DNA of 64,000 nucleotides from Petrimonas mucosa (GTDB taxonomy: Bacteria > Bacteroidota > Bacteroidia > Bacteroidales > Dysgonomonadaceae): the NCBI RefSeq assembly GCF_900095795.1, contig NZ_LT608328.1, positions 675,001 to 739,000 of the forward strand, written 5' to 3'. Numbering within the stretch: position 1 is the stretch's first letter; the number at the start of each line of letters is the position of its first letter. The notes under the pieces were generated by a model, which worked only from the letters and a program-made list of their open reading frames with translations, did no database searches and was not told the DNA's origin. Shown in pieces: positions 1 to 64,000 of the stretch. Position numbers and translations under genes: made by a program.

Positions 1-189
1 TGCAAACGGGCGTTGGGCATAGCCAGGTTCTTGACCAAGTTGGGCGTTCCTTGGAACCGGAGCTGGACAACGGCGGGAAGTTCTAAGGGATGGTTTAGAC
101 TGTCAATGACCCACGCTGCACACGAGGGAATGAACCTTGAATGGTTCAAGAAAACGGGACTTTACAGTTTAACGGCCAATTACGGTTAA
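1..189 (+). CDS. Group II intron reverse transcriptase/maturase, C-terminal part
   Basis: The last 62 codons of an intron-encoded protein, open at the left window edge. The sequence is identical to the end of the complete protein at 16311-17705. It is the tail that follows the maturase (GIIM) segment and ends in LTANYG. The reverse transcriptase catalytic motifs would lie outside the window. The complete protein helps its own intron RNA to splice and reverse-transcribes it into new DNA sites. Confidence 0.9.
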   Translation, partial: CKRALGIARFLTKLGVPWNRSWTTAGSSKGWFRLSMTHAAHEGMNLEWFKKTGLYSLTANYG

Positions 190-286
190 ACATTGAAGAA
201 ACCGCCTAATACGAGAGACGTACGTTGGGTGGTGTGAGAGGATAGCAGAGTTAGGAGTAATTACCTATCTTTGCATCCTACTCGAT
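1..286 (+). mobile_element. Group II intron, 3' end only (window edge)
   Basis: These 286 bases are identical to 17517-17802, the 3' end of the complete intron further right. They hold the last 62 codons of the intron reverse transcriptase, its stop, and the domain V and VI region with its ACCGCC / GGTGGT stem, ending in CTCGAT. Sequence diverges from the other copy right after base 286 or 287, which fixes the 3' splice boundary. The 3' exon here is the remnant of an IS1182-type transposase gene in the opposite orientation. The 5' part lies outside the window. Confidence 0.9.
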
Positions 287-292
287 TATTTT

Positions 293-596
293 TTATGCTG
301 CTATTTTCTGATTGTTGTTATTAATTGATGAGAAACTTTTAGAGTTGATCTCTATTTTTATAAAAAACAGAATAATATCTCCTTTTTGCCCATATTTCTC
401 CAAAAAATAGAGTATTTCTTTATCGGCTAATCCCTTCAAGTGTAGTTTTCCGAGGTTAAACGCGATAGCGAAGATTGCAAAGTCCATCAAAACCTTGTCT
501 TTGTTAAAGTGTCTGAACCTATTGTAGTGCTTGTTGGATTTAGTTTGGCCGAACACTGACTCCGGTTCTATGTAAGCATTCGGTAAACCCCGTCCT
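293..596 (-). pseudogene. IS1182-type transposase, C-terminal remnant
   Basis: A minus-strand reading frame of about 100 codons that resembles the C-terminal end of DDE transposases of the IS1182 group. It shows EPESVFGQTKSNKHYNRF followed by DFAIFAIAFNLGKL, where the first E would be the last acidic residue of the DDE triad. The rest of the transposase is missing: the frame is cut at 596/597 by the left end of the IS1634-like element, and its only ATG (610) lies inside that element's terminal repeat. The group II intron copy has inserted at its 3' side. It is a relic with no expected activity. Confidence 0.7.
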
Positions 597-2701
597 ATTT
601 TAACCCACATTGCAGCTAACCGGAGCTAATTCCCTGTATCCCTGCGTATATATTTTTTTCAAGGTTCAATTGGGGGACTACAGATTTTTTCCTGATAAAT
701 GGTTTTTCATCGTATCCCAACACCTTATATATGATTCTTACTTTGGATTCAGGGAGTGAACATTTTCTAATCGACACACACTCTTCATCGGTATTTACCA
801 TGTGCGTTGTCACCATTTTCTGCGTGTTCATGATCCGGACAATCTCTCTCCACTCATGGGTAATCCCAAATTGTTTCAGTTTGAAACGGATCGTGCTTAC
901 CAGCTGGTAGGCCAACAGCCCGAGGTGAAGATGAGCCATTGTCGCCTCATCCGTTTTATGAAACACGGGACGCAGGTTCAGATCAGTCTTCAGGCAACGA
1001 AACGTCGACTCTACTTCTCTTATAGTGTTGTAAATCAGCCAGGTGATCTCCTCTCCATGTACCGACAGGGAAGTACGCAAGAAGTATTCCCCATGTCTTG
1101 ATTCGCTCTTTGCCTCGATTCTCTCCCAGGATATGGATGTGGCATGAATCCCCCTTTCGTCGGGCTCCACATGGATCTGATACAGGCGGTGTACCGAAGG
1201 GTATTTTTCCTTTAGCCGGCCGATGCGTTCCCACACCTTTTCAAGCTTTTTGGTGCCTCCTTTCTTTTTCAGGGCTTCGGCTGCCTGGCTCAGTCCACAT
1301 TCAAAGGCCCGCGTGAAACGGTTTTCCATGGACGCTTCCTTGAGACCCTTGCTATAGCTCTTCACCTTGTAGAAGCTGTCACTTTCGCCATCCACTTCTA
1401 CCTGACTGATCTCGATGAGCTGGTTGGATTTATCCCGTATTTCCACAGGGGAAAGGCTTGTTGCACGGTATTCTTTGAGTTTACCCCGTGAGACACAGAT
1501 GTAGTCGAAGGATTCCTCTTTCAATATCTTCAGGTTATCATTCGTGGCGATGCCGGCATCCATGACCACCACCTGCTTTTTATCGGATCTCCCCCGATGG
1601 GATTTCATCTTGTCAAGAACATGTCGCAGGCTTTCAGGATCAGTCATGTTGCCTTCAAAGATTTGTGACTCCTTCAGGAAACCTTCCGGGTTGACCACCA
1701 CAGCCAACACCACCTGTCTGGCATCGTTACGCTTTTCCTTGCTGCGCCCGAACTTCGCTATCCGGCTCTCTCGCATAGCTCCCTCGAAGTAGGTATTTGT
1801 CAAATCATAGATAATGATCTTGTCATCCAAGGAAAAAAGATCGTTCGTACGGTTGGAAAAATGACGTTCCAGGCCATCCTTCTCATCATAAAGCCGGTGA
1901 GCCATCTGGTAAAGCTTATCCTTGGTGATGGCCGAAGGATCAACACCGGTTAGTTCACAAAGCGCCGAGTTCTCCTTCAACCAACGGCTGGTTTTAAACT
2001 CCGATGCGGGGTAAACAGCCCGGGCGATGATCTGTGTTAAAGCAAGGGCGATATCTTGTTTCTCCCAGCCGAAAGTCTCAAAATACTCTGGCAGGAGCAA
2101 TTGGCGGCAAGCTTGAAGGCAGAGCCATTCGCCACCAACCTCCCGGATATCACTGTTCGTTGTCCTGTCAATGTACACCTGCTCGATACCGGCTGCCTTC
2201 TTTTTTGCCTTTTCTATTTTCTGCGCTTCATGGAGTAGTCCCACGTATTTCGTGCACAGGGCTTCCACCTTGTCATCGCGAAGTGAAGAGATGATGAATG
2301 TTTTGCCCTCGAGGTAAACCTGGTTGATGCGTTGACAGAGAAAGGGAATCTTTTCAGGTGGAAGAACTGATTCCAGGTCACCCAAAGAGAGCAGCGTGCG
2401 ATTACGGATGAAGCGGCCTTCCCGGTAGCTCTCACACAACCGGTAATGGGTATACTCATGGCCCCCATCCTTTTGCTTTATGCTTGTCTTGAAAAACATA
2501 CAACGCAAAAGTAATCAAGGGTAACGGTTTTTTCAACATCAAATGGGGGACTACATTCGTGTTTTAAAATAAACCGACATTGAATATCAGCCTGATACAA
2601 AAATTTATGGTCAGCAAACAGACGTAAAACAAGCGGATTTAACGTAAATAGAGGGTAAGTTTAACTTCTATTTATAATCGTGCTGCAATGTGGGTTAAAA
2701 T
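597..2701 (-). mobile_element. IS1634-family-like insertion sequence
   Basis: The element is bounded by a perfect 20-bp terminal inverted repeat, ATTTTAACCCACATTGCAGC, at 597-616 (plus strand) and 2682-2701 (minus strand). It carries one long transposase gene. Length is 2105 bp. I see no target-site duplication: the left flank is an IS1182 transposase remnant and the right flank is an AAA ATPase gene, so the flanks do not come from one uninterrupted sequence. A deletion or recombination after insertion is likely. The 3' half of the ATPase gene is missing on the far side. Confidence 0.85.
616..2508 (-). CDS. DDE transposase, IS1634 family-like (630 aa)
   Basis: Cut-and-paste transposase of the IS4-related IS1634 type. 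The N-terminal part (HEYTHYRLCESYREGR) is typical of the family. DDE candidates are D235 in IIIYDLTNTYFEG, D317 in VVVMDAGIATND, and a glutamate near residue 505 in NTIREVESTFRCLKTDLNLRP, the usual C-terminal acidic signature. The length of 630 residues fits the family and the frame is intact, so the protein may be active. The stop codon lies at the inner edge of the left terminal repeat. The start is the first ATG of the frame, about 175 bp inside the right end. Confidence 0.85.
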   Translation of the reverse strand: MRCMFFKTSIKQKDGGHEYTHYRLCESYREGRFIRNRTLLSLGDLESVLPPEKIPFLCQRINQVYLEGKTFIISSLRDDKVEALCTKYVGLLHEAQKIEKAKKKAAGIEQVYIDRTTNSDIREVGGEWLCLQACRQLLLPEYFETFGWEKQDIALALTQIIARAVYPASEFKTSRWLKENSALCELTGVDPSAITKDKLYQMAHRLYDEKDGLERHFSNRTNDLFSLDDKIIIYDLTNTYFEGAMRESRIAKFGRSKEKRNDARQVVLAVVVNPEGFLKESQIFEGNMTDPESLRHVLDKMKSHRGRSDKKQVVVMDAGIATNDNLKILKEESFDYICVSRGKLKEYRATSLSPVEIRDKSNQLIEISQVEVDGESDSFYKVKSYSKGLKEASMENRFTRAFECGLSQAAEALKKKGGTKKLEKVWERIGRLKEKYPSVHRLYQIHVEPDERGIHATSISWERIEAKSESRHGEYFLRTSLSVHGEEITWLIYNTIREVESTFRCLKTDLNLRPVFHKTDEATMAHLHLGLLAYQLVSTIRFKLKQFGITHEWREIVRIMNTQKMVTTHMVNTDEECVSIRKCSLPESKVRIIYKVLGYDEKPFIRKKSVVPQLNLEKNIYAGIQGISSG

Positions 2702-4564
2702 ATCTGCCAAAGCATGACGGTTTATGTTTTGAAAAACTTTTGAACTACCTCGGTCAGTTCCAAAACTCAAATCAATTTTTATGTTTGCTTTTCTCAAAGC
2801 TGTCAATTCTTTTTTGAAGATGTCTTCAAAATCCTGTCTGACTAATTCTTCTCTTGCAGATGAAGTTTTACGGCTAATTGAGTTTGTATTGAAACTGGAT
2901 GAATTGGCATTTAGCGTCTTTACAATCTTGTGATTTGCAATTGCAGTTTTTACTTCTGCTACTTTTCCTGAAAGATATTTTCTGTCTTTCAATTCAGCAA
3001 TTTCTTTATTCAGAGTTGTTTCCCGTGTCTCAAGGTTTGCAAGTACTTCTGACTTTTTAGTTAAAGATTCATTAAGTTCTTTTCGCTTAACAGTTAAATA
3101 AGTAATTATAGTTTGATAATCATAAGTAAAAGTTGAACCCTGTACAATTGCATCTGTTATGAATGCTGTTTTTAATGCGCCCAGATTGGTATTGTAGTCG
3201 GTAATTTCTTTCGGCTGAACTGGTGATTGGTTTTCATCTGTACCGAAAGTGTGTTGGTGGAAAGTAAGGTTGGTATCTACTTGTTTCACAAGTTCAATCA
3301 ATTCTCTCTTTTTCTTTTTTAATTCTGTAAGGTTTTCTTGTGTCTTATCGTTTAGAAGTGTCCTGTAACTTTTTAATAATTCTTTAGCTGAATCATCAAG
3401 CGGTTGCAAACAATAAATACAAGTGTCGTCTTCTTTTGGATAATCGGGTTTGTCAATTATTTTGATGTAACTCTCTGCTGCCCTAATAAAGTAATTGAAC
3501 TCGGGTGTTTGATAAAATTCAATTCCTCTTTCTTCGGCTAAGTCTTTTAATCCTTTTTGCGTTTTGCTTTCTAAATAGAAAATTTCATTGTTGATTGATA
3601 GAAGTGCTTGCCAATTAGCATAATTGAGTTTTGTTTTAGCAGACTCAATATTTACAAGGATAGAATCAATTTCTGAAATTTGATTTCTCAATGTTTGAAT
3701 CTGAGATTGAAGAAACGCCTTATTTAAAGATGTAAGTTCGGCTTCCTTTACTGTAAGTGCATCTTCATGAGCAGGTGTGAAGTCAGAGAGTTCGGTTAGT
3801 TTTTGTTCTGATGATGTTGCTGAAAGTGTTTCAATAAAAGTGTGCTGTGGTGTTCCTAGTGTCAGGTTGTCAAGCCAAAGCAAAGTTGTTGGATGTGAAG
3901 CAATTTTTCTTTGCAACAATTGAGAGAGAGCATTCAATTCATCACTTACAAGATGGAATAAATGAAAACCAATTGGAGAAACAATTAAACTTCTGTCGCT
4001 TATAGAGAACTGGACACAATTACTATTGAAAACAGAAATGTTTTCAAGTTCGGAATCGTTGTTTGCACCATTCCATATAAAAGTTTTAGGAGTGCCATTT
4101 GATTTGAAATTAATCGTTGCTGACTGTGGCTCTGCTTCCGCATATACATTTGAAAGAATTGTTTTATTGTTGTCGTAACTGAAACCAAGAGCTTTCAGAA
4201 TTCTACTGTAACCAGTTTTCCCTGTTCCGTTTTCTCCATATATTACTGTGATGTTCTTGGCAAAGTTCAAAGTTTGATTTTTTGCAAGTCGGTTTACTCC
4301 AGTAATTGCAGAAAGTGAATCAAGTTCAATCGTCTTTGTTGTTGGTGTGTAAGTTGGTTTAGAAACTGTCAAAGCAGGCAAACCTGAATGAAGATTTATT
4401 GATTGGAGAAAGTAATTGAAAACTGTTTCTCTGTCAGCAGTTGAAAGGGGGTTTTCTGTCGCTACAATTTTGCTGATAAGAAGTTTGCTCCAGTCATCAT
4501 GATTCTCTGTCCATTCCCAAAGGAAATCTACAATCGCTCTTTTATTTGGAGTTGTTGATGCCAT
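2672..4564 (-). CDS. Zinc-hook AAA ATPase (RloC/PrrC-like), 3'-truncated by IS
   Basis: The N-terminal two thirds of a large RecF/SbcC-type ATPase. Walker A is GENGTGKT (110-117). A long helical, coiled-coil-like stretch (about 255-560) carries a CxxC pair, C382 and C385 in CIYCLQPL, placed like the zinc hook of Rad50 and RloC. The frame loses homology at NRHALADI and ends ten codons inside the IS1634-like element. In the family this is about where the ABC signature (LSEGEQ-like) and then Walker B should follow, so the ATPase cannot be complete. Relatives include the phage-defence anticodon nucleases PrrC and RloC, but the effector domain is absent here. It begins right after an attC-like element, in line with cassette D of the array. 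Confidence 0.7.
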   Translation of the reverse strand: MASTTPNKRAIVDFLWEWTENHDDWSKLLISKIVATENPLSTADRETVFNYFLQSINLHSGLPALTVSKPTYTPTTKTIELDSLSAITGVNRLAKNQTLNFAKNITVIYGENGTGKTGYSRILKALGFSYDNNKTILSNVYAEAEPQSATINFKSNGTPKTFIWNGANNDSELENISVFNSNCVQFSISDRSLIVSPIGFHLFHLVSDELNALSQLLQRKIASHPTTLLWLDNLTLGTPQHTFIETLSATSSEQKLTELSDFTPAHEDALTVKEAELTSLNKAFLQSQIQTLRNQISEIDSILVNIESAKTKLNYANWQALLSINNEIFYLESKTQKGLKDLAEERGIEFYQTPEFNYFIRAAESYIKIIDKPDYPKEDDTCIYCLQPLDDSAKELLKSYRTLLNDKTQENLTELKKKKRELIELVKQVDTNLTFHQHTFGTDENQSPVQPKEITDYNTNLGALKTAFITDAIVQGSTFTYDYQTIITYLTVKRKELNESLTKKSEVLANLETRETTLNKEIAELKDRKYLSGKVAEVKTAIANHKIVKTLNANSSSFNTNSISRKTSSAREELVRQDFEDIFKKELTALRKANIKIDLSFGTDRGSSKVFQNINRHALADILTHIAARL

Positions 4565-4610
4565 TTTTACTTAATCAATTTTGATGATAGCTGTGTCGTT
4601 ATAGCATGAC

Positions 4611-4905
4611 GCACAACGGGCGGAGGATTTGCGAGGTTGCGGGGGGGGGGGGGATATCCACTATCCCTTGTAATCTCGCAAATCCTGTGTTCTACGATGT
4701 CGCCGTTAGGCGAGGAGTAGAATGCAGGATGTAATCCTCCGTCCGTTCTCCCGACGAGCCGAAGGCGATGTCGGGAGAACGTTTTGGCGCTTGGCGCAGT
4801 GGCGGATTTCGGAGCACAAAACTGTCAATACACCACAAAAGTTGATGCGAGGTAGAATGTTCAATTAACCACGTCACCCGCCATTGAGCCAAACGCCTGT
4901 TACCT
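4611..4905 (-). repeat. attC-like multi-hairpin element C (end of cassette C)
   Basis: Read on the minus strand it starts with the R''-like box AGGTAAC (4899-4905). Next comes a stem GGCGTTTGGCTCAATGGCGG (4878-4897) whose partner lies at 4786-4805, then a GTTCTCCCGAC / GTCGGGAGAAC hairpin. A third folded unit follows, with a run of 13 G on the plus strand at 4641-4653, and the element ends with the R'-like box GTTGTGC (4611-4617). The first box mirrors the start of the same cassette at 8922-8931 (GTTACCTGCT, 10 of 10). Bases 4615-4902 are almost identical to 8929-9213 apart from G-run length and a few substitutions. Confidence 0.75.
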
Positions 4906-4921
4906 GCTGTGTTTCTTGTCA

Positions 4922-5947
4922 TTATAGGTTCGTATTCAATAAGTTAATCCCAACATTCAACAACATTTTGGAAAATTCAAGTCCATTTATTAGTTGAATT
5001 TCATTTTCCTTGGCAAGATTTTCTGCCTTTTCATTGAAGGTGTTAGCTGTCGTTATAACCCAAGCGACTTTATTGTAGCCATCATCTATACTTTCTTTGT
5101 TTGTCTTATAATCTAAAATTTGAGTTGTTCCCCATTCACTGATTTGTCCTTTTTGAAATTTGGCTTGGGTGTAAATAATCAATTTTATATTTTCAAAAAC
5201 AGCTACAATGTCTGCATCACCTTCTTTGTTACTCTCATTTTTTGCAGGGATAGAGACTTCATTTGCTCCAATTGTCTTAAAATAAGTTTTAACCAATTTC
5301 TCAAATTTGTCTGGGTTCAATTCATTTTTAATTGCATCTAAAACAAGATTTGCAGTTTTGTCGATAATTATTGAGTGTAAATGAATTGGCTTATTGACTT
5401 TGTAATTTTCTATACTTTTTTCAATACTGGTTTTCAAGTCATTTATTGAGGCATTGGTTTGTCTTATTTTCATTCTTGAAGTAAGCTTGGCATCTGCAAA
5501 CTTGTCTCTTGAAATCTGTCTATAAAGGACTTTTACTTGTCTTGCAAAACCTAAATCGTATGCTTTTCCATTTTCAGAAATTAAGTGCGTTCCATTTGTA
5601 GAAACAGATTTGCCCCCCCAAGATTTAAGTCCTTCTGAAAAAGTCTCCCCTATTAACAAAGGTCTGTCGTCCGTAATTTCACACACAAAAAAAGTGCCCC
5701 AACTTGGGATTATTACAATGTCGCCTTTTGACATTTTCAGAAAATTCCAAAGGTTATGCCTTGTTCTTGGAACTGTTCCCCACATTTCTTGAAACTGTCC
5801 ATTGAAATAATTCCAATCGTTTGCTAAAACCTTGTCAATTAATTCACTATTTGTAAAATCTGAAAATCCAATTGTTAGGTATCCCTTGTCTAACAATGGA
5901 TAAGACAACTCTGCTACGTGGGAAATTCTATGAAGCCAATAATTCAT
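4922..5947 (-). CDS. Mrr-like restriction endonuclease (341 aa)
   Basis: Putative modification-dependent or self-standing restriction nuclease. The C-terminal half (about 195-335) has the Mrr catalytic fold of PD-(D/E)XK enzymes. It runs FEKLVKTYFKTIGANEV, then the acidic G-D244-A-D246 turn, and the Q261-A-K263 motif in IIYTQAKF, matching the Mrr D...QxK pattern. The N-terminal ~150 residues look like a separate specificity or PUA-like part (GFSDFTN, WGTFFVCEITDD), which I cannot name with certainty. It is the last gene of cassette C, 17 bp before the attC-like element, and follows the Asp-box gene across a strong hairpin. The start ATG is the only good one. Confidence 0.75.
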   Translation of the reverse strand: MNYWLHRISHVAELSYPLLDKGYLTIGFSDFTNSELIDKVLANDWNYFNGQFQEMWGTVPRTRHNLWNFLKMSKGDIVIIPSWGTFFVCEITDDRPLLIGETFSEGLKSWGGKSVSTNGTHLISENGKAYDLGFARQVKVLYRQISRDKFADAKLTSRMKIRQTNASINDLKTSIEKSIENYKVNKPIHLHSIIIDKTANLVLDAIKNELNPDKFEKLVKTYFKTIGANEVSIPAKNESNKEGDADIVAVFENIKLIIYTQAKFQKGQISEWGTTQILDYKTNKESIDDGYNKVAWVITTANTFNEKAENLAKENEIQLINGLEFSKMLLNVGINLLNTNL

Positions 5948-5985
5948 TTTGTGCTTTTTAAAGTTATTTGTAAAGTCAGTGACGA

Positions 5986-6017
5986 ATGTAAAAGCGGTGC
6001 TTGCACCGCTTTTACAT
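5986..6017. terminator. Perfect 15-bp stem hairpin between two cassette genes
   Basis: ATGTAAAAGCGGTGC (5986-6000) is followed by TT and its exact complement at 6003-6017. It sits between the Asp-box gene (ends 6026) and the Mrr-like gene (starts 5947). No clear U-run follows on the minus strand, so it may be an attenuating or RNA-stabilising hairpin rather than a classical terminator. Confidence 0.5.
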
Positions 6018-6025
6018 AATGTCTT

Positions 6026-6256
6026 TTAGCTTCTCTTATTCCAAGTTCTTCCGTCATTTGTAGAGTAGTAAAGACCTTTTGTTGTTTGACCCAAAATTTC
6101 TTTACCATTGTCTGTCAAGTCTTGGAAGTCTCCATAAGAACTGCCTGAATAACGAGTGTTCCAAGTCCTACCGTCATTGGTGGAATACTCAAGTTTGTTT
6201 TGTTGTTTGGGGCTTATACGGATTATTTCTTTGCCCCTGTTAATCATTTGTCCCAT
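6026..6256 (-). CDS. Asp-box (BNR-like) repeat mini-protein (76 aa)
   Basis: A small protein with two copies of a unit containing YSTNDGRTWN, the Asp-box pattern S-x-D-x-G-x-T-W found in sialidase-type beta-propellers. The copies begin near residues 24 and 65 and are separated by a segment with DLTDNGKEIL. Neither copy alone can make a propeller. No signal peptide or membrane segment is visible. It is the first gene of cassette C, and the IS21 element now sits about 55 bp upstream of its start. Function is unknown; it may be a fragment or a small beta-sheet protein. Confidence 0.6.
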   Translation of the reverse strand: MGQMINRGKEIIRISPKQQNKLEYSTNDGRTWNTRYSGSSYGDFQDLTDNGKEILGQTTKGLYYSTNDGRTWNKRS

Positions 6257-6382
6257 ATTTTATGGTTTTAATTGTTAGTGCTTACTCTAATCGGTTTTCA
6301 GCTTCCCCGTTTGTTTATTTCACCCCAAAAGTATACCAGTATTTCAATCCAAAAGTATACCATTTTAATTTAATCTCCAAGT

Positions 6383-6426
6383 CCGTTTCCCTGTTGGGGG
6401 CGGTACCGCCCCCAACAGGGAAACGG
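6383..6426. repeat. 44-bp perfect palindrome inside the IS21 left end
   Basis: The left half CCGTTTCCCTGTTGGGGGCGGT (here split as CCGTTTCCCTG and TTGGGGGCGGT) is followed without any spacer by its exact reverse complement. It lies 24 bp beyond the stop of istB and inside the left terminal region of the IS. As RNA it would form a very stable GC-rich hairpin, so it may end istB transcription or block read-through from the flank. As DNA it can extrude as a cruciform. Confidence 0.8.
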
Positions 6427-6450
6427 GCGTTCTTATTCTGACTGTTATTT

Positions 6451-7209
6451 TCATTTTCCATTCATCATTTTTTCTGTTTCTTTCAGCCGGTATGAGTCTC
6501 CGGACATATTTACAAGATATGCCTTATGGGTTACCCTGTCTACCAGTGCCGCTGTAAGGACGGGGTCACCAAAGATCTCTTCCCACCGGTCAAAGCCGAG
6601 GTTCGTGGTAATGATGGTCGATTTCCTGCCCGTTCTTAAGGAGAGATGGTTAAACAACAGTTCAGAGCCTTGCTTGTCAAAGGATACATATCCAAACTCA
6701 TCGCATATGACCAGGTCATATTTTTCAAACTGGGCTTCTACCTGTTTCAGTGTGCGCCCGGAGTGGGATTCACGTAACTGTGTCAACAAGCGGTGTACTG
6801 TGGTGAACAACACTTTATACCCCTGCATGCAAGCCTTAAGCCCCAACCCTATGGCGATGTGTGTTTTGCCCGTACCCGGGTTGCCGGAGAGGATCACGTT
6901 CCGGGCCGCCGGGATGAAGTCCAGTCTTTCCAGTAAAGGGAGTTTCTCCCTGGCACCCGGAGGTAACTGGTCACGCTCAAGGTCGGAAAGATACATTTTA
7001 GACGGGAACCGGGCATTCCTTATTTGCGCTTTCTTCCGGTTCTCAAGCCTGAGTTCATATTCACGTTCCATGAGCATTACCAGGTACGCTTCATAATCAA
7101 GCCCCTGTCGGGCCGCTTCTGTTGCCAGTTCCTTGTAATCACGCCTGAAAACAGGCAGTCGGAGCTCTTTACTGTATGCTGTTATTTGCCTGTTGATAGT
7201 GTCCATCAT
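6451..7209 (-). CDS. istB: IS21 helper ATPase IstB (252 aa)
   Basis: AAA+ ATPase related to DnaC that partners with the IstA transposase and shapes target DNA during IS21 transposition. Walker A is GNPGTGKT (109-116), and Walker B is LVICDEFGYV (about 168-177). The usual family length is 250-260 residues, so the protein looks intact. Its start overlaps the 3' end of istA by 41 bases, the typical coupled arrangement of IS21. A 44-bp palindrome follows the stop. Confidence 0.95.
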   Translation of the reverse strand: MMDTINRQITAYSKELRLPVFRRDYKELATEAARQGLDYEAYLVMLMEREYELRLENRKKAQIRNARFPSKMYLSDLERDQLPPGAREKLPLLERLDFIPAARNVILSGNPGTGKTHIAIGLGLKACMQGYKVLFTTVHRLLTQLRESHSGRTLKQVEAQFEKYDLVICDEFGYVSFDKQGSELLFNHLSLRTGRKSTIITTNLGFDRWEEIFGDPVLTAALVDRVTHKAYLVNMSGDSYRLKETEKMMNGK

Positions 7210-8758
7210 AGTTTGTTTTTTGCATTAGCCCGGCGATGCCGGCAAGTTGTTCTTTGGCCTTGATACTTATCGTATCTTCCGGCTCCCAGGTTGGGTTTAC
7301 ACGGGGTTTATTTCCCAGCAGGGCCCGAAGCTTTTCCACGCTGATTCCCTGGCAGCCGGTGTCCAGTAATCGCTTAAGGGATTCCTCGAGTCTCTCACGG
7401 CTCACCATTTGCCCGCGGCAGTATGTGAGCAGGTCGATAAATTCACGGGGTTCGCTTTGGAAATAATCCATGTACAGCCCTTTAAGGTAATGGCTGCCGG
7501 CAAGTGCCAGGCTACCAGCCAGGGCGCCCGGTTTCTTCTTGAATGTTGACAGGTAATGCTCTATCTCCACATTCCAGGAGTGTTTTTCGTAACTACGTAC
7601 ATGAACGGCCACCCGTTTGTTTTGCACGTACACCTGCAACTCGCGGCTGCGGACACTCACATCGACAAACTCTCCCACCAGGTGATCGGGAACCGAGTAG
7701 CGGTTGGTGCGATAGCTGATGGTGGCATATTTATCCACCCGCAACTGCACCTGTTCACTGCAGACAAGCTCCATGGCCGGATGCTTGCCCAAAAGGTTCT
7801 TCTCCTGAGAGAACAGTTCGTCGGCGCTCTTGCCTGTTCCCTGCTGCTTCCCCGCATTGAGCCTTTTAAGCGTTGCATCAAGCCACTGTTGGGCCTCCAG
7901 GATGTCCGCAAAGGCATCCTTGGGGGCGAACGCTTTACGGCGGACATACTCCACGCTCCGTTCCACGTGACCTTTTTCGTTTCCACGGCATATGTTGCAA
8001 AAGCGATGCCTGAACTGATAGTGCCCCCGAAGCTGGAGCAGTGACCGGGTGGGCTCCTTTTCATGCGGCCCGACAAACCTGGCTACCGCAACACGCATAT
8101 TATCGTAAACCATCTCACGGTAGACGCCACCAATGGTTTTAAAAAAACGCACGTGAGATTCCATGAAAGCCAGGGTATCCTGCCGCTCGTAAATAAAAGC
8201 ATAGCGGTAATTGCTGAAGGCGGAGGTAAAAACAGCAAGTTGCAATGACCTGCGTTTCCCTGCAATGCAGAGTTTGATCTCACCCCAGTCAAACTCACAG
8301 GTTTCCCCGGCCTGATAAACCTGGCGAATAAATGCTTCTTTGGTTACTACCCGGTTCTCCCTGCGCGCAATATGATTACAAACCGTGGTATAGCCAATGT
8401 CAAACCCTCGCCGGTGAAGTTCCTCAAGGATGTCCTTTTTCTTTAGCATCTGCTTGCGCAGGCCTTGCCCACGCTTACGCTCGTTGTCTTCAAGTAATTC
8501 ATCGATGACAGTTTCCACCTCGCGTGTTAATTTGAGCCTCAGACGAGGTGTAGCCATTTTATAGACCGGTTCACTGGATAGATTACACGATTGCGCTGTT
8601 TCTTTACAGACTGCCGATTGCAATGCCTTTTCGTGTTCCTGCAGGTACTTCCTGATTGTTTTGCGACTAATTTGCAAATCACGGGCTATTTGACGCTGAC
8701 TTTTTCCATCGCGGAAGCTGCTAATTATAATCTCCTGTTTTGTATACATACTTATCAT
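7169..8758 (-). CDS. istA: IS21 transposase IstA (529 aa)
   Basis: DDE recombinase of the IS21 family. The N-terminus has a helix-turn-helix of the resolvase/Hin kind (SQRQIARDLQISRKTIRKYL, residues ~20-39). The catalytic core shows CEFDWGEIKL (first D), the VYDNMRVAV region (second D) and GNEKGHVERSVEYVRR (E). The C-terminal part is basic and binds the element ends. The frame is complete and of normal length. The upstream 87 bp to the IS end contain the inverted end repeats, which also probably overlap its promoter. Confidence 0.95.
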   Translation of the reverse strand: MISMYTKQEIIISSFRDGKSQRQIARDLQISRKTIRKYLQEHEKALQSAVCKETAQSCNLSSEPVYKMATPRLRLKLTREVETVIDELLEDNERKRGQGLRKQMLKKKDILEELHRRGFDIGYTTVCNHIARRENRVVTKEAFIRQVYQAGETCEFDWGEIKLCIAGKRRSLQLAVFTSAFSNYRYAFIYERQDTLAFMESHVRFFKTIGGVYREMVYDNMRVAVARFVGPHEKEPTRSLLQLRGHYQFRHRFCNICRGNEKGHVERSVEYVRRKAFAPKDAFADILEAQQWLDATLKRLNAGKQQGTGKSADELFSQEKNLLGKHPAMELVCSEQVQLRVDKYATISYRTNRYSVPDHLVGEFVDVSVRSRELQVYVQNKRVAVHVRSYEKHSWNVEIEHYLSTFKKKPGALAGSLALAGSHYLKGLYMDYFQSEPREFIDLLTYCRGQMVSRERLEESLKRLLDTGCQGISVEKLRALLGNKPRVNPTWEPEDTISIKAKEQLAGIAGLMQKTNYDGHYQQANNSIQ

Positions 8759-8858
8759 TCTTTATGAACGAAGTTGTTCCGTTCAAGTTTGTAAGTGGTA
8801 TACTTTTCGATTGAAATGTGGGGTACTTTTACACTAATATATACACCCCGTTTCCCCG

Positions 8859-8866
8859 CAAAGTTA
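8859..8866 (-). promoter_or_regulatory. Possible -7 promoter box of cassette C, cut off from its gene by IS21
   Basis: On the minus strand TAACTTTG matches the Bacteroides -7 consensus TAnnTTTG. A TTTG lies upstream at 8881-8884, but the spacing of 14 is shorter than the usual 19-21. If real, it would have driven the Asp-box and Mrr genes, and the IS21 insertion now separates it from them. Confidence 0.3.
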
Positions 8867-8924
8867 AATTGTCAGTCCGTCAAAACGTGTCGTTGTCTTT
8901 ATGCACTGTCGTTTTTAACATAGC

Positions 8925-9216
8925 AGGTAACGGACGGAGGATTTGCGAGGTTGCGGGGGGGGGGATATCCACTATCCCTTGTAATCTCGCAAATCCTGTG
9001 TTCTACGATGTCGCCGTTAGGCGAGGAGTAGAATGCAGGATGTAATCCTCCGTCCGTTCTCCCGACGAGCCGAAGGCGATGTCGGGAGAACGTTTTGGCG
9101 CTTGGCGTAGTGGCGGATTTCGGAGCTCAAAACTGTCAATACACCACAAAAGTTGATGCGAGGTAGAATGTTCAATTAACCACGTCACCCGCCATTGAGC
9201 CAAACGCCTGTTATCG
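8925..9216 (-). repeat. attC-like multi-hairpin element B (end of cassette B)
   Basis: On the minus strand it starts with the R''-like box CGATAAC (9210-9216) and ends with the R'-like box GTTACCT (8925-8931). Between them are three foldable units: a 20-bp imperfect stem (GGCGTTTGGC...GCCAAGCGCC), an 11-bp perfect hairpin (GTTCTCCCGAC / GTCGGGAGAAC), and a ~113-bp unit closed by the 15-bp perfect repeat AACGGACGGAGGATT / AATCCTCCGTCCGTT, which holds a run of 10 G. The R'' box with its neighbours (plus strand GTTATCGGT) mirrors the start of cassette B on the minus strand at 19115-19107 (9 of 9). Confidence 0.75.
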
Positions 9217-9276
9217 GTTCGGTGTTCTTCTTCGTCCGTTGGTTTGTCGGTCGTTTTGGTGGTGCGGTTGGACAGA

Positions 9277-9335
9277 CACACACATTGCCAAGCTTGGGTT
9301 GTAGCGTGGGCTTGTGCGGCTTGGCAATGTGTGTG
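9277..9335. repeat. 16-bp stem hairpin downstream of the helicase gene
   Basis: CACACACATTGCCAAG (9277-9292) and its exact complement at 9320-9335 enclose a 27-base loop. It lies in the 140 bp between the helicase stop and the attC-like element B. Next to it is TTGAGCGTTGGC (9340-9351), a word also found in the folded sequence at the opposite end of cassette B (19041-19052). It may be a terminator or the remains of an older recombination site. Confidence 0.55.
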
Positions 9336-9357
9336 GCTGTTGAGCGTTGGCATTTGT

Positions 9358-11967
9358 CTATTCTGGTTCGTTTACAAAACTTTCTTCATAATCTTTTCTG
9401 CTCAAAACAGTGTCGTACAAACCTACGTCTTGTCCTTCGTGCTTATTGATTCCAATATATTCCAAACTTGCGTCTTCATACCGTTTGAATTTGTAAACAG
9501 CATCATTCATTAAAGCAGAGTTGAACACGCCAAGGCTTACCAATAATTCAAAGTCTTTCACTGACAAACCTGTTACTTTCTTGAAAAGCCCAGGCTCTAA
9601 TTGTGTGATTACGTCTCTCAAACTTCGTTCTCGGTAGTCTGTCAGATACATAAACACAGGTACACGAGTAGCGAACTTGATTAGCTTTTCTTGGATTTGC
9701 TTTCTTAGGCTCTTGTACTCTTTTTCTTCGTCTGAAAGTTCTTTTTTCTCTTTCTTGGTCAGTTCTCGGTCGTTGGCTTCTTTCTTTGCTTTTTTAACTG
9801 CTTCTGATTTATTGATAATAGTTTCAATGTCCTGATTCAAATTCCTGAAACCTTCAATGTTCATTAAAGCTTTCATTGCCTCTTCGTTTGCCATCAATCG
9901 GGCAAGGGTGTTATTGTCCACATTTACGAGTAAGGCACTTTCCCATCGTCTTGCTAAAAGCGTTGCGGTTGTGCCACTCATTGCCATATCTAAAATTCCC
10001 ACTGCATCCACTTGCTTCATTGAACTGCCGTCATAAGCCAATACTGGTAGGAAGTTGATAAACTCAGCAACTTTTGCTTCGGGGTTTGATTCGTTTACAT
10101 TAAGTCGGCAACTGTAATCGGCAATTTGCCTTAATGCACGGTCGGGAGCAAAGTCAAAAACGTAACATTCTTCTTTCAGTATTTCTTCTTTGTTGGGCGA
10201 TTTGCTGTCTGGGTTTTTAATAACCCACGGTGTTTGTACTCGGAATGCTGCTTGGAAATACGTTTCTGGACTGGAAGAATTTCGCAACATAAAGATACCT
10301 GTCCACGGCTTTACGGAAACACCTGTAGTCAATTTACCACAAGAGAGCGTAATAGTTTTAGAATCCAGTGGATTGTCTGTCATTGCATCTAATACTGGTT
10401 GCAATGCTTCTACGCCAATTCCTGCTTCCGTTCCTGCTGCAACTACTACTTTGTAATCATGGTAAAATTTATTCTGTCTCTGTTTCAATAGATTGGCCAT
10501 TGCGTTACAGGCTGCAACGGTTGGTAAAAACCAAAAAGTGTGATTTAGTACTTTGAGCAATGGTGCGTGTGAAAAAGGAAGTGGCGGTTTTTTGGCTCCC
10601 ATTTTCAAATGGTCAACGGTAGTTTCGCTAAATGCGCCTCGGATTAAATCTAACCATTTTTGTACTTCGTCTTCGTATTTGAATCGGGCATTTCTTCCTT
10701 CTCCTTCGGCCGAAAAGAAAACATTCAAGTCAAATCCGTCAAACTCGCCTTGCATTGCAATCTGGCGAATGGAGTCTGGAAGTTGATACGTGAGCATTAC
10801 CATTCTCGGCAAGGACGCATACGGATTCGGTCCTTTGGATTCATCCCAGTTTTCCTTAGCTCGTTGCTCATCAGAATAGGTCCAATTGTAAATTTGTTCT
10901 TCGATAAATTCACCTGAATTTATCGCCCGAAAGGGTGTTCCGGATAAATACAAAAAGTGATTGGCTTTGATGGGCAGTATACCTTCTAATACATCGGCTT
11001 TTTTATCTTCAGCAAACCCTTCTTTTTCTATTTTTTTGAATTCTTCCATTTCTTTTTCAGCATCGCTGTCTCTATCAAAAAGGTCTTTCGCATTGTCCCG
11101 CCAAGCCCCGAAATGGTATTCATCAAATACAATGCAGTCCCATTCTGTTTTATGAACCCACTCGTTTTTAACTTTAATACTGCCATCTTTTTGTGTTCCC
11201 AAATAGTCTTGGAAGGAACCAAAACAAACCAAAGGTTTATTGTTATCTATATTTTCGCTCGTAAGTTCATCTGATTGTTTGGATATAAACTGCCAACCTT
11301 TAAAGTCCACATGAGACAATAGATCTTCTTTCCAAGCATTTTCTACTGCAGGCTTGAAGGTTAGCACTAACAATTTTTTCCACCCCATTTTTTTAGCCAA
11401 CTGGTAAGTGGTAAAGGTTTTTCCAAAACGCATCTTAGCATTCCATAGAAAATGAGGTGGTTTGTTGGGATTTTCTTTCTTATAATTTTTGAAATAAATA
11501 AATGTTTTATTTACGGCTGCTTCCTGCTCCGGACGCATACTGTATGTATGCACACGGTTTTCTTCTGTTCTTTCTCCTGTTTTGATTTCCCACATCGCTC
11601 TGCGTAAATCATTTAAAGTACATTGAAACCACTCTCCCTCAGGGTTTGCAAATCCTAATTTACGCAAATGTCTATGTACATCCCGGTCAATGAAGGAACT
11701 GCCGTCGCGCTTCATTGCCGATTCTTCAAATACAATTTTGTATGGAATGGCTGCCGTGCCTAATTGCTCTTTGATACGTGTTTGTGCATCACGGTCGGTA
11801 TAGCCGATTTTTAGCAAACCTTTGTGCGTGTCCACACCTACCAACTCATAAGCGTAAATAGTTGGATTAGTGTTGGGGCGTGCCGGGAAAAATGCTTTTT
11901 TACTCATTTCAATAATTTTCTGTTTTCTAATTCTTGCAAAATTTGCATCTGCTGTTTGGCTATTCAT
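9358..11967 (-). CDS. GIY-YIG-like/DEAD-type helicase, restriction subunit (869 aa)
   Basis: Putative restriction subunit of the cassette B operon. Residues ~36-130 look like a GIY-YIG/T5orf172 nuclease-type domain (IYAYELVGVDTHKGLLKIGYTD). A superfamily 2 helicase follows: motif I AKMRFGKTFT (177-186), motif II DEYH (282-285), motif III SGTPFRA and motif VI QAAFRVQ. A lysine- and glutamate-rich coiled region lies near 745-780. The listed ATG overlaps the KilA-N stop as ATGA. The ATG at 11907 (MSKKAFFPARP) is probably the ancestral start, because almost the same words recur right after the methyltransferase stop at 12303. It most likely cuts unmodified DNA together with the upstream methyltransferases. 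Confidence 0.8.
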   Translation of the reverse strand: MNSQTADANFARIRKQKIIEMSKKAFFPARPNTNPTIYAYELVGVDTHKGLLKIGYTDRDAQTRIKEQLGTAAIPYKIVFEESAMKRDGSSFIDRDVHRHLRKLGFANPEGEWFQCTLNDLRRAMWEIKTGERTEENRVHTYSMRPEQEAAVNKTFIYFKNYKKENPNKPPHFLWNAKMRFGKTFTTYQLAKKMGWKKLLVLTFKPAVENAWKEDLLSHVDFKGWQFISKQSDELTSENIDNNKPLVCFGSFQDYLGTQKDGSIKVKNEWVHKTEWDCIVFDEYHFGAWRDNAKDLFDRDSDAEKEMEEFKKIEKEGFAEDKKADVLEGILPIKANHFLYLSGTPFRAINSGEFIEEQIYNWTYSDEQRAKENWDESKGPNPYASLPRMVMLTYQLPDSIRQIAMQGEFDGFDLNVFFSAEGEGRNARFKYEDEVQKWLDLIRGAFSETTVDHLKMGAKKPPLPFSHAPLLKVLNHTFWFLPTVAACNAMANLLKQRQNKFYHDYKVVVAAGTEAGIGVEALQPVLDAMTDNPLDSKTITLSCGKLTTGVSVKPWTGIFMLRNSSSPETYFQAAFRVQTPWVIKNPDSKSPNKEEILKEECYVFDFAPDRALRQIADYSCRLNVNESNPEAKVAEFINFLPVLAYDGSSMKQVDAVGILDMAMSGTTATLLARRWESALLVNVDNNTLARLMANEEAMKALMNIEGFRNLNQDIETIINKSEAVKKAKKEANDRELTKKEKKELSDEEKEYKSLRKQIQEKLIKFATRVPVFMYLTDYRERSLRDVITQLEPGLFKKVTGLSVKDFELLVSLGVFNSALMNDAVYKFKRYEDASLEYIGINKHEGQDVGLYDTVLSRKDYEESFVNEPE

Positions 11968-12227
11968 TTTTTAGGTGTCAAAACAAAACTGTTTAGTCCC
12001 GCTTCTCTTCTAAACCCGTCGAATTCGACGGGTTTAAAATCCGGGTTATGGATGGTTTCCCACAACCCAAGTAATTCAATGGTGTTGCGGTTACGCATCC
12101 AGTTTTTGATCACATCATCTGCGTTGTTTGGATTTTTATACTTAGCAATATCTGTAATCGATATAAAATCAGTCTCCGCAATGCTGATAATTGAAATTTC
12201 CTTGTCCTTTACGTTAATTTTTGCCAT
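11964..12227 (-). CDS. KilA-N domain mini-protein (87 aa), probably inserted
   Basis: The N-terminal half of a KilA-N DNA-binding domain (ISITDIAKYKNPNNADDVIKNWMRNRNTIE, then ELLGLWE). Full family members continue for more than 150 residues after the KxxGLW region. This frame stops at FVLTPKK, so it is short. It sits between the second methyltransferase gene and the helicase gene and overlaps the latter by ATGA. The sequence just upstream (12240-12303) looks like a decayed copy of the helicase start, which suggests that this gene came in as a small mobile unit. Role is unknown; it could bind DNA. Confidence 0.65.
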   Translation of the reverse strand: MAKINVKDKEISIISIAETDFISITDIAKYKNPNNADDVIKNWMRNRNTIELLGLWETIHNPDFKPVEFDGFRREAGLNSFVLTPKK

Positions 12228-12271
12228 AATTTTGTAAATCCGTTAATCCTGAAAATCTTGCTTCAGACAAT

Positions 12272-12303
12272 GGTCGGGGCGGAAAAAATTCTTTTTTACT
12301 CAT
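12272..12303 (-). pseudogene. Vestigial start of the helicase gene
   Basis: One base after the stop of the second methyltransferase gene the minus strand reads ATGAGTAAAAAAG and encodes MSKKEFFPPRP. The helicase gene reads MSKKAFFPARP at 11907, with about 26 of 32 bases equal. The ancestral helicase gene probably started here, and the KilA-N unit was inserted together with a duplication of the first codons. Confidence 0.5.
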
Positions 12304-12304
12304 T

Positions 12305-13810
12305 TTATTCCATTGGTCTTATTAAGGTATCAATGAACTTAATTTCACTCGCTGTGATGCCATATTTTGCAAATAATTTCTCATCAGTCCATTCTTCGTT
12401 GAAATCTTGGATTGGTACAAAAGCAAATACACCCCTAGAAATATTTTGTGTGTTTTTGATTAATGACATCATAAATCGGAAAAAACGTGTGTGCATATAT
12501 TTTGCCACATTCTCTGCAATTTTTTTGTTTTTATAAATGCCAACAACTAGATACGTCTCAGTACAACAAGACATTTTATCAGCGACAATTGGTTTACTAA
12601 TTATTTGATGAGGATATGAGTCTCCGCCCGGACTGGCTTTGGAAACCAAGACTTTTATTTCATTTACCCAATGCTTATTCTTTATCACTTGTTCTTCGCT
12701 CACAAATCCGTTATCTCCAAATCTGTATAGCAAGATATTATGCTTATCCGTTTTACTCTTTTTGAAACCTGAAAAATTGGAATCAAGTCCAAAGGGCTTT
12801 CTTGCACTCACTGTTTCATCAAATGTCTTTTCATTGAACTTCTTAACTTTTCTAAGTATGTCAATTGCTTCATTGTATCTTACAAAGACGTCAGACTTTG
12901 GCTCTAATAACGGTCTTTTTGAAGTGCTCAGAATTGTACCATTTTTGTAATTTGTAATTGTACAATCCCCTTTGTGCTCTCTGTCCCAAAGAAAATAGCA
13001 CACACCACCACGAATATTTAGACCAGGAAAACAATCAGATGTTTCTGGAAAATCGTGAATTTGAGCTAATCTTTTATCTTTCAGCATTTCATCTCTAAAT
13101 TCATCAAGTCCTTTGCCGCCTGAGTACCATCTTGCAGGAACAATCATTGAGAGATATCTTGGATTCAATTTCTTTGCTTGTTCAATAAATTTGTGATAAA
13201 GTGAAATTGCACCTGAATCACGACCACCGCCATCACTCATTTGATAAGGTGGATTTCCAACGATAACGTCAAATTTCATATTGAATATTTTTTCAGGTTT
13301 GTCTGTGTGAATAAAATTGTAAGCGTAGGTTTCCAAAGCATCTTCTCGGTCATACACTTCCTGGCTGGCTCCGCAATAGGTGCATTTACCGTTTTGCCAG
13401 GTGTGTTGCATACGTTCGTAATAGATATTGCCTTGCTCATTATCAAAAGTCTCGCATATAGAGTATTTACCATTGGCTGTTTTGGAGCAATACACGCTTC
13501 TGCGGCTTAATAAGCTGGTAAGTTCGGTAATGGCAATTCCATAGAGTTGTTTGCTAAAAATATGGTTAATGCGTTCCTGCTTGTCGGGAATTTGGGTTTC
13601 CAAACCGTGCATTAGTCGCTTAGCCATTTCACGCAAAAACACACCACTTTTAGAAACAGGGTCTAAAAATTTGGCGTTTGGGTTGCTCCACAACTCAGCA
13701 GGGAGCAAGTCCAAAATATCATTCACCAAACCGGGTGGCGTAAATACTTCGTCATTGCTCAAATTGGCAAGACAGGAGAGTACGTCAGGGTTATAGTTCG
13801 TTTGTATCAT
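12305..13810 (-). CDS. Adenine-specific DNA methyltransferase subunit, Eco57I-like (501 aa)
   Basis: N6-adenine DNA methyltransferase with the catalytic motif IV NPPY (186-189, in DVIVGNPPYQMS). A degenerate motif I is seen at FLDPVSKSGVFL (48-59). Residues 143-146 form a CxxC pair (CTYC) that may bind metal. The C-terminal half has no clear motif and may recognise the target sequence. Its start overlaps the end of the preceding gene by 20 bases. That gene carries a fuller motif I but no NPPY, so the two probably act together or are parts of a split enzyme. Confidence 0.8.
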   Translation of the reverse strand: MIQTNYNPDVLSCLANLSNDEVFTPPGLVNDILDLLPAELWSNPNAKFLDPVSKSGVFLREMAKRLMHGLETQIPDKQERINHIFSKQLYGIAITELTSLLSRRSVYCSKTANGKYSICETFDNEQGNIYYERMQHTWQNGKCTYCGASQEVYDREDALETYAYNFIHTDKPEKIFNMKFDVIVGNPPYQMSDGGGRDSGAISLYHKFIEQAKKLNPRYLSMIVPARWYSGGKGLDEFRDEMLKDKRLAQIHDFPETSDCFPGLNIRGGVCYFLWDREHKGDCTITNYKNGTILSTSKRPLLEPKSDVFVRYNEAIDILRKVKKFNEKTFDETVSARKPFGLDSNFSGFKKSKTDKHNILLYRFGDNGFVSEEQVIKNKHWVNEIKVLVSKASPGGDSYPHQIISKPIVADKMSCCTETYLVVGIYKNKKIAENVAKYMHTRFFRFMMSLIKNTQNISRGVFAFVPIQDFNEEWTDEKLFAKYGITASEIKFIDTLIRPME

Positions 13811-14441
13811 CTTCTCCTAATTTTAAGAAATGAATAAGCGGAAAATCCTTTACAGGTTCGTCAATGGCTGCTGCGTTGCCTTCATCATTAAACAAAGAAA
13901 ATTGGTGCGATTTTTCCACTAAAAATTTAAACATATAATCTCTGCGTTTCAGCATAGAGCCATTTACCGCACTCCATTCCGAAAATATAATCGGCTCCTT
14001 GGTTATTGGATTTGTAAAGTCCAAAGCATCGCCCCACAGAATATTTCTGCTCAATAAAAACTTAACACTCCTTCTGCATTCGTCTTTACATTTGTCCTTG
14101 AATAAAGAAATATATCGTTCGTTAAAAATATTATACAGTCGCTCTCTACACTCCTGAGCATTATCTTCCAAAATATCCACACCGTATATACTTGAAACAG
14201 CGATTACAGCATAGCGTTCCCATTCCACTTGACTTTTGCTGTATCGGCTGTCCACCACTGCTAATTTTCGTCTCAAAACTTCTGCTAAAAAATTGCCATT
14301 ACCGCAAGCAGGTTCTAAGAAACGTGAGTCAATGCGTTCCGTTTCGTGTTTTACCAAATCGAGCATAGCGTTTACTTCACGTTCGTTTGTAAACACTTCA
14401 CCGTGGTCTGTAACTCGTTTTTTGGATTTTACTTGGCTCAT
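13791..14441 (-). CDS. DNA methyltransferase subunit with SAM-binding motif I (216 aa)
   Basis: A small protein with a good S-adenosylmethionine motif I, FLEPACGNGNFLAEVL (41-56), and an acidic loop YGVDILEDNAQE (about 81-92). It lacks the NPPY catalytic motif, which the next gene has. A WGDALDF segment near residue 136 fits motif III. Its ATG overlaps the stop of the split nucleotidase gene (TAATG), so translation was probably coupled before the IS insertion. Together with 12305-13810 it forms the modification half of the cassette B system. Confidence 0.75.
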   Translation of the reverse strand: MSQVKSKKRVTDHGEVFTNEREVNAMLDLVKHETERIDSRFLEPACGNGNFLAEVLRRKLAVVDSRYSKSQVEWERYAVIAVSSIYGVDILEDNAQECRERLYNIFNERYISLFKDKCKDECRRSVKFLLSRNILWGDALDFTNPITKEPIIFSEWSAVNGSMLKRRDYMFKFLVEKSHQFSLFNDEGNAAAIDEPVKDFPLIHFLKLGEDDTNEL

Positions 14442-14741
14442 TAATTTTCTACTTTTTCTGTGTCTTTAGCGTTTACAATCATTTCTGTTTCAAAATTTTT
14501 CAAGATTGAATCCGATTTGTATAGCACTTTTCCACAAGGTACCTTAGTTTGAGAATCCACCAAATGTCTGTCTTGGTCATCAAAAAATATGTGTGTGCCA
14601 ATAGCTTCAAGAACTGGAGCCTTAGGCCACCCTCCTAAAAAGTACGCTTCGTCAACGTAAACGTTCCAACTTCTCAAAGTTTTTATTACTCGCATATGAC
14701 TAGGTGAATTTCTTGCTGTAACAATCGCAATTCTTAAAGGA
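14441..14741 (-). pseudogene. 5'-nucleotidase (PF06189-like), C-terminal part, split by IS
   Basis: This is the last ~99 codons of a cytosolic 5'-nucleotidase. It begins at PLRIAIVTARNSP and includes RVIKTLRSWNVYVDEAYFLGG and the acidic HIFFDDQDRHL motif of this HAD-like family. The N-terminal part lies at 18281-18959, beyond the IS1380-like element. Joining the halves at the 5-bp duplication AAGGA restores the frame ...KELS-PLRIA... and a protein of about 324 residues, normal for the family. The remaining frame upstream of 14741 runs into IS sequence. Confidence 0.85.
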
Positions 14742-14762
14742 CCTAAAAGTCTCAAATAAAAG

Positions 14763-14833
14763 TTGCATGTGTCAGATAAAGTATTTATCTTTAAGGTGTT
14801 AAATAAAAAATAACACTCACCCGACACATGCAA
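14763..14833 (+). promoter_or_regulatory. Hairpin that would hide the transposase start codon
   Basis: TTGCATGTGTC (14763-14773) is complementary to GACACATGCAA (14823-14833), which contains the ATG of the transposase (14828-14830). Smaller stems lie between them (GTGTTA / TAACAC at 14796-14816). A transcript entering from outside the IS would fold and block this start codon, a known protection strategy in other IS elements. A promoter inside the loop could still make translatable RNA. Confidence 0.5.
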
Positions 14834-15910
14834 TACAAAAATAGTAAAAAAATCTCATTTACTGCCAGTTCAGTAAAGAAAGAGTTCAGTTCAGAACAAT
14901 TAACGTCATATTCAGGGTTAAGCGTAACCTCTGATTTTATCAACCATTGCGGCATTTATCGTCGGTTGGAACATCTTTTCCCAACCATCCGCCACAATGC
15001 AAGCCGTTTCAGCACAGCCCAAATACTCTCAAGTATCCTGTTGGCATCGTTGTGCGGTGTTCACCGTTTGAAGCGGATTGAAAACTTCACCTTTGACGCC
15101 TTGGTTGCCCGCTTGTTGAAGTTACCCAAGAACATTGACGAGGACACCATACGCCGCCATTTGACAGGTTTGGGTGAAAGGGGCGCCCGTTCGCTTCACG
15201 AGCTGTTGTTGGGTTTTACAGGCATGCAAGTTTCCCGTTGCGGTTTAAGCCGCTTGACACTTGATTGCGACTCAAGCACATTTACCGTTTACGGCAACCA
15301 ACAAGGGGCTGAGGTGGGTTATAACTCGCATAAGAAGGGTTCGAAAAGCTATCACCCCATCTTATGTTTTGTCACGGAGATGAAACTGCTTGTCAATTCA
15401 TGGCTCCGCCCGGGTTCAGCTTACACCTCAAACGGAGTTTGTGAGTTTGTCAAAGAAACCTTGGCCGCTCTTCCCCAAAAGGTGGAGAAGGTGTTTTTCA
15501 GGGCCGACAGCGGTTTTTTCAATGGTGGATTATTTAATTTGTTAGAAGACGGTAAACATGAATATTTGGTGAAAGTAAAGCTGAAAAACCTGAAAGATTT
15601 ACTTGCCGGGCAGACTTGGCAGCCGATTGGCCCACGGACGGCGACCTGTCAGTTTACACATCAATGTAGCGGTTGGAGGAATCCCCGCATGTTTTATGCC
15701 GTGCGCATCATAAAGCAAATGGTTGAAGTCGATTATTTTGGCGAAAAACAATTTGTACCCGAGTATGAGTACTTTTGCTATTGCTCGAACCTGAAAGGAT
15801 TGGATGCCTTGCAGCTCCATACCCTTTATGGATCCCGATCAGAGAGTGAGAATTGGATCGAGCAAACCAAAAACTCGCTTTGTGCGGGAAAAACCATCAC
15901 GCATGATTTT
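14828..15910 (+). CDS. IS1380-type transposase, 5' exon (361 codons)
   Basis: The first 361 codons of a DDE transposase. The conserved region LTLDCDSSTFTVYGNQQGAEVGYN is typical of IS1380, and a second acidic site is seen in VFFRADSGFFNG. The third, SRSESENWIEQTKNSL, comes before the interruption. At HDF the gene is broken by the group II intron. The frame reads on into the intron for 39 more codons and stops at 16027. The 3' exon is at 17803-18048. RNA splicing would restore a protein of about 442 residues. Unspliced RNA would give a C-terminally altered protein. Confidence 0.88.
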
Positions 15911-17802
15911 GTTTGCTATGCATGTTCATTATCTATAGGGTTAAAGTCCCGAGCGGGCTTATTTTGGCGAGAACCGTTAGTTGATGGCAAGGGTGTTACC
16001 GCGAGGTATAACCTGAAAGAAGCCTAAAACAAAAGTTGGTACTAACGAACAGAAACTGCATACTAAGGCTTACCCGGGGGGTAATGTGGCAATAAACACA
16101 GACGCCCTAAAGCCGTCCGTAACCCGGGGTAGTAAATGCAGTAGTATTAACAGGAAGATAATGCACTTAACGTAGGAGGTCTCTAACCCGAAAGGGGCAG
16201 AGAAGTCAGCAGAGGCCATAGTACCGCTATAAATATTGAGTAACGTCAATACAGGGAAGGGCTGAATTTTCAATTAAGGAGCAGTTATTTTGTAAATTGT
16301 AACGACCATTATGAACCCAGGTAAACACGGGAACTTACAGATGAGTCTTTTTGACGAATGGGAGCGTGGCCAAAAGGTGAAGGGGACTGACGTATTCAGT
16401 TCAGGAAGCGGTTTGGTACGGGACGAGTGGTTGTCAGGTTGCAAAGAGGAACGAGCCTTAACCCAAGATTTAATGAGTGATATAACGGACTTAAAGAATC
16501 TTGATGCCGCATTGCGGCAAGTAATCAGTAACAGGGGAAGTGCGGGCATTGACGGGATGACCGTTGACGAACTTAGAGATTGGCTTAACAGCCACCACCG
16601 AGAACTTCAACGCCAGTTAATGACAGGCACATACCAAGTTACGGCAGTTAAAGAGGTATTAATCCCGAAGCCTGATGGCGGGAAACGCCAACTGGGTATT
16701 CCCACGGTCAAAGATCGCTTGGTACAACAAGCGATAAGCCAAGTACTGTCGAAACGTTATGACCCTATATTCTCCGAATACAGCTACGGTTTTCGTCCAC
16801 GGCGTAACGCTCATCAAGCATTACGTAAAGCGGGCGAATACGTGGCCGAAGGAAAGGATTGGGTTATCGACATAGACTTGGCAAAATTCTTTGACGAGGT
16901 GAATCACGACCGATTGCTTTGGCAGTTAAGTACTCGCGTTGGTGACAAGCGCGTACTTAAGTTGATAGGTAAATTTCTTCGAGCAGGAATGCTAATCGGG
17001 GGGATGGCCAATCAACGGGTGAAAGGGACACCGCAAGGCAGCCCACTATCACCCCTGTTGTCGAATATCGTCTTAGACGAACTGGACAAGGAGTTAGAGC
17101 GGAGAGGACACTGCTTTGTACGCTACGCCGATGATATTATCATAATGGTCGGAAGCGAACCAGCCGCGGAGCGATCGATGCAAAGCCTCTCCAAGTTTAT
17201 CGAAAATCGGATGCGATTAAGAATAAACAAGGAAAAGAGCCATATCGTCCGTCCTCATCAACTCAATTATCTCGGCCATACTATCTTAAAAGGCGGGAGT
17301 TTAGGATTAAGCCGAAAGAGCGAACAACGCTTCAAGGCGAAACTAAAATCGCTTACCAAACGCAACAGGGGCATTAGCTTCGATCAGTTAATAAGCGAGC
17401 TAAATCCCGTTCTACGAGGCTGGCTAAACTACTTCAAGCACGCAAAGATGAAAAGTCGTCTTCGCAACCTTGAAGCTTGGCTTCGTCGTAGATTAAGATG
17501 CTATCGTTTAAAACAATGCAAACGGGCGTTGGGCATAGCCAGGTTCTTGACCAAGTTGGGCGTTCCTTGGAACCGGAGCTGGACAACGGCGGGAAGTTCT
17601 AAGGGATGGTTTAGACTGTCAATGACCCACGCTGCACACGAGGGAATGAACCTTGAATGGTTCAAGAAAACGGGACTTTACAGTTTAACGGCCAATTACG
17701 GTTAAACATTGAAGAAACCGCCTAATACGAGAGACGTACGTTGGGTGGTGTGAGAGGATAGCAGAGTTAGGAGTAATTACCTATCTTTGCATCCTACTCG
17801 AT
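15911..17802 (+). mobile_element. Group II intron inside the IS1380 transposase gene
   Basis: The boundaries follow from restoring the transposase frame: ...CAT GAT TTT | TGG GTA AAC.... The intron then starts GTTTG and ends CTCGAT, and is 1892 nt long. It encodes a reverse transcriptase in the same direction. Near the 3' end is the domain V stem (ACCGCCTAATACG...CGTACGTTGGGTGGT, about 17715-17748) followed by domain VI. The 5' GTTTG differs from the common GTGYG, so the exact 5' base has a small uncertainty. The last 286 bases are identical to the copy at the left edge of the window. Confidence 0.88.
16311..17705 (+). CDS. ltrA: Group II intron reverse transcriptase/maturase (464 aa)
   Basis: Intron-encoded protein that promotes splicing and target-primed reverse transcription. 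Reverse transcriptase blocks include RGSAGIDGMT (76-85), IPKPDGGKRQLGIPTVKDR, YSYGFRPRRNAHQA (158-170), VKGTPQGSPLSPLLSNI and the active site YADD (272-275). The maturase GIIM domain follows (LNPVLRGWLNYFKHAKM). I see no HNH endonuclease domain at the C-terminus, so mobility would rely on nicked or replicating targets. The frame is intact. Confidence 0.93.
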   Translation: MNPGKHGNLQMSLFDEWERGQKVKGTDVFSSGSGLVRDEWLSGCKEERALTQDLMSDITDLKNLDAALRQVISNRGSAGIDGMTVDELRDWLNSHHRELQRQLMTGTYQVTAVKEVLIPKPDGGKRQLGIPTVKDRLVQQAISQVLSKRYDPIFSEYSYGFRPRRNAHQALRKAGEYVAEGKDWVIDIDLAKFFDEVNHDRLLWQLSTRVGDKRVLKLIGKFLRAGMLIGGMANQRVKGTPQGSPLSPLLSNIVLDELDKELERRGHCFVRYADDIIIMVGSEPAAERSMQSLSKFIENRMRLRINKEKSHIVRPHQLNYLGHTILKGGSLGLSRKSEQRFKAKLKSLTKRNRGISFDQLISELNPVLRGWLNYFKHAKMKSRLRNLEAWLRRRLRCYRLKQCKRALGIARFLTKLGVPWNRSWTTAGSSKGWFRLSMTHAAHEGMNLEWFKKTGLYSLTANYG

Positions 17803-18048
17803 TGGGTAAACGATATTCTTTGGCAACTTTCGTCATTTGCCTACAGTTTATCGGTGCTCATGCGATACCGGGGCGACTTTTGGGTTTGGCGCCAAGAGCA
17901 CTCTACCTTCCGAGAATGGTTTATCCGAGTGCCGGGTAAAGTGGTGAAATCCGGCAGGCAGGTCACGGTAAAAATGCCTAAGGAGTATTACCGAAAAGCG
18001 GGGTGGCGTGATTTTGAGCAGCGAATAACGACAACGATGACCGGATGA
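17803..18048 (+). CDS. IS1380-type transposase, 3' exon (81 codons plus stop)
   Basis: Continues the transposase after the intron with WVNDILWQLSSFAYSLSVLM and then FREWFIRVPGKVVKSGRQ, the typical C-terminal end of IS1380 transposases. It is in frame with codon 361 of the 5' exon when the intron is removed. The internal ATG at 17854 is not a true start. The stop lies about 230 bp before the right end of the IS. Confidence 0.85.
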   Translation, partial: WVNDILWQLSSFAYSLSVLMRYRGDFWVWRQEHSTFREWFIRVPGKVVKSGRQVTVKMPKEYYRKAGWRDFEQRITTTMTG

Positions 18049-18280
18049 CGGATTTTCACTTAATCGTCCATCGCCATCTTTCGTGTCGTAAAAGGGTTTA
18101 TGACAAGGAATTGCCATGCCTTGGAAGAGTGGTAATGTTAATATATATAAAAACGCCACCATAAAAAGTAAATCAACACGTTAAACGTGCAAGAAACAGT
18201 GAAGATGAAAAGAAAATAAAGAGAAATTCCGCTTTGAAAACTATTAACTTGAGTTGGGAATTTTAAATGAGATTTTTAAG

Positions 18281-18959
18281 AAGGAGATAATTCTTTTTCA
18301 ACTGGCAATTGATCTTGAATATCTGATAACTTTCTTAATAAAGCAGCGAATGGTCCATCATTTAATGGTACATTTTCTTTTTCTTTTTCGTGTTGATGAA
18401 AGGCTTCAATATTTTGTGTTTTATAAATGATTTCTGATTCTTCCGAAAACACTACTGCATCTGCATCAAAGGTAAACTTAACTCTGTCTGTTTCAGGTGT
18501 AAAATGCTCAGGAGGGTCATAAACTAGAGCTGTTGCACAACTTGACGAATCAATTATTTTCTGAACGTCTTTCTCGTCTTTAGATAAAAAGAGGTCAATA
18601 TTGAATGCTTTTATAAATGGTGCAAGTGGTTCACCTGCTGAAAATGCCCATCGAGTAAAAGGTAATCCATAATGCTCAATGGATTTTAGAATCCTTAAAC
18701 CAGTTTCAGGGCTATTTTTAGACATAATAACCACTTCAACAATTGGTGATTTGGCGTCAACGTGCTTATTCAGTTTTAGCAGTGCTTCTATTAATGGAAA
18801 GGCTGTTCCTTTTTCAAGTAATTTATCCTCATTGGCAAATTGATATTCACGGAAACCCCGTACATTTTTTTCTTTGAATATTCTTTCTTCTTCTTCAAGA
18901 TTGAATAATGCTCTAGAAGAAACACCAACTACTAATATTTTTGAAAAGTCTAATCCCAT
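18281..18959 (-). pseudogene. 5'-nucleotidase (PF06189-like), N-terminal part, split by IS
   Basis: The first ~226 codons of a cytosolic 5'-nucleotidase that would release nucleosides from nucleoside monophosphates. Family features seen are ILVVGVSSRALFNLEEEERIF at the start, VEVVIMSKNSPETGLRILKSIEHYGL, FNIDLFLSKDEKDV and the acidic TFDADAVVFSEESE motif. The frame breaks at KELSP, exactly at the target duplication of the IS1380-like element. The other half is at 14441-14741. It was the first gene of the cassette B operon and overlapped the methyltransferase gene, which is unusual company for a nucleotidase. Confidence 0.85.
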
Positions 18960-19016
18960 TTATTTTTTTTCTCGTCAAATTTACTTTTTTATGTCTGTTC
19001 GTCTGTCCGTGCGTTG

Positions 19017-19086
19017 GCAAAAAATGGCTCTTTTGGTTTTTTGAGCGTTGGCTCGTGTGTCGGCAAAAACCAAATGTGCCATTTGC
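19017..19086. repeat. Imperfect long palindrome at the start of cassette B
   Basis: GCAAAAAATGGC...TTTTGGTTTTT pairs with CAAAAACCAAA...GCCATTTGC. The loop holds TTGAGCGTTGGC (19041-19052), which is also beside the hairpin at the other end of cassette B (9340-9351). It lies between the nucleotidase start and the attC-like element A and may be a remnant of an older recombination site. Confidence 0.5.
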
Positions 19087-19108
19087 GGTTCGGCTTTTTT
19101 ACACTGAC

Positions 19109-19458
19109 CGATAACGGACGGAGGATTTGCGAGGTTGCGGGGGGGGGATATCCACTATCCCTTGTAATCTCGCAAATCCTGTGTTCTACGATGTCGCCGT
19201 TAGGCGAGGAGTAGAATGCAGGATGTAATCCTCCGTCCGTTCTCCCGACGAGCCGAAGGCGATGTCGGGAGAACGGTAAATTGTATGGTGCGTAGGGCAT
19301 CAGAAAGCACTTTCCTGTCAAACCGCTAAGTAGCCGAAGCGCAGGTTTGACAGCTACAATTTGACTAACCGTCGAAGCTGCGCTTCGGCGGAGTTGAAGA
19401 AAGCGCAAAAGATTCAAATATAGCATATCCGCCCTATGCACTATACAAAATGTTAGCG
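19109..19458 (-). repeat. attC-like multi-hairpin element A (end of cassette A)
   Basis: On the minus strand it starts with the R''-like box CGCTAAC (19452-19458) and ends with the R'-like box GTTATCG (19109-19115). Its first stem differs from elements B and C: GCCCTATGCACTATACAA (19431-19448) pairs with 19281-19298 (16 of 18), and inner stems such as CTGTCAAACC / GGTTTGACAG lie between. The next parts, the GTTCTCCCGAC hairpin and the 15-bp AACGGACGGAGGATT repeat unit with a 9-G run (19113-19275), are shared with B and C. The R'' box and its neighbours mirror the cassette A start at 20126-20118 (GTTAGCGTT). Confidence 0.75.
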
Positions 19459-19486
19459 TTTCGTACTTTTATTTTTCAGTCATAGT

Positions 19487-20044
19487 TTACCATTTCTTTG
19501 CATTGAATCCAAGGTTCAATTGTAACATAATTGGGAAAAATCCACTGTTACCTTTTGTGTCGAAATAATAAACAGGTCCCATATCAAAAAGTAGGTGCAT
19601 CTTTCCATAAGCTCTTTGTATTCCCCAAGTTGGTCCAAAGTCGAAACTTATATCGTCAATTCGGTAAATATTTTTTGATTCAATTTCTTTGAAGTTGGTT
19701 AAGAGTCTTAATCCCCAATAATTTCCTGAATTATAATTTAAATTTTTCCCTTTTGATTGTCTTTTAGTCCGATTGTAAATCTTTTTGTATGACAAGTCCA
19801 AAAACGGCGAAATATAATATGTTACTCCACTTACCAAATAATCATACTCAAGGTGCATATAACTACCATGAATTCCAATTCCTGGATTTATTGCAATAGT
19901 CGATTTATTTGAAATCGGCATCTCAAATTCTAGTCCAGGGTTTAAGGCATTTATTCTAAATACTTTACTCAAATCGTTGGTTACTTCCTGTCCAAAGCTT
20001 GTCAAACTAATCGTTAAAGTGATTAGTAAAAATAGTTTTCTCAT
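19487..20044 (-). CDS. Secreted outer-membrane-type beta-barrel protein (185 aa)
   Basis: The protein begins with a clear signal peptide (MRKLFLLITLTISLTSFGQ, cleavage near residue 19). Alternating aromatic and polar strands follow, such as MHLEYDYLVSGVTYYISPFLDLSY and MHLLFDMGPVYYF, and it ends in a strand that finishes with W (NLGFNAKKW). This fits a small outer membrane beta-barrel. I do not recognise a named family or function. It is the cassette nearest to the recombinase: the attI-like site lies 73 bp upstream of the start and the attC-like element A about 30 bp downstream of the stop. Confidence 0.7.
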   Translation of the reverse strand: MRKLFLLITLTISLTSFGQEVTNDLSKVFRINALNPGLEFEMPISNKSTIAINPGIGIHGSYMHLEYDYLVSGVTYYISPFLDLSYKKIYNRTKRQSKGKNLNYNSGNYWGLRLLTNFKEIESKNIYRIDDISFDFGPTWGIQRAYGKMHLLFDMGPVYYFDTKGNSGFFPIMLQLNLGFNAKKW

Positions 20045-20116
20045 TTCTTGCTTTTGTTTAAATATAAATGTTAAAAATTAAAGTTTTATTTGTCTAATTG
20101 CTCGGTCTTTTGGTAT

Positions 20117-20139
20117 GAACGCTAACGTGTTGTTTACGC
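20117..20139 (-). other. Candidate attI-like recombination site
   Basis: On the minus strand the sequence reads GCGTAAAC-AACAC-GTTAGCGTTC. GTTAGCGTT is the start of cassette A and recurs inverted at the end of that cassette (19452-19460). The GCGTAAAC word upstream is a partial inverted partner (5 of 8), as in the two core boxes of an attI site. It lies 163 bp from the recombinase start, on the side where an integron would take up cassettes. Confidence 0.5.
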
Positions 20140-20235
20140 AATAAATATACAACTTTCGTAAATACCCGATTTATAACATTCGCTTATATATATTAACATT
20201 AAAATATTTTGCATTTATATCATATTGTATTTATG

Positions 20236-20271
20236 TTTGTTATGTTTTAATTAATTTTTTTTATATTTTTG
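20236..20271 (+). promoter_or_regulatory. Candidate promoter of the recombinase gene
   Basis: The -33-like TTTG (20236-20239) and -7-like TATTTTTG (20264-20271, consensus TAnnTTTG) have a spacing of 24, slightly long. The predicted transcript would start near 20278, 25 bp before the ATG. The region is extremely AT-rich and holds no obvious operator. Confidence 0.4.
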
Positions 20272-20302
20272 CATATACGAATGTTTCACAAAATCGAATA
20301 CA

Positions 20303-21145
20303 ATGAAAACAATGGATTTATTGGAGGAGTTTGAACGAAAAATGATTGTTCAACGATACAGTCCCAGCTCCATAAAAAATTACAAGAGTGCGGTGAGGAG
20401 TTTTCTACAGCTGGCTGAAAAGAAATATAGCCATCCGCTGGAGATAACGGAAACGGAAATTGAGAAATATATATACTGGAAAATTGAGAAACATCGCATC
20501 GGAGCATCTTATCAACGTTTGATCGTGGCTTCAATAGACAAGTTTTATCTTTCCATGTTCAACAGACAACTCAACCTCAAACACCTGTATCCGCGCTCAA
20601 AGAACAAAAGTCTGCCGGTTTACCTGACTGCCCGGGAGGTGAGCCGGTTAATGGAGAGTGTGACCAACCTGAAGCATAAATGTATCGTACAGCTGTTATA
20701 TGGATGCGGACTGCGGTTAAACGAACTGCTTCACCTGAAACTAACCGATGTCGATTCGAAAAATAAAATTATCCTGGTTAGAAAAGCCAAAGGAGGAAAA
20801 GACCGTGTGGTGATGCTTTCCCCTCTGTTACTGGAATCTTTAAGGCATTACTACAAGATATATCAACCGGAGGAATACCTGATAGAGGGGCAGGGAGGGG
20901 GTGTCTATTCCGAAAAGAGCGTGCAGGTCATTGTCAAGAATGCAGCTTTAAAAGCGGGCATCACCAAAAAAGTGACTCCTCATACCTTGCGCCACAGCTT
21001 TGCTACCCACCTGCTGGAAAACGGTACGGATATCCGGTATATCCAGGAATTGCTCGGACACAAATCGGTGAATACGACCGAAATTTATACCCATGTTACC
21101 GACATCGCGAAATCCAAAATAAAAAGCCCGCTCGATCTGCTTTGA
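20303..21145 (+). CDS. Tyrosine recombinase, IntI/XerD-like, likely cassette integrase (280 aa)
   Basis: Site-specific recombinase. The N-terminal SAM-like core-binding domain covers about 5-90 (RYSPSSIKNYKSAVRSFL). The catalytic domain has R138 (CGLRLNELL), K166 or K163 in KAKGGKDR, H227-x-x-R230 in TPHTLRHSFATHLLENG, H253 in LLGHKSVNTTEIYTHV, and nucleophile Y262. The C-terminal end YTHV...KSPLDLL closely resembles integron integrases. It lacks the extra ~20-residue IntI insert between patches II and III and is shorter than IntI (320-340). It is divergent from the minus-strand cassettes, like intI in integrons. A XerD-like host recombinase without link to the array is the alternative. Confidence 0.8.
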   Translation: MKTMDLLEEFERKMIVQRYSPSSIKNYKSAVRSFLQLAEKKYSHPLEITETEIEKYIYWKIEKHRIGASYQRLIVASIDKFYLSMFNRQLNLKHLYPRSKNKSLPVYLTAREVSRLMESVTNLKHKCIVQLLYGCGLRLNELLHLKLTDVDSKNKIILVRKAKGGKDRVVMLSPLLLESLRHYYKIYQPEEYLIEGQGGGVYSEKSVQVIVKNAALKAGITKKVTPHTLRHSFATHLLENGTDIRYIQELLGHKSVNTTEIYTHVTDIAKSKIKSPLDLL

Positions 21146-21258
21146 TGCTGAATGCAGGTCATTGAGCCTGAATCCCCTATTTTTTTCAAACTCAACTTTC
21201 ATTATCAGTCGAATATAGCTATGGATAACAAACTACTCATCAAACAAAATAAAAGGAT

Positions 21259-21588
21259 ATGGGAAAAGTAATAATTGGAGAGTGCGGAGATGTAATCATT
21301 AGAGAATTAATGGACTCTGATTTGGAGAAAATGGCACTTTATGCAAACAACGAGAGGGTTAGTATTAATTTACGTGATGGATTTCCAAAACCATTTACAA
21401 TTGAGAATGCCAGGAACTTTAAGAAAATGGTGGATACTCAAAATCCAAAGACCTATTTTGCCATTGAATATATGAATGAGTACGTGGGAAATATAAGTTT
21501 GACGCCTGGAACTGACGTTTATCGTATATTAGCCCTCAAAAAAACCAGACCGATTAAAAATGGCGGTTTAATGACCAGGGCGCAATAG
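21259..21588 (+). pseudogene. GNAT acetyltransferase, truncated
   Basis: About 92 codons match the start of a RimJ/RimL-type N-acetyltransferase (IIRELMDSDLEKMALYANNERVSINLRDGFP, then YFAIEYMNEYVGNISLTPG). The acetyl-CoA binding half that should follow GNISL is absent. From about residue 93 the frame reads unrelated sequence and stops at 21588. It is likely a broken gene at the border between the array and the core chromosome. Confidence 0.6.
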
Positions 21589-21783
21589 GGCGCGATACAC
21601 AATACCCTAAAGTTGATCCGTAGGGAAGAAGGGTGGAGCAGGAGATTGCACAAGTGAAAGGAGTACCGTTCTCTCATCGGGGGGCCGTTCCCTTTTCTGG
21701 CAATAGTTCTTGTGGGTTGAGAAGTTTTTTTGTTTTGCTTTTCATTGATTTCGTCGATAGAATAGCTGCGTTTGTCTATTTGA
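21589..21783. other. Intergenic stretch without recognised gene
   Basis: About 195 bp between the broken acetyltransferase and the efflux promoter. It contains GC-rich segments and T-runs but no reading frame or dyad that I can support. It may be debris from the event that truncated the acetyltransferase gene. Confidence 0.5.
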
Positions 21784-21815
21784 TTTGTTAACCAGATAAC
21801 ATCTGGTTATTTTTG
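21784..21815 (+). promoter_or_regulatory. Promoter with perfect operator dyad for the efflux operon
   Basis: TTTG (21784-21787), a 20-bp spacer and TATTTTTG (21808-21815) fit the Bacteroides promoter exactly. The spacer is nearly filled by the dyad TAACCAGAT-AAC-ATCTGGTTA (21789-21809), nine perfect base pairs per half-site with a 3-bp centre. A dimeric repressor (TetR-like, for example) bound here would cover both promoter boxes. No regulator gene lies next to it in the window. Confidence 0.7.
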
Positions 21816-21833
21816 TTGCTATTTCGATAGCAA
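21816..21833 (+). promoter_or_regulatory. Small hairpin at the predicted transcript start
   Basis: TTGCTAT-TTCG-ATAGCAA forms a 7-bp stem with a TTCG loop directly after the -7 box. It would be at the 5' end of the efflux mRNA, 68 bp before the first ATG. It could stabilise the transcript or be a second operator half. Confidence 0.4.
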
Positions 21834-21900
21834 AGTTATTTAAATTGTGTTATTGAGCCTTGATCGGTTTTCATAGAACGATACCCTTGAAGAAGTAACG

Positions 21901-22794
21901 ATGAGCATTTCAATCAGGTCACTGAATAAGATCTACCCGAACGGGAACCATGCATTGAACAACATCAATATGGAGATCCCAACCGGCATGTTTGGGCTAT
22001 TGGGCCCAAATGGTGCAGGTAAATCGACGCTGATGCGTATTCTTGTTGCCCTGATGGAACCCACCTCGGGAGAGGTGGATGTGTTCGGTTACAACCTGCT
22101 GAAAGAGCGCAAGCAGGTTCGTGGAATTCTAGGCTATCTACCCCAGGACTTTCGTTTTTTTGCCAAATATAAGACTTACGAATTTCTTGATTATGCAGCA
22201 CGCTTATCGGGCATGCATAACGGAAGGAAACGGCGGCAGGCCGTAGATGAGATGTTGGAGATGGTCGGACTCTTCGATGTCCGTGAAAGATATGCTTCAC
22301 GGCTCTCGGGTGGAATGAAACGTCGCCTGGGCATTGCACAGGCGTTGATCCATAATCCCCGGCTGATCATTGTGGATGAGCCCACCACGGGGCTCGACCC
22401 GGAAGAGCGGATCCGCTTCCGCAATCTCCTGGCCAAGATCAGTGAACAGAACGTGACCATCATTCTATCTACCCATATCGTGGGTGACATATCCAGTACA
22501 TGTAACTGCATGGCTCTGATGAATAAGGGGGAGATCGCCTTTTTCGGTTCGCCAGAGGAGATGCGTCGGGAGGCTGAAGGAAAGGTGTGGCGAATGAAAA
22601 TCAGCGGCGACGAGTTACCCCTTATCGACAAGAAATATCCGGTAATCACCACCATACCGTCGGGTACCGGGTGGGAGATCCAGGTTGTTGCAGACGAGAT
22701 TGAGGGGTACGATGCGGAGCCTTATCCTCCCAATCTCGAACATGCCTATGTCTACTTCATGGAGAAGAAACTGAACCGTTGGATGGAGGATTAA
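21901..22794 (+). CDS. ABC transporter ATP-binding protein (297 aa)
   Basis: Cytoplasmic ATPase of an ABC-2-type exporter. Walker A is GPNGAGKST (about 38-46), the Q-loop lies in LGYLPQDFRFF, the signature is LSGGMKRR, Walker B is LIIVDEPTTGLD, and the H-loop is STHI. The C-terminal ~80 residues form the accessory domain common in this subgroup. It is the first gene of a seven-gene efflux operon, 18 bp before the permease gene. Its sequence resembles the ATPase part of the RND-ABC fusion at 32266-36960, so the two probably arose by duplication. Confidence 0.93.
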   Translation: MSISIRSLNKIYPNGNHALNNINMEIPTGMFGLLGPNGAGKSTLMRILVALMEPTSGEVDVFGYNLLKERKQVRGILGYLPQDFRFFAKYKTYEFLDYAARLSGMHNGRKRRQAVDEMLEMVGLFDVRERYASRLSGGMKRRLGIAQALIHNPRLIIVDEPTTGLDPEERIRFRNLLAKISEQNVTIILSTHIVGDISSTCNCMALMNKGEIAFFGSPEEMRREAEGKVWRMKISGDELPLIDKKYPVITTIPSGTGWEIQVVADEIEGYDAEPYPPNLEHAYVYFMEKKLNRWMED

Positions 22795-22812
22795 AAACTG
22801 AAACAATAGAGG

Positions 22813-25800
22813 ATGCTGGCGTTGTACAATATACATTCTGTTGCGAGATATGAGAGCAAGTTGCTGATGCGGAGCTGGTTCTATCGTATCTTCCTGATTC
22901 TGGCCCTTCTGTTGCTCTGTCTCTTCAATTTTATTGCCCTGATCTCGGAGGATAGCGGTGGCTTTTGGCTGATGAAGGCATTACCGGCCAATATTCCCTA
23001 TATCAACCTGATGTTTCTCAATACGGGACAGGCTATTGTTGCCGTCTTCCTCTCCTCTGAATTTCTGAAAGCCGATAAAAAACTGGATACCTCCGAGGTA
23101 TTCTATGTCCATCCATTGAGCAATGCGGAATATGTGGCAGGCAAGATTCTGGGCAACCTGTCGGTCTTCATCCGGTTGGATCTGCTGGTTATCCTGCTGG
23201 TGGTCATCTTCAATATCGTTTCTGGGGTGACGATAGACTGGAAGGCCTATCTCACCTATTTTCTGCTGATCTGCATCCCCACACTGATCTATATCTTCGG
23301 GCTCTCCGTGGCGCTGATGCTTGTCTTGAAAAGCCAGGCCATCACCTTTGTCTTTCTGTTGGGTTACATTGCACTGACCCTCTTTTATATCGGTGACAAG
23401 TTTTATTATCTCTTCGACTATATGGTATATAACCTGCCTTTGGTAAAATCAACCATTGTAGGTTTTTCCAACTGGTCGACGCTGATCAATCACCGGATGA
23501 TCTATCTCCTGTTCGGCCTGGGATTCCTCTCGATCTCCATTTTCCTCTTCAGGCGGCTCCCAAACTCAACGAAGGGAAAATATCGCTGGCTCTGGATTTC
23601 GTTTCTCTTTTTCGCCGGAGGAATATGGGCCTCTTTCAATCATGTGGAGGGTATCCTGAATGCGGCAAACCGGCGGCAGCTCTATACTGAGGTGAACAAC
23701 CGGTATGTAGGAAATCCCCGAATGGTGGTAGACCGATACGATATCAACCTGATACAGCATCCAGGGAAGATCTCGTCTGAAGTGGAGATACGGGGAGTTG
23801 CACTGAACCGGGCTGCTGAATTTACCTTCTGTCTGAATCCGGCACTGGTGGTGAGTGAGGTGGCCGAAGGTGACCAACCACTGAATTTCAAACGTGACCA
23901 TCAGATCCTGCAGATCGATTTCGGACGTGAACTGGCAGCTGGTGATTCGGTCAGCTTTAAACTGAAATATTCTGGAACGATCGATGAGAACTTTTGCTAC
24001 CTCGATATTCCCGACGAGATTTTGCTGGAGGAGCGGGCAAACGGGATGTTCAAGATAGATAAGCGGTACAGTTTCCAAGGGAAAAATTATCTGCTTTTCA
24101 CGCCTGAAACCTACTGGTATCCTCGCCCGGGAACTTCCTACAGCAGTGAGAATCCCGACTGGCAACAGGCCTATTTCAGCCATTTCAGGTTGAAGGTGAA
24201 AACCATCAACGGGTTGAAGGCCCTCTCGCAGGGAACGATGAAGTGGCCGGTCGCAAGGCGGATTCCTGTCGAGCCCCGCCGCGATTCACTGCGAATGGAG
24301 AGAAGATCTGTAAGGCGACCTGGTATGGGTGCAGATACGACCGCAAATCGGCCTATGCGGCCGAGAGGAGAGATGAGAGCGGGAGGAGAGATGAGACCAC
24401 AACGAGAACGTCCGGCCGGCGAGGCTAGAATGGGCGGCGAGCGTCGTCCACCCGCTTTTGAGGGAACACCGGGAGCCAGGGAGAGAGGCATGCCGCGACG
24501 ACGGAGCGACAGCGATTCGCTTAGCATGCCCAGGGACCGTTTCCCGTCACCTGGCAGGGGCAATCCGACCGGGAGGGGAAATATGGCCTTCCGCACCGAG
24601 GTGACCTACGACTCTCTTTTCGTCTATGAAACAGATTTCCCGACCCCATCCATCACGCTGATTATTGGAGATTATGAACAGAAGAGCGTGGAGGTGGACG
24701 AGACGCTCTACAGCGTGTGGTACCTGAAGGGACACGACTATTTCTCCGATGTGCTGGCCCCCATCACCGACACCATTCCCGCAATGATCCGGGAAAGAAG
24801 GCGCTCTATCGAGGTTAACTATGCCCTCGACTACTCCTTCAACCGCTTCTCGCTGGTGGAGGTTCCCGTCCAGTTTCACAGCTACATGCGCACCTGGACG
24901 CAAGCCCAGGAGGTGATGCAGCCCGAAATGGTGCTCTTCCCCGAAAAGGGTAGCCTGCTCAATGAAGCCGATGTGGTAAAGGGTGTTCGTGACGAAAAAC
25001 GGCGGGCACAACGAAGCGGGCAGGAGATCAGCGATGAAGATGCAGGCATGCGGGTGTTCAACAGGTTCTTGAGACTGTTTGAACGGCAGGAGAGTGCCCC
25101 CGACTGGTCACAGCAACGGGGTGCGGTGAATGTCTCCACAAAGCCCAATCCCTATTTTATTTTCCCGCAGCTCTACAACTTCAGGTATAACATATTCTCT
25201 TCCGAATGGCCGGTTTCAAACAGGCTGATCGAGCTCTACCTGCAGGACCGGTCGGATGTAAACAACTGGATACGGCAGACCAACGGTATCAGCAACAACG
25301 AAAAGGCTAACCTCCTGATGGCACAATACCCCTTCCGGGAGTTGCTAACGGATGTAGAGCACCGGGATCTGCTGGATAATGTCATCTCCCTGAAGGCCAA
25401 CTATCTCTTTGCCCATGCCGAACGGAACGTGGGATACAAGGAGTTCAGGGATTCGCTACGTGCCCTACTGAAGCGAAACCTGTTCACCAACCTGCGGTTC
25501 GAGAACCTGCTCGATACCTTGGGAGCGATTGGCGATGCAGATCTGCATACTCCCCTTAAAGCATGGCATCACCCTACGGCGCTTCCCGTTTACCTGATCT
25601 GGACACCGGAAGTGATCCAGATCACCAACCGCGACGCTGAAGTCTTTGTGGTTAAACTGCAGATCACCAATGATTCTGATCAGGATGGCGTGGTCAACGT
25701 AGAGATCAACTTCGGGGGAGGGCAGGGGGCAATCTATGACCCGAGGGCAAAAAGGAAAGTGCCCATCAAGGCGCATGAAACGAAGAGCCTGGTCTCCGTA

Positions 25801-26505
25801 TGGGAGGAGGCGCCCCGCAGTATTCAGGTCAATACCCTGATATCTGCAAACCTGCCTGCCACCATCATGCTCCCGGTAACCAACATCATCCGCGAACGGA
25901 ACAAAACGGTTGACGAGGAGGGGGATTTCATTGTGGAAAACGCCTCGTTCATTTTCCCCGGTGAGGTGATCGTCGACAATGAAGACAGCACTCTCTTCAG
26001 CTTATCGGCACCCGAGGTGGTGGGGTTGCTGCCACAATGGCTCGACCGGATGGAAGATGACTCGTTCCCCTATTCGGGAGTCTCCAACTGGCGACCTCCG
26101 CTTAGATGGACATTGACCACCAACGATAAATATTACGGTACCCATATCCGTTCAGCCTATGTGGTGAGGAGCGGAAGCGGAACCCAGACTGCCACCTGGA
26201 GAATTCCGGTACCCGAGTCGGGGCAGTACGACCTCTATTACTGGGTTTACAAGCCGGATGAGTTGCGCCGGGGAAGGGGAAGGGGCGGTCGCGGAGCTGC
26301 CGGAAGGGATGCCGAATACCATTTCAAGATCCGTTACGACGGCAGCGAGGAGGATGGCTACATCAACCTGCAACGTTCTGAGGAGGGGTGGAGCCTGTTG
26401 GGGAGCTATTTCTTCAGCAAGGATACGGTAGATGTTGTCTTGAGTTGTGACACTAAGCTGCGGACAGTAACGGCCGATGCGGTCAAGATTGTCAGGCGGC
26501 ATTGA
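22813..26505 (+). CDS. Giant ABC-2 permease with M1-like and golvesin-like periplasmic parts (1230 aa)
   Basis: The N-terminal ~275 residues hold about seven membrane helices of an ABC-2 permease. A large extracytoplasmic region resembling M1 aminopeptidase-type permease fusions follows (LNPALVVSEV, YSFQGKNYLLFTPETYWYPRPG, FSLVEVPVQFHSY). I find no HEXXH zinc motif, so peptidase activity is doubtful. Residues ~490-590 are a low-complexity insert rich in R, G, P and M. The last ~140 residues look like a golvesin/xanthan-lyase-type beta domain (TATWRIPVPESGQYDLYYWV ... TADAVKIV). It pairs with the ATPase encoded just upstream. Substrate is unknown. The length is roughly four to five times a simple permease. 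Confidence 0.8.
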   Translation: MLALYNIHSVARYESKLLMRSWFYRIFLILALLLLCLFNFIALISEDSGGFWLMKALPANIPYINLMFLNTGQAIVAVFLSSEFLKADKKLDTSEVFYVHPLSNAEYVAGKILGNLSVFIRLDLLVILLVVIFNIVSGVTIDWKAYLTYFLLICIPTLIYIFGLSVALMLVLKSQAITFVFLLGYIALTLFYIGDKFYYLFDYMVYNLPLVKSTIVGFSNWSTLINHRMIYLLFGLGFLSISIFLFRRLPNSTKGKYRWLWISFLFFAGGIWASFNHVEGILNAANRRQLYTEVNNRYVGNPRMVVDRYDINLIQHPGKISSEVEIRGVALNRAAEFTFCLNPALVVSEVAEGDQPLNFKRDHQILQIDFGRELAAGDSVSFKLKYSGTIDENFCYLDIPDEILLEERANGMFKIDKRYSFQGKNYLLFTPETYWYPRPGTSYSSENPDWQQAYFSHFRLKVKTINGLKALSQGTMKWPVARRIPVEPRRDSLRMERRSVRRPGMGADTTANRPMRPRGEMRAGGEMRPQRERPAGEARMGGERRPPAFEGTPGARERGMPRRRSDSDSLSMPRDRFPSPGRGNPTGRGNMAFRTEVTYDSLFVYETDFPTPSITLIIGDYEQKSVEVDETLYSVWYLKGHDYFSDVLAPITDTIPAMIRERRRSIEVNYALDYSFNRFSLVEVPVQFHSYMRTWTQAQEVMQPEMVLFPEKGSLLNEADVVKGVRDEKRRAQRSGQEISDEDAGMRVFNRFLRLFERQESAPDWSQQRGAVNVSTKPNPYFIFPQLYNFRYNIFSSEWPVSNRLIELYLQDRSDVNNWIRQTNGISNNEKANLLMAQYPFRELLTDVEHRDLLDNVISLKANYLFAHAERNVGYKEFRDSLRALLKRNLFTNLRFENLLDTLGAIGDADLHTPLKAWHHPTALPVYLIWTPEVIQITNRDAEVFVVKLQITNDSDQDGVVNVEINFGGGQGAIYDPRAKRKVPIKAHETKSLVSVWEEAPRSIQVNTLISANLPATIMLPVTNIIRERNKTVDEEGDFIVENASFIFPGEVIVDNEDSTLFSLSAPEVVGLLPQWLDRMEDDSFPYSGVSNWRPPLRWTLTTNDKYYGTHIRSAYVVRSGSGTQTATWRIPVPESGQYDLYYWVYKPDELRRGRGRGGRGAAGRDAEYHFKIRYDGSEEDGYINLQRSEEGWSLLGSYFFSKDTVDVVLSCDTKLRTVTADAVKIVRRH

Positions 26506-26553
26506 CCATGCCAGGTATTGATTCCAATCAGATAGATGTGAACAGAAAAAGAG

Positions 26554-28065
26554 ATGATTATGGAGATAAAACGGTTTAAAAAAATAGGACTTGTTTGCCT
26601 GTTGGCGCTCTGGTCGGCAAGTCTGCTCTTCTCGCCTGCCTCCGCGCAGTCGCCAATGACCATCGAACAGGCATTGGATATAGCGGAAGAGAACAACCCC
26701 GACCTGAAAGCAGCGAAACTCAACCTCGAAAGGTACCAGTACAACCTTCTTGCCCAGCAGGCTTCGTTGAAATCACGCTTTTCACTCGACCTCAATCCGG
26801 TCAACTACAGCAAGTCGAGGAGATTCGACAACCGTCTCTCCCAGTGGTATACCAACGAAACATTCAACACCAGCGGGACATTCATGGTCTCTCAACCCAT
26901 TCTGATGACCGACGGGGAGATCTCGCTCATCAATACGTTTGGATGGCAGGATAACAAGTCGATCGTGGAGGGTATGCGCAACCAGAACAAGGCATTCAGC
27001 AACGACCTCTATCTGCGGCTGAACCAGCCCATATTCACCTACAACCGACGGAAGATGGAGCTGCAGGAGATCGAGTTCGACTACGAAAACGCCGGCATCC
27101 GCTACGCCCTGCAGCGGTTGAATACCGAACGGAGCATCACCAACCAGTTCTATTCGGTCTATATGGCCCAGAACAACCTGGCCATTAGCAAGGAGGAGCT
27201 GGAAAATACAAAACAAAGTTATGAAATCATCCGCAACAAGGTGGAGGCCGACCTGGCCGCAAGAGAGGAGCTATACCAGGCGGAACTTAATCTTGCCAAT
27301 GCGCAATCTGCCGTACAGGAGCGTATTGTTGCACTTGAAAATGCGAAAGACCAGTTGAAGCAGACATTGGGAATGGATCTGGATGAAGATTTCGATGTGA
27401 CGGTGGAGATCGATGTGAGCCCGTTGGCGATCGACCTGCTCCAGGCGGTGCAGAGCGGCCTGAACTCCAGAATGGAGATCAGACAGCGAGAGATCGACAT
27501 TGAACTGGCGGAACTGCAGATGATCCGGACAAAGAGTCTCAATGAGTTCCGGGGCGATATCTCATTGTCGGTGGGTATCATTGGCGACCACGAAAGGTTT
27601 GGCAGCATGTATGACAACCCCACCCAGAATCCCCGTGTGGCCATCAGTTTTGCCATACCGATTTTCGACTGGGGCGAGAAAAAGGCCCGGGTCAATGCAC
27701 AAAAAGTGGCCCAGACAATTGCAAAACTTGAACAGGAGAACCAGCAGATCGATATTGAACTGGATGTGAGACAGACCTGGAGAAGGCTGGAGAATCTCCG
27801 TTCGCAGATAGATATTGCGGAGAAGAGCGTTCGGAATGCCCAGCTGACCTACGATCTGAACCTGACGAGGTACAGGGAGGGCGATCTCACCGGGATGGAG
27901 ATCAACCAGTACCAGACCCAGTTGTCGAACAGGAAAATTGCATATGCACAGGCACTCATCAACTACAAGATCGAACTCCTCAACCTGAAAATATTGACCC
28001 TATATGACTTTGAGAAAGAAGAACCTATTGTGCCCATCAGGGGATGGAAAGGCACGTCCAATTGA
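26554..28065 (+). CDS. TolC-family outer membrane efflux protein (503 aa)
   Basis: Outer membrane channel for a tripartite pump. A signal peptide covers residues 1-31 (ends SPASAQ). It is followed by the typical MTIEQALDIAEENNPDLKAA start and two TolC-like repeats with long helices (residues ~180-260 and ~380-460). The frame is complete and normal in length. It lies between the permease gene and the membrane-fusion lipoprotein gene, so it should serve the RND pumps, the ABC units or both. The second ATG (MEIKRF) is also possible as a start. Confidence 0.92.
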   Translation: MIMEIKRFKKIGLVCLLALWSASLLFSPASAQSPMTIEQALDIAEENNPDLKAAKLNLERYQYNLLAQQASLKSRFSLDLNPVNYSKSRRFDNRLSQWYTNETFNTSGTFMVSQPILMTDGEISLINTFGWQDNKSIVEGMRNQNKAFSNDLYLRLNQPIFTYNRRKMELQEIEFDYENAGIRYALQRLNTERSITNQFYSVYMAQNNLAISKEELENTKQSYEIIRNKVEADLAAREELYQAELNLANAQSAVQERIVALENAKDQLKQTLGMDLDEDFDVTVEIDVSPLAIDLLQAVQSGLNSRMEIRQREIDIELAELQMIRTKSLNEFRGDISLSVGIIGDHERFGSMYDNPTQNPRVAISFAIPIFDWGEKKARVNAQKVAQTIAKLEQENQQIDIELDVRQTWRRLENLRSQIDIAEKSVRNAQLTYDLNLTRYREGDLTGMEINQYQTQLSNRKIAYAQALINYKIELLNLKILTLYDFEKEEPIVPIRGWKGTSN

Positions 28066-28096
28066 GTTTAAGGATACACCTGAAAAATATAGCCGA

Positions 28097-29149
28097 ATGA
28101 ATTACAGAAACATATTGCCCTTGATAGCGGTAGCCTTGCTGGCAGCGTGCGGGAACCAACCCCAGGGTGGACAGACCGAGATTGAGACGCCTGTCTCCGT
28201 AAAGGAGCTGAAGCGAAGTTCGATCAGCAAGCTGATCAACACGACCGGAACTGCGCTGGCGACCTACAGTGTGGAACTGAATGCCGAGATGAGCGGTTAT
28301 TATAACCTGCAGACCAACCCCTCCACCGGTAAACCTTTCAAGCTGGGCGACGTTGTCAGGAAAGGACAGCTGATCATCCGCCTGGAGGACAAGGAGTATG
28401 AGAACGGGATAGCCCTGGAATCGAGAAAGCTGAGTCTCGAGATTGCGGAACAGGAGCAGAGCAAACAGAAGGCCCTATATGAAAAGGGAGGGGTTACCCT
28501 CAGCGAGATGCGCAATACGGAAGTGCGGGTCACCAATGCCCGGTACGACCTTGAAAATGCGATGCTCAACCTTGAGAAGATGAGTGTGAAGGCACCTTTC
28601 GACGGTGTCATCGTCTCGTTGCCCCATTATACTCCGCAGAGCAGGGTGTCGCAGGGAAGCCCCATGGTTGGCCTGATGTCTTATTCCAACATGTACATGG
28701 AGATCAATCTGCCGGAGAGTGCCATCGGGTATGTGCAGGCCAACCAGCCGGTACACATTACCCATTACACCCTGCTCCAGGATACGCTCAAAGGTGTCAT
28801 CAGTGAACTGTCGCCCGCCATCAGTACCGAAACACGTACATTCAAGGGAAAGATACTGATCGATAACAGCCAGTTGAAACTGCGTCCCGGCATGTTTGTG
28901 AAGGCCGACATCGTGGTAGACAGGGCCGACAGTGCCATTGTAATCCCGAAAGAGGTGATCATCTCCCGGAGAAACCGGAAGTTTGTATATGTGGTGGAGA
29001 GAAATACGGCGATCCTGCGTGATATCCAGACCGGACTCGAGGATGAGGAGAATGTGGAGGTGACACAGGGTCTGAATGAAAATGACAACCTGATTATCCG
29101 GGGATATGAGACCTTGCGTGAAAATAGTCGCGTGAAAGTATTGAAATAG
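28097..29149 (+). CDS. Efflux membrane-fusion (adaptor) lipoprotein (350 aa)
   Basis: Periplasmic adaptor of the HlyD/AcrA type. The start chosen is ATG 28097 (MNYRNILPLIAVALLAACG), which gives a lipobox LAAC. The longer frame from 28004 overlaps the previous gene and would hide the signal. Lipoyl-like halves flank a hairpin of helices (GDVVRKGQLIIRLEDKEYE, then MSVKAPFDGVIVSL), followed by a beta-barrel region and the C-terminal membrane-proximal part. It sits 32 bp after the TolC-type gene and 26 bp before the RND pump gene. Confidence 0.92.
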   Translation: MNYRNILPLIAVALLAACGNQPQGGQTEIETPVSVKELKRSSISKLINTTGTALATYSVELNAEMSGYYNLQTNPSTGKPFKLGDVVRKGQLIIRLEDKEYENGIALESRKLSLEIAEQEQSKQKALYEKGGVTLSEMRNTEVRVTNARYDLENAMLNLEKMSVKAPFDGVIVSLPHYTPQSRVSQGSPMVGLMSYSNMYMEINLPESAIGYVQANQPVHITHYTLLQDTLKGVISELSPAISTETRTFKGKILIDNSQLKLRPGMFVKADIVVDRADSAIVIPKEVIISRRNRKFVYVVERNTAILRDIQTGLEDEENVEVTQGLNENDNLIIRGYETLRENSRVKVLK

Positions 29150-29174
29150 TCTCCCCTTTAACACGATAGCGCAA

Positions 29175-32100
29175 ATGAGGAATTTACTCCGATTCGCACT
29201 GAAAAATCCAGTTACCATCAGCATGATCGTCTTTGCGATCCTGCTGCTTGGGAAGATCTCATACGACAGGCTCAGCGTGGATCTCTTGCCCGATATGAAT
29301 ACACCGCGTCTCTTTGTCGAACTGGAGGCCGGTGAGCGTCCACCCGAGGAGATCGAGAAGATGTTTATCGAGAATATCGAGTCGATGGCAATCCGGCAGA
29401 GCGATGTGGTCCAGGTCTCTTCGGTGATCCGGGCAGGATCTGCGCGGGTTACGGTAGAGTACCTGCAGAACAAGGATATGGATGAAGCTTTTCTGGATCT
29501 TCAGAAAGCGATGGCCCCTTTATCGCAAAATCCAGATATTGAATCGATCAACATCACCCAGCATGATCCCAATACGGCACCGGTCATGCTGATCGCGATG
29601 TCGCACCAGTCGATAACCGACATGGCGGAGCTGCGGAAGATGGCCGACAGCTATATACGGAACGAACTGATACGCCTGGAGGGCATTGCCGAGGTTTCTC
29701 TGTCGGGTGAGGAGCGACAGGTGTTGACCATCGAAACCGATCCCTATACCCTCCGTGCCTTCGGCATCACCATGGAGGAGATTGCTTCCAGGATCGAATC
29801 CAATAACCAGAGCATATCGGGGGGCCGGGTGAGTGAGATGGGCTTGCAATACCTGGTGAAAAGCTCCTCGCTGTTTCACTCGGAAGCAGATTTCGAGAAC
29901 CTGATCATCAGCTATAAACCGGTTGAAGCTGCCTCTGGCGGATCGGGCAACGGGGGGCAGGCTCCGCTCTTCCTGCGGGAAGTGGCTACCGTCAAGTTTG
30001 AAAATGCACGTCCCGACAACATCGTGCGGATCAACGGCGAGCGGTGCATCGGCCTGTCGGTCTACAAGGAGACACAGTTTAACACGGTGAAGGCGGTTGA
30101 ACTGATTACCGCCCAGCTGGAAACGATCAGACAGGCGTTGCCGGGCTATCGGTTCCAGGTGATCAGCAACCAGGGTATCTTTATCAGACAGGCCATCGGG
30201 GAGGTGATCAACAGTGCTCTTTTGGGCATGCTGCTTGCCGTGCTGGTCCTCTTCTTCTTTTTACGACGAGTGGGCACGACCCTGATTGTGAGCCTCTCGA
30301 TCCCGATCTCGATCATTGCCACCTTTACCATGATGTATTTCAACGGACTCACGCTTAATGTGATGACCCTGAGTGGCCTGGCATTGGGAGCGGGGATGCT
30401 GATCGACAATGTGATCGTGGTGATCGAGAGCATATTCCGGAACCGGGAACAGGGACTGGAGCGGAGAGAGGCGATCATCAACGGCACCACCGAGGTGGCC
30501 GGAGCGGTTATCGCCTCCACGGTAACCACCATCGTTGTCTTTATACCCATCGTTTACCTGCACGGTGCATCGGGTGAACTTTTCAAGGATCTGGCCTGGA
30601 CTGTAACCTTCGCACTGCTTTCGTCACTCTTCGTGGCCTTGATGGTCATTCCCGTACTCTACGACCGCTTGACGGGCCGGGAAAATGACCGGGGCGAAAC
30701 GGAATCGGTGCAGTTCAGGAAGTACAGTGACTACCTGCGGAAGTTTCTGGGCTACCGCTGGTGGGTCATCGGAGGTTCGGCGGCTCTGCTGATCATCTCG
30801 ATACTCCTCATTCCATTTGTGGGCACCGAGTTTCTGCCCCGTACCGAGGGCAGGGATTTCACCATATCGGTCAAGCTTCCCGAGGGGACCCGGCTCGAGC
30901 GCACCGATGCCGTAGTCTCCAACCTGGAGTACCTGCTGCATCAGATTAGCGGCGACAGCCTGGCGGTCATCTACAGCCACATCGGGAAGGGATCCTCAGA
31001 CAATGCGGTATTTGAAGGGGAGCATACGGCCATGGTGAAGGTGATCCTCTCTGATGAGAGCCAGCTCTTGCCGGCAGAACTGATAGCCCGATTCGCTGAA
31101 GCGACGGCAAGTATCGAGGGTCTTGAACTTACCTTCAAACAGGATAATCATTCTCTTGGAACGTTCCTGGGAGAGGCAGAGGCTCCCATTGTGGTGGAGG
31201 TGAAAGGTGAAGATCTGGAAGAGATCGCCTTCCTGACGGAGGATGTACTGTTGCGGATGGCATCGGTGGAGGGGATCTACAATGTCAGGTCGTCGATGGC
31301 AGACGGTGCGCCAGAACTCAATATCAACATCAACCGCACCATGGCCGGAATCCATAACATATCGGCAAATACCCTTGTTCAGCAGCTGGAGCAACAGCTG
31401 CAGGGGCATGACGTGGGAAAAATGGACTATAAGGGCGAGATGCGGGATATTGTCATCAAAGTGCCGGACATCACCCGCAGGGAGTTGGGGGAACTGGTTA
31501 TCCGGAACGGGAACCAGGAGTTCAGGCTGAACGAGATTGCAACCATCACCCACTCCCAGGCCCCCAAAGAGATCTATCGCAGGAACCAGAACCGGATCAA
31601 CAAGATTGTGGCCGATATGGATGCCGGCCGGTCGCTCGACAAGATGGCCAGGGAGATCCGTACCGCAGTGGCCGATATCGGGCTCTCACCCGGCTATTCC
31701 ATCACCGTGACGGGTGAGGAGGAGAAGCGGGCCGAATCGATGCAGAGTCTCCTTTTTGCCCTGATGCTTTCGGTGGTGCTGGTCTACATGGTATTGGCCT
31801 CACAGTATGAATCGCTCCTGCACCCCTTTACCATCTTGCTGACCACGCCGTTCGGACTGGTAGGGGCGCTCCTCTTCTTCCTGATCACCCGTACCCCCTT
31901 GAATGTTATGGGTGCGATGGGGATTATCATGCTGGCAGGTATTGCCATCAACAACTCGATCCTGCTGGTTGGACGGATCAACCAGCTGAAGCGGACGGTG
32001 GGGTTGACCGAGGCGATTGTTCAGGCGGGACAACAGCGTATCCGCCCCATCATCATGACCACCCTCACCACAATTTTGGTATTGCTGCCGATGACCTTCG

Positions 32101-32255
32101 ATTTCGGGGAGGGAGCTGCGATGCGCTCCTCCATGGCGGTGGCCGTTATCGGTGGACTGGTTACATCCACCCTGATGAGCCTGGTGGTGATCCCCTGCGT
32201 CTACTACCTGTTCGAGCAGATGAAAGAGAGAGTAAAAAAATTAAGAAGTAATTGA
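29175..32255 (+). CDS. RND efflux pump, inner membrane (1026 aa)
   Basis: Proton-driven exporter of the AcrB/MMPL-related HAE class with 12 expected membrane helices and two large periplasmic loops. N-terminal helix FALKNPVTISMIVFAILLL, then VDLLPDMNTPRLFVEL. The TM4 region LALGAGMLIDNVIVVIES has D-N where AcrB has D-D. The C-terminal half repeats the pattern (GIIMLAGIAINNSILLV). It is intact and of normal length. It lies directly before a second RND gene, so the two could form a hetero-trimer like MdtBC. Confidence 0.93.
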   Translation: MRNLLRFALKNPVTISMIVFAILLLGKISYDRLSVDLLPDMNTPRLFVELEAGERPPEEIEKMFIENIESMAIRQSDVVQVSSVIRAGSARVTVEYLQNKDMDEAFLDLQKAMAPLSQNPDIESINITQHDPNTAPVMLIAMSHQSITDMAELRKMADSYIRNELIRLEGIAEVSLSGEERQVLTIETDPYTLRAFGITMEEIASRIESNNQSISGGRVSEMGLQYLVKSSSLFHSEADFENLIISYKPVEAASGGSGNGGQAPLFLREVATVKFENARPDNIVRINGERCIGLSVYKETQFNTVKAVELITAQLETIRQALPGYRFQVISNQGIFIRQAIGEVINSALLGMLLAVLVLFFFLRRVGTTLIVSLSIPISIIATFTMMYFNGLTLNVMTLSGLALGAGMLIDNVIVVIESIFRNREQGLERREAIINGTTEVAGAVIASTVTTIVVFIPIVYLHGASGELFKDLAWTVTFALLSSLFVALMVIPVLYDRLTGRENDRGETESVQFRKYSDYLRKFLGYRWWVIGGSAALLIISILLIPFVGTEFLPRTEGRDFTISVKLPEGTRLERTDAVVSNLEYLLHQISGDSLAVIYSHIGKGSSDNAVFEGEHTAMVKVILSDESQLLPAELIARFAEATASIEGLELTFKQDNHSLGTFLGEAEAPIVVEVKGEDLEEIAFLTEDVLLRMASVEGIYNVRSSMADGAPELNININRTMAGIHNISANTLVQQLEQQLQGHDVGKMDYKGEMRDIVIKVPDITRRELGELVIRNGNQEFRLNEIATITHSQAPKEIYRRNQNRINKIVADMDAGRSLDKMAREIRTAVADIGLSPGYSITVTGEEEKRAESMQSLLFALMLSVVLVYMVLASQYESLLHPFTILLTTPFGLVGALLFFLITRTPLNVMGAMGIIMLAGIAINNSILLVGRINQLKRTVGLTEAIVQAGQQRIRPIIMTTLTTILVLLPMTFDFGEGAAMRSSMAVAVIGGLVTSTLMSLVVIPCVYYLFEQMKERVKKLRSN

Positions 32256-32265
32256 GATATAGCGC

Positions 32266-35200
32266 ATGGATTTCCTTTTGAACAGAAGAGTAACAATCTG
32301 CATGTTGTTTATCGCATCTACCCTGTTGGGGTATGTTTCGTACAAACAGCTGCCGGTTGAACTGCTTCCCAATGCGGAACTGCCCGTGTTGTATGTCTCG
32401 GTGAGCGCACAGCAGGATGTGGATCCGGCCTATATGGAGTCGGAGGTGGTTATTCCGCTCGAAGGAGCCATCAGTTCCGTTGGAGGTGTCGACAGGATAG
32501 AGTCCGAGGTCAGTAGCCGGCAGTCCTCCATCCGGATCGACTTCAAAAACAATGTGAACTTCAAAACCACTTCGCTCAGGCTGGAGGAGAAGATGAAGGA
32601 GATTGCCCCATCCCTCCCGGAGGGCTTTACCGTGCGCGTGCAGAAGATGGACCTCTCGCGGGCGAACAGCACCTTCATGTCGCTTCAGGTGCGCGGTTCG
32701 GGGGGCATCGACCGGGTGCGCAACATAGTGGATGAGGAGATCGTATCGGAGCTGGAAAATATCGATGGGATTGCAGCCGTCCAGGTTTTTGGAGGCCGCG
32801 AACGGGCCATCGAGATACAGCTGGACAAGGATGCCGCCAAGGCGTTGAACATCACTCCCTCCAGACTCAGCAGCTTGCTCAGCAGCAATGCCAGGGAGAA
32901 GGTCTTTGTGGGTACCGTGAAGGAGAAGGAGAGCCAATATTTCGTTCATGTGCACTCTACCTATACAAAGGTGTCGGAGCTGGAGAACATTGTGGTTGCC
33001 CCGGGTCCTGTATTGCTAAAGGATATTGCCACCATCTTTTTCGACCTGAAGGAGGAGACCTCCTATAGCCGTGTCAATGGAAAGGAGGCCGTATCTGTAT
33101 CGCTGGTCAACGATGCGCAGGCAAACCTGATCGATCTCTCGCACCGTACCCTCCGTGCTGTTGAACAACTGAATGAAGAGCTGAAGCTCCACGATGTGGA
33201 GATCGTGGTAGATTCCAATATGGCCGAAACGATGGAGAAGAACATCAACCAAATCATCAACCTGGCCTTGACGGGCGGGCTGCTGGCCATCCTGGTACTC
33301 TGGTTCTTCCTGAAGAATGTACGGCTGGTCTTTTTCATTGCCCTCTCCATTCCCATCTCGGTCTATACGGCATTCAGCTTCTTCTATTGGGCGGGAATCT
33401 CGATCAACAGCCTGACCCTGGTAGGGATGGCACTGGCTGTCGGCATGCTGCTCGACAACAGCGTAGTGGTACTGGAGAATATCTATCGGCTGTCGGGATC
33501 GGGACTTGCACCCGATCAATCGGTCACCCGGGGAACCAGGGAGGTGTGGCGTTCCATCGTGGCGGCAACATTGACCACCGTAATCATCTTCCTCCCCTTC
33601 ATATTCTCCGAGAACTTCCTGTTGAAACTGATGGGTAACCATATTGGCATATCCATCATCTCCACCCTGCTGGTCTCGCTGCTGGTGGCACTGCTGTTTG
33701 TCCCGATGGCGGCCTATCTGATCCTGCGCAGCAAGAGAAGTAGCACCGTCTTCTATGAGAAGGTGACGCTGCTGCAACGGCCGATACAGATCTACCTTGT
33801 GCTGTTGAAGAGCTGCCTGAGGAACCCGGGCAAGACCATTTTCGGAGCGCTTGTTCTCCTTTTCGCTGTCCTGATGATGTCGCTCTCCACCGCTGTCAAG
33901 CAGAACCGGGAGGTGAGCTCGGACCGGTTCAATATCCGTGTCACCATGCCTGCCGGTAGTACGCTGGAGAGTACCGATAATGTGGTGAGGGTGATTGAGG
34001 AGCGGTTGGAGGATATCCCGGAGAAGAAAGATCTGGTGAGTCGGGTGAACGAGGAGGGGGCCAACTTGACACTGATATTGCAGGAGGAGTTCCAGAAGAT
34101 CGGAAAGCGGAAGATTACGGAGATCAAGGCCGATGTGCAGTCGAGAATCCCCAACGTGGGAGGTGCCGAGATTGTCGTCTCCGATCCCACTGGCGGCGGA
34201 CAGGGAAATGGCGGCGGTCTGGGCGGCATGGTAGGCTTCATGAATCTGCTGGGTATCGGCGAGAATCAGGAGCGGATTGTAATCAAAGGTTCTGATTACG
34301 AGATGATGCAACTGGTGGCTGAAGATATCCGCTACCAGCTGGAGCAGCAGGAGTTCATCCAGAACACCCGGGTCTCCTTTACCGGCCGTCAGCCCGAGAT
34401 TACGCTCAATTTTGACCAGATACTGCTCACCTCTTACGGCATTACCCGTGCCAATATCCTTACCGGTCTCTCTGAACTGAATCGGGAGTTTTCATCGGGA
34501 ACCACATTCAAGGTGGGTGAGGAGTCATTCGATATCATCATTCGCGACCGCACGGTTGAAGAGGAGGAGTTGGAGCGGCTGCGGCAAAAGACAATCGATG
34601 ACCTGCAGGCTGTACAGATCATGAACAGCAGCGGAGGATTGCACAGCCTGAAGGATGTTGCAACGGTAAACAAGGGTTTTGGCCGTTCCCGCATCATCCG
34701 TGTCAACCAAGACAAGCAACTGGATGTGCGTTACAGCTTCCAGCGCAACATCGAGCAGTCCAAATCACTGCTAGAAGGATACCGTAGCGATATTGACGAA
34801 CTGATTGCCAACTACAACCTGCCGGCAGGTGTGGCCATCGAAGTGATTCACGAGGAGGACCAGTTTGCCGATTTCAAGTTTCTTATCTTTGCCGCCTTCC
34901 TGCTGATCTTCATGATCCTGGCCATGGTGTTCGAGTCGGTTACCACCCCTCTGGTCATCCTCTTTTCCATTCCCCTGGCTGCCATCGGCTCGCTGCTCGC
35001 ACTCTACTTGACCGGCAACAGCCTGCTGAACGCCAACACATTGATGGGGTTCCTCATCCTGTTGGGGGTAGTGGTCAACAACGGCATTATCCTGATCGAC
35101 TATACCAACCTGTTGCGCAAACGGGGATTCCGGCGTGAACGGGCGTTGATGACCGCAGGGATATCGCGCATGCGTCCTATCCTGATCACCGCCATTACTA

Positions 35201-36960
35201 CCATCATTGCCATGATGCCGATGGCCATGGGCGATACCGAATATGCCGGGGCGATCGGAGCGCCGTTTGGCATCACCGTTATTGGTGGACTTGCCTTCTC
35301 CACCCTGCTGACATTGGTGATCATTCCCACACTCTACACGGGCCTGGAGAATGCGTTGCGCTGGTACCGGACCCTGGCGCAAAAGATGAAGATTCTCCAT
35401 CTCCTGCTCTTTGTGGCCGGAGTGGCTGTCGTCTTCCTCTACGCGGGCGGATTGCTCTACCAGATTCTTTATGTTACGCTGCTGGTCATATTGATACCCG
35501 GTGTCACCTATTTCATCCAGTCCAGTCTGCGTAGCGCCAAGGCTGATGTGGTGGATCGGGATCAGGAGATCCGGATCGAGGTACGCAGCCTGGTGAAGAT
35601 CTATGAGCGCCCGGGCCGGTTTATCCGTGAATGGAACAGCGGACGCAATATCCGCCGCAGGCTCGGATTGAGCGGTGAGTGGCATTCGTTGAGGGATATC
35701 CTCCCTGCAGCGTGGCTCTTTCTCCTCTGGGGATTTGGCCTCTACTTCACCTACTTCTATCTCGAAAGCAAGACATGGGGTTTCCTCTTCTCTTTCGTGG
35801 TCTATGCCGCAACACTCACTCTCTGGCGGAAGGTGCGCAGTTTCCTCTTCTACCGGTTCGAGGAGGGCCGATGGGTCAGGTATCTGAACCGCTTCATTTT
35901 CTGGATACTACCCCCGCTGATCCTCTGGGGACTCTACCGGAAACTGGACAACCTGCCGATGGTACTGGTGATCGGCGCCCTGTGGGGATTGGGGATTGCC
36001 ATCTATGTCTCGTCGCAATACATCTACGCCAGGAACATCAATATCGAGCGAATTACCGGACAGTTCGCGGGTCTGAGACGCTCCTATTTCCGTATGGTGA
36101 TCTCTGTTCCACTGATCGGCAAACGGCGCAGGCCATTCAAGGCGTTACGTAGCGTCTCGTTCGAGATCAGAACCGGCATGTTCGGGCTGCTCGGACCCAA
36201 CGGTGCCGGCAAGTCTACCCTGATGCGCATCATTACGGGGATTCTGGACCAGAGCTATGGCACCATCTGGATCAACGGGCTGGATACTCGCCAATATAGG
36301 GAGGAGCTGCAGGGATTGATCGGTTTCCTGCCTCAGGAGTTTGGGATGTATGAAAACATGACCGCCTGGGAGTTCCTCGATTACCAGGCCATATTGAAAG
36401 GGTTGACCAGCCGCGGTTTGCGGGAGGAGCGGATTGAGTATGTGCTGAAATCGGTCCACATGTACGAGCGGCGGAACGACAAGATCGGATCTTTCTCGGG
36501 AGGGATGAAACAGCGCATCGGAATTGCCCTGATACTGCTGAACCTGCCACGTATCCTGGTGGTGGATGAACCTACCGCCGGACTCGATCCGCGTGAACGG
36601 ATCCGCTTCAGGAACCTGCTGGTAGAGTTGAGCAAGGAGCGGATCGTCATCTTCTCCACCCACATCATCGAAGATATCTCCAGTTCATGCAACCAGGTTG
36701 TGGTGGTGGACAAGGGGGAATTGAAATATTTCGGTGTACCCGAAAAGATGGTGGGTATGGCTGAGGGCAAGGTGTGGCAGTTCCTGATCGACAAGGAGGC
36801 GTTCGAGGAGGTGCTGGACAAGTCGTTGGTGGTTCATAATATCCAGCATGACGACCGGATACAGGTACGTTACATCTCGGTGGAACAGCCCTATCCGGGT
36901 GCGGTCAGGGTGGAGGCCAACCTGGAGGATGCCTACCTCTGTCTGCTTAAAAATATCTGA
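32266..36960 (+). CDS. RND pump fused to an ABC ATPase (1564 aa)
   Basis: Residues 1-~1030 are a complete RND pump (NRRVTICMLFIASTLLGYVS at the start, LAVGMLLDNSVVVLEN in TM4, LLGVVVNNGIILIDYTN in TM10). The chain continues through extra membrane helices into a full ABC ATPase: Walker A GPNGAGKST (~1310), signature FSGGMKQR (~1409), Walker B ILVVDEPTAGLD (~1430), and STHI. The ATPase's first strand appears early (IEVRSLVKIYERPG, ~1104). It is then split from the rest (FKALRSVSFEIRTG) by ~180 residues with about four or five membrane helices. There is no frameshift. It overlaps no gene and is 4 bp before the second permease. Confidence 0.88.
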   Translation: MDFLLNRRVTICMLFIASTLLGYVSYKQLPVELLPNAELPVLYVSVSAQQDVDPAYMESEVVIPLEGAISSVGGVDRIESEVSSRQSSIRIDFKNNVNFKTTSLRLEEKMKEIAPSLPEGFTVRVQKMDLSRANSTFMSLQVRGSGGIDRVRNIVDEEIVSELENIDGIAAVQVFGGRERAIEIQLDKDAAKALNITPSRLSSLLSSNAREKVFVGTVKEKESQYFVHVHSTYTKVSELENIVVAPGPVLLKDIATIFFDLKEETSYSRVNGKEAVSVSLVNDAQANLIDLSHRTLRAVEQLNEELKLHDVEIVVDSNMAETMEKNINQIINLALTGGLLAILVLWFFLKNVRLVFFIALSIPISVYTAFSFFYWAGISINSLTLVGMALAVGMLLDNSVVVLENIYRLSGSGLAPDQSVTRGTREVWRSIVAATLTTVIIFLPFIFSENFLLKLMGNHIGISIISTLLVSLLVALLFVPMAAYLILRSKRSSTVFYEKVTLLQRPIQIYLVLLKSCLRNPGKTIFGALVLLFAVLMMSLSTAVKQNREVSSDRFNIRVTMPAGSTLESTDNVVRVIEERLEDIPEKKDLVSRVNEEGANLTLILQEEFQKIGKRKITEIKADVQSRIPNVGGAEIVVSDPTGGGQGNGGGLGGMVGFMNLLGIGENQERIVIKGSDYEMMQLVAEDIRYQLEQQEFIQNTRVSFTGRQPEITLNFDQILLTSYGITRANILTGLSELNREFSSGTTFKVGEESFDIIIRDRTVEEEELERLRQKTIDDLQAVQIMNSSGGLHSLKDVATVNKGFGRSRIIRVNQDKQLDVRYSFQRNIEQSKSLLEGYRSDIDELIANYNLPAGVAIEVIHEEDQFADFKFLIFAAFLLIFMILAMVFESVTTPLVILFSIPLAAIGSLLALYLTGNSLLNANTLMGFLILLGVVVNNGIILIDYTNLLRKRGFRRERALMTAGISRMRPILITAITTIIAMMPMAMGDTEYAGAIGAPFGITVIGGLAFSTLLTLVIIPTLYTGLENALRWYRTLAQKMKILHLLLFVAGVAVVFLYAGGLLYQILYVTLLVILIPGVTYFIQSSLRSAKADVVDRDQEIRIEVRSLVKIYERPGRFIREWNSGRNIRRRLGLSGEWHSLRDILPAAWLFLLWGFGLYFTYFYLESKTWGFLFSFVVYAATLTLWRKVRSFLFYRFEEGRWVRYLNRFIFWILPPLILWGLYRKLDNLPMVLVIGALWGLGIAIYVSSQYIYARNINIERITGQFAGLRRSYFRMVISVPLIGKRRRPFKALRSVSFEIRTGMFGLLGPNGAGKSTLMRIITGILDQSYGTIWINGLDTRQYREELQGLIGFLPQEFGMYENMTAWEFLDYQAILKGLTSRGLREERIEYVLKSVHMYERRNDKIGSFSGGMKQRIGIALILLNLPRILVVDEPTAGLDPRERIRFRNLLVELSKERIVIFSTHIIEDISSSCNQVVVVDKGELKYFGVPEKMVGMAEGKVWQFLIDKEAFEEVLDKSLVVHNIQHDDRIQVRYISVEQPYPGAVRVEANLEDAYLCLLKNI

Positions 36961-36964
36961 CGTT

Positions 36965-37681
36965 ATGAGTGTAAAAGAGTATAGTGACATGATCATCCGG
37001 GTTATCCGGTATAACCTGAAAGTTGTTTTTGCCGGAAAGTTCTTCTGGTTCCTGCTGGCGGCCTTTCTCTTCTTCGCCTTTTTCATGTTTCAGCAGGCGT
37101 GGAACAGGGTGGAGATCAACGAAGGTTCCGTCTATAACCTGTTGTTGTTTCCTTGTCTGCTGCTGATCTTCTATCCGGTGGTCTTCGGCATCCAGAATGA
37201 TGAGGATAACCGGATACTGGAGATCATTTTCGGCATACCCAATTATCGCTACAAGGTGTGGGGGGTACGGATGTTGATGATGTATGTGGCCAACTTCTTC
37301 ATCCTGCTCCTTTTTGGATATGTTGCCCGCCTGCTGCTCTATCCGGTCAACATCTCAGAGATGGCATTCCAGCTCCTTTTCCCGATGCTCTTTTTCGGAA
37401 ACCTGGCCTTTATGTTCTCCACCATTACCCGGAGCGGGAACGGGACCGCCGTCATCATGATCGTTCTCGGCCTTGCCCTCTTCATCTTCATGAGAGGCAA
37501 CAGGCAGCTCTCCCTCTCCTACTGGAATATCTTCTTGAATCCGTTTGCCACTCCATCTGAAATCCATCCCCTGATCTGGCAGAACACCATCCTGAAGAGC
37601 AGGATTTTTCTGGTGATAGGGGCGGTTGTCTGGTTGATGATCGGCTTCCTCAACCTGCAGCGGCGGGAGAAATTTGTATAA
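36965..37681 (+). CDS. ABC-2 permease (238 aa)
   Basis: Integral membrane protein with about six helices (FFWFLLAAFLFFAFFMF, LLLFPCLLLIFYPVVFGI, MMYVANFFILLLFGYVA and more). The conserved ED-N segment NDEDNRILEIIFGIPN is typical of ABC-2 permeases of this size. The start is ATG 36965, because the longer frame from 36848 lies inside the preceding gene. It lies 4 bp after the fusion gene, so its natural partner is the ATPase at the C-terminus of that fusion. It is the last gene of the efflux operon. Confidence 0.88.
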   Translation: MSVKEYSDMIIRVIRYNLKVVFAGKFFWFLLAAFLFFAFFMFQQAWNRVEINEGSVYNLLLFPCLLLIFYPVVFGIQNDEDNRILEIIFGIPNYRYKVWGVRMLMMYVANFFILLLFGYVARLLLYPVNISEMAFQLLFPMLFFGNLAFMFSTITRSGNGTAVIMIVLGLALFIFMRGNRQLSLSYWNIFLNPFATPSEIHPLIWQNTILKSRIFLVIGAVVWLMIGFLNLQRREKFV

Positions 37682-37701
37682 GTGTCCTAAAGGGCGGGTC
37701 T

Positions 37702-38874
37702 CTATGAGAGGGAGGTCAGTTCCTCTTCGTAGCGGGTAATCTTCTCCAGTCCGTTTTGTTGGACGATATAGCTGTTCTCTATCCCTACTGCTCCAATGGC
37801 TGGAAGGACAAATTTGGGTTCCACGGCAATCGTCATGCCGCACTCCAGGAGCTCCTTCGACCGGGGTGCCAGCACAGGAGGTTCGTTGATCTCCAACCCT
37901 ATACCGTGCCCCACGAACTTGGCCTGCTGTTTTGTTCCCATGAAGAAGTCGGCAAGACCATTTTTCTTTACCATCTCTTCGGCAAGGGCGTAGAGATCGG
38001 CGCAGGGTGTACCTGGCCTGGCTGTTCCGGCGATGGCGTTGCAAATGTCGATGGAGAGACGGTGTGCCCTGTGGGCTATCTCCGGCACCTCGCCTATTGC
38101 AAATGTCCGGGTCATGTCGCTCATCCAGGGAGTGTAGTTGCCCGCCATATCCACCATCAAGGTGGTTCCCGGGATAAGTTTAGTGCCATTGGCGCCAATC
38201 GGAAGCAGTGGCGACAACCCCTCTCCACCCAGTGCAAAATCGAATGGTGAGGCCGATTGGGCATTCTCTCCGGCAAGGATGCTTCCCATAAAGATCTCCA
38301 TGTTCTCGCCAAATGTGCGGAAAATTCCTGCCGAGCCGGCCAGGCGCATCTCCCGTTCCAGTTCGATCTGGAATTGTATGTCGGTCATCCCTTCACGGTA
38401 GATATGCGGGATCTGCCGGTAGACCGCGGCGTGGATATCGGCAGAACGGCGCAGCTGCTCCAGTTCATACTCCGATTTTATGCTGCGGATACGGCGGATC
38501 TCTCCCGAAACGTTTATCAGCTCAGGCATCCCAAGGGCACTCTGGAGCCTGGAGATGGCGCTATAAGAGATACTGTCGCACTCCACCAGTACCCTTTGAG
38601 GCAATTCTATCCTGCTTTGGCTAAGGAGCTCGGGGAGCTGTTCCGGTTTTCGGATATAATTGACCCTGCCACCTGTAATACCGGCGGGCCGCTTTACAAA
38701 GAGGAGCGGTTCCCCGTCGGGCAGGAGATAGATGTAGCCGTCGAAAATATGACCAAGCAGATAAAACTGGTTTACCGAAGTGGAGATGATACAGGCATCT
38801 GCCTGCAGGTTGCGGATGGTCTGTTGCAGCCGGGAGAGTCGCCGCCCATATTCATTATCGTGTATAGCATTCAT
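37702..38874 (-). CDS. M24-family peptidase, Xaa-Pro aminopeptidase-like (390 aa)
   Basis: Cytoplasmic metallopeptidase with pita-bread fold. The N-terminal creatinase-like domain covers ~1-130. The metal ligands expected for M24 are present: D in MVDMAGNY, D in WMSDMTRTF, H in FVGHGIGLEINEPP, E in IAVEPKF and E in VGIENSYIV. The start ATG 38874 (MNAIHDNEYGRR) is preferred to 38898. The gene converges on the efflux operon with a 20-bp gap and diverges from the sigma-54 regulator gene. Confidence 0.9.
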   Translation of the reverse strand: MNAIHDNEYGRRLSRLQQTIRNLQADACIISTSVNQFYLLGHIFDGYIYLLPDGEPLLFVKRPAGITGGRVNYIRKPEQLPELLSQSRIELPQRVLVECDSISYSAISRLQSALGMPELINVSGEIRRIRSIKSEYELEQLRRSADIHAAVYRQIPHIYREGMTDIQFQIELEREMRLAGSAGIFRTFGENMEIFMGSILAGENAQSASPFDFALGGEGLSPLLPIGANGTKLIPGTTLMVDMAGNYTPWMSDMTRTFAIGEVPEIAHRAHRLSIDICNAIAGTARPGTPCADLYALAEEMVKKNGLADFFMGTKQQAKFVGHGIGLEINEPPVLAPRSKELLECGMTIAVEPKFVLPAIGAVGIENSYIVQQNGLEKITRYEEELTSLS

Positions 38875-39044
38875 GAAGCATCTCTTTTCAGACCTCAAAT
38901 ATACTCAATTCTTGCGTGACCGGAACCCTCCACTTGGAAAAAGCTTAATCCCTGCCTTTGTATCTGCGGTTTTTTAAAAGTAGCCGGCGGTAAAGAGCAG
39001 ATAAAAAATAAAAAACTATCTTTACGAGGTCAATTCTTGCTTAC

Positions 39045-40394
39045 GTGAATGGAAAGATTTTAATAGTTGAAGACGACATCCCTTTTGGAACCATGCTTCA
39101 GAAGTGGTTTGAGAAGAACGGCTTTTCGGCGAAGTGGTGCACGGGAATGGTATCGGCACAGGAATCCCTATCCCGTTCGGCATACGACATTGTCTTGTCG
39201 GATCTGCGCCTGCCGGACGGTGACGGCATCATGCTGCTCTCCTGGATGAACGAGAGAGATCTCTCGCTCCCGGTCATTATCATGACCGGATATGGAGAGA
39301 TCCAGACAGCGGTTTCAGCGATAAAGCTGGGCGCTTTTGATTTTCTGGAAAAGCCTATCAATCCATCGATACTGGCGGAGAAGATCGAGGCTGCCCTCAG
39401 GGGCAGGAAGAGCGAAAAAAATAGTGAAAGAGGAGGCCGCCAGACGAAGAGAGGAGAGAACGGCGTCAGAAGGACCGTTGAGGGACGGAGTCCCCTCTCC
39501 ACACGGATGTACTCGTTTATCAACACGGTTGCACCCACCTCGATGGCCGTAATGCTCATCGGAGAAAGCGGTACTGGAAAGGAGCATGCGGCAAGGATGA
39601 TACATGACCGGAGCCTGCGTGCCAAGGCTCCTTTTGTTGCTGTCGACTGCGGAAGTCTCTCCATGGAACTGGCGCCGAGTGAACTCTTCGGGCACAAGAG
39701 AGGCGCTTTTACATCGGCCATTGAGGATCGGACCGGTTTCTTTGCGGAAGCAAACGGCGGCACGCTCTTTCTGGATGAGGTGGGAAACCTGCCGCATGGC
39801 GTTCAGGTGCAATTGCTCAGAGCACTGCAGGAGAAGAAGATCAGACCGGTAGGAACCACCTCCGATCTGGAGGTCGACGTGCGGATTATTACCGCAACCA
39901 ATGAAAACCTGGAGAAAGCGATTGCATTGGGACGTTTTAGGGAAGATCTCTTTCACCGGCTCAATGAATTTATCATCGAGGTACCCCCATTAAGGGCATG
40001 TAGAGAAGATATTCCACTATATGTAGAACATTTTGTGGCTGAGGCAAATGTTGAACTCGACAAGCAGGTCAAACAGATCTCGGGCGAACTCCTTTCCCGT
40101 CTGGAGGCATACTCCTGGCCAGGTAACCTGCGGGAGTTGAGGAATGTCATTCGCCGTGCCGTCCTCTTCTCCAACGGGGATAGTCTCACGATGGAAAATT
40201 TGCCGCTTTTGCGGGAAAAGCCTGTTGAGCCAGATATGAGGGAGGATGTTGCATTGACCGTTTCTCCAGAAGAGGAGAAAGAAAAGATCGTGCAGGCGCT
40301 GGAGAAGGCCGGAGGGAACAAATCGAGGGCAGCCCTTCTCTTGCGTATAGACCGGAAGACACTTTACAACAAGCTCCGCAAGTATGGGCTGTAG
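39045..40394 (+). CDS. Sigma-54-dependent response regulator, NtrC type (449 aa)
   Basis: Starts with GTG. The receiver domain has D10, D11, the phosphorylation site D53 (LSDLRLPD) and K103 (LEKP). The AAA+ domain has Walker A GESGTGKE (173-180), the sigma-54 contact loop GAFTSA (220-225, usually GAFTGA), GGTLFLDEVG and the R-finger region. The C-terminus is a Fis-type helix-turn-helix (NKSRAALLLRIDRKTLYNKL). It ends 2 bp from the end of the hybrid kinase gene on the other strand, so the pair probably forms one signalling system. Confidence 0.92.
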   Translation: MNGKILIVEDDIPFGTMLQKWFEKNGFSAKWCTGMVSAQESLSRSAYDIVLSDLRLPDGDGIMLLSWMNERDLSLPVIIMTGYGEIQTAVSAIKLGAFDFLEKPINPSILAEKIEAALRGRKSEKNSERGGRQTKRGENGVRRTVEGRSPLSTRMYSFINTVAPTSMAVMLIGESGTGKEHAARMIHDRSLRAKAPFVAVDCGSLSMELAPSELFGHKRGAFTSAIEDRTGFFAEANGGTLFLDEVGNLPHGVQVQLLRALQEKKIRPVGTTSDLEVDVRIITATNENLEKAIALGRFREDLFHRLNEFIIEVPPLRACREDIPLYVEHFVAEANVELDKQVKQISGELLSRLEAYSWPGNLRELRNVIRRAVLFSNGDSLTMENLPLLREKPVEPDMREDVALTVSPEEEKEKIVQALEKAGGNKSRAALLLRIDRKTLYNKLRKYGL

Positions 40395-40396
40395 TA

Positions 40397-42829
40397 TCAG
40401 GAAAGGTACTCTTCCCGTATATTGTCGGCAAAGGTCCTGAGTTGCCGGATGGTTGACGAAAGCTCCTCTCTCCATGCAGGATAGGCCGTCTCTTCCTCTC
40501 CCCGGAGCGAATCCATCCTGATCAGTGCATCGCACAGATGGCGGGCGCCGAGCTGACAGACAAAAGGATGGATCTTGTGGCAAATCTCCTGGGCTTCGCG
40601 GAAGGCTGATTCCCGGATGGATACTTCGAGTCGCCCGGTGTCTCTATAGAGGGTGTTCACAAAAGAGGAGAGGATCTCCCTTATCGTCATGGCATCATCA
40701 CCGAACAGTGCTTCAAGTTGAGGAAATTTCCCGTTCAAGGGGGGTGGCTCTTCCTTCATGGCTTCTCCTTCTCCCGAGAGAATGTCGACAAGCCTTTCCA
40801 GCCTGACAGGCTTTGTAATGAAACCGCTGAATCCTTCCGAACGGGCTCTTTTGCCGTTGTAATCGCCGTGGGCGCTTATCAGCCAGACCGGGATGCTGGC
40901 GTTCACTTTCCGGATTTTCTCCAGAATCTCATTTCCAGTGACGGTTGGCATCTGCATGTCGGTGAAGACAATGTTAAACAGCGACAGATGGTTGACAAAT
41001 CCCTCAATGTCGCGACTGTCACTGCAGACCTTCACCTTGAATCCTCGTCGCTGCAAGAACTCCCTGATCAGATTCCCCAACGGGAGATCATCTTCGAAGA
41101 GAAGGACTTTCCGGTAGTTTTTCAGCGGCGGATGAAACCCTTTGCCGTTTTCGTCTGCCGGTGCTTCCACGGGATGAAGCGGCAGTCTTATAGTGACACA
41201 GGTCCCTTCCCCTTTTCCCGATCGAACGGTAATCTCGCCGTTCAGCAAATGGACAAGCCCCTGGGTAACATACATTCCGAAGCCGTTTCCTTCGGCCTTC
41301 AGCGGGTTTTCTATCCGGGAGAATGGCTTGAATATCTCCCGGAGATCGCTTTCATTCATCCCAATGCCGGTATCCCTAATGCTGAATACCAGTCCGTTTT
41401 CGTAGTATGAACGGATGGTTACTCCTCCTTCCACACTATATTTGACTGCATTGGAGACGACGTTGATCAATATCTGTCTGAGCACCGTATGGTCCGTTTC
41501 GATGTAGCAAGGCGGCTCAATCAGCTCTTCGAGTTCAATATCCAGTTTTTTGTTTTCCGTAAGCGGCCTGAACAGCCGGATAATCTCTTCCAGCAGTTCC
41601 GACAGGTTGAAGCGGCTGAGGTGCAACTCGCCTGCATTTCTTTCAAGCCTGGAGAATTCAAGAAGATTCATGAGCATGCTCAGGATATGTTTCCCGGAGT
41701 TAAGTGCCGACCGTAACTGTTTTTTGATACTTTCCGGGATATGCTCATCCTGCCACATCTCCATGTATCCCATCATGGAGCTGAGTGGAGTCTTGATGTC
41801 GTGCGACACGGAAAGGAGCAGCTGATGGCGGCTCTCCATCAATGATTCGGTATTTTGTTTCTCCCTGGCCAGATCGAGACGGGCCCGCTGACCCTGCTTC
41901 AGGTCGTCGGCAATAAGGAGGATAATGACCAGGATCAGCATCAGTGACAGGGAGCCAATGACAACAGCAAAGGTGAAGATTCTGAGAGTGAGCCGTTCGC
42001 TACTCTCTATGCCTTGTTGCGAAACAGCAGTAGCCTCGTTGTAGAATTGGCTCAAAAGCTGGGAGATTTGCAGGGAGATGTTCTGTTCGGCAAGGATCAG
42101 TTCACGTACCCGTTTTTCTATACCTGACAACTGGGTTGAATAGTGTTCCGAAGCAACCTGGGTGACGCTTTTCAGGTCACTGTATACGGCGGTATCTATC
42201 CTGGAGGTGAGCCGGGTTTCCTGTTCCACCCGGGTTACGCTGATGATGGTGTCGGGAACCCGGTTTGGATTGACCAGCTTTTTCAGGCGGGTCCACAACC
42301 CTTTCTTATCCTTTACCACAAGGGTGGTGTCTTCGTTGGTCGTGACCACTACCGAATCGAGAACCAGGTCATTGTATCTCTCCAGTTTCCTGTTGATCTC
42401 CCTGATCGGACTTTGTGAGCGGAACTGGAGAGTCAACTGGTTGACAATCCTCCTCTTTTCGTTCAGCAACGAATCCATGCTCTCCAGGTAGAGCTCCCGG
42501 TCACGCTGCGATGCCAGCTGTTTCAGCCGGGCTATCTGAACCGGAATGGTTGCCGAAATGGAGTCGTACTGTTGTAGAACCGTCGATTTAGGATGCATCA
42601 GGTATTGGTTTAGCACCTCCTGCGCCTGTTGAACGGAAAGCACCAGGCGGTTGCTTTGTGCCAACAGTTCGTTGGCTGAGGCAATCTCCACCTTTTGAAC
42701 ATCCAGATCTCTTTTCATTCTCAGGGAGTAGATGAATATCCCTGCAACGTAAAGGATGACGATCAGGAGCAGTAACCCGATCTTCACCCCGATCCGACGC
42801 TCCAGCGAGTAGTCCGCTCCTTTCTTCAT
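40397..42829 (-). CDS. Hybrid sensor histidine kinase with receiver and HPt (810 aa)
   Basis: Membrane-bound sensor. One helix near the N-terminus (GLLLLIVILYVAGIFIYSL) and a second around LRIFTFAVVIGSLSLMLILVI bound a ~260-residue periplasmic helical sensor. Then come HisKA (LSVSHDIKTPLSSMMGYM), HATPase (DTGIGM, GNGFGMYV), a receiver (FEDD, VFTDMQMP, TKPV) and a C-terminal HPt (ICHKIHPFVCQLGA). The start is set at ATG 42829 (MKKGADYSLERR). The longer frame to 42922 would start with GTG and adds no clear domain. It faces the sigma-54 regulator gene tail to tail. Confidence 0.88.
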   Translation of the reverse strand: MKKGADYSLERRIGVKIGLLLLIVILYVAGIFIYSLRMKRDLDVQKVEIASANELLAQSNRLVLSVQQAQEVLNQYLMHPKSTVLQQYDSISATIPVQIARLKQLASQRDRELYLESMDSLLNEKRRIVNQLTLQFRSQSPIREINRKLERYNDLVLDSVVVTTNEDTTLVVKDKKGLWTRLKKLVNPNRVPDTIISVTRVEQETRLTSRIDTAVYSDLKSVTQVASEHYSTQLSGIEKRVRELILAEQNISLQISQLLSQFYNEATAVSQQGIESSERLTLRIFTFAVVIGSLSLMLILVIILLIADDLKQGQRARLDLAREKQNTESLMESRHQLLLSVSHDIKTPLSSMMGYMEMWQDEHIPESIKKQLRSALNSGKHILSMLMNLLEFSRLERNAGELHLSRFNLSELLEEIIRLFRPLTENKKLDIELEELIEPPCYIETDHTVLRQILINVVSNAVKYSVEGGVTIRSYYENGLVFSIRDTGIGMNESDLREIFKPFSRIENPLKAEGNGFGMYVTQGLVHLLNGEITVRSGKGEGTCVTIRLPLHPVEAPADENGKGFHPPLKNYRKVLLFEDDLPLGNLIREFLQRRGFKVKVCSDSRDIEGFVNHLSLFNIVFTDMQMPTVTGNEILEKIRKVNASIPVWLISAHGDYNGKRARSEGFSGFITKPVRLERLVDILSGEGEAMKEEPPPLNGKFPQLEALFGDDAMTIREILSSFVNTLYRDTGRLEVSIRESAFREAQEICHKIHPFVCQLGARHLCDALIRMDSLRGEEETAYPAWREELSSTIRQLRTFADNIREEYLS

Positions 42830-43104
42830 GGGCTGCCAGTTTTTCTCCAAAAGTAGGGATTTTTTTTTGACAACCTGGTAATCGGGTGTGGAGATTTTCC
42901 ACACTTTCCACACCTGTTCCACACATCCGGTGTAGGGTGGCGGTGCGGGTCATGTTTGTGTAATATGTTGTGTCATTGTAAAATGAGTAGGTGATGAGCA
43001 GGCGCGGGGTTTTCCTGCACGGTATTTGTCTTATAGTTGATGCTGTTTAATTAAACAGGTAAGAAGAAAAAAGGATTATCGAGAATTATTAAAAAAGGAA
43101 GATT

Positions 43105-43479
43105 ATGAAAAAAGTTATTGTGTCGATGGCGATGGCCATATCAGGTTTATTTGCAATATCCGTAGCACAGGGTGTAGCCACGGTAACGGAGGATTCCGTC
43201 CGGGAACTCCTCCTCGAAGATGATCGGTTTACCGATATCAAATTTGAGGAGTTGAACGAAAAAGTGCAGGCTGCCGTCAATGCTTTGGGTGAGACCTATA
43301 CCGTCGATTCACTCAAGTACAACGCAGAGAAGCAGGTGACGAAAGTAAAAGCGACAAGCAAGGTGGACCAGTCATCCAAGGTGTTCTATTTCAACAACGA
43401 AGGGGTGGAAATTGTCTGGGAGAAACCGGTCCTGAACATTGAAGTTGAAGAAGAGAAAGAGTTGCAGGAACTTCCCTGA
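43105..43479 (+). CDS. Small secreted protein (124 aa)
   Basis: A signal peptide (MKKVIVSMAMAISGLFAISVAQG) is followed by about 100 acidic and hydrophilic residues with two similar-looking halves (VQAAVNALGETYTVDSLKYNAEKQVTKVKA). This fits the general pattern of small PepSY-like periplasmic proteins of Bacteroidetes, but I cannot name it. The C-terminus is very rich in glutamate (EVEEEKELQEL). An AG-rich sequence (AAAGGAAGATT) precedes the ATG. A terminator follows at 43552. Confidence 0.6.
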   Translation: MKKVIVSMAMAISGLFAISVAQGVATVTEDSVRELLLEDDRFTDIKFEELNEKVQAAVNALGETYTVDSLKYNAEKQVTKVKATSKVDQSSKVFYFNNEGVEIVWEKPVLNIEVEEEKELQELP

Positions 43480-43551
43480 GCCAATCTGGCAAACACTACA
43501 CTGTCCACACGTTCCTGATTCGTTGCAAACGGCAATGGGTCAGCACAACGG

Positions 43552-43588
43552 CTCACCGCTTCGATACCGATCGATGCGGTGAGTTTTT
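43552..43588 (+). terminator. Rho-independent terminator
   Basis: CTCACCGC (43552-43559) pairs with GCGGTGAG (43576-43583) around a 16-base loop and is followed by five T. It follows the small secreted protein gene and touches the 3' end of aroE. Confidence 0.7.
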
Positions 43589-44345
43589 ACTTGCTACCCC
43601 AGATCTCCCAGGCTGCAAGTGCCTGCAACTCCAGCATCTCGGCGCCGTTCTTGACGGTGGCGCCCTGTTCCCTCCCCTTTTTTAGAAAGAGGGTCTCGGC
43701 CGGGTTGTAGACCAGGTCGTAGAGCAGGTGAGCGGGGGTAAGGAGATGGTAGGGTACTTGGGGGCACACCTCCACATCTGGAAAGGTGCCTACCGGGGAA
43801 CAGTTTACAATGATCGTGTATTCGCGCAAGATCGCCTCGTCCAGTTCACCGTAGGTAAACCTGCCGGCTGCTGCCGTTCGCGATACCTCTTTCCAGCCGA
43901 TATGCATCTCGTCGAAGACCGCTCTCACTGCTTTCGATGCGCCTCCCGTTCCCAGTATGAGCGCTTTCCTGTGAAGTTCCGGGCGGATCAGCGGCTCTAT
44001 CGAATTCTTGAATCCGATATAGTCGGTATTATATCCGGTGAGGCGGTAGAAGTACATGTTTCTGGGCTCACGCTCAATCTTGATGGTATTTACAGCACCA
44101 ATCCGTTCCGCTTCGGGTGTTATCCTGTCGAGAAAAGGGATCACCTTCTCCTTGTAGGGGATGGTGACGTTGAGTCCGTACAGGTGCTGGTTGAAGAGAA
44201 TCACTTCACGTAACTGCAGGATATCTTCGATCTCGAAGTTGAGATATTCCGCATCGATGCCTTCGCGTGCGAATTTTTCAGTAAAGAACTTCGCCGAGAA
44301 GGAGTGTTTTAAGGGAAAGCCGATCAGTCCGTAGGTGCGTACCAT
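43587..44345 (-). CDS. aroE: Shikimate dehydrogenase (252 aa)
   Basis: Reduces 3-dehydroshikimate to shikimate with NADPH in aromatic amino acid synthesis. Substrate-binding signature GFPLKHSFSAKFF (8-20), catalytic lysine in GLNVTIPYKEKVIPFLD, dinucleotide fold GTGGASKAV, and the C-terminal GAEMLELQA. The length is typical of Bacteroidetes AroE. Start and the stop of the preceding methyltransferase gene overlap as TAATG, which indicates an operon. Confidence 0.95.
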   Translation of the reverse strand: MVRTYGLIGFPLKHSFSAKFFTEKFAREGIDAEYLNFEIEDILQLREVILFNQHLYGLNVTIPYKEKVIPFLDRITPEAERIGAVNTIKIEREPRNMYFYRLTGYNTDYIGFKNSIEPLIRPELHRKALILGTGGASKAVRAVFDEMHIGWKEVSRTAAAGRFTYGELDEAILREYTIIVNCSPVGTFPDVEVCPQVPYHLLTPAHLLYDLVYNPAETLFLKKGREQGATVKNGAEMLELQALAAWEIWGSK

Positions 44346-45082
44346 TATTTTTCCGCGATGTAGAGTGTTGCAATTCCCAGCGTAAACCGTCTTAACCGGA
44401 TGTTCCGGAAGCCGTTCTTCTTCAGGATCAGCATCATCTCCCTGCCTTGCGGAAAGGCGGCAATCGACTCGGGCAGGTAGCGATAGGCCCGCTGCTCGGT
44501 TGCCACGCTGTTGGAAAGAAGCGGCATCACATATTTCGAATAGAGGGAGAAGAGCTCCTTCATCGGGGTTTTTTCGGGCGTGGTCAGTTCGAGAAACAGG
44601 AACACCCCCCCCGGTTTGAGTACCCGCAGGATCTCGCCGAAACTTTTATCGATATTCTCGAAGTTGCGGACGCCGAAGGCGGCGGTTACTGCATCGAACG
44701 ATGCTTCGGGAAAGGAGAGGGCGGCAGAATCCTGCTGTTCGAAGGTGATGGTCTGCTCCATCCCCTTCCGTTTCACCTTCTCCCTGCCAACGGCCATCAT
44801 CCCGTCGGAGATGTCGATGCCTACGATCCGCTCCGGATCCAGTATCTCGTTTGCCAGGATGGCGAAGTCGCCCGTTCCGGTGGCCACGTCGAGGATCAGC
44901 CTGGGGTGGTAGGGTTTCAATGCACCGATCGACTCCCTGCGCCAGTAGTTGTCGATACCCAGCGAGAGCAACCGGTTCAGTTTGTCGTAATTGGGTGCAA
45001 TCCGGTTGAACATGGCTTCCACCTGCTCCCTCTTGGATGCTTCGGTTTGGTAGGGCTGAACTTTTTCTACGTTATAGGCCAT
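44345..45082 (-). CDS. menG: Demethylmenaquinone methyltransferase (245 aa)
   Basis: S-adenosylmethionine-dependent C-methyltransferase of the UbiE/MenG family, last step of menaquinone synthesis. Family motifs are VEAMFNRIAPNYDKLNRLLSLG, the SAM site LDVATGTGDFAI, VGIDISDGMM, and AFGVRNFENIDKSFGEILRVLKPGG. No quinone other than menaquinone is expected in this group. It ends on the start of aroE. The menDBCE genes lie about 15 kb away. Confidence 0.95.
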   Translation of the reverse strand: MAYNVEKVQPYQTEASKREQVEAMFNRIAPNYDKLNRLLSLGIDNYWRRESIGALKPYHPRLILDVATGTGDFAILANEILDPERIVGIDISDGMMAVGREKVKRKGMEQTITFEQQDSAALSFPEASFDAVTAAFGVRNFENIDKSFGEILRVLKPGGVFLFLELTTPEKTPMKELFSLYSKYVMPLLSNSVATEQRAYRYLPESIAAFPQGREMMLILKKNGFRNIRLRRFTLGIATLYIAEK

Positions 45083-45109
45083 CTTGTGTCGTTTTAAAGA
45101 TATGGTGTT

Positions 45110-46060
45110 CTATTTCGTCAGGAAATCGAGGATGTTCCGTTCAATCCGGGCCTCCAGACCGGTTGTGTCTGCCTTGACGAACTTCTCGCCGGTGATCTTT
45201 TCAAAGAGCTCGATATACCTTTCAGAAACAGTGTTGCAGTACGCTTCACTCATTTCGGGAACCTTCTCTCCTTCACGACCTTGAAATCCATTCTCCATCA
45301 GCCATTTTCTGACAAACTCCTTCGATAGCTGCTTCTGTTCCTCGCCTCTCTCGAACCGCTCTTCGTAGCCCTCGCTGTAGAAATAGCGGGAGGAGTCTGG
45401 GGTATGGATCTCGTCGATCAGGTAGATCTTGCCATCTTTTTTCCCGAATTCATATTTGGTATCGACCAGGATCAACCCTTTCTTTGCAGCCATCTCGGTA
45501 CCGCGCTGAAATAGGGCGTATGTGTACTGTTCCAGCTGTTCGTAATCTTCCCGGCTGACCACTCCACGGGCAATGATCTCCTCTTTCGAGATGTTTTCGT
45601 CGTGCCCCTCATCGGCTTTGGTTGTCGGTGTAATCAGCGGCTTTTCGAATTTCTGGTTTTCACGCAACCCCTCGGGTAGCGTTACCCCGCACAGCGTTCG
45701 AGCTCCTTTCTGGTATTCACGCCATGCGCTTCCGGTGATATAGCCCCTGATGACCATCTCCACCTTGAACGGCTCGCACCGAATGCCAACGGTAACCATC
45801 GGGTCGGGCGATGCAATTTTCCAGTTGGGGACGATGTCGGCGGTTGCATCGAGAAACTTTGAGGCAATCTGATTGAGAACCTGTCCCTTATAGGGAATTC
45901 CCTTGGGCAGTACGACGTCGAATGCCGAGATCCTGTCGGTGGCAATCATCACCAGCCTGTCCTGGCCGATGCTGTATACATCACGGACCTTTCCGTGGTA
46001 AACACTGGTTTGTTCGGGGAAGTTGTAATTGGTTGTTGTAAGGGCGTTTGGCATATGCAC
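45110..46060 (-). CDS. purC: SAICAR synthase (316 aa)
   Basis: Phosphoribosylaminoimidazole-succinocarboxamide synthase: joins CAIR and aspartate with ATP in purine synthesis. Motifs are [13 protein letters not shown] at the N-terminus, [34 protein letters not shown] and [12 protein letters not shown]. The long form of ~315 residues is typical of Bacteroidetes. It sits in one minus-strand operon with phoH and purF upstream. Confidence 0.95.
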
Positions 46061-46083
46061 AATATTTTTCGATGTCCGATATA

Positions 46084-47049
46084 TTATCTCTTTTTCTCAT
46101 TGCCGTATTGATGCTCCGGCACCTCCTTCTCGTATGCCTCCACAATCCGTTGAACCAGCTTGTGGCGTACGATATCTTTTTTGTTAAACTCTACCGTGGA
46201 GATCCCCTTGATCCCCTTCAGCAGGTTCATCGAGTGGGTCAGGCCCGACTGCTGGGAGGTGGGCAGGTCGATCTGCGTCACGTCGCCGGTGACGATCATC
46301 TTCCCGTTCAGTCCCAGCCGGGTAAGAAACATCTTGATCTGCTGTTTGGTGGTGTTTTGCGCCTCGTCGAGGATGATTATCGCATCGTTCAGTGTGCGTC
46401 CGCGCATAAAGGCGAGCGGTGCGATCTGGATAATCTTGTTTTCGATATACTCCTTGAGTTTCAAGGGGGGAATCATATCCTCCAGTGCATCGTAAAGGGG
46501 TTGAAGATAGGGATCGATCTTCTCCTTCATGTCGCCAGGGAGAAATCCGAGCTTTTCACCTGCTTCAACGGCAGGGCGACTGAGGATGATCTTTCTTACC
46601 TGTTTGGTTTTTAAAGCTCTTACTGCCAGCGCTATGGCTGTGTATGTCTTTCCCGAGCCGGCGGGGCCGATGGCGAAGACCAGATCATTCGTGCCGAATG
46701 CGTCCACCAGTTTCTTCTGGTTGGCTGTCCGGGCCAGGATCGGCTTGCCGTTCAACCCGTGGATGATCAGGTTGTCCTGGTTTACAACCGTTGGAGCCTT
46801 TCCCTTCACGATATCCAGGATATCCTCCTCCTTCAGCAGGTTCATTTCGATGCTGAACTTCTCCAACTCGTGCACCTTCTCTTCGAATGTGTTCAGTTCA
46901 TTTTCGTCGCCGATCACTTTGATTACATTGCCGCGGGCTACGATACGAAGTTTCGGGAATAGCGTTTTCAGCAGTTGTACGTTGCTGTTGTTAATCCCGA
47001 AAAATACAACCGGATCCACATTTTCGAGGATGACGATGCGTTCTATCAT
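46084..47049 (-). CDS. phoH: PhoH-like ATPase (321 aa)
   Basis: Cytoplasmic P-loop protein of the PhoH/YbeZ group, probably linked to RNA metabolism. Walker A is [12 protein letters not shown], Walker B is [12 protein letters not shown], and motif [10 protein letters not shown] follows. The N-terminal ~100 residues form the KH-like part common in YbeZ proteins. The start overlaps the stop of purF as ATGA. Confidence 0.92.
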
Positions 47050-48974
47050 TTAGTGCCGTTTGAAAAGTTCAACGAATATTGATACACCCTGTTCTCCTGC
47101 CCTTCTACATAGTTGATAAATGCATTGTTCACCAGTCTGTTGCCGCCCGGAGTGGGGTAGTTGCCCGAGAAGTACCAGTCGCCCGTATTATTGGGACACG
47201 CCTTATGCAGATCTTCGATCGACTGGAACACGATCTTCACCTCCGCCTTGATATCCTTGTCGGTCAGCATCTCGGCAATCTTGTCCGAGATCTCCTCTTC
47301 AGTAAAGGGTGCATAGATCTCTTTCACGTAATTGACCATCTCCTCCTTCTTCTTCCGGCTCTGGGCAACGCACTTCTCATATACATCCTGGATGATGTGC
47401 TGCATGCCCCGCTCTTCCAGCAGATTGATCGCCGCTTTGAATGCGATGAATTCACTCATGCGCGACATGTCGATACCGTAGCAGTCGGGATAGCGAATCT
47501 GCGGCGAAGAGGAGACAATGACTATCTTTTTTGGATCCAGCCTGTCGAGAATCTTGATAATGCTCTGTTTCAAGGTTGTTCCCCGCACGATGCTGTCGTC
47601 GATAATCACCAGCGTGTCCTTTCCCCGCTTCAACGATCCGTAAGTAATGTCGTAAACGTGGGCTGCCAGGTCGTTCCTCGATTTGCCCTGCGCGATGAAT
47701 GTGCGCAGCTTGATATCCTTGATCGCCACCTTTTCCGATCGTACCCTTTTGGAGAGTATCTTCTCCACCTCCTCGGCAGTCAACTCATCCCGTTTCTCGA
47801 GCAGCTCGATCGCCTTGTTCTGATTGAAGCGCTTTTCCAACCCTTCCAGCATGCCGAAGTAGGCCACCTCGGCCGTGTTGGGGATAAACGAGAAGACGGT
47901 GTTGTCGAAATCATTCCCTATTGTCTCAACAATTTTGGGCACAAGAAGTTCGCCCAGTCTCTTCCTCTCGCGGTAGATATCGTAATCAGACCCCCGCGAG
48001 AAATAGATCCGCTCAAAGGAGCAGGGGGTTATTTTTTCTTTTGGTTCCAAGATCTGCCGGTTCATTATGGTGCCGTTCCGCTTCACGATAAAGGCTTCAC
48101 CGGGCTGTAGTTCACGGATATCATCTTTTTTCAGGTTGAATGCCGTCTGGATGACGGGCCGTTCAGATGCCACCACTGCAACCTCATCGTCGTGATAGTA
48201 GAATGCCGAACGGATTCCCCACGGATCTCGCAAGGTAAAGGTGTCGCCACAGCCAATCAGTCCACAAAGGGCATACCCGCCATCCCATAACTTACTGGCC
48301 CGCTTCAGCAGAAATGGTATGTCCAGCTTCTCCTCGATAAGGCGACTAATCTCCGGGCCGCTCAATCCTGTTTTGTCGATCTTGTCATACTGGTACTGCA
48401 CTTCCCGGTCGAGATAGTGGCCAAGGGTCTCCAGCATCACGAAGGTGTCGGCGTAATCGCGTGGATGCTGCCCCTCGGAGAGCAGCTGCTCGAACATCTC
48501 GTCCACGTTGGTCATGTTGAAATTTCCAGCCAGCGCCAGGTTGCGAGAAGCCCAGTTGTTGCGCCGAAGCAGCGGATGGACATAGGTGATGCCGCTTTTC
48601 CCGGTGGTGCTGTATCGCAGGTGGCCGATAAACAACTCAGCTGCAAACGGCACCGAATGTTTTACAAAGTCGATATCCTGAAGTTGTTGGGGAGTGAAAT
48701 CTCTGAACGAATCGTGCACCTTCCCGAAGATCTCCGAGATGGCTCCTGACCCCTGTGCCCTCTCCCTGAAAATGAATTCGTTGCCGGGAGACGCTTCCAG
48801 CTTTACCGCACCCAGGCCTGCACCTTCCTGTCCCCGGTTGTGCTGTTTCTCCATCAGCAGATAGAGCTTGTCGAGGCCATACTGCCACGTTCCATATTTT
48901 TTTTGATAATAGTCGAGGGGTTTCAAGAGGCGGATCATGGCGATACCGCACTCGTGCTTGATGATGTCAGTCAT
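47046..48974 (-). CDS. purF: Amidophosphoribosyltransferase-like protein (642 aa)
   Basis: First enzyme of purine synthesis: makes phosphoribosylamine from PRPP and glutamine. The start is ATG 48974 (MTDIIKHECGIAM). The frame extends upstream to 49319, but that part has no homology. C9 would be the N-terminal nucleophile after removal of a short propeptide. The glutaminase region shows QHNRGQEGAG and GHLRYSTTG, and the PRPP-binding motif is LVIIDDSIVRGTT. The Bacteroidetes long form has more than 600 residues, compared with ~500 in E. coli. Confidence 0.88.
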   Translation of the reverse strand: MTDIIKHECGIAMIRLLKPLDYYQKKYGTWQYGLDKLYLLMEKQHNRGQEGAGLGAVKLEASPGNEFIFRERAQGSGAISEIFGKVHDSFRDFTPQQLQDIDFVKHSVPFAAELFIGHLRYSTTGKSGITYVHPLLRRNNWASRNLALAGNFNMTNVDEMFEQLLSEGQHPRDYADTFVMLETLGHYLDREVQYQYDKIDKTGLSGPEISRLIEEKLDIPFLLKRASKLWDGGYALCGLIGCGDTFTLRDPWGIRSAFYYHDDEVAVVASERPVIQTAFNLKKDDIRELQPGEAFIVKRNGTIMNRQILEPKEKITPCSFERIYFSRGSDYDIYRERKRLGELLVPKIVETIGNDFDNTVFSFIPNTAEVAYFGMLEGLEKRFNQNKAIELLEKRDELTAEEVEKILSKRVRSEKVAIKDIKLRTFIAQGKSRNDLAAHVYDITYGSLKRGKDTLVIIDDSIVRGTTLKQSIIKILDRLDPKKIVIVSSSPQIRYPDCYGIDMSRMSEFIAFKAAINLLEERGMQHIIQDVYEKCVAQSRKKKEEMVNYVKEIYAPFTEEEISDKIAEMLTDKDIKAEVKIVFQSIEDLHKACPNNTGDWYFSGNYPTPGGNRLVNNAFINYVEGQENRVYQYSLNFSNGTK

Positions 48975-49126
48975 TGATGAACCTTTCAGAAATTGAGGTA
49001 CAAATTTAAGGCTATTTGAGAAAATAATGGTGCTCTTTGAAGTTAATTTTTGCTTTGGGAGTGGAGAAGCCAATGGGCTGCTAAGAAACTTTGTCTTATC
49101 TTTGCGAGAAAAGTAGGAGTTGTAAG

Positions 49127-50455
49127 ATGAATTGGGAACGATTGTTGTCTTCGGTACGTTTCGGAATGGAGGCCTACCGATCCGAAAAAAGACACGACAG
49201 GACGGAATATCAGCGTGACTATGACCGGTTGATCTTTTCGTCGCCCTTCCGGCGATTGCAGAACAAAACACAGGTCTTTCCGCTGCCCGGGAGTGTTTTT
49301 GTGCATAACAGGCTGACACACAGTCTTGAGGTCTCTAGTGTCGGGCGCTCGCTGGGGGAGAATACCGCTCGGGCGCTCCGTAAAAGATATCCCGATTCAC
49401 CGGCCCATTTCGAAGAGATGGGAGCCATTGTCTCTGCTGCCTGCCTGGCTCACGATCTGGGCAATCCCCCATTCGGACACTCGGGAGAGAAGGCGATCTC
49501 CACCTTTTTCTCAGAGGGGAGAGGATCGGTGCTGCGGGAGCAGGTGGAGCGGGAAGGGGGCAGATGGAGCGATTTTACCTGTTTCGAGGGGAATGCCAAT
49601 GCTGTCCGGCTGTTGATGCATCAGTTCAAGGGGCGTCGCAAGGGCGGCTTTGCATTGACCTATTCTACCCTAGCATCCATAGTGAAGTATCCCTATTCGT
49701 CGCAGTTGAGCGGAGGTAAAAACAAGTTCGGTTTTTTTGCTTCGGAAGAGGCCGATTACCGGTCGATAGCAGATGAGCTGGGAATACCCTGCCTCAATGA
49801 TGCACCGGTCAGGTATGCGCGCCACCCGCTGGTCTATCTGGTTGAGGCGGCCGATGATATCTGTTACCAGATCATGGATATTGAAGATGCCCACAAGTTG
49901 CGACTGATCTCTACCGATAAGGCGAAAGATCTTTTTCTCGATTTCTTTGAAGGGGAGAAGCGGCAACGGAGATTCGACAACCTCAATTTCGTGAGCGATC
50001 TCAACGAGCAGATCGCCTATCTGCGTTCTAGTGTTATCGGATTGCTGGTAAACGAATGTTCAGAAGCCTTTATGAAGCATGAAGAGGCGATCCTGTCGGG
50101 CGAATTCAATGGAACCTTGATAAAAAGTATCTCCGAAAACGCGCAACAGGCATACCGGCAATGTTCCGACTTTGCAGTCGCCAATATCTACTCTTCGAAA
50201 GATGTCTTGGATATTGAACTGGCCGGATACCGGATCATCGGTTTTCTGCTTGAAAAGCTCTCCGATGCCATACAGAATCCCACGCACACCTATTCCCAAT
50301 TGCTACTGGGGAGGATCCCCGAGCAATATGAGCCAGAAGCGGACGATCTCTACTCCCGGATACAGGCGATCGTTGATTATGTATCGGGAATGACAGATAT
50401 CTATGCGCTCGATCTCTACCGGAAGATAACCGGAATGGGATTGCCAGCAATCTGA
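49127..50455 (+). CDS. dgt: dGTP triphosphohydrolase-like protein (442 aa)
   Basis: HD-domain enzyme that splits dGTP (or other dNTPs) to nucleoside and triphosphate. The start is ATG 49127 (MNWERLLSSVRFG). Motifs are RDYDRLIFSSPFRRLQNKTQVFP, HNRLTHSLEVS, the metal site AHDLGNPPFGHSGE, and YLVEAADDICYQIMDIEDAH. A TATCTTTG box at 49097-49104 matches the Bacteroides -7 element and would start the mRNA shortly before the ATG. It diverges from purF. Confidence 0.92.
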   Translation: MNWERLLSSVRFGMEAYRSEKRHDRTEYQRDYDRLIFSSPFRRLQNKTQVFPLPGSVFVHNRLTHSLEVSSVGRSLGENTARALRKRYPDSPAHFEEMGAIVSAACLAHDLGNPPFGHSGEKAISTFFSEGRGSVLREQVEREGGRWSDFTCFEGNANAVRLLMHQFKGRRKGGFALTYSTLASIVKYPYSSQLSGGKNKFGFFASEEADYRSIADELGIPCLNDAPVRYARHPLVYLVEAADDICYQIMDIEDAHKLRLISTDKAKDLFLDFFEGEKRQRRFDNLNFVSDLNEQIAYLRSSVIGLLVNECSEAFMKHEEAILSGEFNGTLIKSISENAQQAYRQCSDFAVANIYSSKDVLDIELAGYRIIGFLLEKLSDAIQNPTHTYSQLLLGRIPEQYEPEADDLYSRIQAIVDYVSGMTDIYALDLYRKITGMGLPAI

Positions 50456-50512
50456 TCCGAATTGTTGACAAATTGTAAGCAAATATTCTTTATTGATTTT
50501 TTATTGAAAATA

Positions 50513-50545
50513 TTTGGGTGTTTTTGTTTTATTTTTATAAATTTG
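50513..50545 (+). promoter_or_regulatory. Candidate promoter in the gap before the lipoprotein gene
   Basis: TTTG (50513-50516), a spacing of 21, and TAAATTTG (50538-50545) match the Bacteroides promoter. The transcript would start near 50552 and run through the hairpin at 50590-50621. A second -7-like box, TAATTTTG, lies at about 50693-50700 and is closer to the lipoprotein ATG. Confidence 0.5.
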
Positions 50546-50589
50546 CAACGTGGTTTTTTCATAATAGTATTAGATTTAAGGTTAACATG

Positions 50590-50621
50590 TTTGGCAGGGT
50601 GTCGCGAGATATCCTGCCAAA
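50590..50621 (+). repeat. Hairpin in the leader before the lipoprotein gene
   Basis: TTTGGCAGG and CCTGCCAAA enclose a 14-base loop (GTGTCGCGAGATAT). It is 45 bp downstream of the first candidate promoter and 97 bp upstream of the ATG. It could be part of a small RNA or a leader structure; no U-run follows directly. Confidence 0.4.
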
Positions 50622-50717
50622 ATTATTTCAGGATTCATCCACTCCCGATGTAAAATAGTAGCAAAATATTTTCTACCCTCCACAAACTTTTTTAATTTTG
50701 TTTCAAGATTTTACATT

Positions 50718-51116
50718 ATGAAGAGCAAGCTCATCCTCTTTCCGTTGCTGATATTCCCCCTGTTGTTTATTCAATGTTCCGGTGGTGACAAGTTGCACCG
50801 GCAACTGGTGAAAATGGCTGAAAATATGAACAGTACCGCCCCGGTTCAGCTCGACAACCATACGTTGTTCCTGGGAGCTGACGTGACGGAGGAGAATCTA
50901 TTTCAGTACCGGTACCGGCTGTTGAATACCGATGATCCACAATCGCTGATGGAGGCGGTTGAAGAACAGACCCGGACCAATATCAGGGAGGCATTCAGGT
51001 TGAACCCCGACCTGAGGATTTTCACGGTAAATGATGTCCGGATTGATTACATTTATACCGATTCTGTAGGAAACGTAGTGAAAACAATACATATCACGCC
51101 TGAAGATTACAAATAA
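50718..51116 (+). CDS. Small lipoprotein (132 aa)
   Basis: N-terminal lipoprotein signal with lipobox FIQC (MKSKLILFPLLIFPLLFIQCSGG). The mature ~112 residues show no family that I recognise, with HRQLVKMAENMN, TEENLFQYRYRLLNTDD and TDSVGNVVKTIHITPEDY. The end resembles secreted proteins that measure residual structure in DUF-type families, but no function can be given. It is 15 bp before the GYF_2 protein gene, so the two are probably co-transcribed. Confidence 0.65.
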   Translation: MKSKLILFPLLIFPLLFIQCSGGDKLHRQLVKMAENMNSTAPVQLDNHTLFLGADVTEENLFQYRYRLLNTDDPQSLMEAVEEQTRTNIREAFRLNPDLRIFTVNDVRIDYIYTDSVGNVVKTIHITPEDYK

Positions 51117-51131
51117 AAGATTATTACCATT

Positions 51132-51695
51132 ATGAACCGTTACTTTTACATTGACAGCGAAGGAAAACAGAAAGGCACGTTCACTCCGGAGGAGTTGAAG
51201 AGTGAAAATATCAAAAAGGAGACGCTGGTGTGGACGCAGGGAATGAGCGAATGGACACGTGCTGCGGATATACCCGAACTGAGTCTGCTGTTTGAAGAGA
51301 GTAGGGATTTCTATTCGCCGCAACCGGTGACACCGCCAGCGGTGAGGCCCGGTTACGGATCCGCCCCGTCGCCGCAACAGCCGATGCCCAAGTCCTGGCT
51401 GATCGAGTCGATCTTGGCAACCATCCTTCCGTTTCTGCTCTGCAGCTGTATCTTCAGTCTATTGGGGATTATCGGGATTGTGAATGCTTCGAAAGTGGAA
51501 TCCCTTTATCTCCGCGGTGACTATGCCGGTTCGCTGGAGGCCTCCAATCAGGCGGAAAAATGGACAAAGATTGCCATGTGGATCGGGATTGCCTGGGTGA
51601 TTCTCTGGATTGTTGCCGTCATCCTCATTATCGCTTTTGGTGTGTCGATGTCCGGCATAACCGATGTGTTCAGTGGATCGGGATACGAAATTTAA
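51132..51695 (+). CDS. GYF_2-domain and CD225-like membrane protein (187 aa)
   Basis: Residues 1-55 form a GYF_2 domain (YFYIDSEGKQKGTFTPEELKS, LVWTQGMSEWTRAADIPEL). A proline-rich linker (63-90) follows. The C-terminal half has two membrane helices with the CD225/dispanin look (ILATILPFLLCSCIFSLLGIIGIVNASKVESLY ... AMWIGIAWVILWIVAVILII). The same layout is common in Bacteroidetes and its role is unknown. It overlaps the next gene by 32 bases. Confidence 0.8.
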   Translation: MNRYFYIDSEGKQKGTFTPEELKSENIKKETLVWTQGMSEWTRAADIPELSLLFEESRDFYSPQPVTPPAVRPGYGSAPSPQQPMPKSWLIESILATILPFLLCSCIFSLLGIIGIVNASKVESLYLRGDYAGSLEASNQAEKWTKIAMWIGIAWVILWIVAVILIIAFGVSMSGITDVFSGSGYEI

Positions 51696-52059
51696 TCCGG
51701 TTATTGGAGCTGTCGTTAGCCTGCTGCTGGCGGCAGCCGCTTTTCTGCTCTACCGTTTCGACCCGGAGGAGGCGGCGGTTTTTCCCCGCTGCCTTTTCCT
51801 GGTGGTCACCGGATATGAGTGTCCCGGGTGTGGCACGCAACGTGCGCTACATCATCTCTTTCACCTGGAACTGAGCAGTGCATTTTCGGAAAATGGGCTG
51901 ATTCTCTTCCTCCTACCCTATCTGTTGCTCGGTGGTTACCTGGCCTTTTTCAACGGCAATAGACGGTTTCCCGGGTTGGCGAGACTCCTTTTCGGTAAAC
52001 GGGCCGCGATCATTGTGGTTTCTCTCATCCTGCTCTATTGGGTGGCCAGGAACCTGTAG
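51664..52059 (+). CDS. DUF2752 membrane protein (131 aa)
   Basis: Small membrane protein with the DUF2752 signature Y-E-C-P-G-C-G-T-Q-R-A-L-H-H-L-F-H (around residues 51-67) between the first and second membrane helices. The three helices are at ~14-30, ~78-95 and ~113-129. It often follows CD225-like genes, as here, with a 32-base overlap. Function is not known. It converges on uvrA with a 4-bp gap. Confidence 0.8.
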   Translation: MCSVDRDTKFNPVIGAVVSLLLAAAAFLLYRFDPEEAAVFPRCLFLVVTGYECPGCGTQRALHHLFHLELSSAFSENGLILFLLPYLLLGGYLAFFNGNRRFPGLARLLFGKRAAIIVVSLILLYWVARNL

Positions 52060-52063
52060 AGGA

Positions 52064-54859
52064 TCAGCTCAGCTTCTCCTTCAGGAACCTGCCGGTGTGC
52101 GACTCCTTGCACATCGCCACCTGCTCAGGTGTTCCTTCACATACGATGTAACCGCCCGCTTTCCCCCCTTCAGGGCCAATGTCGATGATATGGTCGGCAC
52201 ACTTGATCACATCCATGTTGTGTTCGATGATGATGACCGTATGTCCCCGTTCGATAAGTGCATTGAACGCCTTCAGCAGCGTTTTGATGTCGTGAAAATG
52301 GAGTCCGGTGGTCGGCTCGTCAAAAATGAAGAGAGTGGGAGACGACTTCTCCTCACCCAGGTAGTAGGCCAGCTTCACCCGCTGGTTTTCTCCGCCCGAC
52401 AGTGTCGATGAAGATTGCCCCAGCTTGATGTATCCGAGCCCGACGTCCTGCAGCGGTTGTAATCTTTTGGTGATCTTCTTTTCGGTGGTTCCCTTCTGTG
52501 CTCCAAAAAACTCGATGGCCTGATTGACGGTCATCTCCAGCACATCGTGGATATTGAGCCCCTTGTACTCCACATCCAGGACCTCGGCTGAAAAACGTTT
52601 GCCGTGACACGACTCGCATTCCAGACGAATATCGGCCATAAACTGCATCTCCACGGTAATGGTGCCTTCGCCTTTGCACTCGTCGCATCTGCCGCCTTCC
52701 ACATTGAAGGAAAAATGTGCCGGGGTGTATCCCATCTGCTTGGCAAGCGGCTGGGAGGCGAAGAGCTTGCGGATCTCGTCGTACGCCTTGATGTAGGTAA
52801 CCGGGTTGGAGCGGGTGGATCTTCCGATCGGGTTCTGGTCGACAAACTCCACCGAGCTGACCAGCTTCAGATCGCCGGAAAGGGAGTTGAATTCGGCCTG
52901 TTCCAATGCAGTCCCCTTGTAGTGGTTGTGCAAGGCGTTGCTCAGCACATCATTCACCAGCGACGATTTTCCCGAACCGCTGACACCCGTGACCACGGTC
53001 ATGACATGCAGCGGGAACTTCACGTCGATATTCTTCAGGTTATTCTGCCGGGCACCCTTCACCTCGATGTAGCTGTTCCACCTCCGGCGCTGCTTCGGCA
53101 CCTCGATCTTCTCTTCGCCAGTCAGGTACTTCACGGTGTAACTGTTGCTTTTTTTCTCGAGCTCGGAGAGGTTGCCCTGATACATGATCCTTCCGCCGTT
53201 TCGTCCTGCTTCGGGACCGATGTCGATGATGTAGTCGGCCGCCCGGATAATTTCCTCATCGTGTTCAACCACGACAACAGTATTGCCCAGTTGCTGCAAC
53301 TGCCGCAAGACCTTGATCAGCAGGTGGGTGTCGCGCGAATGGAGTCCGATGCTCGGTTCATCCAGGATGTAGAGCGAGCCCACCAGGCTGCTGCCCAGCG
53401 ATGACGCGAGGTTGATCCGCTGACTCTCACCGCCCGAAAGGGTGTTGGATAAACGGTTCAACGTCAGATATCCCAGCCCGACATCGATCAGGAAGCGGAT
53501 CCGGTTGTTGATCTCGGTGAGCAGCCGTTGGGCGATGGCTGCGTCGGTCTCGTCGAGCACAAGGTCGTCGAAGAAGAGCTTCAACTCCGTGATGGGCATA
53601 AGAACCAGTTCGTTGATGCTCTTGCCTCCCATCTTCACGTATACAGCCTCCTTTTTCAACCGGGCACCCTTGCAGACGGGGCAGCTGGTCTTTCCCCGAT
53701 ATCGTGCCAGCATCACCCGGTACTGGATCTTGTAGAGGTTCTCCTCCAGCATCTGGAAAAAATCGTTGATCCCGTAGATACCGAGGTCGTGCCGCCCGTT
53801 CCACAAAATATCTTTCTCTTCATCGCTCAGTTCGAAGTATGGACGATGGATGGGAAAATCGGCTTTATAGGCGTTGAATACAAACTCTCTCTTCCACTCG
53901 CCCATCTTTTCTCCCTTCCAGCATTGAACGCACTCTTCCTGAACCGAAAGGCTTTTGTCGGGAATAACCAGGTTCTCGTCGATACCGATCACTTTCCCGA
54001 ACCCCTCGCATTTGGGGCAGGCTCCCACGGGACTGTTGAAGTTGAACATCAGCTCCGACGGCTCTTCGAAGGTGATGCCGTCTGCCTCGAAACGGTTTGA
54101 GAAGGTGAAGCTTTCAATCCCCTCCTGAGTCCAGAACCGGATGATGCATTCGCCTCTTCCCTCGATAAAGGCCGTCTCCACCGAGTCGGAGAGCCGGTTG
54201 ATGACCGACTTGTCGCCCGAACAGGATAACCGGTCGATAACCAGCAGGATATCCCGTACATCCGGCATTTTCTCCTGAGCCAGTACTTCGTCGATCCGGT
54301 AAAAGGTGTCGCCCACATCGACCCTCGAAAAACCCTCCTTCATCAGGATATCCAGTTGCTCGGGCAATGTTCTTCCGTTTCGCAACTGGATGGGTGACAG
54401 TACGGCCATCCGTGTACCTTCCCGGTACTCCAGCATCTTGGCGATCACATCGCTGACGGTATGTTTTTTCACCTCATTGCCGGAAACGGGCGAGATGGTT
54501 TTCCCTATCCGGGCATAAAGCAACCGGAGGTATTCATAAATCTCGGTGGATGTGCCAACCGTCGAACGGGGATTTCGGGTATTCACCTTCTGCTCGATGG
54601 CAATGGCAGGTGGAATTCCTTTGATAAAGTCGCACTCTGGTTTGTTCATCCGGCCGAGAAACTGGCGGGCATAGGCCGAAAGGCTCTCCACATACCTGCG
54701 TTGACCTTCGGCATATAACGTATCGAATGCCAGGGATGATTTTCCGGATCCGGAGAGACCCGTGATGACGGTGAACCTGTTCCGGGGGATAACCACATCG
54801 ATGTTTTTGAGGTTGTTGACTCGCACCCCCTTGAGTTCTATCTGTTTTTCGTTGCTCAT
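52064..54859 (-). CDS. uvrA: Excinuclease ABC subunit A (931 aa)
   Basis: DNA damage recognition ATPase of nucleotide excision repair. The start is ATG 54859 (MSNEKQIELKGVRVNNLKNID), since the longer frame adds only unrelated residues. It has two ABC modules, with Walker A GLSGSGKSSLAFDTLYAEGQ (first) and GVSGSGKSSLVNDVL (second), and signatures LSGGESQR and LSGGENQR. Zinc-binding CxxC pairs are CPKC, CPVC, CDEC and CESC. Length is normal. Confidence 0.97.
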   Translation of the reverse strand: MSNEKQIELKGVRVNNLKNIDVVIPRNRFTVITGLSGSGKSSLAFDTLYAEGQRRYVESLSAYARQFLGRMNKPECDFIKGIPPAIAIEQKVNTRNPRSTVGTSTEIYEYLRLLYARIGKTISPVSGNEVKKHTVSDVIAKMLEYREGTRMAVLSPIQLRNGRTLPEQLDILMKEGFSRVDVGDTFYRIDEVLAQEKMPDVRDILLVIDRLSCSGDKSVINRLSDSVETAFIEGRGECIIRFWTQEGIESFTFSNRFEADGITFEEPSELMFNFNSPVGACPKCEGFGKVIGIDENLVIPDKSLSVQEECVQCWKGEKMGEWKREFVFNAYKADFPIHRPYFELSDEEKDILWNGRHDLGIYGINDFFQMLEENLYKIQYRVMLARYRGKTSCPVCKGARLKKEAVYVKMGGKSINELVLMPITELKLFFDDLVLDETDAAIAQRLLTEINNRIRFLIDVGLGYLTLNRLSNTLSGGESQRINLASSLGSSLVGSLYILDEPSIGLHSRDTHLLIKVLRQLQQLGNTVVVVEHDEEIIRAADYIIDIGPEAGRNGGRIMYQGNLSELEKKSNSYTVKYLTGEEKIEVPKQRRRWNSYIEVKGARQNNLKNIDVKFPLHVMTVVTGVSGSGKSSLVNDVLSNALHNHYKGTALEQAEFNSLSGDLKLVSSVEFVDQNPIGRSTRSNPVTYIKAYDEIRKLFASQPLAKQMGYTPAHFSFNVEGGRCDECKGEGTITVEMQFMADIRLECESCHGKRFSAEVLDVEYKGLNIHDVLEMTVNQAIEFFGAQKGTTEKKITKRLQPLQDVGLGYIKLGQSSSTLSGGENQRVKLAYYLGEEKSSPTLFIFDEPTTGLHFHDIKTLLKAFNALIERGHTVIIIEHNMDVIKCADHIIDIGPEGGKAGGYIVCEGTPEQVAMCKESHTGRFLKEKLS

Positions 54860-54987
54860 AAATTGGAATTCAACCTGCAAATATAAAGACTTTATTAGCG
54901 ACAAAAAAGGGGAGTTAATCAATATTCAGAAATATTTTCCCTATTTTTGCAGATCACGAACGTTGGAAAAATCAGCATGACACCACG

Positions 54988-57069
54988 ATGAACGATTTTT
55001 TTTCGGATATGACGCATGAGTTTGCATTGCCGTTCACCAATCCCGTTCTAATTTTTGCGGTGTTATTGGCAATAGTCTTGCTTGCCCCGCTTCTATTGAA
55101 ACGTTTCAATGTGCCGAGCATCATCGGACTGATTGTGGCCGGGGTGATCATTGGTCCGTTCGGGCTGAATCTTGTCGACAACAACCATCAGGGCGTGTCG
55201 ATGTTTTCTACCATCGGCCTGCTCTACATCATGTTTATTGCCGGACTGGAACTCGACCTGAATGAATTTATCTCCAACAAGAACAAAAGTCTCGTTTTTG
55301 GTCTCTTTACCTTTATCCTCCCCCTCTCGGTAGGATTCCCGGTTTGTTACTACCTGCTGGGATATGACCTGAGTGCCAGTTTTCTTACCGCCAGCATGTT
55401 CGCCACACACACGCTGGTTACATACCCCATCGTCAGCAGGATGGGGGTTGCCAAGAACCAGGCCGTAGCCATTACGGTTGGAGGTACCATCCTGACCGAT
55501 ACGGCCGTACTGATCATTCTTGCGCTGGTCCTCTCCGGAAATGACGGGGGGCTGGATCTCGCGTTTTTAGTGAGGTTGCTGATATCGCTGGTCGCCTTCT
55601 CATCTATTGTTTTTCTGCTTATTCCGCGGATCACCAGGTGGTTTTTCCAGCAAGCCGAAGGGGAGAAGTACCTGCACTATATCTTTGTGCTGTTTGTGGT
55701 CTTTTTCTGCGGTTTTCTGGCGGAGCTCGGCGGGATTGAGCCGATTATTGGTGCATTTGCGGCAGGTTTGGCCCTCAACAGGTTGATTCCGCACTCTTCG
55801 GCATTGATGAACCGGATCGAATTTTTCGGTAACTCCCTCTTCATTCCCATCTTTCTGATTTCAGTCGGCATGTTGGTGGATGTGTCGGTAGTTTTTGACG
55901 GACCTGCCACCCTGTTGATCGCTTTGACACTTACTGTTACGGCCATTGCCGGGAAATGGGTTGCAGCCTTCTTCACCCAGGTGATTTTCAAGTACTCGGC
56001 AATACAGCGGAATATCATCTTCGGATTGAGCAGCTCCCATGCCGCGGCTACCATTGCGGTCATTATCGTCGGGTACAATGCCGGTATCCTGGATGAATAT
56101 ATCCTGAACGGGACGATTATTCTGATTCTGCTTACCTGCATCGTTGCCTCGCTTGTCACCCAGAAGTCGGCAAAAGAGCTTGCCATCAGTCAGGAGAATG
56201 CTCCGTTGTCAGATTCCGATCTGGGAGCCTTTGCACAGGAGAAGATCCTGGTTCCCATTGCCAATCCCTCAAACATCGGACACCACGTTGAACTGGCCTT
56301 ATTGATGAAAGACCGGCAGTCGGTGAATTCGGTCTCGTTGCTGGGTGTGGTTCCCAATAACGAGGAGGCAGAGAAGAACATTGTCAGCTTCCGGAAACAG
56401 CTCGAGGAGTTTGTGCAGAATGCCGTGGCCGCCGATATCGACGTTGATATTGTCACCACCATCGACCACAACGCTGCCAGCGGGATTGTACGTACTGCAC
56501 GTGAGTTGATGTGCGATATCGTGATCCTGGGCTGGCCGGGAAAGACCGGAATGTTGGAAAAGCTGCTGGGCGACAAGGTAGATCTTATTATCAAGAATAT
56601 CGACAGGAACATGTTTATCTGTCATATCGAGCACGAACTCTTCACCCATAAGCGCATTGTGGTGGTTTCACCTCCGCTTGTAGAACGGGAGATCGGATTC
56701 GATCTCTGGCTTCAAAAAGTGGTGGAGTTGTCGAAGGAGCTTTCGGTGCCCATCCTCCACCTCGGACATCCCGATACACAGGCTGTGATCGCAGCCAAAA
56801 AGAATAGCGGTAGCCTCTTCTCTTTCAAGACGTTTGTCGATTGGCACGATCCACTCTCGTGCGGCGACCATATCAGGGAGGGAGATATGATTATTTTTGT
56901 CTCGGCTCACCAGGGATATCTTTCGCACATGTCCATTCTGGATAATCTGCCTACCCGACTCGAGGAGCGTTTTCCTCACCACAGCCGCATAGTTATCTAT
57001 CCCAAACAGAGAACGATGAGGGGACTGCTCGAGAGCGACGACTCCCTGTTTGTCCCTTCCAATTTTTAA
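54988..57069 (+). CDS. Cation:proton antiporter with USP-like domain (693 aa)
   Basis: Inner membrane exchanger of the CPA2 type. Residues 1-~385 have about 12 membrane helices (VIIGPFGLN, AGLELDL, LGGIEPIIGAFAAGLALNR). The cytoplasmic C-terminal part (~400-690) looks like two universal-stress-protein repeats (KILVPIANPSNIGHHVELALLM; DIVILGWPGKTGM). A -7-like box TATTTTTG lies at 54942-54949. A Na+ or K+ substrate cannot be told apart from the sequence. Confidence 0.88.
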   Translation: MNDFFSDMTHEFALPFTNPVLIFAVLLAIVLLAPLLLKRFNVPSIIGLIVAGVIIGPFGLNLVDNNHQGVSMFSTIGLLYIMFIAGLELDLNEFISNKNKSLVFGLFTFILPLSVGFPVCYYLLGYDLSASFLTASMFATHTLVTYPIVSRMGVAKNQAVAITVGGTILTDTAVLIILALVLSGNDGGLDLAFLVRLLISLVAFSSIVFLLIPRITRWFFQQAEGEKYLHYIFVLFVVFFCGFLAELGGIEPIIGAFAAGLALNRLIPHSSALMNRIEFFGNSLFIPIFLISVGMLVDVSVVFDGPATLLIALTLTVTAIAGKWVAAFFTQVIFKYSAIQRNIIFGLSSSHAAATIAVIIVGYNAGILDEYILNGTIILILLTCIVASLVTQKSAKELAISQENAPLSDSDLGAFAQEKILVPIANPSNIGHHVELALLMKDRQSVNSVSLLGVVPNNEEAEKNIVSFRKQLEEFVQNAVAADIDVDIVTTIDHNAASGIVRTARELMCDIVILGWPGKTGMLEKLLGDKVDLIIKNIDRNMFICHIEHELFTHKRIVVVSPPLVEREIGFDLWLQKVVELSKELSVPILHLGHPDTQAVIAAKKNSGSLFSFKTFVDWHDPLSCGDHIREGDMIIFVSAHQGYLSHMSILDNLPTRLEERFPHHSRIVIYPKQRTMRGLLESDDSLFVPSNF

Positions 57070-57077
57070 GTGAGACG

Positions 57078-58646
57078 ATGAAGCGACCATTTGATTCAGT
57101 TATATCCTTATCGATGATTACAGGCAAGTTTCTCAGGATTGCCGCGACCCTTTTCACGACAATCCTGATGTTTGGCTGCGGTGTGTCAAGGCAGCCTGTC
57201 ACCCGTGGCGTGGATCCGTTTCCCAAGCGTGAATTCAGGGGGGTCTGGGTACAGACCGTCGGTCAGTCACGCTATCAGCAGATGAACAGTGCGGCCATGA
57301 AGCACTATCTCTCCGAGATGGTACGTAAGTTCGACGAAGCCGGTATCAATGCGTTGATATTCCAGGTCCGTCCCGAAGCGGACGCTTTCTACAAATCGAA
57401 TCTTGAACCCTGGAGCCGTTTCATGACCGGAATACAGGGCAAAGCGCCCGATGATCCCGATTTCGATCCGCTGGCTTTCCTTATCGCGGAGTGCCACAAG
57501 CGAGGAATGGAGCTGCATGCCTGGCTTAACCCCTACCGGGTGAAATCAAACATCAGCAGCCAGCTTGCCCCCGGTCATATCTACTGGAAATATCCCGAAA
57601 GGTTCGTTCAATACGGAAACCAGCTTTTTTTTGATCCGGGTTTACCCGAAAACCGCAGTTTTATCTGCGAGGTGGTACGCGATATCGTCTCCCGCTATGA
57701 TGTGGATGCGATTCACATGGACGACTATTTTTATCCCTATCCCATTGCCGGAACTCCGTTTCCGGATGATGGAAGTTTCAATGCATACGCTGCATCTCAA
57801 GGTTTCTCACCCGGACAACGGGACGACTGGAGACGCAACAATGTCAACCTGCTGATACGGCAGCTCAAGTATACCATTGCCGGAACAAAGCCGTGGGTCC
57901 GTTTCGGCATAAGTCCTTTCGGCATCTACCGTAACAAGCGCAACACCCCCGACGGTTCCGGAAGCGACACCAACGGATTGGAGAATTATAGCGACCTCTA
58001 TGCCGACATCAAGCTATGGGTGGAAAAGGGATGGATCGATTACAACCTTCCCCAGCTCTATTGGGAGATCGGACATGATCGGGCAGATTACACCACACTG
58101 CTGAGATGGTGGAACGATAATAACTTCGGGCAGCCGCTTTACATCGGACAGGATCTGGAGCGCAGCATGAAGAGGAATGAACTGGATGTCAAGATCCGCC
58201 AATCGCGGGAGATGCCGTTTGTGCAGGGTAACTGCTACTGGTACGGCTACCAGATCCTGGAGAATACCGGAGGGGTTGCCGATCAGCTTAAGAGGGGTGC
58301 CCACCGTGCCAAGGCGCTTATCCCGCCCTATACCCATCTGCACCAGGGAGCTCCCGGCAAGGTGAAGCGGCTGGCTCAGGTGTTTACCGAGGATATGCAC
58401 TTCCTAACCTGGGAAGAGCGGAAAGATCCAAACAATCCTGAAGCGGCAAGAGAGTTCGTGATCTATCGGTTCGATGCCGGCGAGAAGATCGATATCAGTC
58501 GGGCAGAGAAGATTGTGGCGGTGACATCGGACAACTTCTACCTCTTGCCCTACGAAGGGGGACGCAACCGGTATACCTATGTAGTGACCGCATTAGATGC
58601 ATTTAAGAACGAAGGAAAAGGGGCAAAGATCAAGGTCGTGCTTTGA
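57078..58646 (+). CDS. GHL10-type glycosyl hydrolase-like lipoprotein (522 aa)
   Basis: Resembles the YngK/DUF187 (PF02638) family, a TIM-barrel group related to glycoside hydrolases. The N-terminal signal ends in a lipobox-like LMFGC. Conserved segments are KREFRGVWVQTV, INALIFQVRPEADAFYKS, MELHAWLNPYRV, VDAIHMDDYFYPYP, and WIDYNLPQLYWEIGH. Candidate catalytic acids are in DAIHMDDY and the QLYWE motif. The last ~100 residues form a fibronectin type III-like end (YVVTALDAFKNEG). Substrate is unknown, perhaps cell-wall or surface glycan. It follows the antiporter gene by 8 bp. Confidence 0.82.
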   Translation: MKRPFDSVISLSMITGKFLRIAATLFTTILMFGCGVSRQPVTRGVDPFPKREFRGVWVQTVGQSRYQQMNSAAMKHYLSEMVRKFDEAGINALIFQVRPEADAFYKSNLEPWSRFMTGIQGKAPDDPDFDPLAFLIAECHKRGMELHAWLNPYRVKSNISSQLAPGHIYWKYPERFVQYGNQLFFDPGLPENRSFICEVVRDIVSRYDVDAIHMDDYFYPYPIAGTPFPDDGSFNAYAASQGFSPGQRDDWRRNNVNLLIRQLKYTIAGTKPWVRFGISPFGIYRNKRNTPDGSGSDTNGLENYSDLYADIKLWVEKGWIDYNLPQLYWEIGHDRADYTTLLRWWNDNNFGQPLYIGQDLERSMKRNELDVKIRQSREMPFVQGNCYWYGYQILENTGGVADQLKRGAHRAKALIPPYTHLHQGAPGKVKRLAQVFTEDMHFLTWEERKDPNNPEAAREFVIYRFDAGEKIDISRAEKIVAVTSDNFYLLPYEGGRNRYTYVVTALDAFKNEGKGAKIKVVL

Positions 58647-58687
58647 TGTTTAAAACCGTTTCTGCTAATTTATTTGGAAACAGAAGA

Positions 58688-60103
58688 ATGATTCAATCGG
58701 AAAATTATCCCATGATCGCCAAAACCCTGGCGTCACTCGAGGATGTCCTGGCCGAGGAGCTGATCGCCCTGGGAGCCAACGATGTGGAAATAGGAACAAG
58801 GATGGTCTCCTTTACTGGCGACAAGGCCCTGATGTACAAGGCAAACGTCCATTGCCGTACGGCATTGCGGATATTGAAGCCGATCTACAGCTTCAAGGCT
58901 GAAAATGCGACCGAGGTGTACGATGCCCTGAAACAGCTCGATTGGGAAGATTACCTGTCGCTCGACAAGACCTTTTCGGTAGATGCGGTTGTCTTTTCCC
59001 ATATTTTCACCCACTCCAAGTTTGTGGCCTACAAGGTGAAGGATGCCATTGTCGACTGGTTTAATGAAAAGTATGAAAAACGGCCTTCGGTGAGTGTGAC
59101 CAATCCCGATCTGGTCTTCAATATCCATATCGCTCATAACAAGTGTACGTTGTCGCTCGACAGTTCGGGCGAGTCGCTCCACAAGCGGGGTTACAGGGTG
59201 GCACAGACCGAAGCGCCGCTTAACGAGGTGTTGGCTGCGGGCATGATCCTGAAATCGGGCTGGCGTGGAGAATCCACCTTTGTCGACCCCATGTGCGGGT
59301 CGGGCACACTGCTGATCGAGGCGGCGATGATCGCTCTCGGGATCCCGCCGGGAATTCACCGGCAACGCTTCGGGTTCGAGAAGTGGGGCGATTTCGACAA
59401 GGAGCTTTTCAGTGATATCTATAACGACGACAGTGGTTCCCGCGAGTTCCGCTACCGGATCGTAGGTTCCGACATTTCGCCAAAAGCGATCGCAATTGCC
59501 GAGAAAAATATCCGGAATGCCGGGCTGAAGAAGTATATCGACCTGAGCGTACAGTCTCTTCAGCAATATTCCGAGGCGCCGGACCAGAAGGGTGTACTGA
59601 TTACAAATCCTCCCTACGGCGAACGGATAAAGGTGGATGAGCTTACGGAGCTGTACGGCATGATCGGTGAGCGGTTGAAGCATCTCTTTACCGGATATAG
59701 GGCCTATATACTGAGCTATCGGAAAGAGTGCTTCGACAGTATCGGACTGAAACATTCCAGGCGGTTTTTCCTGTTTAACGGAGCGTTGGAATGTGAGATG
59801 CGCGAATATGAGATCTTCTCGGGAAAACGGAGCGAGCATATTGTAAAGGCTGAACCTCGCGAGAGGGAGGAGCGTGTAGCTCCCGATCACTACGAACGGA
59901 ATTCAAGGGAGGGATACCGGCGTTCGAAGAGTGCAGGTGACGGGAAATCTCTTCCGCAAAAACGCTCTTTCGGCGATAAGACAAAGGGCGTGAAACGTTC
60001 ATACGGGAAGGATGATAAGTTTCCCCGGCAAAAGGATGAGGGGCTTGGAAGGAAAAAGTTCTCATTGCGCCGATCTCCCGGCAAGGGAAGAGAGCGACAA
60101 TAG
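58688..60103 (+). CDS. THUMP-domain class I SAM RNA methyltransferase (471 aa)
   Basis: rRNA guanine-N2 methyltransferase-like protein, related to the first half of RlmL. The start is ATG 58688 (MIQSENYPMIAKTLASLEDVL); the frame from 58643 overlaps the previous gene. THUMP domain ~45-165, SAM motif FVDPMCGSGTLLIEAAM, catalytic NPPYGERI. The last ~95 residues form a basic, disordered tail rich in K, R and G. The gene overlaps the 3' end of menE on the other strand by 42 bp. Confidence 0.88.
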   Translation: MIQSENYPMIAKTLASLEDVLAEELIALGANDVEIGTRMVSFTGDKALMYKANVHCRTALRILKPIYSFKAENATEVYDALKQLDWEDYLSLDKTFSVDAVVFSHIFTHSKFVAYKVKDAIVDWFNEKYEKRPSVSVTNPDLVFNIHIAHNKCTLSLDSSGESLHKRGYRVAQTEAPLNEVLAAGMILKSGWRGESTFVDPMCGSGTLLIEAAMIALGIPPGIHRQRFGFEKWGDFDKELFSDIYNDDSGSREFRYRIVGSDISPKAIAIAEKNIRNAGLKKYIDLSVQSLQQYSEAPDQKGVLITNPPYGERIKVDELTELYGMIGERLKHLFTGYRAYILSYRKECFDSIGLKHSRRFFLFNGALECEMREYEIFSGKRSEHIVKAEPREREERVAPDHYERNSREGYRRSKSAGDGKSLPQKRSFGDKTKGVKRSYGKDDKFPRQKDEGLGRKKFSLRRSPGKGRERQ

Positions 60104-61159
60104 GGTTGCCATCTTCTTTGCCGCAGCCCGGTCGGTTTTACCGTTGCCTGTCTGGGGAATCTTCTCCACCGTGAAAATGTGCCGTGGTTGTTGCCGGCGC
60201 TGAAGATGGCGGGCACAGATATCCTTCACCGTCGAGGTCTCCGACGGGGAGGTGACAAGCAATACCATCGCCTCGCCCAGTCTCGGATCGGGCACTGAAG
60301 TGACTGCATAAGCAGTGCCGATGTGTGGCCTTAACAGCTCCTCCACCGCTTCGATCTGTATCTTGATGCCTCCGCTGTTGATCACATTGTCGCTTCGCCC
60401 CAGGATACGGAAGGTGCCGTCAGGACCCATCTCGGCAATATCGTTGGTGATGACCGGTCTGTCTGATATGCGTGGAGCATTGATAACCAGGGTGCCCGTT
60501 TCAGACAGCGTTACACCGACACCCGGCAGGGGGGTATACCGGTCGCTGGCCTCCTTGCCGTTGATCCTGCGCAGCGCAATATGCGATACCGTTTCGGTCA
60601 TTCCATAGGTGGAGTAGATGGGATTGGGAAATGCTCTCAGTGCCTCTTCCAGCTGTGAATCGACAGCCCCGCCTCCAATGATCAGCCTGCCGATCCTGCT
60701 TAACCGAACCCGCTCCTCCTCCCTGCCTAGGGAGTTGTGGACCTGTAATGGAACCATGGCGGCAAACTCCGTCTGCCGGCAGATATCCGATAATGGATAT
60801 CCCGACGGTTCCGTCACCAGCAGGTTGAGTCCCCCATAAATGGCCCGTACCGCCATCATCTTCCCTGCAATATACTCCAGGGGCAGGCACAACAGGGCGG
60901 TCATGCCTGCTGTCAGCTCCAGAAACTCACAGGTGATCGCAGCACTCTGCAACATCTGCTCCTTGCGTACGGTGATCGTTTTCGGTCTGCCGGTGGAGCC
61001 TGATGTATTGAGGGTAAGCAGTGGGGAGGGGGAGTACCACTCCTTCAGGAAGAGGGCCAGCCGGCGATGGAAGAGCGACACTCCGGCAAACGGGGGCAAG
61101 GTTTCGGCCAGAAAGGCTTCCCGTTGATAACAGATATCCTCAATCGTGATCTGTTCCAT
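60062..61159 (-). CDS. menE: o-Succinylbenzoate-CoA ligase (365 aa)
   Basis: Adenylate-forming enzyme of menaquinone synthesis. It shows the phosphate-binding loop LNTSGSTGRPKTITVRKEQM, STYGMTETVSHIALR, and the C-terminal hinge FRILGRSDNVINSGGIKI. The length is short compared with ~450-490 in other phyla, but this is normal for Bacteroidetes. Its start overlaps menC by 20 bases. It is the last gene of the menDBCE row. Confidence 0.93.
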   Translation of the reverse strand: MEQITIEDICYQREAFLAETLPPFAGVSLFHRRLALFLKEWYSPSPLLTLNTSGSTGRPKTITVRKEQMLQSAAITCEFLELTAGMTALLCLPLEYIAGKMMAVRAIYGGLNLLVTEPSGYPLSDICRQTEFAAMVPLQVHNSLGREEERVRLSRIGRLIIGGGAVDSQLEEALRAFPNPIYSTYGMTETVSHIALRRINGKEASDRYTPLPGVGVTLSETGTLVINAPRISDRPVITNDIAEMGPDGTFRILGRSDNVINSGGIKIQIEAVEELLRPHIGTAYAVTSVPDPRLGEAMVLLVTSPSETSTVKDICARHLQRRQQPRHIFTVEKIPQTGNGKTDRAAAKKMATLLSLSSLAGRSAQ

Positions 61160-62204
61160 GCAGCATCAGGCTACTATCGGGAAAAGATCCCGAGGGGTTA
61201 AACCACAGATTCTCCTCCCTCACTTCCAGAGGAAGGGGAATATTGTTCAGGTAGAGAGAGCCGGTACCGAGTCCCTGGTGCAGCCGATTGTCGAGGGTGG
61301 CACACCACTGTGCGATGCTGTTGAGTCCGATATTTGACTCCAGGGCGGAGGTGATCCACCAGCCGATACCCAGCTCGCCGGCCAGTGCTATCCATTCGCT
61401 GCATCCGGTGATGCCACCGTGCAGCGTGGGCTTCAATACGATATAGTGAGGACGGATCGTCTCCAGCAGTTGCCTTTTTTCGTCCGGCCGACAGATGCCG
61501 ATAAGCTCCTCGTCGAGTGCCACGGGCAGCGGTGATGCTTTGCAGATCCTGGCCATCACTCCATGCTGGCCGGCTTTGACGGGCTGTTCAATGGAGTGGA
61601 TATCCAGTTTGGCCAGCCGGTGAAGTATCGCTTCACTATTTTCGGGTGAAAAGGCTCCGTTGGCATCTACCCGGAGGGTTATCTCCGGATGGCTTCTACG
61701 GATAAAGTGCAGCAGTTCCAGCTCCTCTTCGAAACTGATTGCCCCGATCTTCAGCTTGATACAGCGGAATCCCCTTTGCAGCAGATTCTCGGCCTGCTGT
61801 CTCATGTTGTCGAAACTGCCCATCCAGACCAGTCCATTGATGGGAAGTCCCTCTTCGCCCCGGCTGAAAGGGGTCTCCCAAAGTTGCCATGAACGTTGCC
61901 GGTAGTGTCGCATCGCACTCTCCAGCCCGAAGAGGATAGAGGGATAGGGCCGCAGCAGTTCGGTATCCAGTTGTTGCTGCTCTTCGACAAGGCGACAGAA
62001 GTGGCGGAGCCGCTCCTCATAGCGGTCGCCATGGTCGCTGCTCAGACCGGGCAATGGAGCAGACTCGCCGATGCCGATATGCGCCGGATCCTCCGCGTCT
62101 TGCAACACGACATACCAAACCCGGTGCTCGTGATAGATGCCGCGGGAGGTCCCGGCCGGCTTCTTGAAGCGGAGCTTGTGAGGAGTGATCCCGATCGTGA
62201 ACAT
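61140..62204 (-). CDS. menC: o-Succinylbenzoate synthase (354 aa)
   Basis: Enolase-superfamily enzyme that dehydrates SHCHC to o-succinylbenzoate. The acid-base lysine is in CIKLKIGAISFEEE (KxK pattern). Metal ligands are D in LRVDANGAFS, E in SIEQPVKAG and the D-E in VALDEELIG. The second lysine is in YIVLKPTLHGG. It is intact, 12 bp downstream of menB. Confidence 0.94.
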   Translation of the reverse strand: MFTIGITPHKLRFKKPAGTSRGIYHEHRVWYVVLQDAEDPAHIGIGESAPLPGLSSDHGDRYEERLRHFCRLVEEQQQLDTELLRPYPSILFGLESAMRHYRQRSWQLWETPFSRGEEGLPINGLVWMGSFDNMRQQAENLLQRGFRCIKLKIGAISFEEELELLHFIRRSHPEITLRVDANGAFSPENSEAILHRLAKLDIHSIEQPVKAGQHGVMARICKASPLPVALDEELIGICRPDEKRQLLETIRPHYIVLKPTLHGGITGCSEWIALAGELGIGWWITSALESNIGLNSIAQWCATLDNRLHQGLGTGSLYLNNIPLPLEVREENLWFNPSGSFPDSSLMLHGTDHD

Positions 62205-62216
62205 AGGGTTGTTGGC

Positions 62217-63038
62217 TTAGGGCAGTTTGGGAAATTTCTTGAAGTCGGGCTTCCGTTTTTCCAGGAAGGCCGCTTTTCCCTCCTGTGCCTCCTCGGTGAG
62301 GTAGTAGAGCATGGTGGCATCGCCTGCCAGCTCCTGAATGCCAGCCTGACCGTCGAGCTCTGCGTTGAGGCCTGCCTTGATCATTCTCAATGCCAGCGGG
62401 CTATGTTGCATCATGGTCTCGGCCCACTCCACCACCTCATCCTCGAGTCGGTCGAAAGGCACCACCCTGTTTACCAGTCCCATCTCGAGCGCCTCCTGTG
62501 CGTTGTACTGACGGCAGAGGAACCAGATCTCGCGGGCCTTTTTCTGACCCACGATGCGGGCGAGGTAGGAGGAGCCGAAGCCGGCGTCGAAGCTGCCCAC
62601 GCGGGGGCCTGTCTGGCCGAAAATGGCGTTATCGGAGGCGATGGTAAGGTCACAAACCACGTGGAGCACATGGCCGCCGCCGATAGCGTAACCGTTTACC
62701 ATGGCGATTACCGGTTTGGGGATGGAGCGGATCTGCTTCTGGACATCCAGCACGTTAAGGCGCGGGACGCCATCCTTGCCGATATATCCACCCTTGCCCT
62801 TCACGTTCTGGTCGCCACCCGAGCAGAATGCCTTGTCGCCGGCACCGGTGAGCACCACCACGCTCACCTCTTCCATTTCGCGGCAGAGACGCAGGGCGTC
62901 ACTCATCTCGGAGGTGGTTGTCGGGGTGAAAGCGTTGCGGTAACGTGGGCGGTTGATGGTTATGCGGGCGATACCGTTATAAAAATCAAACAGGATATCT
63001 TCATACTCCTTGATTGGTCTCCATTCTCTTTTTGTCAT
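62217..63038 (-). CDS. menB: 1,4-Dihydroxy-2-naphthoyl-CoA synthase (273 aa)
   Basis: Crotonase-fold enzyme that closes the naphthoquinone ring. Motifs are [36 protein letters not shown], the oxyanion-hole region [23 protein letters not shown], and [19 protein letters not shown]. Length and sequence are typical of MenB. The start overlaps the end of menD by ATGA. Confidence 0.97.
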
Positions 63039-64000
63039 ATTCTATTCAATTTGAGTTGTTGGTAATAAGTGGCGATCTGCCGGCTGTTCTCTTCCATCGA
63101 AGTGAACACTTCCAGTAAAACAGGTCTATCCCCTTCACTGTTCATCAGGAGAGGCAAATGTTGCTCCAGCTCTTCTTCGTTGTGTGCGGTCAACACCCGG
63201 AATCCCATCTGCTCTGCCCATATGCGGGCTTCGGTAGTATGTGCCGCCGCCACGTACCGGTCACCTGTTGCCGACCGGTCGAGTCCCGGCAAGGTGTGGA
63301 AGATGCCGCCTCCCCCGTTGTTGTTCAACAGGATGCGGAGTCGGGGGGAGAGGTGTTGGTTCCAGAGGCTGTTCATGTCGTAGAAGAAGCTGAGGTCGCC
63401 CGTCAGCAGGAAGGTGGGCTCTTCCGATACGGCTGCGTAGCCTACTGCCGTTGAGAGTGACCCCTCAATTCCGTTGGTGCCCCGGTTGCAGAAGAGCTGC
63501 ACGCCGGCAGGGAGGTCGAACAGTTGAGCCAGATAGACCGAACTGCTGTTGGCCAGGTGGAGGGCTGCCCCCACGGGAAGCTGCTCAAGAAACCTTTTTG
63601 CCGCAAAGAGATCGGAATAGGCCGGCTCTGGCGCGCTGATCCTTGCAACATGACTCTTCCACGACTCCAGGAATTGGGTACACGCTCCTTGAGGGGCCAT
63701 TGATGCCAACCGTTGCAGAAAATGTGCCGGATCGCAACGGACAATATCGGTCAGCCGCCGGAAGGTGTCGGTCACCTCTCCAGATGGGGAGAGGTGCCAG
63801 AGTTCCCGAAGAGGAGCTTTGCGGATAAACTGCTTCAGGCTTTTGGAGGTAATGTGGCCCCCCAGCGTGATCACCAGTTCGGGTACCAGTTCCTGCTCTT
63901 CCTCCCGGTTACCGGTTCGCAGCAGTGCATCGTAGCGGGCGGTCGGCCCCGCGGGAAGGTTGGCGAGCCGGTCGGCCAGTACCACAACGTGCTGCTGTTC
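63035..64000 (-). CDS. menD: SEPHCHC synthase, C-terminal part (window edge)
   Basis: Thiamine diphosphate enzyme that joins 2-oxoglutarate and isochorismate. About 321 codons lie in the window; the N-terminal part continues beyond base 64000. C-terminal domain features are [35 protein letters not shown] (ThDP-binding GDLSF...N), and [16 protein letters not shown]. It is the first of the four men genes seen, with menB, menC and menE following. Confidence 0.94.

What the first reader, a model, noticed from the sequence alone, without database searches (positions are those of the whole stretch)
4611..20139. Integron-like cassette array in a Bacteroidota chromosome
Three complete units each begin with a GTT box and end with an inverted copy of their own first bases: A, GTTAGCGTT at 20126-20118 and 19452-19460; B, GTTATCGGT at 19115-19107 and 9210-9218; C, GTTACCTGCT at 8931-8922 and 4899-4908. 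The words differ between units but match within a unit. This is the rule for integron cassettes, where the first bases after G^TT complete the cassette's own attC. All array genes share one direction, away from an IntI-like recombinase. Whether this type has been described before I cannot check.
Basis: partly seen in the sequence, partly recalled or inferred. Interest (0 to 1): 0.93.

Follow-up and report, generated by a model that had tools for sequence, protein, structure and literature searches.

The report
Integron with a stripped-down integrase
In a Petrimonas chromosome, genes sit in a row of cassettes that each end in a fold-back DNA site matching the cassette's own first bases, beside a recombinase that likely inserts and removes them although it lacks the extra helix held to be essential for integron enzymes.

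Summary
The ~165-bp module is a separate gene-less mini-cassette, X (12 copies in this genome, six at stray sites). The real attC sites lie before it (19272-19454, 9089-9212, 4778-4901). Here and in other genomes 26 of 39 and 13 of 40 consecutive units match at 7 or more edge bases, against 23 of 1482 and 42 of 1560 non-own pairs. A ~60-bp attI ends at G^TT; in two relatives 99% identity stops exactly there and different cassettes follow. The bottom strand is predicted to fold better in 24 of 24 sites. The recombinase is not IntI: it misses the TIGR02249 cut-off, lies outside the IntI clade and lacks about 44 residues including the I2 region, held necessary for cassette capture (PMC7790495, passages). 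Canonical IntI passes the cut-off in 1 of 61 relatives; 38 of 61 carry these attC sites. Recombination is untested. Searches found no description. New variant of a known kind.

The parts
20303..21145 (+). 280-aa tyrosine recombinase (Phage_int_SAM_4 + Phage_integrase), the proposed cassette integrase; no IntI-type insertion between the KDR and LRH motifs
20126..20190 (-). attI: conserved ~60 bp with two ACGAA(A/T)GTT repeats, crossover between G20126 and T20125
   Evidence: 12 sites laid out by hand; second copy at G000:C1:1730430-1730463
19275..20126 (-). gene cassette A, edge word GTTAGCGTT / AACGCTAAC
19487..20044 (-). cassette A gene, 185 aa, no Pfam or PADLOC match
19272..19454 (-). attC of cassette A
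   Evidence: model R1, E 4e-07; this site was not in the training set
19116..19274 (-). gene-less mini-cassette X, copy 1 (R1 places its site at an inner hairpin, 19113-19185)
9092..19115 (-). gene cassette B (10 kb, enlarged by insertions), edge word GTTATCGGT / ACCGATAAC
18276..18959 (-). 5'-nucleotidase family gene (PF06189) in cassette B
13791..14441 (-). type II methyltransferase-like gene in cassette B
12305..13810 (-). Eco57I-type methyltransferase gene in cassette B
9358..11967 (-). T5orf172 + ResIII restriction gene in cassette B (type IIG-like)
14828..16027 (+). DDE transposase (PF13701) inserted in cassette B
15995..17803 (+). group II intron with reverse transcriptase (16311-17705) inserted in the 3' end of that transposase gene; right limit approximate
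9089..9212 (-). attC of cassette B (118 nt between AAC and GTT)
8932..9091 (-). gene-less mini-cassette X, copy 2
4781..8931 (-). gene cassette C, edge word GTTACCTGCT / AGCAGGTAAC
4922..5947 (-). Mrr-type restriction endonuclease gene of cassette C (PF04471)
6451..8758 (-). two overlapping ORFs that look like an IS21 istA/istB pair inserted in cassette C (named from recall, no family call made)
4778..4901 (-). attC of cassette C
4618..4780 (-). gene-less mini-cassette X, copy 3
2672..4564 (-). gene of a further, truncated cassette D (start 4617): PADLOC candidate defence family PDC-S06, first 625 of 851 model positions

Best explanation
The locus is a chromosomal integron-type cassette array of Petrimonas in which a 280-residue tyrosine recombinase without the IntI-specific I2 insertion likely cuts and rejoins DNA between G and TT at one attI site and at folded attC sites. 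Shown by comparison: units start at G^TT, carry their gene, and end in an imperfect palindrome whose first arm complements the unit's own first 8-10 bases, so that a circularised unit would rebuild one full hairpin; attI is conserved and the unit behind it varies. Inferred: the bottom strand of the free cassette folds, the recombinase joins it to attI (first place) or attC, and replication resolves the junction as in known integrons. The 160-bp unit X is a cassette with no gene that likely spread by the same reaction into attI, attC and stray sites. By family match the cargo here is largely phage-defence-like.
For: Edge rule: 26 of 39 and 13 of 40 consecutive model-found units match at 7+ bases, non-own pairs 23 of 1482 and 42 of 1560. 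Chains of 2+ units: 14 real and 0 in reversed control near recombinases of 48-96% identity; 14 real and 1 control in 53 more distant loci. attI conserved over ~60 bp with seven different first units behind 11 readable sites (five share the IS91-type element). G009 and G002 are 99% identical up to the crossover and then carry different first cassettes; the window matches both only up to the crossover. Arm covariation: mean 16.0 of 20 pairs against 10.97, maximum 12.30 of 500, with arms re-dealt among 25 sites. Bottom strand more stable in 24 of 24 rebuilt sites (24 of the 26 with edges of 7+). All 62 attC hits in 32 loci lie on the strand facing away from the recombinase (loci partly overlap, and many training sites lie there). 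attC present in 21 of 22 genomes with a recombinase match at 1e-40 and in 17 of 39 without, p 3e-5. X empty sites: 4, 3 and 17 uninterrupted copies of the same target show the junction without duplication.
Against: No recombination was observed; no circular junctions could be sought. 17 of 39 genomes without the recombinase still have attC hits, so enzyme and sites are not strictly tied, and one recombinase genome (G026) has none; the 22 also count weaker matches, in G032 only the IS91-type element's enzyme. 13 of 39 and 27 of 40 consecutive pairs did not reach 7 bases; four are X units, several look decayed by one or two changes, the rest are unexplained or span a missed site. One plasmid locus with the same attI (L238) shows no attC hit, and no attI was recognised at G016. 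G009 and G002 share long array blocks in the same order. Published work holds the I2 helix necessary for cassette capture (PMC7790495, PMC9668308, passages), so an enzyme without it should not work by the known mechanism. The 25 sites used for the model were picked with the edge rule and a stem score.
Confidence: 0.82

Rival explanations
1. The array is a true integron array but the 280-aa recombinase is not its integrase; a canonical IntI in other cells or XerC/XerD built it and the recombinase is a passenger beside attI.
For: 17 of 39 relatives without a recombinase match carry attC hits; the enzyme lacks I2.
Against: Canonical IntI passes the cut-off in 1 of 61 relatives; attC model R1 finds 0 sites in ten 20-kb stretches beside canonical IntI, two of which do carry edge-rule arrays; recombinase and attI are conserved as one block, and the sequence behind the gene is not the window's in G002, G009 and G006 (in G008 the contigs break); the first cassette starts within about 180 bp of the gene in the window and in L085, L090 and L095.
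Confidence: 0.13
2. The recombinase is a diverged member of the IntI family that secondarily lost I2, so this is an ordinary integron with a degenerate enzyme.
For: TIGR02249 still scores 231 bits (cut-off 265); the C-terminal SPL motif is shared with 2a3v; IntI arrays of other Bacteroidota obey the same edge rule.
Against: With thinly filled columns, the insert among them, left out, 12 IntI rows form one clade (100/99) and the 16 Petrimonas/Flavobacteria rows another (100/99); none is nested in IntI. The root is undetermined, so loss before the split is not excluded.
Confidence: 0.2
3. The repeats are a MITE or insertion-sequence family (X) scattered at GTT targets, and the array look is an accident of several insertions.
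For: X occurs 12 times in the genome, six times outside attI and attC; an IS91-type element in relatives also inserts at G^TT.
Against: X has no target duplication at the three targets compared with uninterrupted copies; gene cassettes without X obey the edge rule in many genomes; X is absent from 295 other phylum genomes searched (same-genus genomes were not searched whole for X) while the array type is common.
Confidence: 0.03

Closest known systems
Canonical integrons with IntI (VchIntIA, IntI1)
   Same: attI next to a tyrosine recombinase, G^TT crossover, attC arms that complement the cassette's own start, bottom strand predicted to fold better, cassettes in one direction
   Different: No I2 insertion: of the eight VchIntIA residues named as contacting extrahelical bases (PMC3053210, passage) six (209, 210, 219, 232, 240, 241) fall in the stretch 182-243 that has no aligned counterpart here; separate clade; inner stem pairs at one constant offset, so no clear bulged base, though the comparison with controls is inconclusive
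Canonical IntI integrons already known in the Bacteroidota/Chlorobi group (Salinibacter ruber and others; PMC9024848, passages)
   Same: Phylum in the wide sense, edge rule
   Different: TIGR02249 passes the cut-off there (70 of 247 phylum genomes; of the 75 genomes with a match three are listed as same class, one of them over the cut-off); the two such arrays examined are not found by the attC model R1
Archaeal XerA and Xer recombinases (5hxy, 4a8e)
   Same: Nearest solved structures by sequence and model; NF040815 cut-off passed
   Different: Xer enzymes act on dif in chromosome resolution (recalled); here the gene stands beside attI and a cassette array
Gene-less cassettes reported in superintegrons (recalled, no call)
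   Same: A cassette that is little more than its attC
   Different: X has 12 near-identical copies including stray sites; an unrelated mini-cassette of the same plan alternates with gene cassettes on a Chryseobacterium plasmid

Membership tests
Integron integrase IntI | IntI-specific additional (I2) domain near patch III | tested here: not met
   KDR-LRH spacing 63-69 in 25 of 31 non-IntI rows, the window's among them (5 unreadable, 1 misread), 105-108 in 32 of 32 IntI rows, 28 of which were chosen with a >80 filter and 2 of 30 dropped; 2a3v residues 182-243 unmatched
Integron integrase IntI | TIGR02249 curated cut-off (265 bits) | tested here: not met
   231.1 bits
Integron integrase IntI | Nests in the IntI clade | tested here: not met
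   IntI clade 100/99 without it; tree unrooted
Integron | attI in cis, conserved up to the crossover | tested here: met
   12 sites laid out, conserved up to G^TT; alignment ends at the crossover; two plasmids alike up to G^TT with a few substitutions
Integron | attC: own-start complementarity and imperfect palindrome | tested here: met
Integron | Bottom strand of attC is the folded one | tested here: met
   Energy prediction only, 24 of 24
Integron | Extrahelical bases in the folded attC | tested here: inconclusive
   One bulge improves pairing by 2+ in 7 of 25 sites here and in 13 of 17 control rows; the control rows include mirror readings and a doubtful one
Integron | Variable cassette content at a conserved platform | tested here: met
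Integron | Integrase-dependent excision and insertion | not testable with these tools
   Needs an experiment
XerA (NF040815) | Model cut-off 220 bits | tested here: met
   239.2 bits; the model's own description includes integron integrase
Insertion sequence or MITE (for X) | Target-site duplication | tested here: not met
   Three of six stray targets compared with 4, 3 and 17 uninterrupted copies; none duplicated

The most novel reading that the evidence does not exclude
Bacteroidota carry a second class of integron whose integrase never had the I2 helix: an I2-less, Xer-like enzyme that captures cassettes through folded single-stranded attC sites, either the ancestral state from which IntI arose or an independent invention, with its own parasites (gene-less mini-cassettes that spread to attI, attC and stray sites).
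Probability: 0.5. Interest if true: 0.95.

Novelty: new variant of a known kind. Interest (0 to 1): 0.88.

Why it matters
Published work holds that integrons arose when a tyrosine recombinase gained the I2 helix, which reads extrahelical bases and impedes the second strand exchange, and that the domain is found in no other protein and is necessary for cassette capture (PMC7790495 and PMC9668308, passages). An integron-type platform that lacks I2 and recurs in Bacteroidales and Flavobacteriales would make the origin of integrons directly testable: either I2 is dispensable or another part of the enzyme does its work. It would also mean that integron surveys keyed to the IntI domain overlook a large cassette pool, including plasmid-borne arrays in Chryseobacterium, and it would give a model for gene-less cassettes that behave as parasites of the system.
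Full report
WHAT IS THERE. The window is bases 675001-739000 of a 3.72-Mb single-contig genome whose same-genus relative G002 is Petrimonas sp. IBARAKI: its contig has the length of AP018040.2, which came back with the matching recombinase locus. Reading from the recombinase at 20303-21145 leftwards, the order is attI, gene cassette A, X, gene cassette B, X, gene cassette C, X, truncated cassette D. Each of the three complete gene cassettes ends in its own attC; a covariance model (R1) built from 25 sites, two of them from the window (B and C), finds six sites in the array, among them the four that were not in its training set, at E about 4e-07. For X the model lands on an inner hairpin, not on the outer arms that carry the edge match. 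Cassette B is 10 kb in part because a DDE transposase gene and a group II intron have landed in it.

THE EDGE RULE. For neighbouring attC sites found by R1 the word after the first site is the start of the cassette and the word before the next site is its end. In 12 loci (two of them pieces of one array) 26 of 39 such pairs match at 7 or more bases, 15 of them at exactly 10, against 23 of 1482 non-own pairs; 0 of 10000 re-dealings reach the observed total. In a second, less selected set 13 of 40 reach 7 bases against 42 of 1560, again 0 of 10000 (a few rows are the same units in G009 and G002). The misses: in the first set 4 of 13 are X units; several in the second differ by one or two bases, as decayed units would; the rest are unexplained or have a site missed between them. 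After base 10 an A stands opposite C in 16 of 24 units (opposite G in 7 and A in 1), and bases 12-14 match in 16 of 24. On the bottom strand an A-C mismatch becomes a G-T pair, and the rebuilt sites fold better on the bottom strand in 24 of 24 cases (mean -34.9 against -31.1 kcal/mol). The stem score used to pick the training sites favoured G-T pairs on the top strand, so the picking works against this result.

ATTI AND EXCHANGE. Upstream of the recombinase gene about 60 bases are conserved in 12 Petrimonas-type sites, laid out by hand at G^TT, with seven different units behind the 11 readable ones (five share the IS91-type element). No such site was recognised at G016. A second attI without a recombinase heads a second array in the same genome (1,730,463). 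Recombinase plus attI match at 97% over 1,022 bases in G008, G009 and G002 (the query was cut at 20127). A comparison without that cut ends within three bases of the crossover: window against G009 and G002 at 99%, and G009 against G002 at 99.3% over 2,271 bases; beyond it the first cassettes differ, while blocks of 7.1, 1.7, 4.1, 2.2 and 1.0 kb further out are shared in the same order. So the order is not freely shuffled between these two; the change sits at the attI end. Behind the recombinase gene the window's flank is not found beside it in G002, G009 or G006; in G008 the contigs break. Two Chryseobacterium plasmids with a related recombinase are alike, with a few substitutions, up to G^TT downstream of the gene and then differ; one has five attC hits, the other none.

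HOW WIDE. Among 61 relatives, 22 have a recombinase match at 1e-40 (some weak; in G032 only the IS91-type element's enzyme) and 38 have attC sites; 21 of 22 against 17 of 39, p 3e-5. Chains of two or more units occur beside recombinases in Petrimonas, Chryseobacterium, Epilithonimonas and Plebeiobacterium, and, with a longer recombinase of about 43% identity, Hymenobacter and Seramator. In the Chryseobacterium sp. Leaf394 locus, with five chained cassettes, the recombinase ORF is listed with a late start (207 aa) and some stretches are masked. A protein search found 5533 relatives at 1e-30 among the 7998 candidates that were scored, a lower bound.

X. Ten of 12 copies are identical outside a C-run of 8 to 14. 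Six lie in attI or attC sites, six at stray sites: G^TT four times, G^TA and G^AT once each. Uninterrupted copies of three of these six targets (4, 3 and 17 of them) show the empty junction. GNT targets and a lax second base are known for IntI1 (PMC10127599, passages). X was found in no other of 296 phylum genomes searched; the same-genus genomes were not searched whole for it. On the plasmid NZ_CP041688.1 an unrelated gene-less unit of the same plan stands at attI and at three further G^TT places behind attC sites, so such units recur.

CARGO. By family match: type IIG-like restriction genes, an Mrr nuclease and PDC-S06 in this array; type I restriction-modification and a RelA/SpoT-domain protein in the second array.

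SHOWN AND INFERRED. Shown: the edge rule, attI boundary, orientation, arm covariation, differing cassette content, absence of the I2 stretch. Predicted: strand preference. Inferred: that this recombinase moves the cassettes, through a folded single strand, and that X moves by the same route. Not in print as far as the searches reach; papers were seen as listings or passages only, and the library holds no bioRxiv and few subscription papers.

Noticed in passing
L053:12943-15083, L055, L056, L182-L196 (Petrimonas sp. IBARAKI and relatives): A 2.1-2.4-kb IS91-type element (PF04986, PF14319) with a tyrosine recombinase 39% identical to the window's sits between G and TT at several attI-like sites, attC ends and other places; a pair of the same gene types is annotated on the plasmid NZ_CP094530.1.
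   Followed up: partly
L237:12919-13089, and copies starting at 15014, 17395, 20464 (NZ_CP041688.1): An unrelated ~171-bp gene-less mini-cassette, four copies, alternates with gene cassettes on a Chryseobacterium plasmid.
   Followed up: partly
window 15995-17803 and 1-287: A group II intron inside the 3' end of a transposase gene; 287 bases of its end region (17517-17803) are identical to the first 287 bases of the window, likely a second copy.
   Followed up: no
G000:C1:1749536-1757173: Further attC-like sites at the far end of the second array, and about 5 kb beyond them a stray X copy in the opposite direction.
   Followed up: no
L124, L126, L103 (Hymenobacter), L237; compare L140, L112: A longer recombinase type (about 43% identity) often carries its array downstream of the gene instead of upstream, though L140 and L112 have sites on the other strand.
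   Followed up: partly
genomes without the recombinase, such as G042 (13 sites) and G049 (13 sites): 17 of 39 relatives have attC hits without a detected recombinase, like integrase-less cassette clusters.
   Followed up: no
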